From NCBI GenBank assembly GCA_037893245.1, contig JBAIAA010000013.1, positions 868,001 to 932,000 of the forward strand: a stretch of 64,000 nt of DNA, read 5' to 3'. The notes below the pieces were generated by a model that was not told the DNA's origin, ran no database searches, and saw nothing but the letters and a program-made list of their open reading frames with translations. Positions 1 through 64,000 of this stretch are shown here, piece after piece. Position 1 is the first letter of the stretch. Every line of letters starts with the position of its first letter. The position numbers were made by a program, and so were the translations under genes. Source of the stretch: Crossaster papposus. Taxonomy: Eukaryota; Echinodermata; Asteroidea; Velatida; Solasteridae.

Positions 1-2
1 GA

Positions 3-74
3 GGCATGGTGGCGCAGTGGAAGCTTGCTGGGCCTATAACCCAGAGTGCCGAGCATCAAAACCTCGTTCTGCTG
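3..74 (+). pseudogene. Type-a iMet-like tRNA, first copy, anticodon UAU
   Basis: First complete module in the window. The anticodon loop reads CCTATAA, giving UAU instead of CAU. In this copy the downstream T-run is broken (AAGTTGTTGG), so the usual Pol III stop after type a is missing. Confidence 0.7.
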
Positions 75-403
75 CTAATAAGTTGTTGGTATGACTTGAA
101 GTACTCGACTCAGAGTGACAAAGTAGACCCTTTCTTGGTCAGTAACCGAGAGTTCGGATGATCACAACCTCGATCTGCTCAGGATAATTTTGTATTTGAT
201 AGGGATTTCATTTTCATTAAAAATAGTTACGCAGAGTAGTGCAGCGGGAGCGTGATGGGCCCATAGCCCAGAGGTCCGAGGACCAAAACCTCGCTTTGCT
301 AACTAGGTATTTTTGCTTCACTGCTATTCACATTTAATAAATATTGTAGAATGTTTTTAGAATGTCTGCTTTCATTTTGTTTGCATTTTCTAAATTTACA
401 TGA

Positions 404-475
404 GGCATAGTGGCGCAGTTGAAGCGTGCTGGGCCCATAATCCAAAGGTCCGAGGATCGAAACCTCGCTCTGCTA
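404..475 (+). tRNA. Type-d iMet(CAU)-like tRNA, copy 1
   Basis: Two anticodon-stem changes: C39 to T (G-U pair) and G43 to A, which breaks the 27-43 pair. Followed by e-f-a-b-c; next d is 802 bp on. Confidence 0.55.
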
Positions 476-1205
476 ACAAGTTTTTGGTATGACATGAGGT
501 ACTCGACTCGGAGTGACAAAGTAGACACTTTCTTGGTCAGTACCCGAGAGTTTGGTTGACCACAACCTCGGTCTGCTCAGGATAATTATTTCCTTGAAAG
601 TGATTTCATTTTCATTACAAATAGTTACGCAGAGTGGTGCAGTGGGAAGCGTGATGGGACCATAACCCAGAGGCCCGAGGACCGAAACCTCGCTCTGCTA
701 AAGAGGTATTTTTGCTTCACTGTTATTCAAATTTAATAATTATTTTAGAATGTTTTTAGAATGTCTGCTTTTATTTTGTTTGTTGTTTTTCTAAATTTAC
801 ATGAGGCATGGTGGCGCAGTGGAAGCTTGCTGGGCCTATAACCCAGAGTGCCGAGGATCAAAACCTCGTTCTGCTGTTAATAAATTTTTGGTATGACTTG
901 AAGTACTCGACTCAGAGTGACAAAGTAGACCCTTTCTTGGTCAGTAACCGAGAGTTCGGATGATCACAACCTCGATCTGCTCAGGATAATTTTGTATTTG
1001 ATAGGGATTTCATTTTCATTAAAAATAGTTACGCAGAGTAGTGCAGCGGGAGCGTGATGGGCCCATAGCCCAGAGGTCCGAGGACCAAAACATCGCTTTG
1101 CTAACTAGGTATTTTTGCTTCACTGCTATTGACATTTAATAAATATTATAGAATGTTTTTAGAATGTCTGCTTTCATTTTGTTTGCATTTTCTAAATTTA
1201 CATGA

Positions 1206-1277
1206 GGCATAGTGGCGCAGTTGAAGCGTGCTAGGCCCATAACCCAGAGGTCCGAGGATCGAAACCTCGCTCTGCTA
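1206..1277 (+). tRNA. Type-d iMet(CAU)-like tRNA, copy 2
   Basis: G29 is A, breaking one of the three initiator G:C pairs of the anticodon stem. Followed by e-f-e-f and then directly by d, 623 bp on; a-b-c are missing. Confidence 0.5.
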
Positions 1278-1828
1278 ACAAGTTTTTGGTATGACATGAG
1301 GTACTCGACTCGGAGTGACAAAGTAGACACTTTCTTGGTCAGTACCCGAGAGTTTGGTTGACCACAACCTCGGTCTGCTCAGGATAATTATTTCCTTGAA
1401 AGTGATTTTATTTTCATTACAAATAATTACGCAGAGTGGTGCAGTGGGAAGCGTGATGGGCCCATAACCCAGAGGCCCGAGGACCGAAACCTCGCTCTGC
1501 TAACAAGTTTTTGGTATGACATGAGGTACTCGACTCGGAGTGCCAAAGTAGACACTTTCTTGGTCAGTACCCGAGAGTTTGGTTGACCACAACCTCAGTC
1601 TGCTCAGGATAATTATTTCCTTGAAAGTGATTTCATTTTCATTACAAATAGTTACGCAGAGTGGTGCAGTGGGAAGCGTGATGGGCCCATTACCCAGAGG
1701 CCCGAGGACCGAAACCTCGCTCTGCTAAAAGGTATTTTTGCTTCACTGTTATTCAAATTTAATAATTATTTTAGAATGTTTTTAGAATGTCTGCTTTAAT
1801 TTTGTTTGCATTTTCTAAATTTACATGA

Positions 1829-1900
1829 GGCATAGTGGCGCAGTTGAAGCGTGCTGGGCCCATAACCCAGAGGTCCGAGGATCGAAACCTCGCTCTGCTA
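1829..1900 (+). tRNA. Type-d iMet(CAU)-like tRNA, copy 3
   Basis: Consensus body, but its upstream spacer begins as the f-to-a type and switches to the c-to-d type. Next d 801 bp on; the intervening f lacks the extra D-loop A. Confidence 0.6.
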
Positions 1901-2629
1901 ACAAGTTTTTGGTATGACTTGAAGTACTCGACTCGGAGTGACAAAGTAGACACTTTCTTGGTCAGTACCCGAGAGTTTGGTTGACCACAACCTCGGTCTG
2001 CTCAGGATAATTATTTTCTTGAAAGTGATTTCATTTTCATTACAAATAGTTACGCAGAGTGGTGCCGTGGGAGCGTGATGGGCCCATAACCCAGAGGCCC
2101 GAGGACCGAAACCTCGCTCTGCTAAAGAGGTATTTTTGCTTCACTGTTATTCAAATTTAATAATTATTTTAGAATGTTTTTAGAATGTCTGCTTTTATTT
2201 TGTTTGTTGTTTTTCTAAATTTACATGAGGCATGGTGGCGCAGTGGAAGCTTGCTGGGCCTATAACCCAGAGTGCCGAGGATCAAAACCTCGTTCTGCTG
2301 CTAATAAGTTTTTGGTATGACTTGAAGTACTCGACTCAGAGTGACAAAGTAGACCCTTTCTTGGTCAGTAACCGAGAGTTCGGATGATCACAACCTCGGT
2401 CTGCTCAGGATAATTTTGTATTTGATAGGGATTTCATTTTCATTAAAAATAGTTACGCAGAGTAGTGCAGCGGGAGCGTGATGGGCCCATAGCCCAGAGG
2501 TCCGAGGACCAAAACCTCGCTTTGCTAACTAGGTATTTTTGCTTCACTGCTATTCACATTTAATAAATATTGTAGAATGTTTTCAGAATGTCTGCTTTCA
2601 TTTTGTTTGCATTTTCTAAATTTACATGA

Positions 2630-2701
2630 GGCATAGTGGCGCAGTTGAAGCGTGCTAGGCCCATAACCCAGAGGTCCGAGGATCGAAACCTCGCTCTGCT
2701 A
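2630..2701 (+). tRNA. Type-d iMet(CAU)-like tRNA, copy 4
   Basis: Carries A29 in the anticodon stem, shared with copies 2, 5 and 6, so these four descend from one variant. Next d 1026 bp on. Confidence 0.5.
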
Positions 2702-3655
2702 ACAAGTTTTTGGTATGACATGAGGTACTCGACTCGGAGTGACAAAGTAGACACTTTCTTGGTCAGTACCCGAGAGTTTGGTTGACCACAACCTCGGTCT
2801 GCTCAGGATAATTATTTCCTTGAAAGTGATTTTATTTTCATTACAAATAATTACGCAGAGTGGTGCAGTGGGAAGCGTGATGGGCCCATAACCCAGAGGC
2901 CCGAGGACCGAAACCTCGCTCTGCTAACAAGTTTTTGGTATGACATGAGGTACTCGACTCGGAGTGACAAAGTAGACACTTTCTTGGTCAGTACCCGAGA
3001 GTTTGGTTGACCACAACCTCAGTCTGCTCAGGATAATTATTTCCTTGAAAGTGATTTCATTTTCATTACAAATAGTTACGCAGAGTGGTGCAGTGGGAAG
3101 CGTGATGGGCCCATTACCCAGAGGCCCGAGGACCGAAACCTCGCTCTGCTAAAAGGTATTTTTGCTTCACTGTTATTCAAATTTAATAATTATTTTAGAA
3201 TGTTTTTAGAATGTCTGCTTTTATTTTGTTTGTTGTTTTTCTAAATTTACATGAGGCATGGTGGCGCAGTGGAAGCTTGCTGGGCCTATAACCCAGAGTG
3301 CCGAGGATCAAAACCTCGTTCTGCTGCTAATAAGTTTTTGGTATGACTTGAAGTACTCGACTCAGAGTGACAAAGTAGACCCTTTCTTGGTCAGTAACCG
3401 AGAGTTCGGATGATCACAACCTCGGTCTGCTCAGGATAATTTTGTATTTGATAGGGATTTCATTTTCATTAAAAATAGTTACGCAGAGTAGTGCAGCGGG
3501 AGCGTGATGGGCCCATAGCCCAGAGGTCCGTGGACCAAAACCTCGCTTTGCTAACTAGGTATTTTTGCTTCACTGCTATTGACATTTAATAAATATTATA
3601 GAATGTTTTTAGAATGTCTGCTTTCATTTTGTTTGCATTTTCTAAATTTACATGA

Positions 3656-3727
3656 GGCATAGTGGCGCAGTTGAAGCGTGCTAGGCCCATAACCCAGAGG
3701 TCCGAGGATCGAAACCTCGCTCTGCTA
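3656..3727 (+). tRNA. Type-d iMet(CAU)-like tRNA, copy 5
   Basis: A29 variant. Followed by three e-f pairs then a-b-c; next d 1251 bp on. Confidence 0.5.
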
Positions 3728-4906
3728 ACAAGTTTTTGGTATGACATGAGGTACTCGACTCGGAGTGACAAAGTAGACACTTTCTTGGTCAGTACCCGAG
3801 AGTTTGGTTGACCACAACCTCGGTCTGCTCAGGATAATTATTTCCTTGAAAGTGATTTTATTTTCATTACAAATAATTACGCAGAGTGGTGCAGTGGGAA
3901 GCGTGATGGGCCCATAACCCAGAGGCCCGAGGACCGAAACCTCGCTCTGCTAACAAGTTTTTGGTATGACATGAGGTACTCGACTCGGAGTGACAAAGTA
4001 GACACTTTCTTGGTCAGTACCCGAGAGTTTGGTTGACCACAACCTCGGTCTGCTCAGGATAATTATTTCCTTGAAAGTGATTTTATTTTCATTACAAATA
4101 ATTACGCAGAGTGGTGCAGTGGGAAGCGTGATGGGCCCATAACCCAGAGGCCCGAGGACCGAAACCTCGCTCTGCTAACAAGTTTTTGGTATGACATGAG
4201 GTACTCGACTCGGAGTGACAAAGTAGACACTTTCTTGGTCAGTACCCGAGAGTTTGGTTGACCACAACCTCAGTCTGCTCAGGATAATTATTTCCTTGAA
4301 AGTGATTTCATTTTCATTACAAATAGTTACGCAGAGTGGTGCAGTGGGAAGCGTGATGGGCCCATTACCCAGAGGCCCGAGGACCGAAACCTCGCTCTGC
4401 TAAAAGGTATTTTTGCTTCACTGTTATTCAAATTTAATAATTATTTTAGAATGTTTTTAGAATGTCTGCTTTTATTTTGTTTGTTGTTTTTCTAAATTTA
4501 CATGAGGCATGGTGGCGCAGTGGAAGCTTGCTGGGCCTATAACCCAGAGTGCCGAGGATCAAAACCTCGTTCTGCTGCTAATAAGTTTTTGGTATGACTT
4601 GAAGTACTCGACTCAGAGTGACAAAGTAGACCCTTTCTTGGTCAGTAACCGAGAGTTCGGATGATCACAACCTCGGTCTGCTCAGGATAATTTTGTATTT
4701 GATAGGGATTTCATTTTCATTAAAAATAGTTACGCAGAGTAGTGCAGCGGGAGCGTGATGGGCCCATAGCCCAGAGGTCCGTGGACCAAAACCTCGCTTT
4801 GCTAACTAGGTATTTTTGCTTCACTGCTATTGACATTTAATAAATATTATAGAATGTTTTTAGAATGTCTGCTTTCATTTTGTTTGCATTTTCTAAATTT
4901 ACATGA

Positions 4907-4978
4907 GGCATAGTGGCGCAGTTGAAGCGTGCTAGGCCCATAACCCAGAGGTCCGAGGATCGAAACCTCGCTCTGCTA
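4907..4978 (+). tRNA. Type-d iMet(CAU)-like tRNA, copy 6
   Basis: A29 variant. The segment from copy 5 to here is essentially repeated from here to copy 7 (1251 bp each). Confidence 0.5.
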
Positions 4979-6157
4979 ACAAGTTTTTGGTATGACATGA
5001 GGTACTCGACTCGGAGTGACAAAGTAGACACTTTCTTGGTCAGTACCCGAGAGTTTGGTTGACCACAACCTCGGTCTGCTCAGGATAATTATTTCCTTGA
5101 AAGTGATTTTATTTTCATTACAAATAATTACGCAGAGTGGTGCAGTGGGAAGCGTGATGGGCCCATAACCCAGAGGCCCGAGGACCGAAACCTCGCTCTG
5201 CTAACAAGTTTTTGGTATGACATGAGGTACTCGACTCGGAGTGACAAAGTAGACACTTTCTTGGTCAGTACCCGAGAGTTTGGTTGACCACAACCTCGGT
5301 CTGCTCAGGATAATTATTTCCTTGAAAGTGATTTTATTTTCATTACAAATAATTACGCAGAGTGGTGCAGTGGGAAGCGTGATGGGCCCATAACCCAGAG
5401 GCCCGAGGACCGAAACCTCGCTCTGCTAACAAGTTTTTGGTATGACATGAGGTACTCGACTCGGAGTGACAAAGTAGACACTTTCTTGGTCAGTACCCGA
5501 GAGTTTGGTTGACCACAACCTCAGTCTGCTCAGGATAATTATTTCCTTGAAAGTGATTTCATTTTCATTACAAATAGTTACGCAGAGTGGTGCAGTGGGA
5601 AGCGTGATGGGCCCATTACCCAGAGGCCCGAGGACCGAAACCTCGCTCTGCTAAAAGGTATTTTTGCTTCACTGTTATTCAAATTTAATAATTATTTTAG
5701 AATGTTTTTAGAATGTCTGCTTTTATTTTGTTTGTTGTTTTTCTAAATTTACATGAGGCATGGTGGCGCAGTGGAAGCTTGCTGGGCCTATAACCCAGAG
5801 TGCCGAGGATCAAAACCTCGTTCTGCTGCTAATAAGTTTTTGGTATGACTTGAAGTACTCGACTCAGAGTGACAAAGTAGACCCTTTCTTGGTCAGTAAC
5901 CGAGAGTTCGGATGATCACAACCTCGGTCTGCTCAGGATAATTTTGTATTTGATAGGGATTTCATTTTCATTAAAAATAGTTACGCAGAGTAGTGCAGCG
6001 GGAGCGTGATGGGCCCATAGCCCAGAGGTCCGAGGACCAAAACCTCGCTTTGCTAACTAGGTATTTTTGCTTCACTGCTATTCACATTTAATAAATATTG
6101 TAGAATGTTTTTAGAATGTCTGCTTTCATTTTGTTTGCATTTTCTAAATTTACATGA

Positions 6158-6229
6158 GGCATAGTGGCGCAGTTGAAGCGTGCTGGGCCCATAACCCAGA
6201 GGTCCGAGGATCGAAACCTCGCTCTGCTA
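6158..6229 (+). tRNA. Type-d iMet(CAU)-like tRNA, copy 7
   Basis: Consensus body with T5 after it. The next e module has CTCGG instead of CTTGG, making its anticodon stem fully Watson-Crick. Next d 1026 bp on. Confidence 0.6.
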
Positions 6230-7183
6230 ACAAGTTTTTGGTATGACATGAGGTACTCGACTCGGAGTGACAAAGTAGACACTTTCTCGGTCAGTACCCG
6301 AGAGTTTGGTTGACCACAACCTCGGTCTGCTCAGGATAATTATTTCCTTGAAAGTGATTTTATTTTTATTACAAATAGTTACGCAGAGTGGTGCAGTGGG
6401 AAGCGTGATGGGCCCATAACCCAGAGGCCCGAGGACCGAAACCTCGCTCTGCTAACAAGTTTTTGGTATGACATGAGGTACTCGACTCGGAGTGACAAAG
6501 TAGACACTTTCTTGGTCAGTACCCGAGAGTTTGGTTGACCACAACCTCAGTCTGCTCAGGATAATTATTTCCTTGAAAGTGATTTCATTTTCATTACAAA
6601 TAGTTACGCAGAGTGGTGCAGTGGGAAGCGTGATGGACCCATTACCCAGAGGCCCGAGGACCGAAACCTCGCTCTGCTAAAAGGTATTTTTGCTTCACTG
6701 TTATTCAAATTTAATAATTATTTTAGAATGTTTTTAGAATGTCTGCTTTTATTTTGTTTGTTGTTTTTCTAAATTTACATGAGGCATGGTGGCGCAGTGG
6801 AAGCTTGCTGGGCCTATAACCCAGAGTGCCGAGGATCAAAACCTCGTTCTGCTGCTAATAAGTTTTTGGTATGACTTGAAGTACTCGACTCAGAGTGACA
6901 AAGTAGACCCTTTCTTGGTCAGTAACCGAGAGTTCGGATGATCACAACCTCGGTCTGCTCAGGATAATTTTGTATTTGATAGGGATTTCATTTTCATTAA
7001 AAATAGTTACGCAGAGTAGTGCAGCGGCAGCGTGATGGGCCCATAGCCCAGAGGTCCGAGGACCAAAACCTCGCTTTGCTAACTAGGTATGTTTGCTTCA
7101 CTGCTATTCACATTTAATAAATATTGTAGAATGTTTTTAGAATGTCTGCTTTCATTTTGTTTGCATTTTCTAAATTTACATGA

Positions 7184-7255
7184 GGCATAGTGGCGCAGTT
7201 GAAGCGTGCTGGGCCCATAACCCAGAGGTCCGAGGATCGAAACCTCGCTCTGCTA
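7184..7255 (+). tRNA. Type-d iMet(CAU)-like tRNA, copy 8
   Basis: Consensus body; trailer reads AACACG before the T5 run. Next d-type start 802 bp on. Confidence 0.6.
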
Positions 7256-7985
7256 ACACGTTTTTGGTATGACATGAGGTACTCGACTCGGAGTGACAAA
7301 GTAGACACTTTCTCGGTCAGTACCCGAGAGTTTGGATGACCACAACCTCGGTCTGCTCAGGATAATTATTTCCTTGAAAGTGATTTTATTTTCATTACAA
7401 ATAGTTACGCAGAGTGGTGCAGTGGGAAGCGTGATGGGCCCATAACCCAGAGGCCCGAGGACCGAAACCTCGCTCTGCTAAAAGGTATTTTTGCTTCACT
7501 GTTATTCAAATTTAATAATTATTTTAGAATGTTTTTAGAATGTCTGCTTTTATTTTGTTTGTTGTTTTTCTAAATTTACATGAGGCATGGTGGCGCAGTG
7601 GAAGCTTGCTGGGCCTATAACCCAGAGTGCCGAGGATCAAAACCTCGTTCTGCTGCTAATAAGTTTTTGGTATGACTTGAAGTACTCGACTCAGAGTGAC
7701 AATGTATACCCTTTCTTGGTCAGTAACCGAGGGTTTGGATGATCACAACCTCGGTCTGCTCAGGATAATTTTGTATTTGATAGGGATTTCATTTTCATTA
7801 AAAATAGTTACGCAGAGTAGTGCAGCGGGAGCGTGATGGGCCCATAGCCCAGAGGTCCGAGGACCAAAACCTCGCTTTGCTAAGTAGGTATTTTTGCTTC
7901 ACTGCTATTCACATTTAATAAATATTGTAGAATGTTTTTAGAATGTCTGCTTTTTATTTTGTTTGCATTTTCTAAATTTACATGA

Positions 7986-8057
7986 GGCATAGTGGCGCAG
8001 TTGAAGCGTGCTGGGCCCATAACCCAGAGGCCCGAGGACCGAAACCTCGCTCTGCTA
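7986..8057 (+). tRNA. d/f chimeric iMet(CAU)-like tRNA, copy 9
   Basis: The 5' part (acceptor, D arm, anticodon stem) is type d; from the variable loop onward (AGGCCCGAGGACCG) it is type f, followed by the f trailer and T5. Then a-b-c; next d 578 bp on (e and f of this unit are missing). Confidence 0.6.
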
Positions 8058-8563
8058 AAGAGGTATTTTTGCTTCACTGTTATTCAAATTTAATAATTAT
8101 TTTAGAATGTTTTTAGAATGTCTGCTTTTATTTTGTTTGTTGTTTTTCTAAATTTACATGAGGCATGGTGGCGCAGTGGAAGCTTGCTGGGCCTATAACC
8201 CAGAGTGCCGAGGATCAAAACCTCGTTTTGCTACTAATAAGTTTTTGGTATGACTTGAAGTACTCGACTCAGAGTGACAAAGTAGACCCTTTCTTGGTCA
8301 GTAACCGAGAGTTCGGATGATCACAACCTCGGTCTGCTCAGGATAATGTTGTATTTGATAGGGATTTCATTTTCATTAAAAATAGTTACGCACAGTAGTG
8401 CAGCGGGAGCGTGATGGGCCCATAGCCCAGAGGTCCGAGGACCAAAACCTCGCTTTGCTAACTAGGTATTTTTGCTTCACTGCTATTCACATTTAATAAA
8501 TATTGTAGAATGTTTTTAGAATGTCTGCTTTTTATTTTGTTTGCATTTTCTAAATTTACATGA

Positions 8564-8635
8564 GGCATAGTGGCGCAGTTGAAGCGTGCTGGGCCCATAA
8601 CCCAGAGGTCCGAGGATCGAAACCTCGCTCTGCTA
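8564..8635 (+). tRNA. Type-d iMet(CAU)-like tRNA, copy 10
   Basis: Body consensus, but the T5 run is broken to GTGTTTGG, leaving only three T. Next d 801 bp on. Confidence 0.5.
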
Positions 8636-9364
8636 ACAAGTGTTTGGTATGACATGAGGTACTCGACTCGGAGTGACAAAGTAGACACTTTCTTGGTCAG
8701 TACCCGAGAGTTTGGTTGACCACAACCTCAGTCTGCTCAGGATAATTATTTCCTTGAAAGTGATTTCATTTTCATTACAAATAGTTACGCAGAGTGGTGC
8801 AGTGGGAAGCGTGATGGGCCCATTACCCAGAGGCCCGAGGACCGAAACCTCGCTCTGCTAAAAGGTATTTTTGCTTCACTGTTATTCAAATTTAATAATT
8901 ATTTTAGAATGTTTTTAGAATGTCTGCTTTTATTTTGTTTGTTGTTTTTCTAAATTTACATGAGGCATGGTGGCGCAGTGGAAGCTTGCTGGGCCTATAA
9001 CCCAGAGTGCCGAGGATCAAAACCTCGTTCTGCTGCTAATAAGTTTTTGGTATGACTTGAAGTACTCGACTCAGAGTGACAAAGTAGACCCTTTCTTGGT
9101 CAGTAACCGAGAGTTCGGATGATCACAACCTCGGTCTGCTCAGGATAATTTTGTATTTGATAGGGATTTCATTTTCATTAAAAATAGTTACGCAGAGTAG
9201 TGCAGCGGGAGCGTGATGGGCCCATAGCCCAGAGGTCCGAGGACCAAAACCTCGCTTTGCTAACTAGGTATTTTTGCTTCACTGCTATTCACATTTAATA
9301 AATATTGTAGAATGTTTTTAGAATGTCTGCTTTCATTTTGTTTGCATTTTCTAAATTTACATGA

Positions 9365-9436
9365 GGCATAGTGGCGCAGTTGAAGCGTGCTGGGCCCATA
9401 ACCCAGAGGTCCGAGGATCGAAACCTCGCTCTGCTA
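9365..9436 (+). tRNA. Type-d iMet(CAU)-like tRNA, copy 11
   Basis: Consensus body; the 3,207-bp duplicate of copy 7. Next d 1026 bp on via e-f-e-f-a-b-c. Confidence 0.6.
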
Positions 9437-10390
9437 ACAAGTTTTTGGTATGACATGAGGTACTCGACTCGGAGTGACAAAGTAGACACTTTCTCGGTCA
9501 GTACCCGAGAGTTTGGTTGACCACAACCTCGGTCTGCTCAGGATAATTATTTCCTTGAAAGTGATTTTATTTTTATTACAAATAGTTACGCAGAGTGGTG
9601 CAGTGGGAAGCGTGATGGGCCCATAACCCAGAGGCCCGAGGACCGAAACCTCGCTCTGCTAACAAGTTTTTGGTATGACATGAGGTACTCGACTCGGAGT
9701 GACAAAGTAGACACTTTCTTGGTCAGTACCCGAGAGTTTGGTTGACCACAACCTCAGTCTGCTCAGGATAATTATTTCCTTGAAAGTGATTTCATTTTCA
9801 TTACAAATAGTTACGCAGAGTGGTGCAGTGGGAAGCGTGATGGACCCATTACCCAGAGGCCCGAGGACCGAAACCTCGCTCTGCTAAAAGGTATTTTTGC
9901 TTCACTGTTATTCAAATTTAATAATTATTTTAGAATGTTTTTAGAATGTCTGCTTTTATTTTGTTTGTTGTTTTTCTAAATTTACATGAGGCATGGTGGC
10001 GCAGTGGAAGCTTGCTGGGCCTATAACCCAGAGTGCCGAGGATCAAAACCTCGTTCTGCTGCTAATAAGTTTTTGGTATGACTTGAAGTACTCGACTCAG
10101 AGTGACAAAGTAGACCCTTTCTTGGTCAGTAACCGAGAGTTCGGATGATCACAACCTCGGTCTGCTCAGGATAATTTTGTATTTGATAGGGATTTCATTT
10201 TCATTAAAAATAGTTACGCAGAGTAGTGCAGCGGCAGCGTGATGGGCCCATAGCCCAGAGGTCCGAGGACCAAAACCTCGCTTTGCTAACTAGGTATGTT
10301 TGCTTCACTGCTATTCACATTTAATAAATATTGTAGAATGTTTTTAGAATGTCTGCTTTCATTTTGTTTGCATTTTCTAAATTTACATGA

Positions 10391-10462
10391 GGCATAGTGG
10401 CGCAGTTGAAGCGTGCTGGGCCCATAACCCAGAGGTCCGAGGATCGAAACCTCGCTCTGCTA
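10391..10462 (+). tRNA. Type-d iMet(CAU)-like tRNA, copy 12
   Basis: Duplicate of copy 8, with the same AACACG trailer. Next d-type start 802 bp on. Confidence 0.6.
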
Positions 10463-11192
10463 ACACGTTTTTGGTATGACATGAGGTACTCGACTCGGAG
10501 TGACAAAGTAGACACTTTCTCGGTCAGTACCCGAGAGTTTGGATGACCACAACCTCGGTCTGCTCAGGATAATTATTTCCTTGAAAGTGATTTTATTTTC
10601 ATTACAAATAGTTACGCAGAGTGGTGCAGTGGGAAGCGTGATGGGCCCATAACCCAGAGGCCCGAGGACCGAAACCTCGCTCTGCTAAAAGGTATTTTTG
10701 CTTCACTGTTATTCAAATTTAATAATTATTTTAGAATGTTTTTAGAATGTCTGCTTTTATTTTGTTTGTTGTTTTTCTAAATTTACATGAGGCATGGTGG
10801 CGCAGTGGAAGCTTGCTGGGCCTATAACCCAGAGTGCCGAGGATCAAAACCTCGTTCTGCTGCTAATAAGTTTTTGGTATGACTTGAAGTACTCGACTCA
10901 GAGTGACAAAGTATACCCTTTCTTGGTCAGTAACCGAGGGTTTGGATGATCACAACCTCGGTCTGCTCAGGATAATTTTGTATTTGATAGGGATTTCATT
11001 TTCATTAAAAATAGTTACGCAGAGTAGTGCAGCGGGAGCGTGATGGGCCCATAGCCCAGAGGTCCGAGGACCAAAACCTCGCTTTGCTAAGTAGGTATTT
11101 TTGCTTCACTGCTATTCACATTTAATAAATATTGTAGAATGTTTTTAGAATGTCTGCTTTTTATTTTGTTTGCATTTTCTAAATTTACATGA

Positions 11193-11264
11193 GGCATAGT
11201 GGCGCAGTTGAAGCGTGCTGGGCCCATAACCCAGAGGCCCGAGGACCGAAACCTCGCTCTGCTA
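11193..11264 (+). tRNA. d/f chimeric iMet(CAU)-like tRNA, copy 13
   Basis: Duplicate of the chimera at 7986. Next d 578 bp on. Confidence 0.6.
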
Positions 11265-11770
11265 AAGAGGTATTTTTGCTTCACTGTTATTCAAATTTAA
11301 TAATTATTTTAGAATGTTTTTAGAATGTCTGCTTTTATTTTGTTTGTTGTTTTTCTAAATTTACATGAGGCATGGTGGCGCAGTGGAAGCTTGCTGGGCC
11401 TATAACCCAGAGTGCCGAGGATCAAAACCTCGTTTTGCTACTAATAAGTTTTTGGTATGACTTGAAGTACTCGACTCAGAGTGACAAAGTAGACCCTTTC
11501 TTGGTCAGTAACCGAGAGTTCGGATGATCACAACCTCGGTCTGCTCAGGATAATGTTGTATTTGATAGGGATTTCATTTTCATTAAAAATAGTTACGCAC
11601 AGTAGTGCAGCGGGAGCGTGATGGGCCCATAGCCCAGAGGTCCGAGGACCAAAACCTCGCTTTGCTAACTAGGTATTTTTGCTTCACTGCTATTCACATT
11701 TAATAAATATTGTAGAATGTTTTTAGAATGTCTGCTTTTTATTTTGTTTGCATTTTCTAAATTTACATGA

Positions 11771-11842
11771 GGCATAGTGGCGCAGTTGAAGCGTGCTGGG
11801 CCCATAACCCAGAGGTCCGAGGATCGAAACCTCGCTCTGCTA
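11771..11842 (+). tRNA. Type-d iMet(CAU)-like tRNA, copy 14
   Basis: Duplicate of copy 10 including the broken T-run. The e module after it has CCTGAG in place of CCCGAG. Next d 802 bp on. Confidence 0.5.
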
Positions 11843-12572
11843 ACAAGTGTTTGGTATGACATGAGGTACTCGACTCGGAGTGACAAAGTAGACACTTTCT
11901 TGGTCAGTACCTGAGAGTTTGGTTGACCACAACCTCGGTCTGCTCAGGATAATTATTTCCTTGAAAGTGATTTCATTTTCATTACAAATAGTTACGCAGA
12001 GTGGTGCAGTGGGAAGCGTGATGGGCCCATTACCCAGAGGCCCGAGGACCGAAACCTCGCTCTGCTAAAAGGTATTTTTGCTTCACTGTTATTCAAATTT
12101 AACAATTATTTTAGAATGTTTTTAGAATGTCTGCTTTTATTTTGTTTGTTGTTTTTCTAAATTTACATGAGGCATGGTGGCGCAGTGGAAGCTTGCTGGG
12201 CCTATAACCCAGAGTGCCGAGGATCAAAACCTCGTTCTGCTGCTAATAAGTTTTTGGTATGACTTGAAGTACTCGACTCAGAGTGACAAAGTAGACCCTT
12301 TCTTGGTCAGTAACCGAGAGTTCGGATGATCACAACCTCGGTCTGCTCAGGATAATTTTGTATTTGATAGGGATTTCATTTTCATTAAAAATAGTTACGC
12401 AGAGTAGTGCAGCGGGAGCGTGATGGGCCCATAGCCCAGAGGTCCGAGGACCAAAACCTTGCTTTGCTAACTAGGTATTTTTGCTTCACTGCTATTCACA
12501 TTTAATAAATATTGTAGAATGTTTTTAGAATGTCTGCTTTTTATTTTGTTTGCATTTTCTAAATTTACATGA

Positions 12573-12644
12573 GGCATAGTGGCGCAGTTAAAGCGTGCTG
12601 GGCCCATAACCCAGAGGTCCGAGGATCGAAACCTCGCTCTGCTA
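12573..12644 (+). tRNA. Type-d iMet(CAU)-like tRNA, copy 15
   Basis: D-loop reads AGTTAAA, losing the remaining loop G (position 19). Next d 801 bp on. Confidence 0.5.
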
Positions 12645-13373
12645 ACAAGTTTTTGGTATGACATGAGGTACTCGACTCGGAGTGACAAAGTAGACACTTT
12701 CTTGGTCAGTACCCGAGAGTTTGGTTGACCACAACCTCGGTCTGCTCAGGATAATTATTTCCTTGAAAGTGATTTCATTTTCATTACAAACAGTTACGCA
12801 GAGTGGTGCAGTGGGAAGCGTGATGGGCCCATTACCCAGAGGCCCGAGGACCGAAACCTCGCTCTGCTAAAAGGTATTTTTGCTTCACTGTTATTCAAAT
12901 TTAATAATTATTTTAGAATGTTTTTAGAATGTCTGCTTTTATTTTGTTTGTTGTTTTTCTAAATTTACATGAGGCATGGTGGCGCAGTGGAAGCTTGCTG
13001 GGCCTATAACCCAGAGTGCCGAGGATCAAAACCTCGTTCTGCTGCTAATAAGTTTTTGGTATGACTTGAAGTACTCGACTCAGAGTGACAAAGTAGACCC
13101 TTTCTTGGTCAGTAACCGAGAGTTTGGATGATCACAACCTCGGTCTGCTCAGGATAATTTTGTATTTGATAGAGATTTCATTTTCATTAAAAATAGTTAC
13201 GCAGAGTAGTGCAGCGGGAACGTGATGGGCCCATAGCCCAGAGGTCCGAGGATCAAAGCCTCGCTTTGCTAACTAGGTATTTTTGCTTCACTGCTATTCA
13301 CATTTAATAAATATTGTAGAATGTTTTTAGAATGTCTGCTTTCATTTTGTTTGCATTTTCTAAATTTACATGA

Positions 13374-13445
13374 GGCATAGTGGCGCAGTTGAAGCGTGCT
13401 GGGCCCATAACCCAGAGGTCCGAGGATCGAAACCTCGCTCTGCTA
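13374..13445 (+). tRNA. Type-d iMet(CAU)-like tRNA, copy 16
   Basis: Consensus body. The next f module has CCCTAGG in its T stem. Next d 802 bp on. Confidence 0.6.
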
Positions 13446-14175
13446 ACAAGTTTTTGGTATGACATGAGGTACTCGACTCGGAGTGACAAAGTAGACACTT
13501 TCTTGGTCAGTACCCGAGAGTTTGGTTGACCACAACCTCGGTCTGCTCAGGATAATTATTTCCTTGAAAGTGATTTCATTTTCATTACAAATAGTTACGC
13601 AGAGTGGTGCAGTGGGAAGCGTGATGGGCCCATAACCCAGAGGCCCTAGGACCGAAACCTCGCTCTGCTAAAGAGATATTTTTGCTTCACTGTTATTCAA
13701 ATTTAATAATTATTTTGGAATGTTTTTAGAATGTCTGCTTTTATTTTGTTTGTTGTTTTTCTAAATTTACATGAGGCATGGTGGCGCAGTGGAAGCTTGC
13801 TGGGCCTATAACCCAGAGTGCCGAGGATCAAAACCTCGTTCTGCTGCTAATAAGTTTTTGGTATGACTTGAAGTACTCTACTCAGAGTGACAAAGTAGAC
13901 CCTTTCTTGGTCAGTAACCGAGAGTTCGGATGATCACAACCTCGGTCTGCTCAGGATAATTTTGTATTTGATAGGGATTTCATTTTCATTAAAAATAGTT
14001 ACGCAGAGTAGTGCAGCGGGAACGTGATGGGCCCATAGCCCAGAGGTCCGAGGACCAAACCCTCGCTTTGCTAACTAGGTATTTTTGCTTCACTGCTATT
14101 CACATTTAATAAATATTGTAGAATGTTTTTAGAATGTCTGCTTTCATTTTGTTTGCATTTTCTAAATTTACATGA

Positions 14176-14247
14176 GGCATAGTGGCGCAGTTGAAGCGTA
14201 CTGGGCCCATAACCCAGAGTTCCGAGGATCGAAACCTCGCTCTGCTA
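14176..14247 (+). tRNA. Type-d iMet(CAU)-like tRNA, copy 17
   Basis: G26 is A, and the variable loop has AGTTC. Next d 802 bp on. Confidence 0.5.
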
Positions 14248-14977
14248 ACAAGTTTTTGGTATGACATGAGGTACTCGACTCGGAGTGACAAAGTAGACAC
14301 TTTCTTGGTCAGTACCCGAGAGTTTGGTTGACCACAACCTCGGTCTGCTCAGGATAATTATTTCCTTGAAAGTGATTTCATTTTCATTACAAATAGTTAC
14401 GCAGAGTGGTGCAGTGGGAAGCGTGATGGGCCCATAACCCAGAGGCCCGAGGACCGAAACCTCGCTCTGCTAAAGAGGTATTTTTGCTTCACTGTTATTC
14501 AAATTTAATAATTATTTTAGAATGTTTTTAGAATGTCTGCTTTTATTTTGTTTGTTGTTTTTCTAAATTTACATGAGGCATGGTGGCGCAGTGGAAGCTT
14601 GCTGGGCCTATAACCCAGAGTGCCGAGGATCAAAACCTCGTTCTGCTGCTAATAAGTTTTTGGTATGACTTGAAGTACTCGACTCAGAGTGACAAAGTAG
14701 ACCCTTTCTTGGTCAGTAACCGAGAGTTCGGATGATCACAACCTCGGGCTGCTCAGGATAATTTTGTATTTGATAGGGATTTCATTTTCATTAAAAACAG
14801 TTACGCAGAGTAGTGCAGCGGGAGCGTGATGGGCCCATAGCCCAGAGGTCCGAGGACCAAAACCTCGCTTTGCTAACTAGGTATTTTTGCTATACTGCTA
14901 TTCACATTTAATAAATATTGTAGAATGTTTTTAGAATGTCTGCTTTCATTTTGTTTGCATTTTCTAAATTTACATGA

Positions 14978-15049
14978 GGCATAGTGGCGCAGTTGAAGCG
15001 TGCTGGGCCCATAACCCAGAGGTCCGAGGATCGAAACCTCGCTCTGCTA
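14978..15049 (+). tRNA. Type-d iMet(CAU)-like tRNA, copy 18
   Basis: Consensus body. The b module upstream has CCTCGGGCTGCT. Next d 802 bp on. Confidence 0.6.
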
Positions 15050-15779
15050 ACAAGTTTTTGGTATGACATGAGGTACTCGACTCGGAGTGACAAAGTAGAC
15101 ACTTTCTTGGTCAGTACCCGAGAGTTTGGTTGACCACAACCTCGGTCTGCTCAGGATAATTATTTCCTTGAAAGTGATTTCATTTTCATTACAAATAGTT
15201 ACGCAGAGTGGTGCAGTGGGAAGCGTGATGGGCCCATAACCCAGAGGCCCGAGGACCGAAACCTCGCTCTGCTAAAGAGGTATTTTTGCTTCACTGTTAT
15301 TCAAATTTAATAATTATTTTAGAATGTTTTTAGAATGTCTGCTTTTATTTTGTTTGTTGTTTTTCTAAATTTACATGAGGCATGGTGGCGCAGTGGAAGC
15401 TTGCTGGGCCTATAACCCAGAGTGCCGAGGATCAAAACCTCGTTCTGCTGCTAATAAGTTTTTGGTATGACTTGAAGTACTCGACTCAGAGTGACAAAGT
15501 AGACCCTTTCTTGGTCAGTAACCGAGAGTTCGGATGATCACAACCTCGGGCTGCTCAGGATAATTTTGTATTTGATAGGGATTTCATTTTCATTAAAAAT
15601 AGTTACGCAGAGTAGTGCAGCGGGAGCGTGATGGGCCCATAGCCCAGAGGTCCGAGGACCAAAACCTCGCTTTGCTAACTAGGTATTTTTGCTTCACTGC
15701 TATTCACATTTAATAAATATTGTAGAATGTTTTTAGAATGTCTGCTTTCATTTTGTTTGCATTTTCTAAATTTACATGA

Positions 15780-15851
15780 GGCATAGTGGCGCAGTTGAAG
15801 CGTGCTGGGCCCATAACCCAGAGGTCCGAGGATCGAAACCTCGCTCTGCTA
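15780..15851 (+). tRNA. Type-d iMet(CAU)-like tRNA, copy 19
   Basis: Consensus body; trailer starts ATCAAG. Next d 802 bp on. Confidence 0.6.
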
Positions 15852-16581
15852 TCAAGTTTTTGGTATGACATGAGGTACTCGACTCGGAGTGACAAAGTAG
15901 ACACGTTCTTGGTCAGTACCCGAGAGTTTGGTTGACCACAACCTCGGTCTGCTCAGGATAATTATTTCCTTGAAAGTGATTTCATTTTCATTACAAATAG
16001 TTACGCAGAGTGGTGCAGTGGGAAGCGTGATGGGCCCATAACCCAGAGGCCCGAGGACCGAAACCTCGCTCTGCTAAAGAGGTATTTTTGCTTCACTGTT
16101 ATTCAAATTTAATAATTATTTTAGAATGTTTTTAGAATGTCTGCTTTTATTTTGTTTGTTGTTTTTCTAAATTTACATGAGGCATGGTGGCGCAGTGGAA
16201 GCTTGCTGGGCCTATAACCCAGAGTGCCGAGGATCAAAACCTCGTTCTGCTGCTAATAAGTTTTTGGTATGACTTGAAGTACTCGACTCAGAGTGACAAA
16301 GTAGACCCTTTCTTGGTCAGTAACCGAGAGTTCGGATGATCACAACCTCGGTCTGCTCAGGATAATTTTGTATTTGATAGGGATTTCATTTTCATTAAAA
16401 ACAGTTACGCAGAGTAGTGCAGCGGGAGCGTGATGGGCCCATAGCCCAGAGGTCCGAGGACCAAAACCTCGCTTTGCTAACTAGGTATTTTTGCTATACT
16501 GCTATTCACATTTAATAAATATTGTAGAATGTTTTTAGAATGTCTGCTTTCATTTTGTTTGCATTTTCAAAAATTAAATGA

Positions 16582-16653
16582 GGCATAGTGGCGCAGTTGA
16601 AGCGTGCTGGACCCATAACCCAGAGGTCCGAGGATCGAAACCTCGCTCTGCTA
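16582..16653 (+). tRNA. Type-d iMet(CAU)-like tRNA, copy 20
   Basis: G31 is A, breaking the loop-closing pair of the anticodon stem; the 5' flank reads CAAAAATTAAATGA. Next d 803 bp on. Confidence 0.5.
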
Positions 16654-17384
16654 ACAAGTTTTTGGTATGACATGAGGTACTCGACTCGGAGTGACAAAGT
16701 AGACACTTTCTTGGTCAGTACCCGAGAGTTTGGTTGACCACAACCTCGGTCTGCTCAGGATAATTATTTCCTTGAAAGTGATTTCATTTTCATTACAAAC
16801 AGTTACGCAGAGTGGTGCAGTGGGAAGCGTGATGGGCCCATTACCCAGAGGCCCGAGAACCGAAACCTCGCTCTGCTAAAAGGTATTTTTGCTTCACTGT
16901 TATTCAAATGTAATAATTATTTTAGAATGTTTTTAGAATGTCTGCTTTTATTTTGTTTGTTGTTTTTCTAAATTTACATGAGGCATGGTGGCGCAGTGGA
17001 AGCTTGCTGGGCCTATAACCCAGAGTGCCGAGGATCAAAACCTCGTTCTGCTGCTAATAAGTTTTTGGTATGACTTGAAGTACTCGACTCAGAGTGACAA
17101 AGTAGACCCTTTCTTGGTCAGTAACCGAGAGTTCGGATGATCACAACCTCGGTCTGCTCAGGATAGTTTTGTATTTGATAGGGATTTCATTTTCATTAAA
17201 AATAGTTACGCAGAGTAGTGCAGCGGGAGCGTGATGGGCCCATAGCCCAGAGGTCCGAGGACCAAAACCTTGCTTTGCTAACTAGGTATTTTTGCTTCAC
17301 TGCTATTCACATTTAATAAATATTGTAGAATGTTTTTTAGAATGTCTGCTTTTTATTTTGTTTGCATTTTCTAAATTTACATGA

Positions 17385-17456
17385 GGCATAGTGGCGCAGT
17401 TGAAGCGTGCTGGGCCCATAACCCAGAGGTCCGAGGATCGAAACCTCGCTCTGGTA
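17385..17456 (+). tRNA. Type-d iMet(CAU)-like tRNA, copy 21
   Basis: C71 is G, so the G2:C71 acceptor pair is lost. Next d 802 bp on. Confidence 0.5.
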
Positions 17457-18186
17457 ACAAGTTTTTGGTATGACATGAGGTACTCGACTCGGAGTGACAA
17501 AGTAGACACTTTCTTGGTCAGTACCCGAGAGTTTGGTTGACCACAACCTCGGTCTGCTCAGGATAATTATTTCCTTGAAAGTGATTTCATTTTCATTACA
17601 AACAGTTACGCAGAGTGGTGCAGTGGGAAGCGTGATGGGCCCATTACCCAGAGGCCCGAGGACCGAAACCTCGCTCTGCTAAAGAGGTATTTTTGCTTCA
17701 CTGTTATTCAAATTTAATAATTATTTTAGAATGTTTTTAGAATGTCTGCTTTTATTTTGTTTGTTGTTTTTCTAAATTTACATGAGGCATGGTGGCGCAG
17801 TGGAAGCTTGCTGGGTCTATAACCCAGAGTGCCGAGGATCAAAACCTCGTTCTGCTGCTAATAAGTTTTTGGTATGACTTGAAGTACTCGACTCAGAGTG
17901 ACAAAGTAGACCCTTTCTTGGTCAGTAACCGAGAGTTCGGATGATCACAACCTCGGTCTGCTCAGGATAATTTTGTATTTGATAGGGATTTCATTTTCAT
18001 TAAAAATAGTTACGCAGAGTAGTGCAGCGGGAACGTGATGGGCCCGTAGCCCAGAGGTCCGAGGACCAAACCCTCGCTTTGCTAACTAGGTATTTTTGCT
18101 TCACTGCTATTCACATTTAATAAATATTGTAGAATGTTTTTAGAATGTCTGCTTTCATTTTGTTTGCATTTTCTAAATTTACATGA

Positions 18187-18258
18187 GGCATAGTGGCGCA
18201 GTTGAAGCGTGCTGGGCCCATAACCCAGAGTTCCGAGGATCGAAACCTCGCTCTGCTA
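18187..18258 (+). tRNA. Type-d iMet(CAU)-like tRNA, copy 22
   Basis: Shares the AGTTC variable loop with copy 17 but keeps G26. Next d 802 bp on. Confidence 0.55.
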
Positions 18259-18988
18259 ACAAGTTTTTGGTATGACATGAGGTACTCGACTCGGAGTGAC
18301 AAAGTAGACACTTTCTTGGTCAGTACCCGAGAGTTTGGTTGACCACAACCTCGGTCTGCTCAGGATAATTATTTCCTTGAAAGTGATTTCATTTTCATTA
18401 CAAATAGTTACGCAGAGTGGTGCAGTGGGAAGCGTGATGGGCCCATAACCCAGAGGCCCGAGGACCGAAACCTCGCTCTGCTAAAGAGATATTTTTGCTT
18501 CACTGTTATTCAAATTTAATAATTATTTTAGAATGTTTTTAGAATGTCTGCTTTTATTTTGTTTGTTGTTTTTCTAAATTTACATGAGGCATGGTGGCGC
18601 AGTGGAAGCTTGCTGGGTCTATAACCCAGAGTGCCGAGGATCAAAACCTCGTTCTGCTGCTAATAAGTTTTTGGTATGACTTGAAGTACTCGACTCAGAG
18701 TGACAAAGTAGACCCTTTCTTGGTCAGTAACCGAGAGTTCGGATGATCACAACCTCGGTCTGCTCAGGATAATTTTGTATTTGATAGGGATTTCATTTTT
18801 ATTAAAAATAGTTACGCAGAGTAGTGCAGCGGGAGCGTGATGGGCCCATAGCCCAGAGGTCCGAGGACAAAAACCTCGCTTTGCTAACTAGGTATTTTTG
18901 CTTCACTGCTATTCACATTTAATAAATATTGTAGAATGTTTTTAGAATGTCTGCTTTCATTTTGTTTGCATTTTCCAAATTTACATGA

Positions 18989-19060
18989 GGCATAGTGGCG
19001 CAGTTGAAGCGTGCTGGGCCCATAACCCAGAGGTCCGAGGATCGAAACCTCGCTCTGCTA
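18989..19060 (+). tRNA. Type-d iMet(CAU)-like tRNA, copy 23
   Basis: Consensus body; 5' spacer has TTTTCCAAAT. Next d 802 bp on. Confidence 0.6.
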
Positions 19061-19790
19061 ACAAGTTTTTGGTATGACATGAGGTACTAGACTCGGAGTG
19101 ACAAAGTAGACACTTTCTTGGTCAGTACCCGAGAGTTTGGTTGACCACAACCTCGGTCTGCTCAGGATAATTATTTCCTTGAAAGTGATTTCATTTTCAT
19201 TACAAATAGTTACGCAGAGTGGTGCAGTGGGAAGCGTGATGGGCCCATAACCCAGAGGCCCGAGGACCGAAACCTCGCTCTGCTAAAGAGGTATTTTTGC
19301 TTCACTGTTATTCAAATTTAATAATTATTTTAGAATATTTTTAGAATGTCTGCTTTTATTTTGTTTGTTGTTTTTCTAAATTTACATGAGGCATGGTGGC
19401 GCAGTGGAAGCTTGCTGGGTCTATAACCCAGAGTGCCGAGGATCAAAACCTCGTTCTGCTGCTAATAAGTTTTTGGTATGACTTGAAGTACTCGACTCAG
19501 AGTGACAAAGTAGACCCTTTCTTGGTCAGTAACCGAGAGTTCGGATGATCACAACCTCGGTCTGCTCAGGATAATTTTGTATTTGATAGGGATTTCATTT
19601 TCATTAAAAATAGTTACGCAGAGTAGTGCAGCGGGAGCGTGATGGGCCCATAGCCCAGAGGTCCGAGGACAAAAACCTCGCTTTGCTAACTAGGTATTTT
19701 TGCTTCACTGCTATTCACATTTAATAAATATTGTAGAATGTTTTTAGAATGTCTGCTTTCATTTTGTTTGCATTTTCTAAATTTACATGA

Positions 19791-19862
19791 GGCATAGTGG
19801 CGCAGTTGAAGCGTGCTGGGCCCATAACCCAGAGGTCCGAGGATCGAAACCTCGCTCTGCTA
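19791..19862 (+). tRNA. Type-d iMet(CAU)-like tRNA, copy 24
   Basis: Consensus body. Only e and c follow before the next d, 398 bp on. Confidence 0.6.
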
Positions 19863-20188
19863 ACAAGTTTTTGGTATGACATGAGGTACTAGACTCGGAG
19901 TGACAAAGTAGACACTTTCTTGGTCAGTACCCGAGAGTTTGGTTGACCACAACCTCGGTCTGCTCAGGATAATTTTGTATTTGATAGGGATTTCATTTTC
20001 ATTAAAAATAGTTACGCAGAGTAGTGCAGCGGGAGCGTGATGGGCCCATAGCCCAGTGGTCCGAGGACAAAAACCTCGCTTTGCTAACTAGGTATTTTTG
20101 CTTCACTGCTATTCACATTTAATAAATATTGTAGAATGTTTTTAGAATGTCTGCTTTCATTTTGTTTGCATTTTCTAAATTTACATGA

Positions 20189-20260
20189 GGCATAGTGGCG
20201 CAGTTGAAGCGTGCTGGGCCCATAACCCAGAGGTCCGAGGATCGAAACCTCGCTCTGCTA
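20189..20260 (+). tRNA. Type-d iMet(CAU)-like tRNA, copy 25
   Basis: Consensus body; end of the short 398-bp step. Next d 801 bp on. Confidence 0.6.
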
Positions 20261-20989
20261 ACAAGTTTTTGGTATGACATGAGGTACTAGACTCGGAGTG
20301 ACAAAGTAGACACTTTCTTGGTCAGTACCCGAGAGTTTGGTTGACCACAACCTCGGTCTGCTCAGGATAATTATTTCCTTGAAAGTGATTTCATTTTCAT
20401 TACAAATAGTTACGCAGAGTGGTGCAGTGGGAAGCGTGATGGGCCCATAACCCAGGAACCGAGGACCGAAACCTCGCTCTGCTAAAGAGGTATTTTTGCT
20501 TCACTGTTATTCAAATTTAATAATTATTTTAGAATGTTTTTAGAATGTCTGCTTTTATTTTGTTTGTTGTTTTTCTAAATTTACATGAGGCATGGTGGCG
20601 CAGTGGAAGCTTGCTGGGCCTATAACCCAGAGTGCCGAGGATCAAAACCTCGTTCTGCTGCTAATAAGTTTTTGGTATGACTTGATGTACTCGACTCAGA
20701 GTGACAAAGTAGACCCTTTCTTGGTCAGTAACCGAGAGTTCGGATGATCACAACCTCGGTCTGCTCAGGATAATTTTGTATTTGATAGGGATTTCATTTT
20801 TATTAAAAACAGTTACGCAGAGTAGTGCAGCGGAAGCGTGATGGGCCCATAGCCCAGAGGTCCGAGGACCAAAACCTCGCTTTGCTAACTAGGTATTTTT
20901 GCTTCACTGCTATTCACATTTAATAAATATTGTAGAATGTTTTTAGAATGTCTGCTTTCATTTTGTTTGCATTTTCTAAATTTACATGA

Positions 20990-21061
20990 GGCATAGTGGC
21001 GCAGTTGAAGCGTGCTGGGCCCATAACCCAGAGGTCCGAGGATCGAAACCTCGCTCTGCTA
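20990..21061 (+). tRNA. Type-d iMet(CAU)-like tRNA, copy 26
   Basis: Consensus body; the following f has GGAAAGCGAGATGG. Next d 802 bp on. Confidence 0.6.
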
Positions 21062-21791
21062 ACAAGTTTTTGGTATGACATGAGGTACTCGACTCGGAGT
21101 GACAAAGTAGACACTCTCTTGGTCAGTACCCGAGAGTTTGGTTGACCACAACCTCGGTCTGCTCAGGATAATTATTTCCTTGAAAGTGATTTCATTTTCA
21201 TTACAAATAGTTACGCAGAGTGGTGCAGTGGAAAGCGAGATGGGCCCATAACCCAGAGGCCCGAGGACCGAAACCTCGCTCTGCTAAAGAGGTATTTTTG
21301 CTTCACTGTTATTCAAATTTAATAATTATTTTAGAATGTTTTTAGAATGTCTGCTTTTATTTTGTTTGTTGTTTTTCTAAATTTACATGAGGCATGGTGG
21401 CGCAGTGGAAGCTTGCTGGGTCTATAACCCAGAGTGCCGAGGATCAAAACCTCGTTCTGCTGCTAATAAGTTTTTGGTATGACTTGAAGTACTCGACTCA
21501 GAGTGACAAAGTAGACCTTTTCTTGGTCAGTAACCGAGAGTTCGGATGATCACAACCTCGGTCTGCTCAGGATAATTTTGTATTTGATAGGGATTTCATT
21601 TTCATTAAAAATAGTTACGCAGAGTAGTGCAGCGGGAGCGTGATGGGCCCATAGCCCAGAGGTCCGAGGACAAAAACCTCGCTTTGCTAACTAGGTATTT
21701 TTGCTTCACTGCTATTCACATTTAATAAATATTGTAGAATGTTTTTAGAATGTCTGCTTTCATTTTGTTTGCATTTTCTAAATTTACATGA

Positions 21792-21863
21792 GGCATAGTG
21801 GCGCAGTTGAAGCGTGCTGGGCCCATAACCCAGAGGTCCGAGGATCGAAACCTCGCTCTGCTA
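21792..21863 (+). tRNA. Type-d iMet(CAU)-like tRNA, copy 27
   Basis: Consensus body; next d 801 bp on, through an f with the GGAACC allele. Confidence 0.6.
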
Positions 21864-22592
21864 ACAAGTTTTTGGTATGACATGAGGTACTAGACTCGGA
21901 GTGACAAAGTAGACACTTTCTTGGTCAGTACCCGAGAGTTTGGTTGACCACAACCTCGGTCTGCTCAGGATAATTATTTCCTTGAAAGTGATTTCATTTT
22001 CATTACAAATAGTTACGCAGAGTGGTGCAGTGGGAAGCGTGATGGGCCCATAACCCAGGAACCGAGGACCGAAACCTCGCTCTGCTAAAGAGGTATTTTT
22101 GCTTCACTGTTATTCAAATTTAATAATTATTTTAGAATGTTTTTAGAATGTCTGCTTTTATTTTGTTTGTTGTTTTTCTAAATTTACATGAGGCATGGTG
22201 GCGCAGTGGAAGCTTGCTGGGCCTATAACCCAGAGTGCCGAGGATCAAAACCTCGTTCTGCTGCTAATAAGTTTTTGGTATGACTTGAAGTACTCGACTC
22301 AGAGTGACAAAGTAGACCCTTTCTTGGTCAGTAACCGAGAGTTCGGATGATCACAACCTCGGTCTGCTCAGGATAATTTTGTATTTGATAGGGATTTCAT
22401 TTTCATTAAAAATAGTTACGCAGAGTAGTGCAGCGGGAGCGTGATGGGCCCATAGCCCAGAGGTCCGAGGACAAAAACCTCGCTTTGCTAACTAGGTATT
22501 TTTGCTTCACTGCTATTCACATTTAATAAATATTGTAGAATGTTTTTAGAATGTCTGCTTTCATTTTGTTTGCATTTTCTAAATTTACATGA

Positions 22593-22664
22593 GGCATAGT
22601 GGCGCAGTTGAAGCGTGCTGGGCCCATAACCCAGAGGTCCGAGGATCGAAACCTCGCTCTGCTA
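22593..22664 (+). tRNA. Type-d iMet(CAU)-like tRNA, copy 28
   Basis: Consensus body; next d 801 bp on, again through a GGAACC f. Confidence 0.6.
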
Positions 22665-23393
22665 ACAAGTTTTTGGTATGACATGAGGTACTAGACTCGG
22701 AGTGACAAAGTAGACACTTTCTTGGTCAGTACCCGAGAGTTTGGTTGACCACAACCTCGGTCTGCTCAGGATAATTATTTCCTTGAAAGTGATTTCATTT
22801 TCATTACAAATAGTTACGCAGAGTGGTGCAGTGGGAAGCGTGATGGGCCCATAACCCAGGAACCGAGGACCGAAACCTCGCTCTGCTAAAGAGGTATTTT
22901 TGCTTCACTGTTATTCAAATTTAATAATTATTTTAGAATGTTTTTAGAATGTCTGCTTTTATTTTGTTTGTTGTTTTTCTAAATTTACATGAGGCATGGT
23001 GGCGCAGTGGAAGCTTGCTGGGCCTATAACCCAGAGTACCGAGGATCAAAACCTCGTTCTGCTGCTAATAAGTTTTTGGTATGACTTGAAGTACTCGACT
23101 CAGAGTGACAAAGTAGACCCTTTCTTGGTCAGTAACCGAGAGTTCGGATGATCACAACCTCGGTCTGCTCAGGATAATTTTGTATTTGATAGGGATTTCA
23201 TTTTCATTAAAAATAGTTACGCAGAGTAGTACAGCGGGAGCGTGATGGGCCCATAGCCCAGAGGTCCGAGGACCAAAACCTCGCTTTGCTAACTAGGTAT
23301 TTTTGCTTCACTGCTATTCACATTTAATAAATATTGTAGAATGTTTTTAGAATGTCTGCTTTCATTTTGTTTGCATTTTCTAAATTTACATGA

Positions 23394-23465
23394 GGCATAG
23401 TGGCGCAGTTGAAGCGTGCTGGGCCCATAACCCAGAGGTCCGAGGATCGAAACCTCGCTCTGCTA
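23394..23465 (+). tRNA. Type-d iMet(CAU)-like tRNA, copy 29
   Basis: Consensus body; its following f begins CTTAGAG instead of CGCAGAG. Next d 801 bp on. Confidence 0.6.
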
Positions 23466-24194
23466 ACAAGTTTTTGGTATGACATGAGGTACTCGACTCG
23501 GAGTGACAAAGTAGACACTTTCTTGGTCAGTACCCGAGAGTTTGGTTGACCACAACCTCGGTCTGCTCAGGATAATTATTTCCTTGAAAGTGATTTCATT
23601 TTCATTACAAATAGTTACTTAGAGTGGTGCAGTGGGAAGCGTGATGGGCCCATAACCCAGGAACCGAGGACCGAAACCTCGCTCTGCTAAAGAGGTATTT
23701 TTGCTTCACTGTTATTCAAATTTAATAATTATTTTAGAATGTTTTTAGAATGTCTGGTTTTATTTTGTTTGTTGTTTTTCTAAATTTACATGAGGCATGG
23801 TGGCGCAGTGGAAGCTTGCTGGGCCTATAACCCAGAGTGCCGAGGATCAAAACCTCGTTCTGCTGCTAATAAGTTTTTGGTATGACTTGAAGTACTCGAC
23901 TCAGAGTGACAAAGTAGACCCTTTCTTGGTCAGTAACCGAGAGTTCGGATGATCACAACCTCGGTCTGCTCAGGATAATTTTGTATTTGATAGGGATTTC
24001 ATTTTCATTAAAAATAGTTACGCAGAGTAGTGCAGCGGGAGCGTGATGGGCCCATAGCCCAGAGGTCCGAGGACCAAAACCTCGCTTTGCTAACTAGGTA
24101 TTTTTGCTTCACTGCTATTCACATTTAATAAATATTGTAGAATGTTTTTAGAATGTCTGCTTTCATTTTGTTTGCATTTTCTAAATTTACATGA

Positions 24195-24266
24195 GGCATA
24201 GTGGCGCAGTTGAAGCGTGCTGGGCCCATAACCCAGAGGTCCGAGGATCGAAACCTCGCTCTGCTA
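24195..24266 (+). tRNA. Type-d iMet(CAU)-like tRNA, copy 30
   Basis: Consensus body in an otherwise consensus a-b-c-d-e half; followed by a shortened f and the first a/c fusion. Next d 541 bp on. Confidence 0.6.
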
Positions 24267-24418
24267 ACAAGTTTTTGGTATGACATGAGGTACTCGACTC
24301 GGAGTGACAAAGTAGACACTTTCTTGGTCAGTACCCGAGAGTTTGGTTGACCACAACCTCGGTCTGCTCAGGATAATTATTTCCTTGAAAGTGATTTCAT
24401 TTTCATTACAAATAGTTA

Positions 24419-24484
24419 CGCAGAGTGGTGCAGTGGGAAGCGTGATGGGCCCAGAGGCCCGAGGACCGAAACCTCGCTCTGCTA
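24419..24484 (+). pseudogene. Type-f module lacking its anticodon (7-bp deletion)
   Basis: GGGCCCATAACCCAG is shortened to GGGCCCAG, removing the anticodon loop and half the stem; the deletion can be explained by slippage between the two CCC runs. The same allele starts at 27365, 29510, 30853, 41202 and, in a chimera, 36252. Box A and box B regions and the T5 run remain, so it could still be transcribed but cannot decode. Confidence 0.8.
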
Positions 24485-24588
24485 AAGAGGTATTTTTGCT
24501 TCACTGTTATTCAAATTTAATAATTTTTTTAGAATGTTTTTAGAATGTCTGCTTTTATTTTGTTTGTTGTTTTTCTAAATTTACATGA

Positions 24589-24633
24589 GGCATGGTGGCG
24601 CAGTGGTCCGAGGACCAAAACCTCGCTTTGCTA
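24589..24633 (+). pseudogene. a/c fusion mini-tRNA (45 nt), recurrent
   Basis: The first 18 nt of a (acceptor strand and most of box A, ending GCAGTGG) join directly to the T arm and 3' acceptor strand of c (TCCGAGGACC to GCTTTGCTA). The anticodon arm is gone. The internal box A and box B are brought much closer than normal, and the c trailer with T5 follows. Further copies start at 27535, 29680, 31023, 32373, 34127, 35881, 37623, 42174 and 43524. Junctions look identical, so one event was probably copied around the block. Confidence 0.85.
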
Positions 24634-24735
24634 ACTAGGTATTTTTGCTTCACTGCTATTCACATTTAATAAATATTGTAGAATGTTTTTAGAATGTCTG
24701 CTTTCATTTTGTTTGCATTTTCTAAATTTAAATGA

Positions 24736-24807
24736 GGCCTAGTGGCGCAGTTGAAGCGTGCTGGGCCCATAACCCAGAGGTCCGAGGATCGAAACCTCGC
24801 TCTGCTA
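24736..24807 (+). tRNA. Type-d iMet(CAU)-like tRNA, copy 31
   Basis: A4 is C (GGCCTAG), weakening the acceptor stem further. Next d 801 bp on; the f between has AACTAAGGAACC. Confidence 0.5.
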
Positions 24808-25536
24808 ACAAGTTTTTGGTATGACATGAGGTACTAGACTCGGAGTGACAAAGTAGACACTTTCTTGGTCAGTACCCGAGAGTTTGGTTGACCACAACCT
24901 CGGTCTGCTCAGGATAATTATTTCCTTGAAAGTGATTTCATTTTCATTACAAATAGTTACGCAGAGTGGTGCAGTGGGAAGCGTGATGGGCCCATAACTA
25001 AGGAACCGAGGACCGAAACCTCGCTCTGCTAAACAGGTATTTTTGCTTCACTGTTATTCAAATTTAATAATTATTTTAGAATGTTTTTAGAATGTCTGCT
25101 TTTATTTTGTTTGTTGTTTTTCTAAATTTACATGAGGCATGGTGGCGCAGTGGAAGCTTGCTGGGCCTATAACCCAGAGTGCCGAGGATCAAAACCTCGT
25201 TCTGCTGCTAATAAGTTGTTGGTATGACTTGAAGTACTCGACTCAGAGTGACAAAGTAGATCCTTTCTTGGTCAGTAACCGAGAGTTCGGATGATCATAA
25301 CCTCGGTCTGCTCAGGATAATTTTGTATTTGATAGGGATTTCATTTTCATTAAAAATAGTTACGCAGAGTAGTGCAGCGGGAGCGTGATGGGCCCATAGC
25401 CCAGAGGTCCGAGGACCAAAACCTCGCTTTGCTAACTAGGTATTTTTGCTTCACTGCTATTCACATTTAATAAATATTGTAGAATGTTTTTAGAATGTCT
25501 GCTTTCATTTTGTTTGCATTTTCTAAATTTACATGA

Positions 25537-25608
25537 GGCATAGTGGCGCAGTTGAAGCGTGCTGGGCCCATAACCCAGAGGTCCGAGGATCGAAACCCCG
25601 CTCTGCTA
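25537..25608 (+). tRNA. Type-d iMet(CAU)-like tRNA, copy 32
   Basis: T63 is C (CCCCG), an A-C mismatch in the T stem; first copy with this allele. Next d 802 bp on. Confidence 0.5.
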
Positions 25609-26338
25609 ACAAGTTTTTGGTATGACATGAGGTACTCGACTCGGAGTGACAAAGTAGACACTTTCTTGGTCAGTACCCGAGAGTTTGGTTGACCACAACC
25701 TCGGTCTGCTCAGGATAATTATTTCCTTGAAAGTGATTTCATTTTCATTACAAATAGTTACGCAGAGTGGTGCAGTGGGAAGCGAGATGGGCCCATAACC
25801 CAGAGGCCCGAGGACCGAAACCTCGCTCTGCTAAAGAGGTATTTTTGCTTCACTGTTATTCAAATTTAATAATTATTTTAGAATGTTTTTAGAATGTCTG
25901 CTTTTATTTTGTTTGTTGTTTTTCTAAATTTACATGAGGCATGGTGGCGCAGTGGAAGCTTGCTGGATCTATAGCCTAGAGTGCCGAGGATCAAAACCTC
26001 GTTCTGCTGCTAATAAGTTTTTGGTATGACTTGAAGTACTCGACTCAGAGTGACAAAGTAGACCCTTTCTTAGTCAGTAACCGAGAGTTCGGATGATCAC
26101 AACCTCGGTCTGCTCAGGATAATTTTGTATTTGATAGGGATTTCATTTTCATTAAAAATAGTTACGCAGAGTAGTACAGCGGGAGCGTGATGGGCCCATA
26201 GCCCAGAGGTCCGAGGACCAAAACCTCGCTTTGCTAACTAGTTATTTTTGCTTCACTGCTATTCACATTTAATAAATATTGTAGAATGTTTTTAGAATGT
26301 CTGCTTTCATTTTGTTTGCATTTTCTAAATTTACATGA

Positions 26339-26410
26339 GGCATAGTGGCGCAGTTGAAGCGTGCTGGGCCCATAACCCAGAGGTCTGAGGATCGAAACCT
26401 CGCTCTGCTA
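26339..26410 (+). tRNA. Type-d iMet(CAU)-like tRNA, copy 33
   Basis: C49 is T, a U-G wobble in the T stem. Next d 802 bp on. Confidence 0.55.
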
Positions 26411-27140
26411 ACAAGTTTTTGGTATGACATGAGGTACTCGACTCGGAGTGACAAAGTAGATACTTTCTTGGTCAGTACCCGAGAGTTTGGTTGACCACAA
26501 CCTCGGTCTGCTCAGGATAATTATTTCCTTGAAAGTGATTTCATTTTCATTACAAATAGTTACGCAGAGTGGTGCAGTGGGAAGCGTGATGGGCCCATAA
26601 CCCAGAGGCCCGAGGACCGAAACCTCGCTCTGCTAAAGAGGTATTTTTGCTTCACTGTTATTCAAATTTAATAATTATTTTAGAATGTTTTTAGAATGTC
26701 TGCTTTTATTTTGTTTGTTGTTTTTCTAAATTTACATGAGGCATGGTGGCGCAGTGGAAGCTTGCTGGGCCTATATTCTAGAGTGCCCAGGATCAAAACC
26801 TCGTTCTGCTGCTAATAAGTTTTTGGTATGACTTGAAGTACTCGACTCAGAGTGACAAAGTAGACCCTTTCTTGGTCAGTAACCGAGAGTTCGGATGATC
26901 ACAACCTCGGTCTGCTCAGGATAATTTTGTATTTGATAGGGATTTCATTTTCATTAAAAATAGTTACGCAGAGTAGTGCAGCGGGAGCGTGATGGGCCCA
27001 TAGCCCAGAGGTCCGAGGACCAAAACCTCGCTTTGCTAACTAGGTATTTTTGCTTCACTGCTATTCACATTTAATAAATATTGTAGAATGTTTTTAGAAT
27101 GTCTGCTTTCATTTTGTTTGCATTTTCTAAATTTACATGA

Positions 27141-27212
27141 GGCATAGTGGCGCAGTTGAAGCGTGCTGGGCCCATAACCCAGAGGTCCGAGGATCGAAAC
27201 CTCGCTCTGCTA
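27141..27212 (+). tRNA. Type-d iMet(CAU)-like tRNA, copy 34
   Basis: Consensus body. Next d 541 bp on through a short f and an a/c fusion. Confidence 0.6.
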
Positions 27213-27681
27213 ACAAGTTTTTGGTATGACATGAGGTACTCGACTCGGAGTGACAAAGTAGACACTTTCTTGGTCAGTACCCGAGAGTTTGGTTGACCAC
27301 AACCTCGGTCTGCTCAGGATAATTATTTCCTTGAAAGTGATTTCATTTTCATTACAAATAGTTACGCAGAGTGGTGCAGTGGGAAGCGTGATGGGCCCAG
27401 AGGCCCGAGGACCGAAACCTCGCTCTGCTAAAGAGGTATTTTTGCTTCACTGTTATTCGAATTTAATAATTATTTTAGAATGTTTTTAGAATGTCTGCTT
27501 TTATTTTGTTTGTTGTTTTTCTAAATTTACATGAGGCATGGTGGCGCAGTGGTCCGAGGACCAAAACCTCGCTTTGCTAACTAGGTATTTTTGCTTCACT
27601 GCTATTCACATTTAATAAATATTGTAGAATGTTTTTAGAATGTCTGCTTTCATTTTGTTTGCATTTTCTAAATTTACATGA

Positions 27682-27753
27682 GGCATAGTGGCGCAGTTGA
27701 AGCGTGCTGGGCCCATAACCCAGAGGTCCGAGGATCGAAACCCCGCTCTGCTA
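27682..27753 (+). tRNA. Type-d iMet(CAU)-like tRNA, copy 35
   Basis: CCCCG allele; 2,145-bp duplicate of copy 32. Next d 802 bp on. Confidence 0.5.
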
Positions 27754-28483
27754 ACAAGTTTTTGGTATGACATGAGGTACTCGACTCGGAGTGACAAAGT
27801 AGACACTTTCTTGGTCAGTACCCGAGAGTTTGGTTGACCACAACCTCGGTCTGCTCAGGATAATTATTTCCTTGAAAGTGATTTCATTTTCATTACAAAT
27901 AGTTACGCAGAGTGGTGCAGTGGGAAGCGAGATGGGCCCATAACCCAGAGGCCCGAGGACCGAAACCTCGCTCTGCTAAAGAGGTATTTTTGCTTCACTG
28001 TTATTTAAATTTAATAATTATTTTAGAATGTTTTTAGAATGTCTGCTTTTATTTTGTTTGTTGTTTTTCTAAATTTACATGAGGCATGGTGGCGCAGTGG
28101 AAGCTTGCTGGATCTATAGCCTAGAGTGCCGAGGATCAAAACCTCGTTCTGCTGCTAATAAGTTTTTGGTATGACTTGAAGTACTCGACTCAGAGTGACA
28201 AAGTAGACCCTTTCTTAGTCAGTAACCGAGAGTTCGGATGATCACAACCTCGGTCTGCTCAGGATAATTTTGTATTTGATAGGGATTTCATTTTCATTAA
28301 AAATAGTTACGCAGAGTAGTACAGCGGGAGCGTGATGGGCCCATAGCCCAGAGGTCCGAGGACCAAAACCTCGCTTTGCTAACTAGTTATTTTTGCTTCA
28401 CTGCTATTCACATTTAATAAATATTGTAGAATGTTTTTAGAATGTCTGCTTTCATTTTGTTTGCATTTTCTAAATTAACATGA

Positions 28484-28555
28484 GGCATAGTGGCGCAGTT
28501 GAAGCGTGCTGGGCCCATAACCCAGAGGTCTGAGGATCGAAACCTCGCTCTGCTA
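28484..28555 (+). tRNA. Type-d iMet(CAU)-like tRNA, copy 36
   Basis: Duplicate of copy 33 (T49); 5' spacer has AAATTAACATGA. Next d 802 bp on. Confidence 0.55.
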
Positions 28556-29285
28556 ACAAGTTTTTGGTATGACATGAGGTACTCGACTCGGAGTGACAAA
28601 GTAGATACTTTCTTGGTCAGTACCCGAGAGTTTGGTTGACCACAACCTCGGTCTGCTCAGGATAATTATTTCCTTGAAAGTGATTTCATTTTCATTACAA
28701 ATAGTTACGCAGAGTGGTGCAGTGGGAAGCGTGATGGGCCCATAACCCAGAGGCCCGAGGACCGAAACCTCGCTCTGCTAAAGAGGTATTTTTGCTTCAC
28801 TGTTATTCAAATTTAATAATTATTTTAGAATGTTTTTAGAATGTCTGCTTTTATTTTGTTTGATGTTTTTCTAAATTTACATGAGGCATGGTGGCGCAGT
28901 GGAAGCTTGCTGGGCCTATATTCTAGAGTGCCCAGGATCAAAACCTCGTTCTGCTGCTAATAAGTTTTTGGTATGACTTGAAGTACTCGACTCAGAGTGA
29001 CAAAGTAGACCCTTTCTTGGTCAGTAACCGAGAGTTCGGATGATCACAACCTCGGTCTGCTCAGGATAATTTTGTATTTGATAGGGATTTCATTTTCATT
29101 AAAAATAGTTACGCAGAGTAGTGCAGCGGGAGCGTGATGGGCCCATAGCCCAGAGGTCCGAGGACCAAAACCTCGCTTTGCTAACTAGGTATTTTTGCTT
29201 CACTGCTATTCACATTTAATAAATATTGTAGAATGTTTTTAGAATGTCTGCTTTCATTTTGTTTGCATTTTCTAAATTTACATGA

Positions 29286-29357
29286 GGCATAGTGGCGCAG
29301 TTGAAGCGTGCTGGGCCCATAACCCAGAGGTCCGAGGATCGAAACCTCGCTCTGCTA
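29286..29357 (+). tRNA. Type-d iMet(CAU)-like tRNA, copy 37
   Basis: Consensus body, duplicate of copy 34. Next d 541 bp on. Confidence 0.6.
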
Positions 29358-29826
29358 ACAAGTTTTTGGTATGACATGAGGTACTCGACTCGGAGTGACA
29401 AAGTAGACACTTTCTTGGTCAGTACCCGAGAGTTTGGTTGACCACAACCTCGGTCTGCTCAGGATAATTATTTCCTTGAAAGTGATTTCATTTTCATTAC
29501 AAATAGTTACGCAGAGTGGTGCAGTGGGAAGCGTGATGGGCCCAGAGGCCCGAGGACCGAAACCTCGCTCTGCTAAAGAGGTATTTTTGCTTCACTGTTA
29601 TTCGAATTTAATAATTATTTTAGAATGTTTTTAGAATGTCTGCTTTTATTTTGTTTGTTGTTTTTCTAAATTTACATGAGGCATGGTGGCGCAGTGGTCC
29701 GAGGACCAAAACCTCGCTTTGCTAACTAGGTATTTTTGCTTCACTGCTATTCACATTTAATAAATATTGTAGAATGTTTTTAGAATGTCTGCTTTCATTT
29801 TGTTTGCATTTTCTAAATTTACATGA

Positions 29827-29898
29827 GGCATAGTGGCGCAGTTGAAGCGTGCTGGGCCCATAACCCAGAGGTCCGAGGATCGAAACCCCGCTCTGCTA
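29827..29898 (+). tRNA. Type-d iMet(CAU)-like tRNA, copy 38
   Basis: CCCCG allele; the following e reads CCTAGGTCTGCT. Next d 802 bp on. Confidence 0.5.
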
Positions 29899-30628
29899 AC
29901 AAGTTTTTGGTATGACATGAGGTACTCGACTCGGAGTGACAAAGTAGACACTTTCTTGGTCAGTACCCGAGAGTTTGGTTGACCACAACCTAGGTCTGCT
30001 CAGGATAATTATTTCCTTGAAAGTGATTTCATTTTCATTACAAATAGTTACGCAGAGTGGTGCAGTGGGAAGCGAGATGGGCCCATAACCCAGAGGCCCG
30101 AGGACCGAAACCTCGCTCTGCTAAAGAGGTATTTTTGCTTCACTGTTATTCAAATTTAATAATTATTTTAGAATGTTTTTAGAATGTCTGCTTTTATTTT
30201 GTTTGTTGTTTTTCTAAATTTACATGAGGCATGGTGGCGCAGTGGAAGCTTGCTGGGCCTATATTCTAGAGTGCCGAGGATCAAAACCTCGTTCTGCTGC
30301 TAATAAGTTTTTGGTATGACTTGAAGTACTCGACTCAGAGTGACAAAGTAGACCCTTTCTTGGTCAGTAACCGAGAGTTCGGATGATCACAACCTCGGTC
30401 TGCTCAGGATAATTTTGTATTTGATAGGGATTTCATTTTCATTAAAAATAGTTACGCAGAGTAGTGCAGCGGGAGCGTGATGGGCCCATAGCCCAGAGGT
30501 CCGAGGACCAAAACCTCGCTTTGCTAACTAGGTATTTTTGCTTCACTGCTATTCACATTTAATAAATATTGTAGAATGTTTTTAGAATGTCTGCTTTCAT
30601 TTTGTTTGCATTTTCTAAATTTACATGA

Positions 30629-30700
30629 GGCATAGTGGCGCAGTTGAAGCGTGCTGGGCCCATAACCCAGAGGTCCGAGGATCGAAACCTCGCTTTGCTA
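30629..30700 (+). tRNA. Type-d iMet(CAU)-like tRNA, copy 39
   Basis: 3' acceptor strand is CTTTGCT as in type c (C68 to T), a possible conversion from c. Next d 541 bp on. Confidence 0.55.
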
Positions 30701-31169
30701 ACAAGTTTTTGGTATGACATGAGGTACTCGACTCGGAGTGACAAAGTAGACACTTTCTTGGTCAGTACCCGAGAGTTTGGTTGACCACAACCTCGGTCTG
30801 CTCAGGATAATTATTTCCTTGAAAGTGATTTCATTTTCATTACAAATAGTTACGCAGAGTGGTGCAGTGGGAAGCGTGATGGGCCCAGAGGCCCGAGGAC
30901 CGAAACCTCGCTCTGCTAAAGAGGTATTTTTGCTTCACTGTTATTCAAATTTAATAATTATTTTAGAATGTTTTTAGAATGTCTGCTTTTATTTTGTTTG
31001 TTGTTTTTCTAAATTTACATGAGGCATGGTGGCGCAGTGGTCCGAGGACCAAAACCTCGCTTTGCTAACTAGGTATTTTTGCTTCACTGCTATTCACATT
31101 TAATAAATATTGTAGAATGTTTTTAGAATGTCTGCTTTCATTTTGTTTGCATTTTCTAAATTTACATGA

Positions 31170-31241
31170 GGCATAGTGGCGCAGTTGAAGCGTGCTGGGC
31201 CCATAACCCAGAGGTCCGAGGATTGAAACCCCGCTCTGCTA
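31170..31241 (+). tRNA. Type-d iMet(CAU)-like tRNA, copy 40
   Basis: T-loop C56 is T as well as the CCCCG change, so box B is weakened. Next d 802 bp on. Confidence 0.45.
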
Positions 31242-31971
31242 ACAAGTTTTTGGTATGACATGAGGTACTCGACTCGGAGTGACAAAGTAGACACTTTCTT
31301 GGTCAGTACCCGAGAGTTTGGTTGACCACAACCTAGGTCTGCTCAGGATAATTATTTCCTTGAAAGTGATTTCATTTTCATTACAAATAGTTACGCAGAG
31401 TGGTGCAGTGGGAAGCGAGATGGGCCCATAACCCAGAGGCCCGAGGACCGAAACCTCGCTCTGCTAAAGAGGTATTTTTGCTTCACTGTTATTCAAATTT
31501 AATAATTATTTTAGAATGTTTTTAGAATGTCTGCTTTTATTTTATTTGTTGTTTTTCTAAATTTACATGAGGCATGGTGGCGCAGTGGAAGCTTGCTGGG
31601 CCTATAACCCAGAGTGCCGAGGATCAAAACCTCGTTCTGCTGCTAATAAGTTGTTGGTATGACTTGAAGTACTCGACTCAGAGTGACAAAGTAGACCCTT
31701 TCTTGGTCAGTAACCGAAAGTTCGGATGATCACAACCTCGGTCTGCTCAAGATAATTTTGTATTTGATAGGGATTTCATTTTCATTAAAAATAGTTACGC
31801 AGAGTAGTGCAGCGGGAGCGTGATGGGCCCATAGCCCAGAGGTCCGAGGACCAAAACCTCGCTTTGCTAACTAGGTATTTTTGCTTCACTGCTATTCACA
31901 TTTAATAAATATTGTAGAATGTTTTTAGAATGTCTGCTTTCATTTTGTTTGCATTTTCTAAATTTACATGA

Positions 31972-32043
31972 GGCATAGTGGCGCAGTTGAAGCGTGCTGG
32001 GCCCATAACCCAGAGGTCCGAGGATCGAAACCTCGCTCTGCTA
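31972..32043 (+). tRNA. Type-d iMet(CAU)-like tRNA, copy 41
   Basis: Consensus body; trailer ATAAG before T5. The a upstream lacks its T5 run. Next d 548 bp on. Confidence 0.6.
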
Positions 32044-32519
32044 ATAAGTTTTTGGTATGACATGAGGTACTCGACTCGGAGTGACAAAGTAGACACTTTC
32101 TTGGTCAGTACCCGAGAGTTTGGTTGACCACAACCTCGGTCTGCTCAGGATAATTATTTCCTTGAAAGTGATTTCATTTTCATTACAAATAGTTACGCAG
32201 AGTGGTGCAGTGGGAAGCGTGATGGGCCCATAACCCAGAGGCCCGAGGACCGAAACCTCGCTCTGCTAAAGAGGTATTTTTGCTTCACTGTTATTCAAAT
32301 TTAATAATTATTTTAGAATGTTTTTAGAATGTCTGCTTTTATTTTGTTTGTTGTTTTTCTAAATTTACATGAGGCATGGTGGCGCAGTGGTCCGAGGACC
32401 AAAACCTCGCTTTGCTAACTAGGTATTTTTGCTTCACTGCTATTCACATTTAATAAATATTGTAGAATGTTTTTAGAATGTCTGCTTTCATTTTGTTTGC
32501 ATTTTCTAAATTTACATGA

Positions 32520-32591
32520 GGCATAGTGGCGCAGTTGAAGCGTGCTGGGCCCATAACCCAGAGGTCCGAGGATCGAAACCCCGCTCTGCTA
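32520..32591 (+). tRNA. Type-d iMet(CAU)-like tRNA, copy 42
   Basis: CCCCG allele; T5 followed by AGTATG instead of GGTATG, shared with copies 49 and 57. Next d 802 bp on. Confidence 0.5.
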
Positions 32592-33321
32592 ACAAGTTTT
32601 TAGTATGACATGAGGTACTCGACTCGGAGTGACAAAGTAGACACTTTCTTGGTCAGTACCCGAGAGTTTGGTTGACCACAACCTCGGTCTGCTCAGGATA
32701 ATTATTTCCTTGAAAGTGATTTCATTTTCATTACAAATAGTTACGCAGAGTGGTGCAGTGGGAAGCGAGATGGGCCCATAACCCAGAGGCCCGAGGACCG
32801 AAACCTCGCTTTGCTAAAGAGGTATTTTTGCTTCACTGTTATTCAAATTTAATAATTATTTTAGAATGTTTTTAGAATGTCTGCTTTTATTTTGTTTGTT
32901 GTTTTTCTAAATTTACATGAGGCATGGTGGCGCAGTGGAAGCTTGCTGGACCTATAACCCAGAGTGCCGAGGATCAAAACCTCGTTCTGCTGCTAATAAG
33001 TTGTTGGTATGACTTGAAGTACTCGACTCAGAGTGACAAAGTAGACCCTTTCTTGGTCAGTAACCGAGAGTTCGGATGATCACAACCTCGGTCTGCTCAG
33101 GATAATTTTGTATTTGATAGGGATTTCATTTTCATTAAAAATAGTTACGCAGAGTAGTGCAGCGGGAGCGTGATGGGCCCATAGCCCAGAGGTCCGAGGA
33201 CCAAAACCTCGCTTTGCTAACTAGGTATTTTTGCTTCACTGCTATTCACATTTCATAAATATTGTAGAATGTTTTTAGAATGTCTGCTTTCATTTTGTTT
33301 GCATTTTCTAAATTTACATGA

Positions 33322-33393
33322 GGCATAGTGGCGCAGTTGAAGCGTGCTGGGCCCATAACCCAGAGGTCCGAGGATCGAAACCCCGCTCTGCTA
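33322..33393 (+). tRNA. Type-d iMet(CAU)-like tRNA, copy 43
   Basis: CCCCG allele. Next d 952 bp on; after b the array switches to f instead of c. Confidence 0.5.
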
Positions 33394-34273
33394 ACAAGTT
33401 TTTGGTATGACATGAGGTACTCGACTCGGAGTGACAAAGTAGACACTTTCTTGGTCAGTACCCGAGAGTTTGGTTGACCACAACCTAGGTCTGCTCAGGA
33501 TAATTATTTCCTTGAAAGTGATTTCATTTTCATTACAAATAGTTACGCAGAGTGGTGCAGTGGGAAGCGAGATGGGCCCATAACCCAGAGGCCCGAGGAC
33601 CGAAACCTCGCTCTGCTAAAGAGGTATTTTTGCTTCACTGTTATTCAAATTTAATAATTATTTTAGAATGTTTTTAGAATGTCTGCTTTTATTTTGTTTG
33701 TTGTTTTTCTAAATTTACATGAGGCATGGTGGCGCAGTGGAAGCTTGCTGGGCCTATAACCCAGAGTGCCGAGGATCAAAACCTCGTTCTGCTGCTAATA
33801 AGTTTTTGGTATGACTTGAAGTACTCGACTCGGAGTGACAAAGTAGACCCTTTCTTGGTCAGTAACCGAGAGTTCGGATGATCACAACCTCGGTCTGCTC
33901 AGGATAATTTTGTATTTGATAGGGATTTCATTTTCATTACAAATAGTTACGCAGAGTGGTGCAGTGGGAAGCGTGATGGGCCCATAACCCAGAGGCCCGA
34001 GGACCGAAACCTCGCTCTGCTAAAGAGGTATTTTTGCTTCACTGTTATTCAAATTTAATAATTATTTTAGAATGTTTTTAGAATGTCTGCTTTTATTTTG
34101 TTTGTTGTTTTTCTAAATTTACATGAGGCATGGTGGCGCAGTGGTCCGAGGACCAAAACCTCGCTTTGCTAACTAGGTATTTTTGCTTCACTGCTATTCA
34201 CATTTAATAAATATTGTAGAATGTTTTTAGAATGTCTGCTTTCATTTTGTTTGCATTTTCTAAATTTACATGA

Positions 34274-34345
34274 GGCATAGTGGCGCAGTTGAAGCGTGCT
34301 GGGCCCATAACCCAGAGGTCCGAGGATCGAAACCTCGCTCTGCTA
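34274..34345 (+). tRNA. Type-d iMet(CAU)-like tRNA, copy 44
   Basis: Consensus body downstream of an a/c fusion. Next d 802 bp on. Confidence 0.6.
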
Positions 34346-35075
34346 ACAAGTTTTTGGTATGACATGAGGTACTCGACTCGGAGTGAAAAAGTAGACACTT
34401 TCTTGGTCAGTACCCGAGAGTTTGGTTGACCACAACCTCGGTCTGCTCAGGATAATTATTTCCTTGAAAGTGATTTCATTTTCATTACAAATAGTTACGC
34501 AGAGTGGTGCAATGGGAAGCGTGATGGGCCCATAACCCAGAGGCCCGAGGACCGAAACCTCGCTCTGCTAAAGAGGTATTTTTGCTTCACTGTTATTCAA
34601 ATTTAATAATTATTTTAGAATGTTTTTAGAATGTCTGCTTTTATTTTGTTTGTTGTTTTTCTAAATTTACATGAGGCATGGTGGCGCAGTGGAAGCTTGC
34701 TGGGCCTATAACCCAGAGTGCCGAGGAACAAAACCTCGTTCTGCTGCTAATAAGTTTTTGGTATGACTTGAAGTACTCGACTCAGAGTGACAAAGTAGAT
34801 CCTTTCTTGGTCAGTAACCGAGAGTTCGGATGATCACAACCTCGGTCTGCTCAGGATAATTTTGTATTTGATAGGGATTTCATTTTCATTAAAAATAGTT
34901 ACGCAGAGTAGTGCAGCGGGAGCGTGATGGGCCCATAGCCCAGAGGTCCGAGGACCAAAACCTCGCTTTGCTAACTAGGTATTTTTGCTTCACTGCTATT
35001 CACATTTAATAAATATTGTATAATGTTTTTAGAATGTCTGCTTTCATTTTGTTTGCATTTTCTAAATTTACATGA

Positions 35076-35147
35076 GGCATAGTGGCGCAGTTGAAGCGTG
35101 CTGGGCCCATAACCCAGAGGTCTGAGGATCGAAACCCCGCTCTGCTA
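35076..35147 (+). tRNA. Type-d iMet(CAU)-like tRNA, copy 45
   Basis: Combines T49 and CCCCG, two T-stem defects. Next d 952 bp on, through a c/f chimera at about 35704. Confidence 0.45.
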
Positions 35148-36027
35148 ACAAGTTTTTGGTATGACATGAGGTACTCGACTCGGAGTGACAAAGTAGACAC
35201 TTTCTTGGTCAGTACCCGAGAGTTTGGTTGACCACAACCTAGGTCTGCTCAGGATAATTATTTCCTTGAAAGTGATTTCATTTTCATTACAAATAGTTAC
35301 GCAGAGTGGTGCAGTGGGAAGCGAGATGGGCCCATAACCCAGAGGCCCGAGGACCGAAACCTCGCTCTGCTAAAGAGGTATTTTTGCTTCACTGTTATTC
35401 AAATTTAATAATTATTTTAGAATGTTTTTAGAATGTCTACTTTTATTTTGTTTGTGGTTTTTCTAAATTTACATGAGGCATGGTGGCGCAGTGGAAGCTT
35501 GCTGGGCCTATAACCCAGAGTGCCGAGGATCAAAACCTCGTTCTGCTGCTAATAAGTTTGTGGTATGACTTGAAGTACTCGACTCAGAGTGACAAAGTAG
35601 ACCCTTTCTTGGTCAGTAACCGAGAGTTCGGATGATCACAACCTCGGACTGCTCAGGATAATTTTGTATTTGATAGGGATTTCATTTTCATTAAAAATAG
35701 TTACGCAGAGTAGTGCAGCGGGAAGCGTGATGGGCCCATAACCCAGAGGCCCGAGGACCGAAACCTCGCTCTGCTAAAGAGGTATTTTTGCTTCACTGTT
35801 ATTCAAATTTAATAATTATTTTAGAATGTTTTTAGAATGTCTGCTTTTATTTTGTTTGTTGTTTTTCTAAATTTACATGAGGCATGGTGGCGCAGTGGTC
35901 CGAGGACCAAAACCTCGCTTTGCTAACTAGGTATTTTTGCTTCACTGATATTCACATTTAATAAATATTGTAGAATGTTTTTAGAATGTCTGCTTTCATT
36001 TTGTTTACATTTTCTAAATTTACATGA

Positions 36028-36099
36028 GGCATAGTGGCGCAGTTGAAGCGTGCTGGGCCCATAACCCAGAGGTCCGAGGATCGAAACCTCGCTCTGCTA
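36028..36099 (+). tRNA. Type-d iMet(CAU)-like tRNA, copy 46
   Basis: Consensus body. Followed by e and an f/c chimera that also lacks the anticodon; next d only 392 bp on. Confidence 0.6.
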
Positions 36100-36419
36100 A
36101 CAAGTTTTTGGTATGACATGAGGTACTCGACTCGGAGTGACAAAGTAGACACTTTCTTGGTCAGTACCCGAGAGTTTGGTTGACCACAACCTCGGTCTGC
36201 TCAGGATAATTATTTCCTTGAAAGTGATTTCATTTTCATTACAAATAGTTACGCAGAGTGGTGCAGTGGGAAGCGTGATGGGCCCAGAGGCCCGAGGACC
36301 GAAACCTCGCTTTGCTAACTAGGTATTTTTGCTTCACTGCTATTCACATTTAATAAATATTGTAGAATGTTTTTAGAATGTCTGCTTTCATTTTGTTTGC
36401 ATTTTCTAAATTTACATGA

Positions 36420-36491
36420 GGCATAGTGGCGCAGTTGAAGCGTGCTGGGCCCATAACCCAGAGGTCCGAGGATCGAAACCCCGCTCTGCTA
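36420..36491 (+). tRNA. Type-d iMet(CAU)-like tRNA, copy 47
   Basis: CCCCG allele. Next d 802 bp on; the a in between has GCTAGGCC. Confidence 0.5.
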
Positions 36492-37221
36492 ACAAGTTTT
36501 TGGTATGACATGAGGTACTCGACTCGGAGTGACAAAGTAGACACTTTCTTGGTCAGTACCCGAGAGTTTGGTTGACCACAACCTAGGTCTGCTCAGGATA
36601 ATTATTTCCTTGAAAGTGATTTCATTTTCATTACAAATAGTTACGCAGAGTGGTGCAGTGGGAAGCGAGATGGGCCCATAACCCAGAGGCCCGAGGACCG
36701 AAACCTCGCTCTGCTAAAGAGGTATTTTTGCTTCACTGTTATTCAAATTTAATAATTATTTTAGAATGTTTTTAGAATGTCTGCTTTTATTTTGTTTGTT
36801 GTTTTTCTAAATTTACATGAGGCATGGTGGCGCAGTGGAAGCTTGCTAGGCCTATAACCCAGAGTGCCGAGGATCAAAACCTCGTTCTGCTGCTAATAAG
36901 TTTTTGGTATGACTTGAAGTACTCGACTCAGAGTGACAAAGTAGACCCTTTCTTGGTCAGTAACCGAGAGTTCGGATGATCACAACCTCGGTCTGCTCAG
37001 GATAATTTTGTATTTGATAGGGATTTCATTTTCATTAAAAATAGTTACGCAGAGTAGTGCAGCAGGAGCGTGATGGGCCCATAGCCCAGAGGTCCGAGGA
37101 CCAAAACCTCGCTTTGCTAACTAGGTATTTTTGCTTCACTGCTATTCACATTTAATAAATATTGTAGAATGTTTTTAGAATGTCTGCTTTCATTTTGTTT
37201 GTATTTTCTAAATTTACATGA

Positions 37222-37293
37222 GGCATAGTGGCGCAGTTGAAGCGTGCTGGGCCCATAACCCAGAGGTCCGAGGATCGAAACCTCGCTCTGCTA
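37222..37293 (+). tRNA. Type-d iMet(CAU)-like tRNA, copy 48
   Basis: Consensus body. Next d 548 bp on. Confidence 0.6.
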
Positions 37294-37769
37294 ACAAGTT
37301 TTTGGTATGACATGAGGTACTCGACTCGGAGTGACAAAGTAGACACTTTCTTGGTCAGTACCCGAGAGTTTGGTTGACCACAACCTCGGTCTGCTCAGGA
37401 TAATTATTTCCTTGAAAGTGATTTCATTTTCATTACAAATAGTTACGCAGAGTGGTGCAGTGGGAAGCGTGATGGGCCCATAACCCAGAGGCCCGAGGAC
37501 CGAAACCTCGCTCTGCTAAACAGGTATTTTTGCTTCACTGTTATTCAAATTTAATAATTATTTTAGAATGTTTTTAGAATGTCTGCTTTTATTTTGTTTG
37601 TTGTTTTTCTAAATTTACATGAGGCATGGTGGCGCAGTGGTCCGAGGACCAAAACCTCGCTTTGCTAACTAGGTATTTTTGCTTCACTGCTATTCACATT
37701 TAATAAATATTGTAGAATGTTTTTAGAATGTCTGCTTTCATTTTGTTTGCATTTTCTAAATTTACATGA

Positions 37770-37841
37770 GGCATAGTGGCGCAGTTGAAGCGTGCTGGGC
37801 CCATAACCCAGAGGTCCGAGGATCGAAACCCCGCTCTGCTA
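37770..37841 (+). tRNA. Type-d iMet(CAU)-like tRNA, copy 49
   Basis: CCCCG allele with the AGTATG trailer. Next d 802 bp on. Confidence 0.5.
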
Positions 37842-38571
37842 ACAAGTTTTTAGTATGACATGAGGTACTCGACTCGGAGTGACAAAGTAGACACTTTCTT
37901 GGTCAGTACCCGAGAGTTTGGTTGATCACAACCTCGGTCTGCTCAGGATAATTATTTCCTTGAAAGTGATTTCATTTTCATTACAAATAGTTACGCAGAG
38001 TGGTGCAGTGGGAAGCGAGATGGGCCCATAACCCAGAGGCCCGAGGACCGAAACCTCGATCTGCTAAAGAGGTATTTTTGCTTCACTGATATTCAAATTT
38101 AATAATTATTTTAGAATGTTTTTAGAATGTCTGCTTTTATTTTGTTTGTTGTTTTTCTAAATTTACATGAGGCATGGTGGCGCAGTGGAAGCTTGCTGGG
38201 CCTATAACCCAGAGTGCCGAGGATCAAAACCTCGTTCTGCTGCTAATAAGTTGTTGGTATGACTTGAAGTACTCGACTCAGAGTGACAAAGTAGACCCTT
38301 TCTTGGTCAGTAACCGAGAGTTCGGATGATCACAACCTCGGTCTGCTCAGGATAATTTTGTATTTGATAGGGATTTCATTTTCATTAAAAATAGTTACGC
38401 AGAGTAGTGCAGCGGGAGCGTGATGGGCCCATAGCCCAGAGGTCCGAGGACCAAAACCTCGCTTTGCTAACTAGGTATTTTTGCTTCACTGCTATTCACA
38501 TTTAATAAATATTGTAGAATGTTTTTAGAATGTCTGCTTTCATTTTGTTTGCATTTTCTAAATTTACATGA

Positions 38572-38643
38572 GGCATAGTGGCGCAGTTGAAGCGTGCTGG
38601 GCCCATAACCCAGAGGTCCGAGGATCGAAACCTCGCTCTGCTA
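38572..38643 (+). tRNA. Type-d iMet(CAU)-like tRNA, copy 50
   Basis: Consensus body, preceded by a type a without a T5 run. Next d 802 bp on. Confidence 0.6.
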
Positions 38644-39373
38644 ACAAGTTTTTGGTATGACATGAGGTACTCGACTCGGAGTGACAAAGTAGACACTTTC
38701 TTGGTCAGTACCCGAGAGTTTGGTTGACCACAACCTCGGTCTGCTCAGGATAATTATTTCCTTGAAAGTGATTTCATTTTCATTACAAATAGTTACGCAG
38801 AGTGGTGCAGTGGGAAGCGTGATGGGCCCATAACCCAGAGGCCCGAGGACCGAAACCTCGCTCTGCTAAAGAGGTATTTTTGCTTCACTGTTATTCAAAT
38901 TTAATAATTATTTTAGAATGTTTTTAGAATGTCTGCTTTTATTTTGTTTGTTGTTTTTCTAAATTTACATGAGGCATGGTGGCGCAGTGGAAGCTTGCTG
39001 GGCCTATAACCCAGAGTGCCGAGGATCAAAACCTCGTTCTGCTGCTAATAAGTTTTTGGTATGACTTGAAGTACTCGACTCAGAGTGACAAAGTAGACCC
39101 TTTCTTGGTCAGTAACCGAGAGTTCGGATGATCACAACCTCGGTCTGCTCAGGATAATTTTGTATTTGATAGGGATTTCATTTTCATTAAAAATAGTTAC
39201 GCAGAGTAGTGCAGCGGGAGCGTGATGGGCCCATAGCCCAGAGGTCCGAGGACCAAAACCTCGCTTTGCTAACTAGGTATTTTTGCTTCACTGCTATTCA
39301 CATTTAATAAATATTGTAGAATGTTTTTAGAATGTCTGCTTTCATTTTGTTTGCATTTTCTAAATTTACATGA

Positions 39374-39445
39374 GGCATAATGGCGCAGTTGAAGCGTGCT
39401 GGGCCCATGACCCAGAGGTCCGAGGATCGAAACCTCGCTCTGCTA
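39374..39445 (+). tRNA. Type-d iMet(CAU)-like tRNA, copy 51
   Basis: G7 is A (acceptor pair 7-66 lost) and A37 next to the anticodon is G. Next d 802 bp on. Confidence 0.45.
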
Positions 39446-40175
39446 ACAAGTTTTTGGTATGACATGAGGTACTCGACTCGGAGTGACAAAGTAGACACTT
39501 TCTTGGTCAGTACCCGAGAGTTTGGTTGACCACACCCTCGGTCTGCTCAGGATAATTATTTCCTTGAAAGTGATTTCATTTTCATTACAAATAGTTACGC
39601 AGAGTGGTGCAGTGGGAAGCGAGATGGGCCCATAACCCAGAGGCCCGAGGACCGAAACCTCGCTCTGCTAAAGAGGTATTTTTGCTTCACTGTTATTCAA
39701 ATTTAATAATTATTTTAGAATGTTTTTAGAATGTCTGCTTTTATTTTGTTTGTTGTTTTTCTAAATTTACATGAGGCATGGTGGCGCAGTGGAAGCTTGC
39801 TGGGCCTATAACCCAGAGTGCCGAGGATCAAAACCTCGTTCTGCTGCTAATAAGTTGTTGGTATGACTTGAAGTACTCGACTCAGAGTGACAAAGTAGAC
39901 CCTTTCTTGGTCAGTAACCGAGAGTTCGGATGATCACAACCTCGGTCTGCTCAGGATAATTTTGTATTTTATAGGGATTTCATTTTCATTAAAAATAGTT
40001 ACGCAGAGTAGTGCAGCGGGAGCGTGATGGGCCCATAGCCCAGAGGTCCGAGGACCAAAACCTCGCTTTGCTAACTAGGTATTTTTGCTTCACTGCTATT
40101 CACATTTAATAAATATTGTAGAATGTTTTTAGAATGTCTGCTTTCATTTTGTTTGCATTTTCTAAATTTACATGA

Positions 40176-40247
40176 GGCATAGTGGCGCAGTTGAAGCGTG
40201 CTGGGCCCATAACCCAGAGGTCCGAGGATCGAAACCTCGCTCTGCTA
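40176..40247 (+). tRNA. Type-d iMet(CAU)-like tRNA, copy 52
   Basis: Consensus body; preceded by an a without T5. Next d 802 bp on. Confidence 0.6.
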
Positions 40248-40977
40248 ACAAGTTTTTGGTATGACATGAGGTACTCGACTCGGAGTGACAAAGTAGACAC
40301 TTTCTTGGTCAGTACCCGAGAGTTTGGATGACCACAACCTCGGTCTGCTCAGGATAATTATTTCCTTGAAAGTGATTTCATTTGCATTACAAATAGTTAC
40401 GCAGAGTGGTGCAGTGGGAAGCGTGATGGGCCCATAACCCAGAGGCCTGAGGACCGAAACCTCGCTCTGCTAAAGAGGTATTTTTGCTTCACTGTTATTC
40501 AAATTTAATAATTATTTTAGAATGTTTTTAGAATGTCTGCTTTTATTTTGTTTGTTGTTTTTCTAAATTTACATGAGGCATGGTGGCGCAGTGGAAGCTT
40601 GCTGGGCCTATAACCCAGAGTGCCGAGGATCAAAACCTCGTTCTGCTGCTAATAAGTTTTTGGTATGACTTGAAGTACTCGACTCAGAGTGACAAAGTAG
40701 ACCCTTTCTTGGTCAGTAACCGAGAGTTTGGATGATCACAACCTCGGTCTGCTCAGGATAATTTTGTATTTGATAGGGATTTCATTTTCATTAAAAATAG
40801 TTACGCAGAGTAGTGCAGCGGGAGCGTGATGGGCCCATAGCCCAGAGGTCCGAGGACCAAAACCGCGCTTTGCTAACTAGGTATTTTTGCTTCACTGCTA
40901 TTCACATTTAATAAATATTGTAGAATGTTTTTAGAATGTCTGCTTTCATTTTGTTTGCATTTTCTAAATTTACATGA

Positions 40978-41049
40978 GGCATAGTGGCGCAGTTGAAGCG
41001 TGCTGGGCCCATGACCCAGAGGTCCGAGGATCGAAACCTCGCTCTGCTA
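40978..41049 (+). tRNA. Type-d iMet(CAU)-like tRNA, copy 53
   Basis: G37 as in copy 51. Next d 795 bp on; the f between lacks its anticodon. Confidence 0.5.
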
Positions 41050-41772
41050 ACAAGTTTTTGGTATGACATGAGGTACTCGACTCGGAGTGACAAAGTAGAC
41101 ACTTTCTTGGTCAGTACCCGAGAGTTTGGTTGACCACAACCTCGGTCTGCTCAGGATAATTATTTCCTTGAAAGTGATTTCATTTTCATTACAAACAGTT
41201 ACGCAGAGTGGTGCAGTGGGAAGCGTGATGGGCCCAGAGGCCCGAGGACCGAAACCTCGCTCTGCTAAAGAGGTATTTTTGCTTCACTGTTATTCAAATT
41301 TAATAATTATTTTAGAATGTTTTTAGAATGTCTGCTTTTATTTTGTTTGTTGTTTTTCTAAATTTACATGAGGCATGGTGGCGCAGTGGAAGCTTGTTGG
41401 GCCTATAACCCAGAGTGCCGAGGATCAAAACCTCGTTCTGCTGCTAATAAGTTTTTGGTATGACTTGAAGTACTCGACTCAGAGTGACAAAGTAGACCCT
41501 TTTTTGGTCAGTAACCGAGAGTTCGGATGATCACAACCTCGGTCTGCTCAGGATAATTTTGTATTTGATAGGGATTTCATTTTCATTAAAAATAGTTACG
41601 CAGAGTAGTGCAGCGGGAGCGTGATGGGCCCATAGCCCAGAGGTCCGAGGACCAAAACCTCGCTTTGCTAACTAGGTATTTTTGCTTCACTGCTATTCAC
41701 ATTTAATAAATATTGTAGAATGTTTTTAGAATGTCTGCTTTCATTTTGTTTGCATTTTCTAAATTTACATGA

Positions 41773-41844
41773 GGCATAGTGGCGCAGTTGAAGCGTGCTG
41801 GGCCCATAACCCAGAGGTCCGAGGATCGAAACCCCGCTCTGCTA
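41773..41844 (+). tRNA. Type-d iMet(CAU)-like tRNA, copy 54
   Basis: CCCCG allele. Next d 548 bp on. Confidence 0.5.
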
Positions 41845-42320
41845 ACAAGTTTTTGGTATGACATGAGGTACTCGACTCGGAGTGACAAAGTAGACACTTT
41901 CTTGGTCAGTACCCGAGAGTTTGGTTGACCACAACCTAGGTCTGCTCAGGATAATTATTTCCTTGAAAGTGATTTCATTTTCATTACAAATAGTTACGCA
42001 GAGTGGTGCAGTGGGAAGCGAGATGGGCCCATAACCCAGAGGCCCGAGGACCGAAACCTCGCTCTGCTAAAGAGGTATTTTTGCTTCACTGTTATTCAAA
42101 TTTAATAATTATTTTAGAATGTTTTTAGAATGTCTGCTTTTATTTTGTTTGTTGTTTTTCTAAATTTACATGAGGCATGGTGGCGCAGTGGTCCGAGGAC
42201 CAAAACCTCGCTTTGCTAACTAGGTATTTTTGCTTCACTGCTATTCACATTTAATAAATATGGTAGAATGTTTTTAGAATGTCTGCTTTCATTTTGTTTG
42301 CATTTTCTAAATTTACATGA

Positions 42321-42392
42321 GGCATAGTGGCGCAGTTGAAGCGTGCTGGGCCCATAACCCAGAGGTCCGAGGATTGAAACCCCGCTCTGCTA
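42321..42392 (+). tRNA. Type-d iMet(CAU)-like tRNA, copy 55
   Basis: T56 and CCCCG, as in copy 40. Next d 802 bp on. Confidence 0.45.
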
Positions 42393-42721
42393 ACAAGTTT
42401 TTGGTATGACATGAGGTACTCGACTCGGAGTGACAAAGTAGACACTTTCTTGGTCAGTACCCGAGAGTTTGGTTGACCACAACCTAGGTCTGCTCAGGAT
42501 AATTATTTCCTTGAAAGTGATTTCATTTTCATTACAAATAGTTACGCAGAGTGGTGCAGTGGGAAGCGAGATGGGCCCATAACCCAGAGGCCCGAGGACC
42601 GAAACCTCGCTCTGCTAAAGAGGTATTTTTGCTTCACTGTTATTCAAATTTAATAATTATTTTAGAATGTTTTTAGAATGTCTGCTTTTATTTTGTTTGT
42701 TGTTTTTCTAAATTTACATGA

Positions 42722-42793
42722 GGCATGGTGGCGCAGTGGAAGCTTGCTGGGCCTATAACCCAGAGTGCCGAGGATCAAAACCTCGTTCTGCTG
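42722..42793 (+). pseudogene. Type-a module: initiator-like tRNA with anticodon UAU
   Basis: Body of 72 nt. Acceptor 5' strand GGCATGG against TTCTGCT gives G-U pairs at 1-72, 6-67 and 7-66 and a U-C mismatch at 5-68. The D loop keeps GG (AGTGGAA) but the D stem has a C-U mismatch. The anticodon stem CTGGG/CCCAG is perfect with the initiator GGG:CCC pairs, and the loop CCTATAA carries UAU. The T stem CGAGG/CCTCG is perfect and the loop is ATCAAAA. The discriminator would be G rather than A. Box A (TGGCGCAGTGG) is the best in the array; box B has GGATCAAAACC. T5 lies at 42802-42806. By convention UAU would read AUA (Ile), but the body is initiator-type; most likely a pseudogene or non-coding Pol III unit. 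Confidence 0.75.
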
Positions 42794-42827
42794 CTAATAA
42801 GTTTTTGGTATGACTTGAAGTACTCGA

Positions 42828-42899
42828 CTCAGAGTGACAAAGTAGACCCTTTCTTGGTCAGTAACCGAAAGTTCGGATGATCACAACCTCGGTCTGCTC
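42828..42899 (+). pseudogene. Type-b module: decayed iMet-derived sequence
   Basis: Aligned without gaps to an iMet body, about 50 of 72 positions match by hand count. The anticodon stem CTTGG/CCGAG pairs with one U-G; the loop TCAGTAA would place AGU at 34-36. The T-stem 3' strand CCTCG and the acceptor 3' end GTCTGCT are retained, but the 5' acceptor CTCAGAG, the D stem and the T-stem 5' strand no longer pair well. Box A is poor and box B is not recognisable. A T4 run sits at 42907-42910. A fossil of the original three-gene monomer; unlikely to be a functional tRNA. This copy reads CCGAAAG where most have CCGAGAG. Confidence 0.7.
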
Positions 42900-42948
42900 A
42901 GGATAATTTTGTATTTGATAGGGATTTCATTTTCATTAAAAATAGTTA

Positions 42949-43020
42949 CGCAGAGTAGTGCAGCGGGAGCGTGATGGGCCCATAGCCCAGAGGTCCGAGG
43001 ACCAAAACCTCGCTTTGCTA
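42949..43020 (+). tRNA. Type-c module: iMet(CAU)-like tRNA
   Basis: Body of 72 nt. Acceptor CGCAGAG/CTTTGCT pairs at six positions (one G-U) with a C-U mismatch at 1-72. The D arm GTGC/GCGT pairs using wobbles and its loop keeps G18-G19. The anticodon stem ATGGG/CCCAG has an A-G mismatch at 27-43 but keeps GGG:CCC; the loop is CCCATAG (anticodon CAU, G at 38). The T stem is perfect; the T loop ACCAAAA differs from the initiator ATCGAAA. Position 9 is A. T5 at 43029-43033. Possibly transcribed, but the missing A1:U72 argues against full initiator identity. Confidence 0.6.
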
Positions 43021-43122
43021 ACTAGGTATTTTTGCTTCACTGCTATTCACATTTAATAAATATTGTAGAATGTTTTTAGAATGTCTGCTTTCATTTTGTT
43101 TGCATTTTCTAAATTTACATGA

Positions 43123-43194
43123 GGCATAGTGGCGCAGTTGAAGCGTGCTGGGCCCATAACCCAGAGGTCCGAGGATCGAAACCTCGCTCTGCTA
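43123..43194 (+). tRNA. Type-d module: iMet(CAU)-like tRNA, copy 56, representative
   Basis: Body of 72 nt, the usual length of a metazoan initiator tRNA without CCA. The anticodon stem CTGGG/CCCAG and loop CCCATAA are exactly initiator-like, and the T arm CGAGG-ATCGAAA-CCTCG has the A54 and A60 typical of eukaryotic initiators. Box B is GGATCGAAACC (43173-43183). Defects: the acceptor GGCATAG/CTCTGCT has G1-U72 instead of A1:U72 and a U-C mismatch at 5-68; the D loop AGTTGAA has lost G18, needed for the D-T loop contact. The D stem GCGC/GCGT pairs. T5 at 43200-43204. Closest of the six to a decoding initiator in the lower half, but probably impaired. Next d 548 bp on. Confidence 0.65.
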
Positions 43195-43199
43195 ACAAG

Positions 43200-43204
43200 T
43201 TTTT
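43200..43204 (+). terminator. Pol III terminator-like T5 run after module d
   Basis: Five T starting 6 nt past the discriminator base. The same placement occurs after a (42802-42806), c (43029-43033) and f (43428-43432) in this unit. A run of four or more T on the non-template strand is the standard Pol III stop. Confidence 0.65.
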
Positions 43205-43225
43205 GGTATGACATGAGGTACTCGA

Positions 43226-43297
43226 CTCGGAGTGACAAAGTAGACACTTTCTTGGTCAGTACCCGAGAGTTTGGTTGACCACAACCTCGGTCTGCTC
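43226..43297 (+). pseudogene. Type-e module: decayed iMet-derived sequence
   Basis: Counterpart of b in the second half: about 45 of 72 positions match an iMet body in an ungapped alignment. The anticodon arm is CTTGG-TCAGTAC-CCGAG. In place of a T arm there is a perfect short hairpin, GGTTG-ACCA-CAACC. The 3' end GTCTGCT is still that of iMet. No run of four T follows closely. Not expected to act as a tRNA. Confidence 0.65.
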
Positions 43298-43346
43298 AGG
43301 ATAATTATTTCCTTGAAAGTGATTTCATTTTCATTACAAATAGTTA

Positions 43347-43419
43347 CGCAGAGTGGTGCAGTGGGAAGCGTGATGGGCCCATAACCCAGAGGCCCGAGGA
43401 CCGAAACCTCGCTCTGCTA
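43347..43419 (+). tRNA. Type-f module: iMet(CAU)-like tRNA with best acceptor stem
   Basis: Body of 73 nt because the D loop has one extra base (AGTGGGAA); in many right-array copies that A is absent and the length is 72. The acceptor CGCAGAG/CTCTGCT pairs at six of seven positions, failing only at C1-U72. The D loop keeps GG. The anticodon stem ATGGG/CCCAG has A27-G43; the loop is CCCATAA. T stem perfect, loop ACCGAAA. Box A TGGTGCAGTGG and box B GGACCGAAACC are both plausible. T5 at 43428-43432. With d, the most tRNA-like module of the unit. Confidence 0.65.
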
Positions 43420-43670
43420 AAGAGGTATTTTTGCTTCACTGTTATTCAAATTTAATAATTATTTTAGAATGTTTTTAGAATGTCTGCTTTTATTTTGTTT
43501 GTTGTTTTTCTAAATTTACATGAGGCATGGTGGCGCAGTGGTCCGAGGACCAAAACCTCGCTTTGCTAACTAGGTATTTTTGCTTCACTGCTATTCACAT
43601 TTAATAAATATTGTAGAATGTTTTTAGAATGTCTGCTTTCATTTTGTTTGCATTTTCTAAATTTACATGA

Positions 43671-43742
43671 GGCATAGTGGCACAGTTGAAGCGTGCTGGG
43701 CCCATAACCCAGAGGTCCGAGGATCGAAACCCCGCTCTGCTA
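43671..43742 (+). tRNA. Type-d iMet(CAU)-like tRNA, copy 57
   Basis: G12 is A, breaking the D stem, plus CCCCG. The following e (43774-43845) has a b-type 3' half (GTAACCGAGAGTTCGGATGA), a b/e patchwork. Next d 802 bp on. Confidence 0.45.
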
Positions 43743-44472
43743 ACAAGTTTTTAGTATGACATGAGGTACTCGACTCGGAGTGACAAAGTAGACACTTTCT
43801 TGGTCAGTAACCGAGAGTTCGGATGATCACAACCTCGGTCTGCTCAGGATAATTATTTCCTTGAAAGTGATTTCATTTTCATTACAAATAGTTACGCAGA
43901 GTGGTGCAGTGGGAAGCGAGATGGGCCCATAACCCAGAGGCCCGAGGACCGAAACCTCGCTCTGCTAAAGAGGTATTTTTGCTTCACTGATATTCAAATT
44001 TAATAATTATTTTAGAATGTTTTTAGAATGTCTGCTTTTATTTTGTTTGTTGTTTTTCTAAATTTACATGAGGCATGGTGGCGCAGTGGAAGCTTGCTGG
44101 GCCTATAACCCAGAGTGCCGAGGATCAAAACCTTGTTCTGCTGCTAATAAGTTTTTGGTATGACTTGAAGTACTCGACTCAGAGTGACAAAGTAGACCCT
44201 TTCTTGGTCAGTAACCGAGAGTTCGGATGATCACAACCTCGGTCTGCTCAGGATAATTTTGTATTTGATAGGGATTTCATTTTCATTAAAAATAGTTACG
44301 CAGAGTAGTGCAGCGGGAGCGTGATGGGCCCATAGCCCAGAGGTCCGAGGACCAAAACCTCGCTTTGCTAACTAGGTATTTTTGCTTCACTGCTATTCAC
44401 ATTTAATAAATATTATAGAATGTTTTTAGAATGTCTGCTTTCATTTTGTTTGCATTTTCTAAATTTACATGA

Positions 44473-44544
44473 GGCATAGTGGCGCAGTTGAAGCGTGCTG
44501 GGCCTATAACCCAGAGGTCCGAGGATCAAAACCTCGCTCTGCTA
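44473..44544 (+). tRNA. Type-d module with a-type anticodon UAU, copy 58
   Basis: Two changes together, C34 to T (loop CCTATAA) and G57 to A (ATCAAAA), both match type a at the homologous positions, while the flanks stay type d. This is best read as a gene-conversion patch from a. It is the only d copy with UAU and the last d before the island. Confidence 0.6.
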
Positions 44545-44978
44545 ACAAGTTTTTGGTATGACATGAGGTACTCGACTCGGATTGACAAAGTAGACACTTT
44601 CTTGGTCAGTACCCGAGAGTTTGGTTGACCACAACCTCGGTCTGCTCAGGATAAATATTTCCTTGAAAGTGATTTCATTTTCATTACAAATAGTTACGCA
44701 GAGTGGTGCAGTGGGAGCGTGATGGGCCCATAACCCAGAGGCCCGAGGACCGAAACCTCGCTCTGCTAAAGAAGTATTTTTGCTTCACTGTTATTCAAAT
44801 TTAATAAATTTTTTAGAATGTTTTTAGAATGTCTGCTTTTATTATGTTTGTTGTTTTTCTAAATTTACATGAGGCATGGTGGCGCAGTGGAAGCTTGCTG
44901 GGCCTATAACCCAGAGTGCCGAGGATCAAAAACTCGTTCTGCTGCTAATAAGTTTTTGGTATGACTTGAAGTACTCGA

Positions 44979-45005
44979 CTCAGAGTGACAAAGTAGACCC
45001 TTTCT
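44979..45005 (+). pseudogene. Type-b module truncated at the island boundary
   Basis: Only the first 27 nt of b are present (CTCAGAG to CCTTTCT); array sequence stops where the anticodon stem should begin. It marks the left junction of the island. Confidence 0.85.
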
Positions 45006-45010
45006 GTTAA

Positions 45011-45117
45011 GGAGAAATGACGAAAAAGTGGACATTCTTTGATTCGAATGGGCGAGGACGCGCAGCGTCCGAGCCCAATTTGAATCAAAGAATGTCCACC
45101 TTTTGAGTCGTTTCTCC
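45011..45117. repeat. Near-perfect 107-nt foldback (inverted repeat)
   Basis: Left arm 45011-45053 (starts GGAGAAATGAC, then GTGGACATTCTTTGATTC) is the reverse complement of right arm 45073-45117 with a few mismatches and small indels. The centre is itself a palindrome, GGACGC-GCA-GCGTCC (45056-45070). Almost the whole 107 nt can fold into one hairpin. It lies within 6 bp of the array/island junction, suggesting the end of a foldback or MITE-type element, or a palindrome-prone breakpoint. Family not recognised. Confidence 0.85.
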
Positions 45118-45970
45118 GACTTAAACTACGTCCCTTTTACACCCATTGTCAATATTTAAAAGGAACAACAAGTGTCAATTCTTACTAATGCTTTAAAGTA
45201 TGAGACGATTTAATTCCATTGTTCAGTGGTGCAAGCTACTAAGGAATGTGAAAGCTTTGTCCTGTCTAGTCTCCGTGTTGCGTAACCAAACAAGTGAATA
45301 AAGGTTGGGTAAAATGAGGGTGTTTAAAATGCCCAGTACATTCGACTTCGAAGTCATTTGATGCCATACATTGTTGTGCGTCGGGTGTGTCTCTGCTAAC
45401 TCCGCTAATATGTCTTCCAGTGAGGATCCGTACATATTTTTGAGTAGGAATACGTTGGGAGATATGTTGTGTCACCTCAAGAACTGACTCGCCAATTTAT
45501 TTTGATGGTGATTTAAACCAGTATTTTGGGGCATATTTAATGAGGATTTATACTCCAATGAGGATTTATACTAAAGCGGCCGATTCAGAGGTGAAGAAAC
45601 TTCCTACACTCGTGGCCGATTTGGACTCCTTGTAACGGATCAGGTAATGATGGAAAATAAGCAAGAAATGAAAACAAGAACTTTTTATTCTCAACATTTG
45701 GCTTAGCTCTCATCAGCAGCTCATTTTTGCTTACTATTTTTAGCCCCATTTTATGGTGTAACTTAGCTTCAGTAGTCATTATTTCGTGTCAAAAGTATAC
45801 CAGCCTTTTGTTAAACCCTGAACGTTTTCATTATCATATGTCAAACCAGACTCGGAACAAAACTAATTTCTGTTGGTTTTTCTGCCGTTTTTGCTACACG
45901 GGTATACAACAGGACAGCATGGGCGAGTTAGCGAATGTAAAGTACATGTACGTGTTGTACGTACATGTAT
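45118..45970. other. Unassigned AT-rich sequence in the island
   Basis: No recognisable gene. Two small structures: a 16-bp direct repeat AATGAGGATTTATACT at 45539-45554 and 45557-45572, and a 10-bp-stem hairpin at 45943-45969 (TACATGTACG, 7-nt loop, CGTACATGTA) directly beside the LINE tail. Short open frames exist on both strands but none has features I trust. Confidence 0.6.
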
Positions 45971-47340
45971 AATAATAATAATAATTTATTGATTTATATT
46001 GCGCCCATTCCATACAATGTACACAGGCGCATAACAACTATATAATTGCTAAAACATTGGTAATTAAACATTATCACAAAATAATCAGTAAATAGCTCGA
46101 AAATATACACATAAAATATAATAAGACATACACTGTGAACAAGTAACAATATTATTAAAAACCTTATTATTATTATTAAACCACATTATTAAAAAGCTTG
46201 TTTAAAAAGATGAGTCTTCAGGACTGATTTAAAAACACCAAGATTAGCAGCGTTCCTAACATGAAGTGGGAGTTTATTCCAGAGGTATGGAGCACTATAT
46301 TCAAAGGCTCGGTCCCCAAGAGTAGCCTTGCCACAACCTACAGGGTAGTTAAGAAAGATACCATCACTAGAACTACGAAGACAGTAACGAGATTGGGACT
46401 TGATAGAAACAAGCTGACTTAAATACTGTGGGGCTAAACTATGTAAAATTTTGTAAGTAATTAATAAAAGTTTGAATTCAATTCTAGACCGAACAGGAAG
46501 CCAATGTAGATCCATAAACAATGGTGTAATATGACAAAACTTGAATGCATTACAGACAAGCCGAGCACAAGCATTTTGAACTCTCTGGAGTTTATCAATC
46601 TGTGCCTTAGGTAAACCATAAAACAAACTATTACAGTAGTCAAGTCTACTAGAGATAAATGCATGAATCAGTGTCTCCGTACATTCCTTTGATAAATATT
46701 TCCTAATTCGTCTAATGTTATGCAAATAATAAAAAGCACTACCGCACACTTTAGTTACATGAGTTTTCATTGACATATTGTCATCAAACCATGCACCTAA
46801 GTTTCGGGCAAGGGAGACAGGGGAGAGAATGGACTGGCCAACCTGTATGCCGTCCAATGTAACTTTACACAATTGCTGACGTGTACCAATTATCAAGAAC
46901 TCTGTTTTATTGTCATTCAAAAATAACCCATTAGTAAGCAACCATTGTCGTACATCATGGATGCAAGCTTCCAAGGCAGAAACAGCGAACTCCTGACTAC
47001 CAGCCTCGTCAGGACTGAATGACAGATACAACTGTGTATCGTCTGAGTAGCAGTGAATCTGTGGATGATGAACTTTGACAATGTCAAACAGTTGACTGGT
47101 ATACAAAATAAAAAGTAGGGGGCCCAGACATGATCCCTGTGGGACTCCCCATTCAAGGTTATAGTTATTAGACAATTTACCATTAATTAAAACCCTTTGA
47201 GATCTGTTGGCTAGATATGAACAAAACCAATTGAGGGCTGTACCGTTAATTCCAAAACGTGACTGAAGTGCACTCAATAGAATATTATGATCTAATGTAT
47301 CGAATGCAGCACTTAAATCTAATAAGACCAACAGGCCCTT
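45971..47340 (-). mobile_element. 5'-truncated CR1/L2-like non-LTR retrotransposon
   Basis: Minus-strand element of about 1.37 kb. At the 5' end, homology starts just before RT motif A and an in-frame stop lies immediately upstream (about 47341-47343), as expected from 5' truncation during target-primed reverse transcription. The 3' end has about 220 bp of untranslated sequence ending in a block beginning GCGCAATATAAATC and a short (ATT)n tail (45971-45985 on the + strand shows (AAT)n). The intact frame suggests a fairly recent copy. I did not find a convincing target-site duplication. Confidence 0.8.
46189..47331 (-). pseudogene. Reverse transcriptase, C-terminal part of LINE ORF2 (truncated)
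   Basis: 380 codons without a stop. Visible motifs are RT motif A LLDLSAAFD (residues 3-11, catalytic Asp 5), motif B GVPQGSCLGPLLF (62-74) and the catalytic box YSDD (95-98; the usual form is YADD). The long C-terminal domain ends FKSVLKTHLFKQAF, typical of CR1/L2-group ORF2 proteins. The usual ORF2 of this group is around 900-1000 residues; the apurinic endonuclease domain and RT fingers are missing, so the fragment cannot retrotranspose by itself. The nominal start is a TTG inside motif A context, not a real initiation site. The many overlapping short frames here are shadows. The neighbouring array sequence is unrelated. Confidence 0.85.
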
Positions 47341-47611
47341 TTAAAGTTGTGCTTTAGTAGTACTTTTTATAGGACCTTTGAACGTATGACATAACTATGG
47401 TCTATCTCCGTCGAAAATTATTCCCATTTACAAGAAATCAATTCCTACTACATGTACATATTTTAAATTGCGAACCATCGCTTCGACCTTGCTAATAAAA
47501 TGGTTTATCCTCCCCATTTTCTTTTCTCAAAGTTCTTGGGCCATTTTCATTTTCGAATGTTTTAGACAAACCTTGATGCAATTTGTTACAATGCGGGTTG
47601 GCGCATCCATT
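47341..47611. other. Unassigned sequence 5' of the LINE
   Basis: AT-rich, no recognised feature. It separates the LINE truncation point from the GC-richer patch. Confidence 0.5.
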
Positions 47612-47819
47612 TTATTTGATTTTTGTTATTGTTGATATCCCAGGTTGTGGCAAATCTGCGCAACAAGGCTTTTGGACGAACCACTCCATACGGTCGAGCA
47701 TGACAATGGCTTCGGTGGCCAGAACCAGTGAGCACCATAGGAGAGCAGTCAGCCGAGCCGAAAACCGCAAAAGTGCGCCGACACAGCAAAGAGACCTCCA
47801 AAACAAACTGTCAACATAG
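47612..47819 (-). other. GC-richer, exon-like patch of unknown origin
   Basis: Markedly richer in G+C than its surroundings. On the minus strand one frame is open through the patch and ends in TAA at 47612. It encodes a hydrophobic stretch (ALLWCSLVLATEAIVML) followed by DRMEWFVQKPCC and a short polar tail. The frame has no convincing ATG of its own (an internal Met occurs after the hydrophobic part) and stays open upstream. This could be an exon fragment captured by a mobile element, or chance. I do not recognise a family. Confidence 0.25.
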
Positions 47820-47861
47820 CTCTTACTAAAGTTGTAATAAATATAACAATAGCAATTTCTG

Positions 47862-47928
47862 TGTCCATTGAGTCGTTCTTTTTCTGTTAATTCTTAAAAG
47901 AATGTACAGTTAAGTGTACATTCTTTAA
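47862..47928. repeat. Right-edge inverted repeat and motif shared with left foldback
   Basis: An imperfect hairpin at 47894-47928 (arms TTAAAAGAATGTACA and TGTACATTCTTTAA, loop GTTAAG). Just before it, TGTCCATTGAGTCGTTCTT at 47862-47880 resembles TGTCCACCTTTTGAGTCGTT within the right arm of the left foldback. The hairpin core GTGTACATTCTTT is 12/13 identical to GTGGACATTCTTT of the left arm. Both island edges may thus be ends of one element type; similarity judged by eye. Confidence 0.5.
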
Positions 47929-48567
47929 AATAATCGACACTTTTCTAAATAGAATGACGTCACAAGAGTAGTTTAATTACAAATAGTTACGCAGAGTGGT
48001 GCAGTGGGAAGCGTGATGGGCCCATAACCCAGAGGCCCGAGGACCGAAACCTCGCTCTGCTAAAGAGGTATTTTTGCTTCATTGTATTTCAAATTTAATA
48101 ATTATTTTAGAATGTATTTAGAATGTCTGCTTTTATTTTGTTTGTTGTTTTTCTAAATTTACATGAGGCATGGTGGCGCAGTGAAAGCTTGCTGGGCCTA
48201 TAACCCAGAGTGCCGAGGATCAAAACCTCGTTCTGCTGCTAATAAGTTTTTGGTATGACTTGAAGTACTCGACTCAGAGTGACAAAGTAGACCCTTTCTT
48301 GGTCGGTAACCGAGAGTTCGGATGATCACAACCTCGGTCTGCTCAGGATAATTTTGTATTTGATAGGGATTTCATTTTCATTAAAAATAGTTACGCAGAG
48401 TAGTGCAGCGGGAGCGTGATGGGCCCATAGCCCAGAGGTCCGAGGACCAAAACCTCGCTTTGCTAACTAGGTATTTTTGCTTCACTGCTATTCACATTTA
48501 ATAAATATTGTAGAATGTTTTTAGAATGTCTGCTTTCATTTTGTTTGCATTTTCTAAATTTACATGA

Positions 48568-48639
48568 GGCATAGTGGCGCAGTTGAAGCGTGCTGGGCCC
48601 ATAACCCAGAGGTCCGAGGATCGAAACCTCGCTCTGCTA
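48568..48639 (+). tRNA. Type-d iMet(CAU)-like tRNA, copy 59
   Basis: First d right of the island, consensus body. The a before it (48167) has GTGAAAGC. Next d 978 bp on. Confidence 0.6.
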
Positions 48640-48968
48640 ACAAGTTTTTGGTATGACATGAGGTACTCGACTCGGAGTGACAAAGTAGACACTTTCTTGG
48701 TCAGTACCCGAGAGTTTGGTTGACCACAACCTCGGTCTGCTCAGGATAATTATTTCCTTGAAAGTGATTTCATTTTCATTACAAATAGTTACGCAGAGTG
48801 GTGCAGTGGGAAGCGTGATGGGCCCATAAACCAGAGGCCCGAGGACCGAAACCTCGCTCTGCTAAAGAGGTATTTTTGCTTCACTGTTATTCAAATTTAA
48901 TAATTATTTTAGAATGTTTTTAGAATGTCTGCTTTTATTTTGTTTGTTGTTTTTCTAAATTTACATGA

Positions 48969-49040
48969 GGCATGGTGGCGCAGTGGAAGCTTGCTGGGCC
49001 TATAACCCAGAGGCCCGAGGACCGAAACCTCGCTCTGCTA
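48969..49040 (+). pseudogene. a/f chimeric tRNA with anticodon UAU
   Basis: Type a through CCTATAACCCAG, then type f from the variable loop (AGGCCCGAGGACCG), giving a better T loop (ACCGAAA) and acceptor 3' strand than normal a. The equivalent chimera recurs in every 978-bp step and in the 574-bp step near 62223. Followed by the f trailer and T5. Confidence 0.8.
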
Positions 49041-49545
49041 AAGAGGTATTTTTGCTTCACTGTTATTCAAATTTAATAATTATTTTAGAATGTTTTTAGA
49101 ATGTCTGCTTTTATTTTGTTTGTTGTTTTTCTAAATTTACATGAGGCATGGTGGCGCAGTGGAAGCTTGCTGGGCCTATAACCCAGAGTGCCGAGGATCA
49201 AAACCTCGTTCTGCTGCTAATAAGTTTTTGGTATGACTTGAAGTACTCGACTCAGAGTGACAAAGTAGACCCTTTCTTGGTCAGTAACCAAGAGTTCGGA
49301 TGATCACAACCTCGGTCTGCTCAGGATAATTTTGTATTTGATAGGGATTTCATTTTCATTAAAAATAGTTACGCAGAGTAGTGCAGCGGGAGCGTGATGG
49401 GCCCATAGCCCAGAGGTCCGAGGACCAAAACCTCGCTTTGCTAACTAGGTATTTTTGCTTCACTGCTATTTACATTTAATAAATATTGTAGAATGTTTTT
49501 AGAATGTCTGCTTTCATTTTGTTTGCATTTTCTAAATTTACATGA

Positions 49546-49617
49546 GGCATAGTGGCGCAGTTGAAGCGTGCTGGGCCCATAACCCAGAGGTCCGAGGATC
49601 GAAACCTCGCTCTGCTA
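49546..49617 (+). tRNA. Type-d iMet(CAU)-like tRNA, copy 60
   Basis: Consensus body; the upstream b has AACCAAGAG. Next d 802 bp on. Confidence 0.6.
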
Positions 49618-50347
49618 ACAAGTTTTTGGTATGACATGAGGTACTCGACTCGGAGTGACAAAGTAGACACTTTCTTGGTCAGTACCCGAGAGTTTGGTTG
49701 ACCACAACCTCGGTCTGCTCAGGATAATTATTTCCTTGAAAGTGATTTCATTTTCATTACAAATAGTTACGCAGAGTGGTGCAGTGGGAAGCGTGATGGG
49801 CCCATAACCCAGAGGCCCGAGGACCGAAACCTCGCTCTGCTAAAGAGGTATTTTTGCTTCATTGTATTTCAAATTTAATAATTATTTTAGAATGTATTTA
49901 GAATGTCTGCTTTTATTTTGTTTGTTGTTTTTCTAAATTTACATGGGGCATGGTGGCGCAGTGAAAGCTTGCTGGGCCTATAACCCAGAGTGCCGAGGAT
50001 CAAAACCTCGTTCTGCTGCTAATAAGTTTTTGGTATGACTTGAAGTACTCGACTCAGAGTGACAAAGTAGACCCTTTCTTGGTCGGTAACCGAGAGTTCG
50101 GATGATCACAACCTCGGTCTGCTCAGGATAATTTTGTATTTGATAGGGATTTCATTTTCATTAAAAATAGTTACGCAGAGTAGTGCAGCGGGAGCGTGAT
50201 GGGCCCATAGCCCAGAGGTCCGAGGACCAAAACCTCGCTTTGCTAACTAGGTATTTTTGCTTCACTGCTATTCACATTTAATAAATATTGTAGAATGTTT
50301 TTAGAATGTCTGCTTTCATTTTGTTTGCATTTTCTAAATTTACATGA

Positions 50348-50419
50348 GGCATAGTGGCGCAGTTGAAGCGTGCTGGGCCCATAACCCAGAGGTCCGAGGA
50401 TCGAAACCTCGCTCTGCTA
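50348..50419 (+). tRNA. Type-d iMet(CAU)-like tRNA, copy 61
   Basis: Consensus body; its unit shares GTGAAAGC (a) and GGTCGGTAACC (b) with that of copy 59, 1,780 bp upstream. Next d 978 bp on. Confidence 0.6.
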
Positions 50420-51325
50420 ACAAGTTTTTGGTATGACATGAGGTACTCGACTCGGAGTGACAAAGTAGACACTTTCTTGGTCAGTACCCGAGAGTTTGGT
50501 TGACCACAACCTCGGTCTGCTCAGGATAATTATTTCCTTGAAAGTGATTTCATTTTCATTACAAATAGTTACGCAGAGTGGTGCAGTGGGAAGCGTGATG
50601 GGCCCATAAACCAGAGGCCCGAGGACCGAAACCTCGCTCTGCTAAAGAGGTATTTTTGCTTCACTGTTATTCAAATTTAATAATTATTTTAGAATGTTTT
50701 TAGAATGTCTGCTTTTATTTTGTTTGTTGTTTTTCTAAATTTACATGAGGCATGGTGACGCAGTGGAAGCTTGCTGGGCCTATAACCCAGAGGCCCGAGG
50801 ACCGAAACCTCGCTCTGCTAAAGAGGTATTTTTGCTTCACTGTTATTCAAATTTAATAATTATTTTAGAATGTTTTTAGAATGTCTGCTTTTATTTTGTT
50901 TGTTGTTTTTCTAAATTTACATGAGGCATGGTGGCGCAGTGGAAGCTTGCTGGGCCTATAACCCAGAGTGCCGAGGATCAAAACCTCGCTCTGCTGCTAA
51001 TAAGTTTTTGGTATGACTTGAAGTACTCGACTCAGAGTGACAAAGTAGACCCTTTCTTGGTCAGTAACCGAGAGTTCGGATGATCACAACCTCGGTCTGC
51101 TCAGGATAATTTTGTATTTGATAGGAATTTCATTTTCATTAAAAATAGATACGCAGAGTAGTGCAGCGGGAGCGTGATGGGCCCATAGCCCAGAGGTCCG
51201 AGGACCAAAACCTCGCTTTGCTAACTAGGTATTTTTGTTTCACTGCTATTCACATTTAATAAATATTGTAGAATGTTTTTAGAATGTCTGCTTTCATTTT
51301 GTTTGCATTTTCTAAATTTACATGA

Positions 51326-51397
51326 GGCATAGTGGCGCAGTTGAAGCGTGCTGGGCCCATAACCCAGAGGTCCGAGGATCGAAACCTCGCTCTGCTA
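51326..51397 (+). tRNA. Type-d iMet(CAU)-like tRNA, copy 62
   Basis: Consensus body; downstream e begins GTGACAGAG. Next d 801 bp on. Confidence 0.6.
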
Positions 51398-52126
51398 ACA
51401 AGTTTTTGGTATGACATGAGGTACTCGACTCGGAGTGACAGAGTAGACACTTTCTTGGTCAGTACCCGAGAGTTTGGTTGACCACAACCTCGGTCTGCTC
51501 AGGATAATTATTTTCTTGAAAGTGATTTCATTTTCATTACAAATAGTTACGCAGAGTGGTGCAGTGGGAGCGTGATGGGCCCATAACCCAGAGGCCCGAG
51601 GACCGAAACCTCGCTCTGCTAAAGAGGTATTTTTGCTTCACTGTTATTCAAATTTAATAATTAGTTTATAATGTTTTTAGAATGTCTGCTTTTATTTTGT
51701 TTGTTGTTTTTTTAAATTTACATGAGGCATGGTGGCGCAGTGGAAGCTTGCTGGGCCTATAACCCAGATTGCCGAGGATCAAAACCTCGTTCTGCTGCTA
51801 ATAAGTTTTTGGTATGACTTGAAGTACTCGACTCAGAGTGACAAAGTAGACCCTTTCTTGGTCAGTAACCGAGAGTTCGGATGATCACAACCTCGGTCTG
51901 CTCAGAATAATTTTGTATTTGATAGGAATTTCATTTTCATTAAAAATAGTTACGCAGAGTAGTGCAGCGGGAGCGTGATGGGCCCATAGCCCAGAGGTCC
52001 GAGGACCAAAACCTCGCTTTGCTAACTAGGTATTTTTGCTTCACTGCTATTCACATTTAATAATTATTGTAGAATGTTTTTAGAATGTCTGCTTTCATTT
52101 TGTTTGCATTTTCTAAATTTACATGA

Positions 52127-52198
52127 GGCATAGTGGCGCAGTTGAAGCGTGCTGGGCCCATAACCCAGAGGTCCGAGGATCGAAACCTCGCTCTGCTA
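52127..52198 (+). tRNA. Type-d iMet(CAU)-like tRNA, copy 63
   Basis: Consensus body; 5' spacer has TAATTATTG. Next d 978 bp on. Confidence 0.6.
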
Positions 52199-53104
52199 AC
52201 AAGTTTTTGGTATGACATGAGGTACTCGACTCGGAGTGACAAAGTAGACACTTTCTTGGTCAGTACCCGAGAGTTTGGTTGACCACAACCTCGGTCTGCT
52301 CAGGATAATAATTTTCTTGAAAGTGATTTCATTTTCATTACAAATAGTTACGCAGAGTGGTGCAGTGGGAAGCGTGATGGGCCCATAAACCAGAGGCCCG
52401 AGGACCGAAACCTCGCTCTGCTAAAGAGGTATTTTTGCTTCACTGTTATTCAAATTTAATAATTATTTTAGAATGTTTTTAGAATGTCTGCTTTTATTTT
52501 GTTTGTTGTTTTTCTAAATTTACATGAGGCATGGTGGCGCAGTGGAAGCTTGTTGGGCCTATAACCCAGAGGCCCGAGGACCGAAACCTCGCTCTGCTAA
52601 AGAGGTATTTTTGCTTCACTGTTATTCAAATTTAATAATTATTTTAGAATGTTTTTAGAATGTCTGCTTTTATTTTGTTTGTTGTTTTTCTAAATTTACA
52701 TGAGGCATGGTGGCGCAGTGGAAGCTTGCTGGGCCTATAACCCAGAGTGCCGAGGATCAAAACCTCGTTCTGCTGCTAATAAGTTTTTGGTATGACTTGA
52801 AGTACTCGACTCAGAGTGACAAAGTAGACCCTTTCTTGGTCAGTAACCGAGAGTTCGGATGATCACAACCTCGGTCTGCTCAGGATAATTTTGTATTTGA
52901 TAGGAATTTCATTTTCATTAAAAATAGTTACGCAGAGTAGTGCAGCGGGAGCGTGATGGGCCCATAGCCCAGAGGTCCGAGGACCAAAACCTCGCTTTGC
53001 TAACTAGGTATGTTTGCTTCACTGCTATTCACATTTAATAAATATTGTAGAATGTTTTTAGAATGTCTGCTTTCATTTTGTTTGCATTTTCTAAATTTAC
53101 ATGA

Positions 53105-53176
53105 GGCATAGTGGCGCAGTTGAAGCGTGCTGGGCCCATAACCCAGAGGTCCGAGGATCGAAACCTCGCTCTGCTA
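53105..53176 (+). tRNA. Type-d iMet(CAU)-like tRNA, copy 64
   Basis: Consensus body. The c upstream has its T-run reduced (GTATGTTTGC). Next d 801 bp on. Confidence 0.6.
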
Positions 53177-53905
53177 ACAAGTTTTTGGTATGACATGAGG
53201 TACTCGACTCGGAGTGACAAAGTAGACACTTTCTTGGTCAGTACCCGAGAGTTTGGTTGACCACAACCTCGGTCTGCTCAAGATAATTATTTTCTTGAAA
53301 GTGATTTCATTTTCATTACAAATAGTTACGCAGAGTGGTGCAGTGGGAGCGTGATGGGCCCATAACCCAGAGGCCCGAGGACCGAAACCTCGCTCTGCTA
53401 AAGAGGTATTTTTGCTTCACTGTTATTCAAATTTAATAATTAGTTTAGAATGTTTTTAGAATGTCTGCTTTTATTTTGTTTGTTGTTTTTTTAAATTTAC
53501 ATGAGGCATGGTGGCGCAGTGGAAGCTTGCTGGGCCTATAACCCAGATTGCCGAGGATCAAAACTTCGTTCTGCTGCTAATAAGTTGTTGGTATGACTTG
53601 AAGTACTCGACTCAGAGTGACAAAGTAGACCCTTTCTTGGTCAGTAACCGAGAGTTCGGATGATCACAACCTCGGTCTGCTCAGGATAATTTTGTATTTG
53701 ATAGGGATTTCATTTTCATTAAAAATAGTTACGCAGAGTAGTGCAGCGGGAGCGTGATGGGCCCATAGCCCAGAGGTCCGAGGACCAAAACCTCGCTTTG
53801 CTAACTAGGTATTTTTGCTTCACTGCTATTCACATTTAATAAATATTTGAGAATGTTTTTAGAATGTCTGCTTTCATTTTGTTTGCATTTTCTAAATTTA
53901 CATGA

Positions 53906-53977
53906 GGCATAGTGGCGCAGTTGAAGCGTGCTGGGCCCATAACCCAGAGGTCGGAGGATAGAAACCTTGCTCTGCTA
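53906..53977 (+). tRNA. Type-d iMet(CAU)-like tRNA, copy 65
   Basis: Three T-arm changes: C49 to G, C56 to A (ATAGAAA) and C64 to T; box B and the T stem are damaged. Next d 801 bp on. Confidence 0.4.
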
Positions 53978-54706
53978 ACAAGTTTTTGGTATGACATGAG
54001 GTACTCGACTCGGAGTGACAAAGTAGACACTTTCTTGGTCAGTACCCGAGAGTTTGGTTGACCACAACCTCGGTCTGCTCAGAATAATTATTTACTTGAA
54101 AGTGATTTCATTTTCATTACAAATAGTTACGCAGAGTGGTGCAGTGGGAGCGTGATGGGCCCATAACCCAGAGGCCCGAGGACCGAAACCTCGCTCTGCT
54201 AAAGAGGTATTTTTGCTTCACTGTTATTCAAATTCAATAATTATTTCAGAATGTTTTTAGAATGTCTGCTTTTATTTTGTTTGTTGTTTTTCTAAATTTA
54301 CATGAGGCATGGTGGCGCAGTGGAAGCTTGCTGGGCCTATAACCCAGAGTGCCGAGGATCAAAACCTCGTTCTGCTGCTAATAAGTTTTTGGTATGACTT
54401 GAAGTACTCGACTCAGAGTGACAAAGTAGACCCTTTCTTGGTCAGTAACCGAGAGTTCGGATGATCACAACCTCGGTCTGCTCAGAATAATTTTGTATTT
54501 GATAGGAATTTCATTTTCATTAAAAATAGTTACGCAGAGTAGTGCAGCGGGAGCGTGATGGGCCCATAGCCCAGAGGTCCGAGGACCAAAACCTCGCTTT
54601 GCTAACTAGGTATTTTTGCTTCACTGCTATTCACATTTAATAAATATTGTAGAATGTTTTTAGAATGTCTGCTTTCATTTTGTTTGCATTTTCAAAATTT
54701 ACATGA

Positions 54707-54778
54707 GGCATAGTGGCGCAGTTGAAGCGTGCTGGGCCCATAACCCAGAGGTTCGAGGATCGAAACCTCGCTCTGCTA
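54707..54778 (+). tRNA. Type-d iMet(CAU)-like tRNA, copy 66
   Basis: Variable-loop C48 is T (AGGTTCGAGG), otherwise intact; 5' spacer TTTTCAAAAT. Next d 978 bp on. Confidence 0.55.
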
Positions 54779-55684
54779 ACAAGTTTTTGGTATGACATGA
54801 GGTACTCGACTCGGAGTGACAAAGTAGACACTTTCTTGGTCAGTACCCGAGAGTTTGGTTGACCACAACCTCGGTCTGCTCAGGATAATTATTTCCTTGA
54901 AAGTGATTTCATTTTCATTACAAATAGTTACGCAGAGTGGTGCAGTGGGAAGCGTGATGGGCCCATAAACCAGAGGCCCGAGGACCGAAACCTCGCTCTG
55001 CTAAAGAGGTATTTTTGCTTCACTGTTATTCAAATTTAATAATTATTTTAGAATGTTTTTAGAATGTCTGCTTTTATTTTGTTTGTTGTTTTTCTAAATT
55101 TACATGAGGCATGGTGGCGCAGTGGAAGCTTGCTGGGCCTATAACCCAGAGGCCCGAGGACCAAAACCTCGCTCTGCTAAAGAGGTATTTTTGCTTCACT
55201 GTTATTCAAATTTAATAATTATTTTAGAATGTTTTTAGAATGTCTGCTTTTATTTTGTTTGTTGTTTTTCTAAATTTACATGAGGCATGGTGGCGCAGTG
55301 GAAGCTTGCTGGGCCTATAACCCAGAGTGCCGAGGATCAAAACCTCGTTCTGCTGCTAATACGTTTTTGGTATGACTTGAAGTACTCGACTCAGAGTGAC
55401 AAAGTAGACCCTTTCTTGGTCAGTAACCGAGAGTTCGGATGATCACAACCTCGGTCTGCTCAGAATAATTTTGTATTTGATAGGAATTTCATTTTCATTA
55501 AAAATAGTTACGCAGAGTAGTGCAGCGGGAGCGTGATGGGCCCATAGCCCAGAGGTCCGAGGACCAAAACCTCGCTTTGCTAACTAGGTATTTTTGCTTC
55601 ACTGCTATTCACATTTAATAAATATTGTAGAATGTTTTTAGAATGTCTGCTTTCATTTTGTTTGCATTTTCTAAATTTACATGA

Positions 55685-55756
55685 GGCCTAGTGGCGCAGT
55701 TGAAGCGTGCTGGGCCCATAACCCAGAGGTCCGAGGATCGAAACCTCGCTCTGCTA
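55685..55756 (+). tRNA. Type-d iMet(CAU)-like tRNA, copy 67
   Basis: A4 to C (GGCCTAG), the same change as copy 31 far to the left. Next d 977 bp on. Confidence 0.5.
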
Positions 55757-56661
55757 ACAAGTTTTTGGTATGACATGAGGTACTCGACTCGGAGTGACAA
55801 AGTAGACACTTTCTTGGTCAGTACCCGAGAGTTTGGTTGACCACAACCTCGGTCTGCTCAGGATAATTATTTTCTTGAAAGTGATTTCATTTTCATTACA
55901 AATAGTTACGCAGAGTGGTGCAGTGGGAGCGTGATGGGCCCATAACCCAGAGGCCCGAGGACCGAAACCTCGCTCTGCTAAAGAGGTATTTTTGCTTCAC
56001 TGTTATTCAAATTTAATAATTATTTTAGAATGTTTTTAGAATGTCTGCTTTTATTTTGTTTGTTGTTTTTCTAAATTTACATGAGGCATGGTGGCGCAGT
56101 GGAAGCTTGTTGGGCCTATAACCCAGAGGCCCGAGGACCGAAACCTCGCTCTGCTAAAGAGGTATTTTTGCTTCACTGTTATTCAAATTTAATAATTATT
56201 TTAGAATGTTTTTAGAATGTCTGCTTTTATTTTGTTTGTTGTTTTTCTAAATTTACATGAGGCATGGTGGCGCAGTGGAAGCTTGCTGGGCCTATAACCC
56301 AGAGTGCCGAGGATCAAAACCTCGTTCTGCTGCTAATAAGTTTTTGGTATGACTTGAAGTACTCGACTCAGAGTGACAAAGTAGACCCTTTCTTGGTCAG
56401 TAACCGAGAGTTCGGATGATCACAACCTCGGTCTGCTCAGGATAATTTTGTATTTGATAGGAATTTCATTTTCATTAAAAATAGTTACGCAGAGTAGTGC
56501 AGCGGGAGCGTGATGGGCCCATAGCCCAGAGGTCCGAGGACCAAAACCTCGCTTTGCTAACTAGGTATGTTTGCTTCACTGCTATTCACATTTAATAAAT
56601 ATTGTAGAATGTTTTTAGAATGTCTGCTTTCATTTTGTTTGCATTTTCTAAATTTACATGA

Positions 56662-56733
56662 GGCATAGTGGCGCAGTTGAAGCGTGCTGGGCCCATAACC
56701 CAGAGGTCCGAGGATCGAAACCTCGCTCTGCTA
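56662..56733 (+). tRNA. Type-d iMet(CAU)-like tRNA, copy 68
   Basis: Consensus body; 3,557-bp duplicate of copy 64. Next d 801 bp on. Confidence 0.6.
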
Positions 56734-57462
56734 ACAAGTTTTTGGTATGACATGAGGTACTCGACTCGGAGTGACAAAGTAGACACTTTCTTGGTCAGTA
56801 CCCGAGAGTTTGGTTGACCACAACCTCGGTCTGCTCAAGATAATTATTTTCTTGAAAGTGATTTCATTTTCATTACAAATAGTTACGCAGAGTGGTGCAG
56901 TGGGAGCGTGATGGGCCCATAACCCAGAGGCCCGAGGACCGAAACCTCGCTCTGCTAAAGAGGTATTTTTGCTTCACTGTTATTCAAATTTAATAATTAG
57001 TTTAGAATGTTTTTAGAATGTCTGCTTTTATTTTGTTTGTTGTTTTTTTAAATTTACATGAGGCATGGTGGCGCAGTGGAAGCTTGCTGGGCCTATAACC
57101 CAGATTGCCGAGGATCAAAACTTCGTTCTGCTGCTAATAAGTTGTTGGTATGACTTGAAGTACTCGACTCAGAGTGACAAAGTAGACCCTTTCTTGGTCA
57201 GTAACCGAGAGTTCGGATGATCACAACCTCGGTCTGCTCAGGATAATTTTGTATTTGATAGGGATTTCATTTTCATTAAAAATAGTTACGCAGAGTAGTG
57301 CAGCGGGAGCGTGATGGGCCCATAGCCCAGAGGTCCGAGGACCAAAACCTCGCTTTGCTAACTAGGTATTTTTGCTTCACTGCTATTCACATTTAATAAA
57401 TATTTGAGAATGTTTTTAGAATGTCTGCTTTCATTTTGTTTGCATTTTCTAAATTTACATGA

Positions 57463-57534
57463 GGCATAGTGGCGCAGTTGAAGCGTGCTGGGCCCATAAC
57501 CCAGAGGTCGGAGGATAGAAACCTTGCTCTGCTA
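57463..57534 (+). tRNA. Type-d iMet(CAU)-like tRNA, copy 69
   Basis: Duplicate of copy 65 with all three T-arm changes. Next d 801 bp on. Confidence 0.4.
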
Positions 57535-58263
57535 ACAAGTTTTTGGTATGACATGAGGTACTCGACTCGGAGTGACAAAGTAGACACTTTCTTGGTCAGT
57601 ACCCGAGAGTTTGGTTGACCACAACCTCGGTCTGCTCAGAATAATTATTTACTTGAAAGTGATTTCATTTTCATTACAAATAGTTACGCAGAGTGGTGCA
57701 GTGGGAGCGTGATGGGCCCATAACCCAGAGGCCCGAGGACCGAAACCTCGCTCTGCTAAAGAGGTATTTTTGCTTCACTGTTATTCAAATTCAATAATTA
57801 TTTCAGAATGTTTTTAGAATGTCTGCTTTTATTTTGTTTGTTGTTTTTCTAAATTTACATGAGGCATGGTGGCGCAGTGGAAGCTTGCTGGGCCTATAAC
57901 CCAGAGTGCCGAGGATCAAAACCTCGTTCTGCTGCTAATAAGTTTTTGGTATGACTTGAAGTACTCGACTCAGAGTGACAAAGTAGACCCTTTCTTGGTC
58001 AGTAACCGAGAGTTCGGATGATCACAACCTCGGTCTGCTCAGAATAATTTTGTATTTGATAGGAATTTCATTTTCATTAAAAATAGTTACGCAGAGTAGT
58101 GCAGCGGGAGCGTGATGGGCCCATAGCCCAGAGGTCCGAGGACCAAAACCTCGCTTTGCTAACTAGGTATTTTTGCTTCACTGCTATTCACATTTAATAA
58201 ATATTGTAGAATGTTTTTAGAATGTCTGCTTTCATTTTGTTTGCATTTTCAAAATTTACATGA

Positions 58264-58335
58264 GGCATAGTGGCGCAGTTGAAGCGTGCTGGGCCCATAA
58301 CCCAGAGGTTCGAGGATCGAAACCTCGCTCTGCTA
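58264..58335 (+). tRNA. Type-d iMet(CAU)-like tRNA, copy 70
   Basis: Duplicate of copy 66 (T48). Next d 978 bp on. Confidence 0.55.
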
Positions 58336-59241
58336 ACAAGTTTTTGGTATGACATGAGGTACTCGACTCGGAGTGACAAAGTAGACACTTTCTTGGTCAG
58401 TACCCGAGAGTTTGGTTGACCACAACCTCGGTCTGCTCAGGATAATTATTTCCTTGAAAGTGATTTCATTTTCATTACAAATAGTTACGCAGAGTGGTGC
58501 AGTGGGAAGCGTGATGGGCCCATAAACCAGAGGCCCGAGGACCGAAACCTCGCTCTGCTAAAGAGGTATTTTTGCTTCACTGTTATTCAAATTTAATAAT
58601 TATTTTAGAATGTTTTTAGAATGTCTGCTTTTATTTTGTTTGTTGTTTTTCTAAATTTACATGAGGCATGGTGGCGCAGTGGAAGCTTGCTGGGCCTATA
58701 ACCCAGAGGCCCGAGGACCAAAACCTCGCTCTGCTAAAGAGGTATTTTTGCTTCACTGTTATTCAAATTTAATAATTATTTTAGAATGTTTTTAGAATGT
58801 CTGCTTTTATTTTGTTTGTTGTTTTTCTAAATTTACATGAGGCATGGTGGCGCAGTGGAAGCTTGCTGGGCCTATAACCCAGAGTGCCGAGGATCAAAAC
58901 CTCGTTCTGCTGCTAATACGTTTTTGGTATGACTTGAAGTACTCGACTCAGAGTGACAAAGTAGACCCTTTCTTGGTCAGTAACCGAGAGTTCGGATGAT
59001 CACAACCTCGGTCTGCTCAGAATAATTTTGTATTTGATAGGAATTTCATTTTCATTAAAAATAGTTACGCAGAGTAGTGCAGCGGGAGCGTGATGGGCCC
59101 ATAGCCCAGAGGTCCGAGGACCAAAACCTCGCTTTGCTAACTAGGTATTTTTGCTTCACTGCTATTCACATTTAATAAATATTGTAGAATGTTTTTAGAA
59201 TGTCTGCTTTCATTTTGTTTGCATTTTCAAAATTTACATGA

Positions 59242-59313
59242 GGCATAGTGGCGCAGTTGAAGCGTGCTGGGCCCATAACCCAGAGGTTCGAGGATCGAAA
59301 CCTCGCTCTGCTA
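59242..59313 (+). tRNA. Type-d iMet(CAU)-like tRNA, copy 71
   Basis: Same T48 allele and same CAAAAT spacer as copy 70, from a 978-bp tandem duplication. Next d 978 bp on. Confidence 0.55.
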
Positions 59314-60219
59314 ACAAGTTTTTGGTATGACATGAGGTACTCGACTCGGAGTGACAAAGTAGACACTTTCTTGGTCAGTACCCGAGAGTTTGGTTGACCA
59401 CAACCTCGGTCTGCTCAGGATAATTATTTCCTTGAAAGTGATTTCATTTTCATTACAAATAGTTACGCAGAGTGGTGCAGTGGGAAGCGTGATGGGCCCA
59501 TAAACCAGAGGCCCGAGGACCGAAACCTCGCTCTGCTAAAGAGGTATTTTTGCTTCACTGTTATTCAAATTTAATAATTATTTTAGAATGTTTTTAGAAT
59601 GTCTGCTTTTATTTTGTTTGTTGTTTTTCTAAATTTACATGAGGCATGGTGGCGCAGTGGAAGCTTGCTGGGCCTATAACCCAGAGGCCCGAGGACCAAA
59701 ACCTCGCTCTGCTAAAGAGGTATTTTTGCTTCACTGTTATTCAAATTTAATAATTATTTTAGAATGTTTTTAGAATGTCTGCTTTTATTTTGTTTGTTGT
59801 TTTTCTAAATTTACATGAGGCATGGTGGCGCAGTGGAAGCTTGCTGGGCCTATAACCCAGAGTGCCGAGGATCAAAACCTCGTTCTGCTGCTAATACGTT
59901 TTTGGTATGACTTGAAGTACTCGACTCAGAGTGACAAAGTAGACCCTTTCTTGGTCAGTAACCGAGAGTTCGGATGATCACAACCTCGGTCTGCTCAGAA
60001 TAATTTTGTATTTGATAGGAATTTCATTTTCATTAAAAATAGTTACGCAGAGTAGTGCAGCGGGAGCGTGATGGGCCCATAGCCCAGAGGTCCGAGGACC
60101 AAAACCTCGCTTTGCTAACTAGGTATTTTTGCTTCACTGCTATTCACATTTAATAAATATTGTAGAATGTTTTTAGAATGTCTGCTTTCATTTTGTTTGC
60201 ATTTTCTAAATTTACATGA

Positions 60220-60291
60220 GGCCTAGTGGCGCAGTTGAAGCGTGCTGGGCCCATAACCCAGAGGTCCAAGGATCGAAACCTCGCTCTGCTA
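60220..60291 (+). tRNA. Type-d iMet(CAU)-like tRNA, copy 72
   Basis: GGCCTAG acceptor plus G50 to A in the T stem. Next d 801 bp on. Confidence 0.45.
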
Positions 60292-61020
60292 ACAAGTTTT
60301 TGGTATGACATGAGGTACTCGACTCGGAGTGACAAAGTAGACACTTTCTTGGTCAGTACCCGAGAGTTTGGTTGACCACAACCTCGGTCTGCTCAGGATA
60401 ATTATTTTCTTGAAAGTGATTTCATTTTCATTACAAATAGTTACGCAGAGTGGTGCAGTGGGAGCGTGATGGGCCCATAACCCAGAGGCCCGAGGACCGA
60501 AACCTCGCTCTGCTAAAGAGGTATTTTTGCTTCACTGTTATTCAAATTTAATAATTAGTTTAGAATGTTTTTAGAATGTCTGCTTTTATTTTGTTTGTTG
60601 TTTTTCTAAATTTACATGAGGCATGGTGGCGCATTGGAAGCTTGCTGGGCCTATAACCCAGATTGCCGAGGATCAAAACCTCGTTCTGCTGCTAATAAGT
60701 TGTTGGTATGACTTGAAGTACTCGACTCAGAGTGACAAAGTAGACCCTTTCTTGGTCAGTAACCGAGAGTTCGGATGATCACAACCTCGGTCTGCTCAGG
60801 ATAATTTTGTATTTGATAGGGATTTCATTTTCATTAAAAATAGTTACGCAGAGTAGTGCAGCGGGAGCGTGATGGGCCCATAGCCCAGAGGTCCGAGGAC
60901 CAAAACCTCGCTTTGCTAACTAGGTATTTTTGCTTCACTGCTATTCACATTTAATAAATATTTGAGAATGTTTTTAAAATGTCTGCTTTCATTTTGTTTG
61001 CATTTTCTAAATTTACATGA

Positions 61021-61092
61021 GGCATAGTGGCGCAGTTGAAGCGTGCTGGGCCCATAACCCAGAGGTCCGAGGATAGAAACCTCGCTCTGCTA
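61021..61092 (+). tRNA. Type-d iMet(CAU)-like tRNA, copy 73
   Basis: C56 to A in the T loop, but the stem is intact, unlike copies 65 and 69. The preceding a has GCGCATTGG. Next d 801 bp on. Confidence 0.45.
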
Positions 61093-61821
61093 ACAAGTTT
61101 TTGGTATGACATGAGGTACTCGACTCGGAGTGACAAAGTAGACACTTTCTTGGTCAGTACCCGAGAGTTTGGTTGACCACAACCTCGGTCTGCTCAGGAT
61201 AATTATTTTCTTGAAAGTGATTTCATTTTCATTACAAATACTTACGCAGAGTGGTGCAGTGGGAGCGTGATGGGCCCATAACCCAGAGGCCCGAGGACCG
61301 AAACCTCGCTCTGCTAAAGAGGTATTTTTGCTTCACTGTTATTCAAATTTAATAATTAGTTTAGAATGTTTTTAGAATGTCTGCTTTTATTTTGTTTGTT
61401 GTTTTTCTAAATTTACATGAGGCATGGTGGCGCATTGGAAGCTTGCTGGGCCTATAACCCAGATTGCCGAGGATCAAAACCTCGTTCTGCTGCTAATAAG
61501 TTGTTGGTATGACTTGAAGTACTCGACTCAGAGTGACAAAGTAGACCCTTTCTTGGTCAGTAACCGAGAGTTCGGATGATCACAACCTCGGTCTGCTCAG
61601 GATAATTTTGTATTTGATAGGGATTTCATTTTCATTAAAAATAGTTACGCAAAGTAGTGCAGCGGGAGCGTGATGGGCCCATAGCCCAGAGGTCCTAGGA
61701 CCAAAACCTCGCTTTGCTAACTAGGTATTTTTGCTTCACTGCTATTCACATTTAATAAATATTTGAGAATGTTTTTAAAATGTCTGCTTTCATTTTGTTT
61801 GCATTTTCTAAATTTACATGA

Positions 61822-61893
61822 GGCATAGTGGCGCAGTTGAAGCGTGCTGGGCCCATAACCCAGAGGTCCGAGGATAGAAACCTCGCTCTGCTA
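61822..61893 (+). tRNA. Type-d iMet(CAU)-like tRNA, copy 74
   Basis: Near-identical 801-bp tandem duplicate of copy 73, including GCGCATTGG in its a. Followed by e, f and an a/f chimera, then d; 574 bp on. Confidence 0.45.
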
Positions 61894-62395
61894 ACAAGTT
61901 TTTGGTATGACATGAGGTACTCGACTCGGAGTGACAAAGTAGACACTTTCTTGGTCAGTACCCGAGAGTTTGGTTGACCACAACCTCGGTCTGCTCAGGA
62001 TAATTATTTTCTTGAAAGTGATTTCATTTTCATTACAAATAGTTACGCAGAGTGGTGCAGTGGGAGCGTGATGGGCCCATAACCCAGAGGCCCGAGGACC
62101 GAAACCTCGCTCTGCTAAAGAGGTATTTTTGCTTCACTGTTATTCAAATTTAATAATTAGTTTAGAATGTTTTTAGAATGTCTGCTTTTATTTTGTTTGT
62201 TGTTTTTCTAAATTTACATGAGGCATGGTGGCGCAGTGGAAGCTTGCTGGGCCTATAACCCAGAGGCCCGAGGACCGAAACCTCGCTCTGCTAAAGAGGT
62301 ATTTTTGCTTCACTGCTATTCACATTTAATAATTATTGTAAAATGTTTTTAGAATGTCTGCTTTCATTTTGTTTGCATTTTCTAAATTTACATGA

Positions 62396-62467
62396 GGCAT
62401 AGTGGCGCAGTTGAAGCGTGCTGGGCCCATAACCCAGAGGTCCGAGGATCGAAACCTCGCTCTGCTA
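62396..62467 (+). tRNA. Type-d iMet(CAU)-like tRNA, copy 75
   Basis: Consensus body; reached from an a/f chimera whose trailer switches to the c-to-d spacer. Next d 801 bp on. Confidence 0.6.
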
Positions 62468-63196
62468 ACAAGTTTTTGGTATGACATGAGGTACTCGACT
62501 CGGAGTGACAAAGTAGACACTTTCGTGGTCAGTACCCGAGAGTTTGGTTGACCACAACCTCGGTCTGCTCAGGATAATTATTTCCTTGAAAGTGATTTCA
62601 TTTTCATTACAAATAGTTACGCAGAGTGGTGCAGTGGGAGCGTGATGGGCCCATAACCCAGAGGCCCGAGGACCGAAACCTCGCTCTGCTAAAGAGGTAT
62701 TTTTGATTCACTGTTATTCAAATTTAATAATTATTTTAGAATGTTTTTAGAATGTCTGCTTTTATTTTGTTTGTTGTTTTTCTAAATTTACATGAGGCAT
62801 GGTGGCGCAGTGGAAGCTTGCTGGGCCTATAACCCAGAGCGCCGAGGATCAAAACCTCGTTCTGCTGCTAATAACTTTTTGATATGACTTGAAGTACTCG
62901 ACTCAGAGTGACAAAGTAGACCCTTTCTTGGTCAGTAACCGAGAGTTCGGATGATCACAACCTCTGTCTGCTCAGGATAATTTTGTATTTGATAGGGATT
63001 TCATTTTCATTAAAAATAGTTACGCAGAGTAGTGCAGCGGGAGCGTGATGGGCCCATAGCCCAGAGGTCCGAGGACCAAAACCTCGCTTTGCTAACTAGG
63101 TATTTTTGCTTCACTGCTATTTACATTTAATAAATATTGTAGAATGTTTTTAGAATGTCTGCTTTCATTTTGTTTGCATTTTCTAAATTTACATGA

Positions 63197-63268
63197 GGCA
63201 TAGTGGCGCAGTTGAAGCGTGCTTGGGCCATAACCCAGAGGTCCGAGGATCGAAACCTCGCTCTGCTA
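63197..63268 (+). tRNA. Type-d iMet(CAU)-like tRNA, copy 76
   Basis: The anticodon arm reads CTTGGGCCATAACCC in place of CTGGGCCCATAACCC, a compensated insertion and deletion that keeps CAU in register but changes position 32 to G. Next d starts at 63998 and is cut by the window end. Confidence 0.45.
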
Positions 63269-64000
63269 ACAAGTTTTTGGTATGACATGAGGTACTCGAC
63301 TCGGAGTGACAAAGTAGACACTTTCTTGGTCAGTACCCGAGAGTTTGGTTGACCACAACCTCGGTCTGCTCAGGATAATTATTTCCTTGAAAGTGATTTC
63401 ATTTTCATTACAAATAGTTACGCAGAGTGGTGCAGTGGGAGCGTGATGGGCCCATAACCCAGAGGCCCGAGGACCGAAACCTCGCTCTGCTAAAGAGGTA
63501 TTTTTGCTTCACTGTTATTCAATTTTAATAATTATTTTAGAATGTTTTTAGAATGTCTGCTTTTATTTTGTTTGTTGTTTTTCTAAATTTACATAAGGCA
63601 TGGTGGCGCAGTGGAAGCTTGCTGGGCCTATAACCCAAATTGCCGAGGATCAAAACCTCGTTCTGCTGCTAATAAGTTTTTGGTATGACTAGAAGTACTC
63701 GACTCAGAGTGACAAAGTAGACCCTTTCTTGGTCAGTAACCGAGAGTTCGGATGATCACAACCTCGGTCTGCTCAGGATAATTTTGTATTTGATAGGGAT
63801 TTCATTTTCATTAAAAATAGTTACGCAGAGTAGTGCAGCGTGAGCGTGATGGGCCCATAGCCCAGAGGTCCGAGGACCAAAACCTCGCTTTGCTAACTAG
63901 GTATTTTTGCTTCACTGCTATTCACATTTAATAAATATTGTAGAATGTTTTTAGAATGTCTGCTTTCATTTTGTTTGCATTTTCTAAATTTACATGAGGC

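Follow-up and report, generated by a model that had tools for sequence, protein, structure and literature searches.

Organization of the array

The window analyzed here, a 64,000-bp stretch of Crossaster papposus DNA, carries two blocks of one satellite array separated by a non-satellite insert (Table 1). A jumping alignment to a single 802-bp unit covers 61,031 of the 64,000 bp at 99.1% identity, using a consensus that was seeded from the example unit in Table 1 and changed at five bases by refinement. The unit has a GC content of ~42%. No 20-mers are common to both strands, demonstrating that the copies are arranged head-to-tail. A sequence-only reading of this DNA had described ~61 kb of tandem iMet-like repeats, and this long, homogeneous array is indeed real, as is its direction (+). 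The array runs off both edges of the window, and its full length is therefore greater than the 61 kb visible here.

Table 1. Features of the window, with positions counted from its first nucleotide.
Feature	Positions	Strand	Basis
Satellite array, left block	1..45005	+	Jumping alignment, 98.5-99.5% identity per aligned segment
Zone with all 8 T3b-to-T1b jumps (225-bp sub-duplications) and 1 of 2 T1b-to-T3b jumps	1485..9644	+	
Example 802-bp unit, consensus seed	12169..12970	+	Alignment
Monomer a of example unit, 402 bp	12169..12570	+	Unit dissection
T1a, iMet-like, anticodon changed to TAT, T5 run downstream	12171..12242	+	Rfam, 35.5 bits
T2a, iMet-like, strongly decayed	12277..12348	+	Homology comparisons versus shuffles
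T3a, iMet-like, CAT	12398..12469	+	Unit dissection, cloverleaf scoring
Monomer b of example unit, 400 bp	12571..12970	+	Unit dissection
T1b, best preserved iMet-like type, CAT, T5 run downstream	12573..12644	+	ARAGORN; Rfam, 47.2 bits
T2b, iMet-like, strongly decayed	12676..12747	+	Homology comparisons versus shuffles
T3b, iMet-like, one additional D-loop base	12797..12869	+	Unit dissection, cloverleaf scoring
Zone with 10 T1a-to-T3a deletions and 3 jumps linking like parts of a and b	24605..43540	+	
Non-satellite insert, 2,966 bp, hairpins near both ends	45006..47971		Alignment gap
383-aa stop-to-stop frame with RVT_1 reverse-transcriptase domain, inside insert	46189..47340	-	Domain match
Satellite array, right block	47972..64000	+	Jumping alignment, 98.7-99.2% identity per aligned segment
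Zone with 7 T1a-to-T3b joints, spacings near 978/1779/2580	49002..59676	+	

Autocorrelation is maximal at lags of 802/801, followed by 398/403/401, which agrees with the alignment in confirming the proposed 802-bp dimeric period. The two monomers, a and b, are 402 and 400 bp in length rather than the 401 bp previously suggested, and the array departs from the 802-bp register at 33 points. Monomers a and b differ at 37 of 394 aligned sites (9.4%), whereas mean differences among like monomers, with rows less than 95% complete excluded, are 1.56% for a (63 rows) and 1.48% for b (66 rows). The monomers within a unit are therefore more diverged than the units are among themselves (~1.5%), as is characteristic of a higher-order repeat, and the two-level structure that had been proposed is supported.

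Like monomers that are closer neighbors are somewhat more similar than distant copies. Exact repeats reach 3,282 bp (at a lag of 3,557), with another of 2,267 bp, and these suggest recent duplication. Repeats of this kind are also mishandled by assemblers, which raises the concern that a shorter real array was inflated or scrambled during assembly. However, 52 of the 63 a rows and 51 of the 66 b rows are unique, and the commonest types of register break are clustered in zones (see below), making such an artefact highly improbable.

Identity and condition of the tRNA-like modules

Each monomer holds three initiator-tRNA-like modules (T1, T2 and T3), giving six per 802-bp unit. ARAGORN reports 46 tRNAs in the window, 45 of which are Met(CAT) and one Ile(TAT), and the Rfam tRNA model matches at 193 places at the gathering score, all on the + strand among the 150 matches listed. 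When compared with the human iMet sequence, T1b matches at 62 of 72 positions and T3b at 60, while T2a and T2b match at 45 and 42, respectively. For the middle modules, length-matched dinucleotide shuffles (2000 per comparison) were used to evaluate T2a and T2b each against T1b, T3b and iMet, and the observed score was reached by 0 of 2000 shuffles in all six comparisons. A cruder test with 300 shuffles of monomer a (maximum score 32) gave 42 for T2a and only 30 for T2b. By these sequence comparisons, T2 is homologous to initiator tRNA, though strongly decayed. The initiator-tRNA origin advanced earlier is supported. The unit was not, as had been claimed, built wholly from such modules, since they account for only 422 of its 802 bp (53%).

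Simple tandem triplication through flanks common to T1, T2 and T3 was also considered, and is unsupported: the 30-base flanks were not significantly homologous in any of 12 comparisons (shuffle fractions of 0.082 or more).

An array of functional initiator-tRNA genes should display intact cloverleaves and the initiator A1-U72 pair, and this combination is absent from the six consensus modules. When scored in 72-base numbering, every consensus module has at least one stem mismatch and none begins with A. Minimum-energy folds of the six are un-cloverleaf-like; no true tRNA was folded as a control, and the folds are therefore given no weight.

These characteristics bear on whether the array might serve as a reserve of initiator-tRNA genes that are functional or come into use conditionally, as in the Arabidopsis SYY cluster, which is mostly silenced. 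The abundance of Met(CAT) calls would fit such a role, as would consensus T1b, which forms 20 of 21 stem pairs (two of them G-T). However, T1b also carries a 5:67 mismatch, a G in place of A at position 1 and a D-loop GG that has lost its first G. T3a and T3b have two stem mismatches apiece, and T1a combines its TAT anticodon with two mismatches. Recent constraint, moreover, is not clear, and we consider a reserve cluster very unlikely.

The number of distinct variants per site is 0.317 for T1/T3, 0.246 for T2 and 0.265 for spacers. Among G/C sites, 70 of 170 are variable in T1/T3 versus 54 of 100 in spacers (p 0.14), and among A/T sites the corresponding values are 20 of 114 and 47 of 280 (p 0.89). 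For T2, 19 of 69 G/C sites vary versus the same 54 of 100 in spacers (p 0.012, uncorrected for four tests). Conservation is not clearly higher in T1/T3 modules than in spacers, and retention of these modules as tRNA genes is therefore not visible. Weak constraint may nevertheless act on the modules, given that G/C-site variation is slightly lower in T1/T3 and lower in T2. CpG sites show no clear excess, on either strand, of the changes that methylation would leave (C to T, 8 of 26 CpG and 34 of 127 remaining C sites; G to A, 7 of 26 and 46 of 160).

Breaks in register and the insert

The 33 interruptions of the 802-bp register comprise 31 direct jumps and two that are bridged by 1-2 bases. All but one of the direct jumps (30/31) connect module to module. 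The three commonest joint types (T1a/T3a, 10; T3b/T1b, 8; T1a/T3b, 7) are each confined to a single zone, as expected of local amplification. The most common of these, T1a/T3a, does not join matching module positions; these deletions have a non-homologous joint with 2-base microhomology. When joint types are counted instead, modules contain 8 of 10, which is not a significant excess over their 53% share (p 0.076), and 7 of 8 direct types (p 0.048 against the same share). Moreover, T1-T3 joints could hardly fall outside modules.

The frame within the insert is a predicted reverse-transcriptase fragment, as judged by its domain match, and it has no matches in a viral contig collection. We reject the view that the 2,966-bp block was inserted cleanly as a transposon. 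Before the block the satellite breaks off at unit position 134, and after it the sequence resumes at 610, so that the register is not restored.

Promoter-like elements and possible chromosomal roles

Matches to an A box, a B box and a T4 terminator occur together in 120 of 458 modules, as scored with box patterns of which the A-box pattern is loose and lacks a shuffled control. By type, these include 53 of 67 T1a, 66 of 75 T1b and 1 of 65 T3a modules; the B-box match is lost in T3, where it persists in 1 of 139 unbroken copies. Binding of array modules by Pol III or TFIIIC is possible from these matches, and the persistence of boxes and terminators in many T1 copies counts against a purely non-coding satellite.

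Such binding could mean that the array is a Pol III/TFIIIC-dense chromatin element (a boundary, fork barrier or clustering site) retained for its density of A and B boxes rather than for tRNA. The module matches are consistent with this proposal, and tRNA genes are discussed as barriers and fork-pausing sites in PMC4041453. However, T1/T3 modules lack clear constraint, the T3 B-box match is gone, and the box patterns have the looseness noted above; we regard retention for this purpose as unlikely. A more specific version, in which more than 100 promoter-like modules in 61 kb would make a natural TFIIIC/Pol III-binding satellite, acting as a pericentromeric, boundary or fork-barrier landmark on the chromosome and expanding itself through fork pausing at the joint-bearing modules, seems quite unlikely.

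The centromeric association hinted at earlier is unsupported here, as neither strand of the consensus has a CENP-B-like box within two mismatches. CENP-B boxes are not universal among centromeric satellites.

Relation to known repeats

In alpha-satellite, diverged monomers have been fixed into a multimeric unit that was then amplified. The 802-bp unit shares this organization, but unlike alpha-satellite its consensus lacks a CENP-B-like box. A possible precursor is a trimeric tRNA-type SINE that became tandemized. A SINE head does not usually comprise three full tRNA modules with separate T runs, so the modules here would be an unusual one. Even though three tRNA modules with dissimilar spacers per unit fit this derivation, and satellites derived from SINEs have precedent in reptiles (PMC10702118), we judge it to be rather improbable. 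The reptile satellites resemble the present array in their Pol III-type source and in the alternating di- and trimeric patterns noted there, but they are built from SINE pieces, a source that is only putative for the 802-bp unit.

Other tandem tRNA arrays are known. Entamoeba arrays (PMC2652664) are likewise tandem, homogenized units bearing tRNA genes, but they include almost all tRNA genes of the organism, with up to five per unit, whereas the modules of the present dimeric higher-order unit are all of initiator type and decayed. The Arabidopsis SYY cluster also repeats tRNA genes in tandem within one cluster; its tRNAs, according to PMC12308677, are produced in root cap cells, whereas the consensus modules here are faulty. 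The human 1q23.3 tRNA VNTR provides a tandem tRNA-bearing unit in an animal, but that unit, as outlined in PMC4041453, is 7.3 kb in length, GC-rich and composed of <6% tRNA genes, compared with 0.8 kb, ~42% GC and 53% tRNA-like sequence for the present unit.

Large tRNA-derived expansions are likewise found in cnidarians. PMC2888827 reports >17,000 tRNA genes and pseudogenes in Nematostella, and PMC12005156 reports 23,498 tRNA repeats totaling 5.2 Mb in Siderastrea siderea; very large tRNA-annotated fractions are possible in cnidarian genomes. However, most adjacent tRNA pairs in Nematostella combine different types (PMC2888827), unlike the initiator-only array, and an 802-bp-like unit is not described in the passages concerned of either source. 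Of two coral FISH papers, PMC12355185 has no occurrence of 'tRNA' in its main text and includes an unidentified centromeric probe, MA-13C, and PMC8167085 uses the term five times, the listed occurrences concerning mammalian pseudogene clusters.

Among the papers listed by literature searches, none was recognized as describing such a satellite. Unit-derived patterns had no matches in viral contigs or in bacterial and archaeal genome contigs, and blastn with one 802-bp unit had none among plasmids and phages, results with little bearing on animals.

Probable origin and growth of the array

We conclude that the array is probably a tandem satellite of initiator-tRNA ancestry whose present evolution is that of non-coding repeat DNA. 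Among the options raised by the sequence-only reading, a selfish satellite fits best. The array is layered and homogeneous, and contains chimeric modules. From this organization we infer an ancestral gene cluster and the following direction of events. An initiator-tRNA gene would have given rise to three modules within ~400 bp, of which T2 decayed the most. Duplication of this trimer would have produced monomers a and b, which then diverged by 9.4% before the a-b pair was amplified as the 802-bp unit. Later local amplifications may have generated larger units in separate parts of the array.

Growth probably occurs by unequal exchange or replication slippage, with the modules offering alternative registers. 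Because T1 and T3 remain alike, their misalignment would yield chimeric modules along with 225- or 176-bp steps. TFIIIC could conceivably bind the residual Pol III promoters, with forks pausing there and thereby feeding exchange.

The array appears to preserve several stages in the birth of a satellite, from tRNA-like modules and a trimer in which one member has decayed, through a diverged dimer, to the amplified 802-bp unit and larger local units. It suggests how a tRNA gene cluster may become a layered satellite, and it offers a system for testing whether tRNA-like promoters favor tandem expansion.

Architecture of the array

Tandem satellite on the + strand fills almost all of the window, and a jumping alignment assigns 61,031 of the 64,000 bases to an 802-bp consensus at 99.1% identity. 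The main autocorrelation lags are 802 and 801, followed by 398, 403 and 401. The satellite continues past both window ends, and no 20-mer in the window is common to both strands. Each unit joins monomer a (402 bp) to monomer b (400 bp). Aligned over 394 sites, the two disagree at 37 (9.4%), and both follow the order T1, spacer, T2, spacer, T3 and linker. Of the 802 bp, 422 belong to the six tRNA-like modules, T1 to T3 of each monomer.

When rows less than 95% complete are excluded, like monomers differ on average by 1.56% (a, 63 rows) and 1.48% (b, 66 rows), and neighbouring copies are somewhat more alike than distant ones. The exact 3,282-bp repeat (see table) either arose by duplication very recently or is a fault of assembly; that assembly inflated or scrambled a shorter real array is very unlikely.

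On identity to human initiator tRNA, T1 and T3 are clearly of initiator type (T1b 62/72, T3b 60/72, T1a 58/71, T3a 57/72), whereas T2 is far lower (T2a 45/72, T2b 42/72). In six comparisons, each against 2000 dinucleotide shuffles of matched length, no shuffle attained the T2a or T2b score; both are thus homologous to T1b, T3b and initiator tRNA despite their decay. A cruder test, with 300 shuffles of monomer a (best score 32), placed T2a above (42) and T2b below (30).

Modules compared with tRNA genes

ARAGORN reports 46 tRNAs in the window (45 Met-CAT and one Ile-TAT). The Rfam tRNA model gives 193 matches at the gathering score, all on the + strand among the 150 listed. None of the six consensus modules, scored in place of single copies and numbered along 72 bases, forms a faultless initiator cloverleaf. 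The best, T1b, has one stem mismatch and G rather than A at position 1; T1a has two mismatches and anticodon TAT. Both T3a and T3b (the latter scored with its extra D-loop base removed) are mismatched at 1:71 and 26:42, and T2a and T2b carry 8 and 9 mismatches. We consider it very unlikely that the array is a reserve of tRNA genes.

Of the 458 modules excised from the array by script, 120 (119 of them T1) match both the A box and the B box and have a T4 run no more than 25 bases away, as scored with a loose A-box pattern and no shuffled control. A Pol III chromatin element, to which such signals are relevant, is an unlikely but not negligible explanation.

Working modules would be expected to vary less than spacers. 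Distinct variants per site number 0.317 in T1/T3, 0.246 in T2 and 0.265 in spacers; because G and C sites are more variable, sites were split by base. Variants occur at 70/170 (T1/T3), 19/69 (T2) and 54/100 (spacers) G/C sites, and at 20/114 (T1/T3) and 47/280 (spacers) A/T sites. T1/T3 and spacers show no clear difference (p 0.14 at G/C sites, p 0.89 at A/T sites), and T2 has the fewest variants at G/C sites (uncorrected p 0.012 versus spacers, 0.13 versus T1/T3). These data do not support tRNA function of the modules; weak constraint is possible, since at G/C sites T2 and, slightly, T1/T3 vary less than spacers. T2 shows this low variation though it is the most decayed module, and tRNA function offers no explanation.

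Array-wide, distinct variants change G/C to A/T more often than the reverse: 95 types are C-to-T or G-to-A and 28 are A-to-G or T-to-C, with no clear CpG excess.

Register jumps and the insert

The array leaves its 802-bp register directly at 31 sites of eight types, 30 of them module-to-module, and at two further sites with one or two bases unaligned at the break.

Register jumps and other features of the array
Feature	n	Location	Remark
T1a/T3a joints	10	24.6-43.5 kb	
T3b/T1b joints	8	1.5-9.6 kb	
T1a/T3b joints	7	49.0-59.7 kb	
T1b/T3b joints	2	8,012 and 11,219	
Single jumps	4	19,948, 33,924, 35,720, 36,282	like parts of a and b
Bridged shift		unit 770 to 374	in linker
Bridged shift		unit 45 to 275	T1a to T3a
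Exact 3,282-bp repeat		52390-55671 and 55947-59228	lag 3,557
Insert		45,006-47,971	non-satellite, composite; hairpins near both ends

Where a zone repeats one joint type, the most plausible history is a single event whose product was then amplified locally. The T1a/T3a joint, with two-base microhomology, links module positions 16 and 44; these do not match, so simple homologous exchange is not the source. By type, 8 of 10 joints lie in modules, not significantly above the 53% module share (p 0.076); for direct types only, the count is 7 of 8 (p 0.048). T1-T3 exchanges could hardly fall outside modules.

The hairpins near the two insert ends have a similar 15-base motif. A 383-aa frame on the - strand contains a reverse-transcriptase domain (RVT_1, E 4.5e-18), and a TAA-rich stretch adjoins this fragment. 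The satellite halts at unit position 134 and restarts at 610 with its register not restored; therefore, this is no clean insertion.

Relation to known repeats

Among the kinds found described, the nearest are the Entamoeba arrays (PMC2652664), the Arabidopsis SYY cluster (PMC12308677), the human 1q23.3 repeat (PMC4041453) and SINE-derived satellites (PMC10702118). Origin of the present array as a tandemised SINE is quite unlikely. In a published survey, Nematostella has >17,000 tRNA genes and pseudogenes, neighbouring pairs being mostly of mixed types (PMC2888827). A coral genome study gives tRNA repeat counts of 23,498 (5,198,251 bp) for Siderastrea siderea, 20,541 for Dendrogyra cylindrus and 395 for Colpophyllia natans (PMC12005156); this 52- to 59-fold spread (Table 2) passes uncommented in its section 14.

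We favour, as reasonably probable, the reading that initiator-tRNA genes gave rise to this satellite and that it evolves as non-coding DNA through unequal exchange or replication slippage. The literature searched contained no description recognised as an initiator-tRNA satellite organised in higher-order units.
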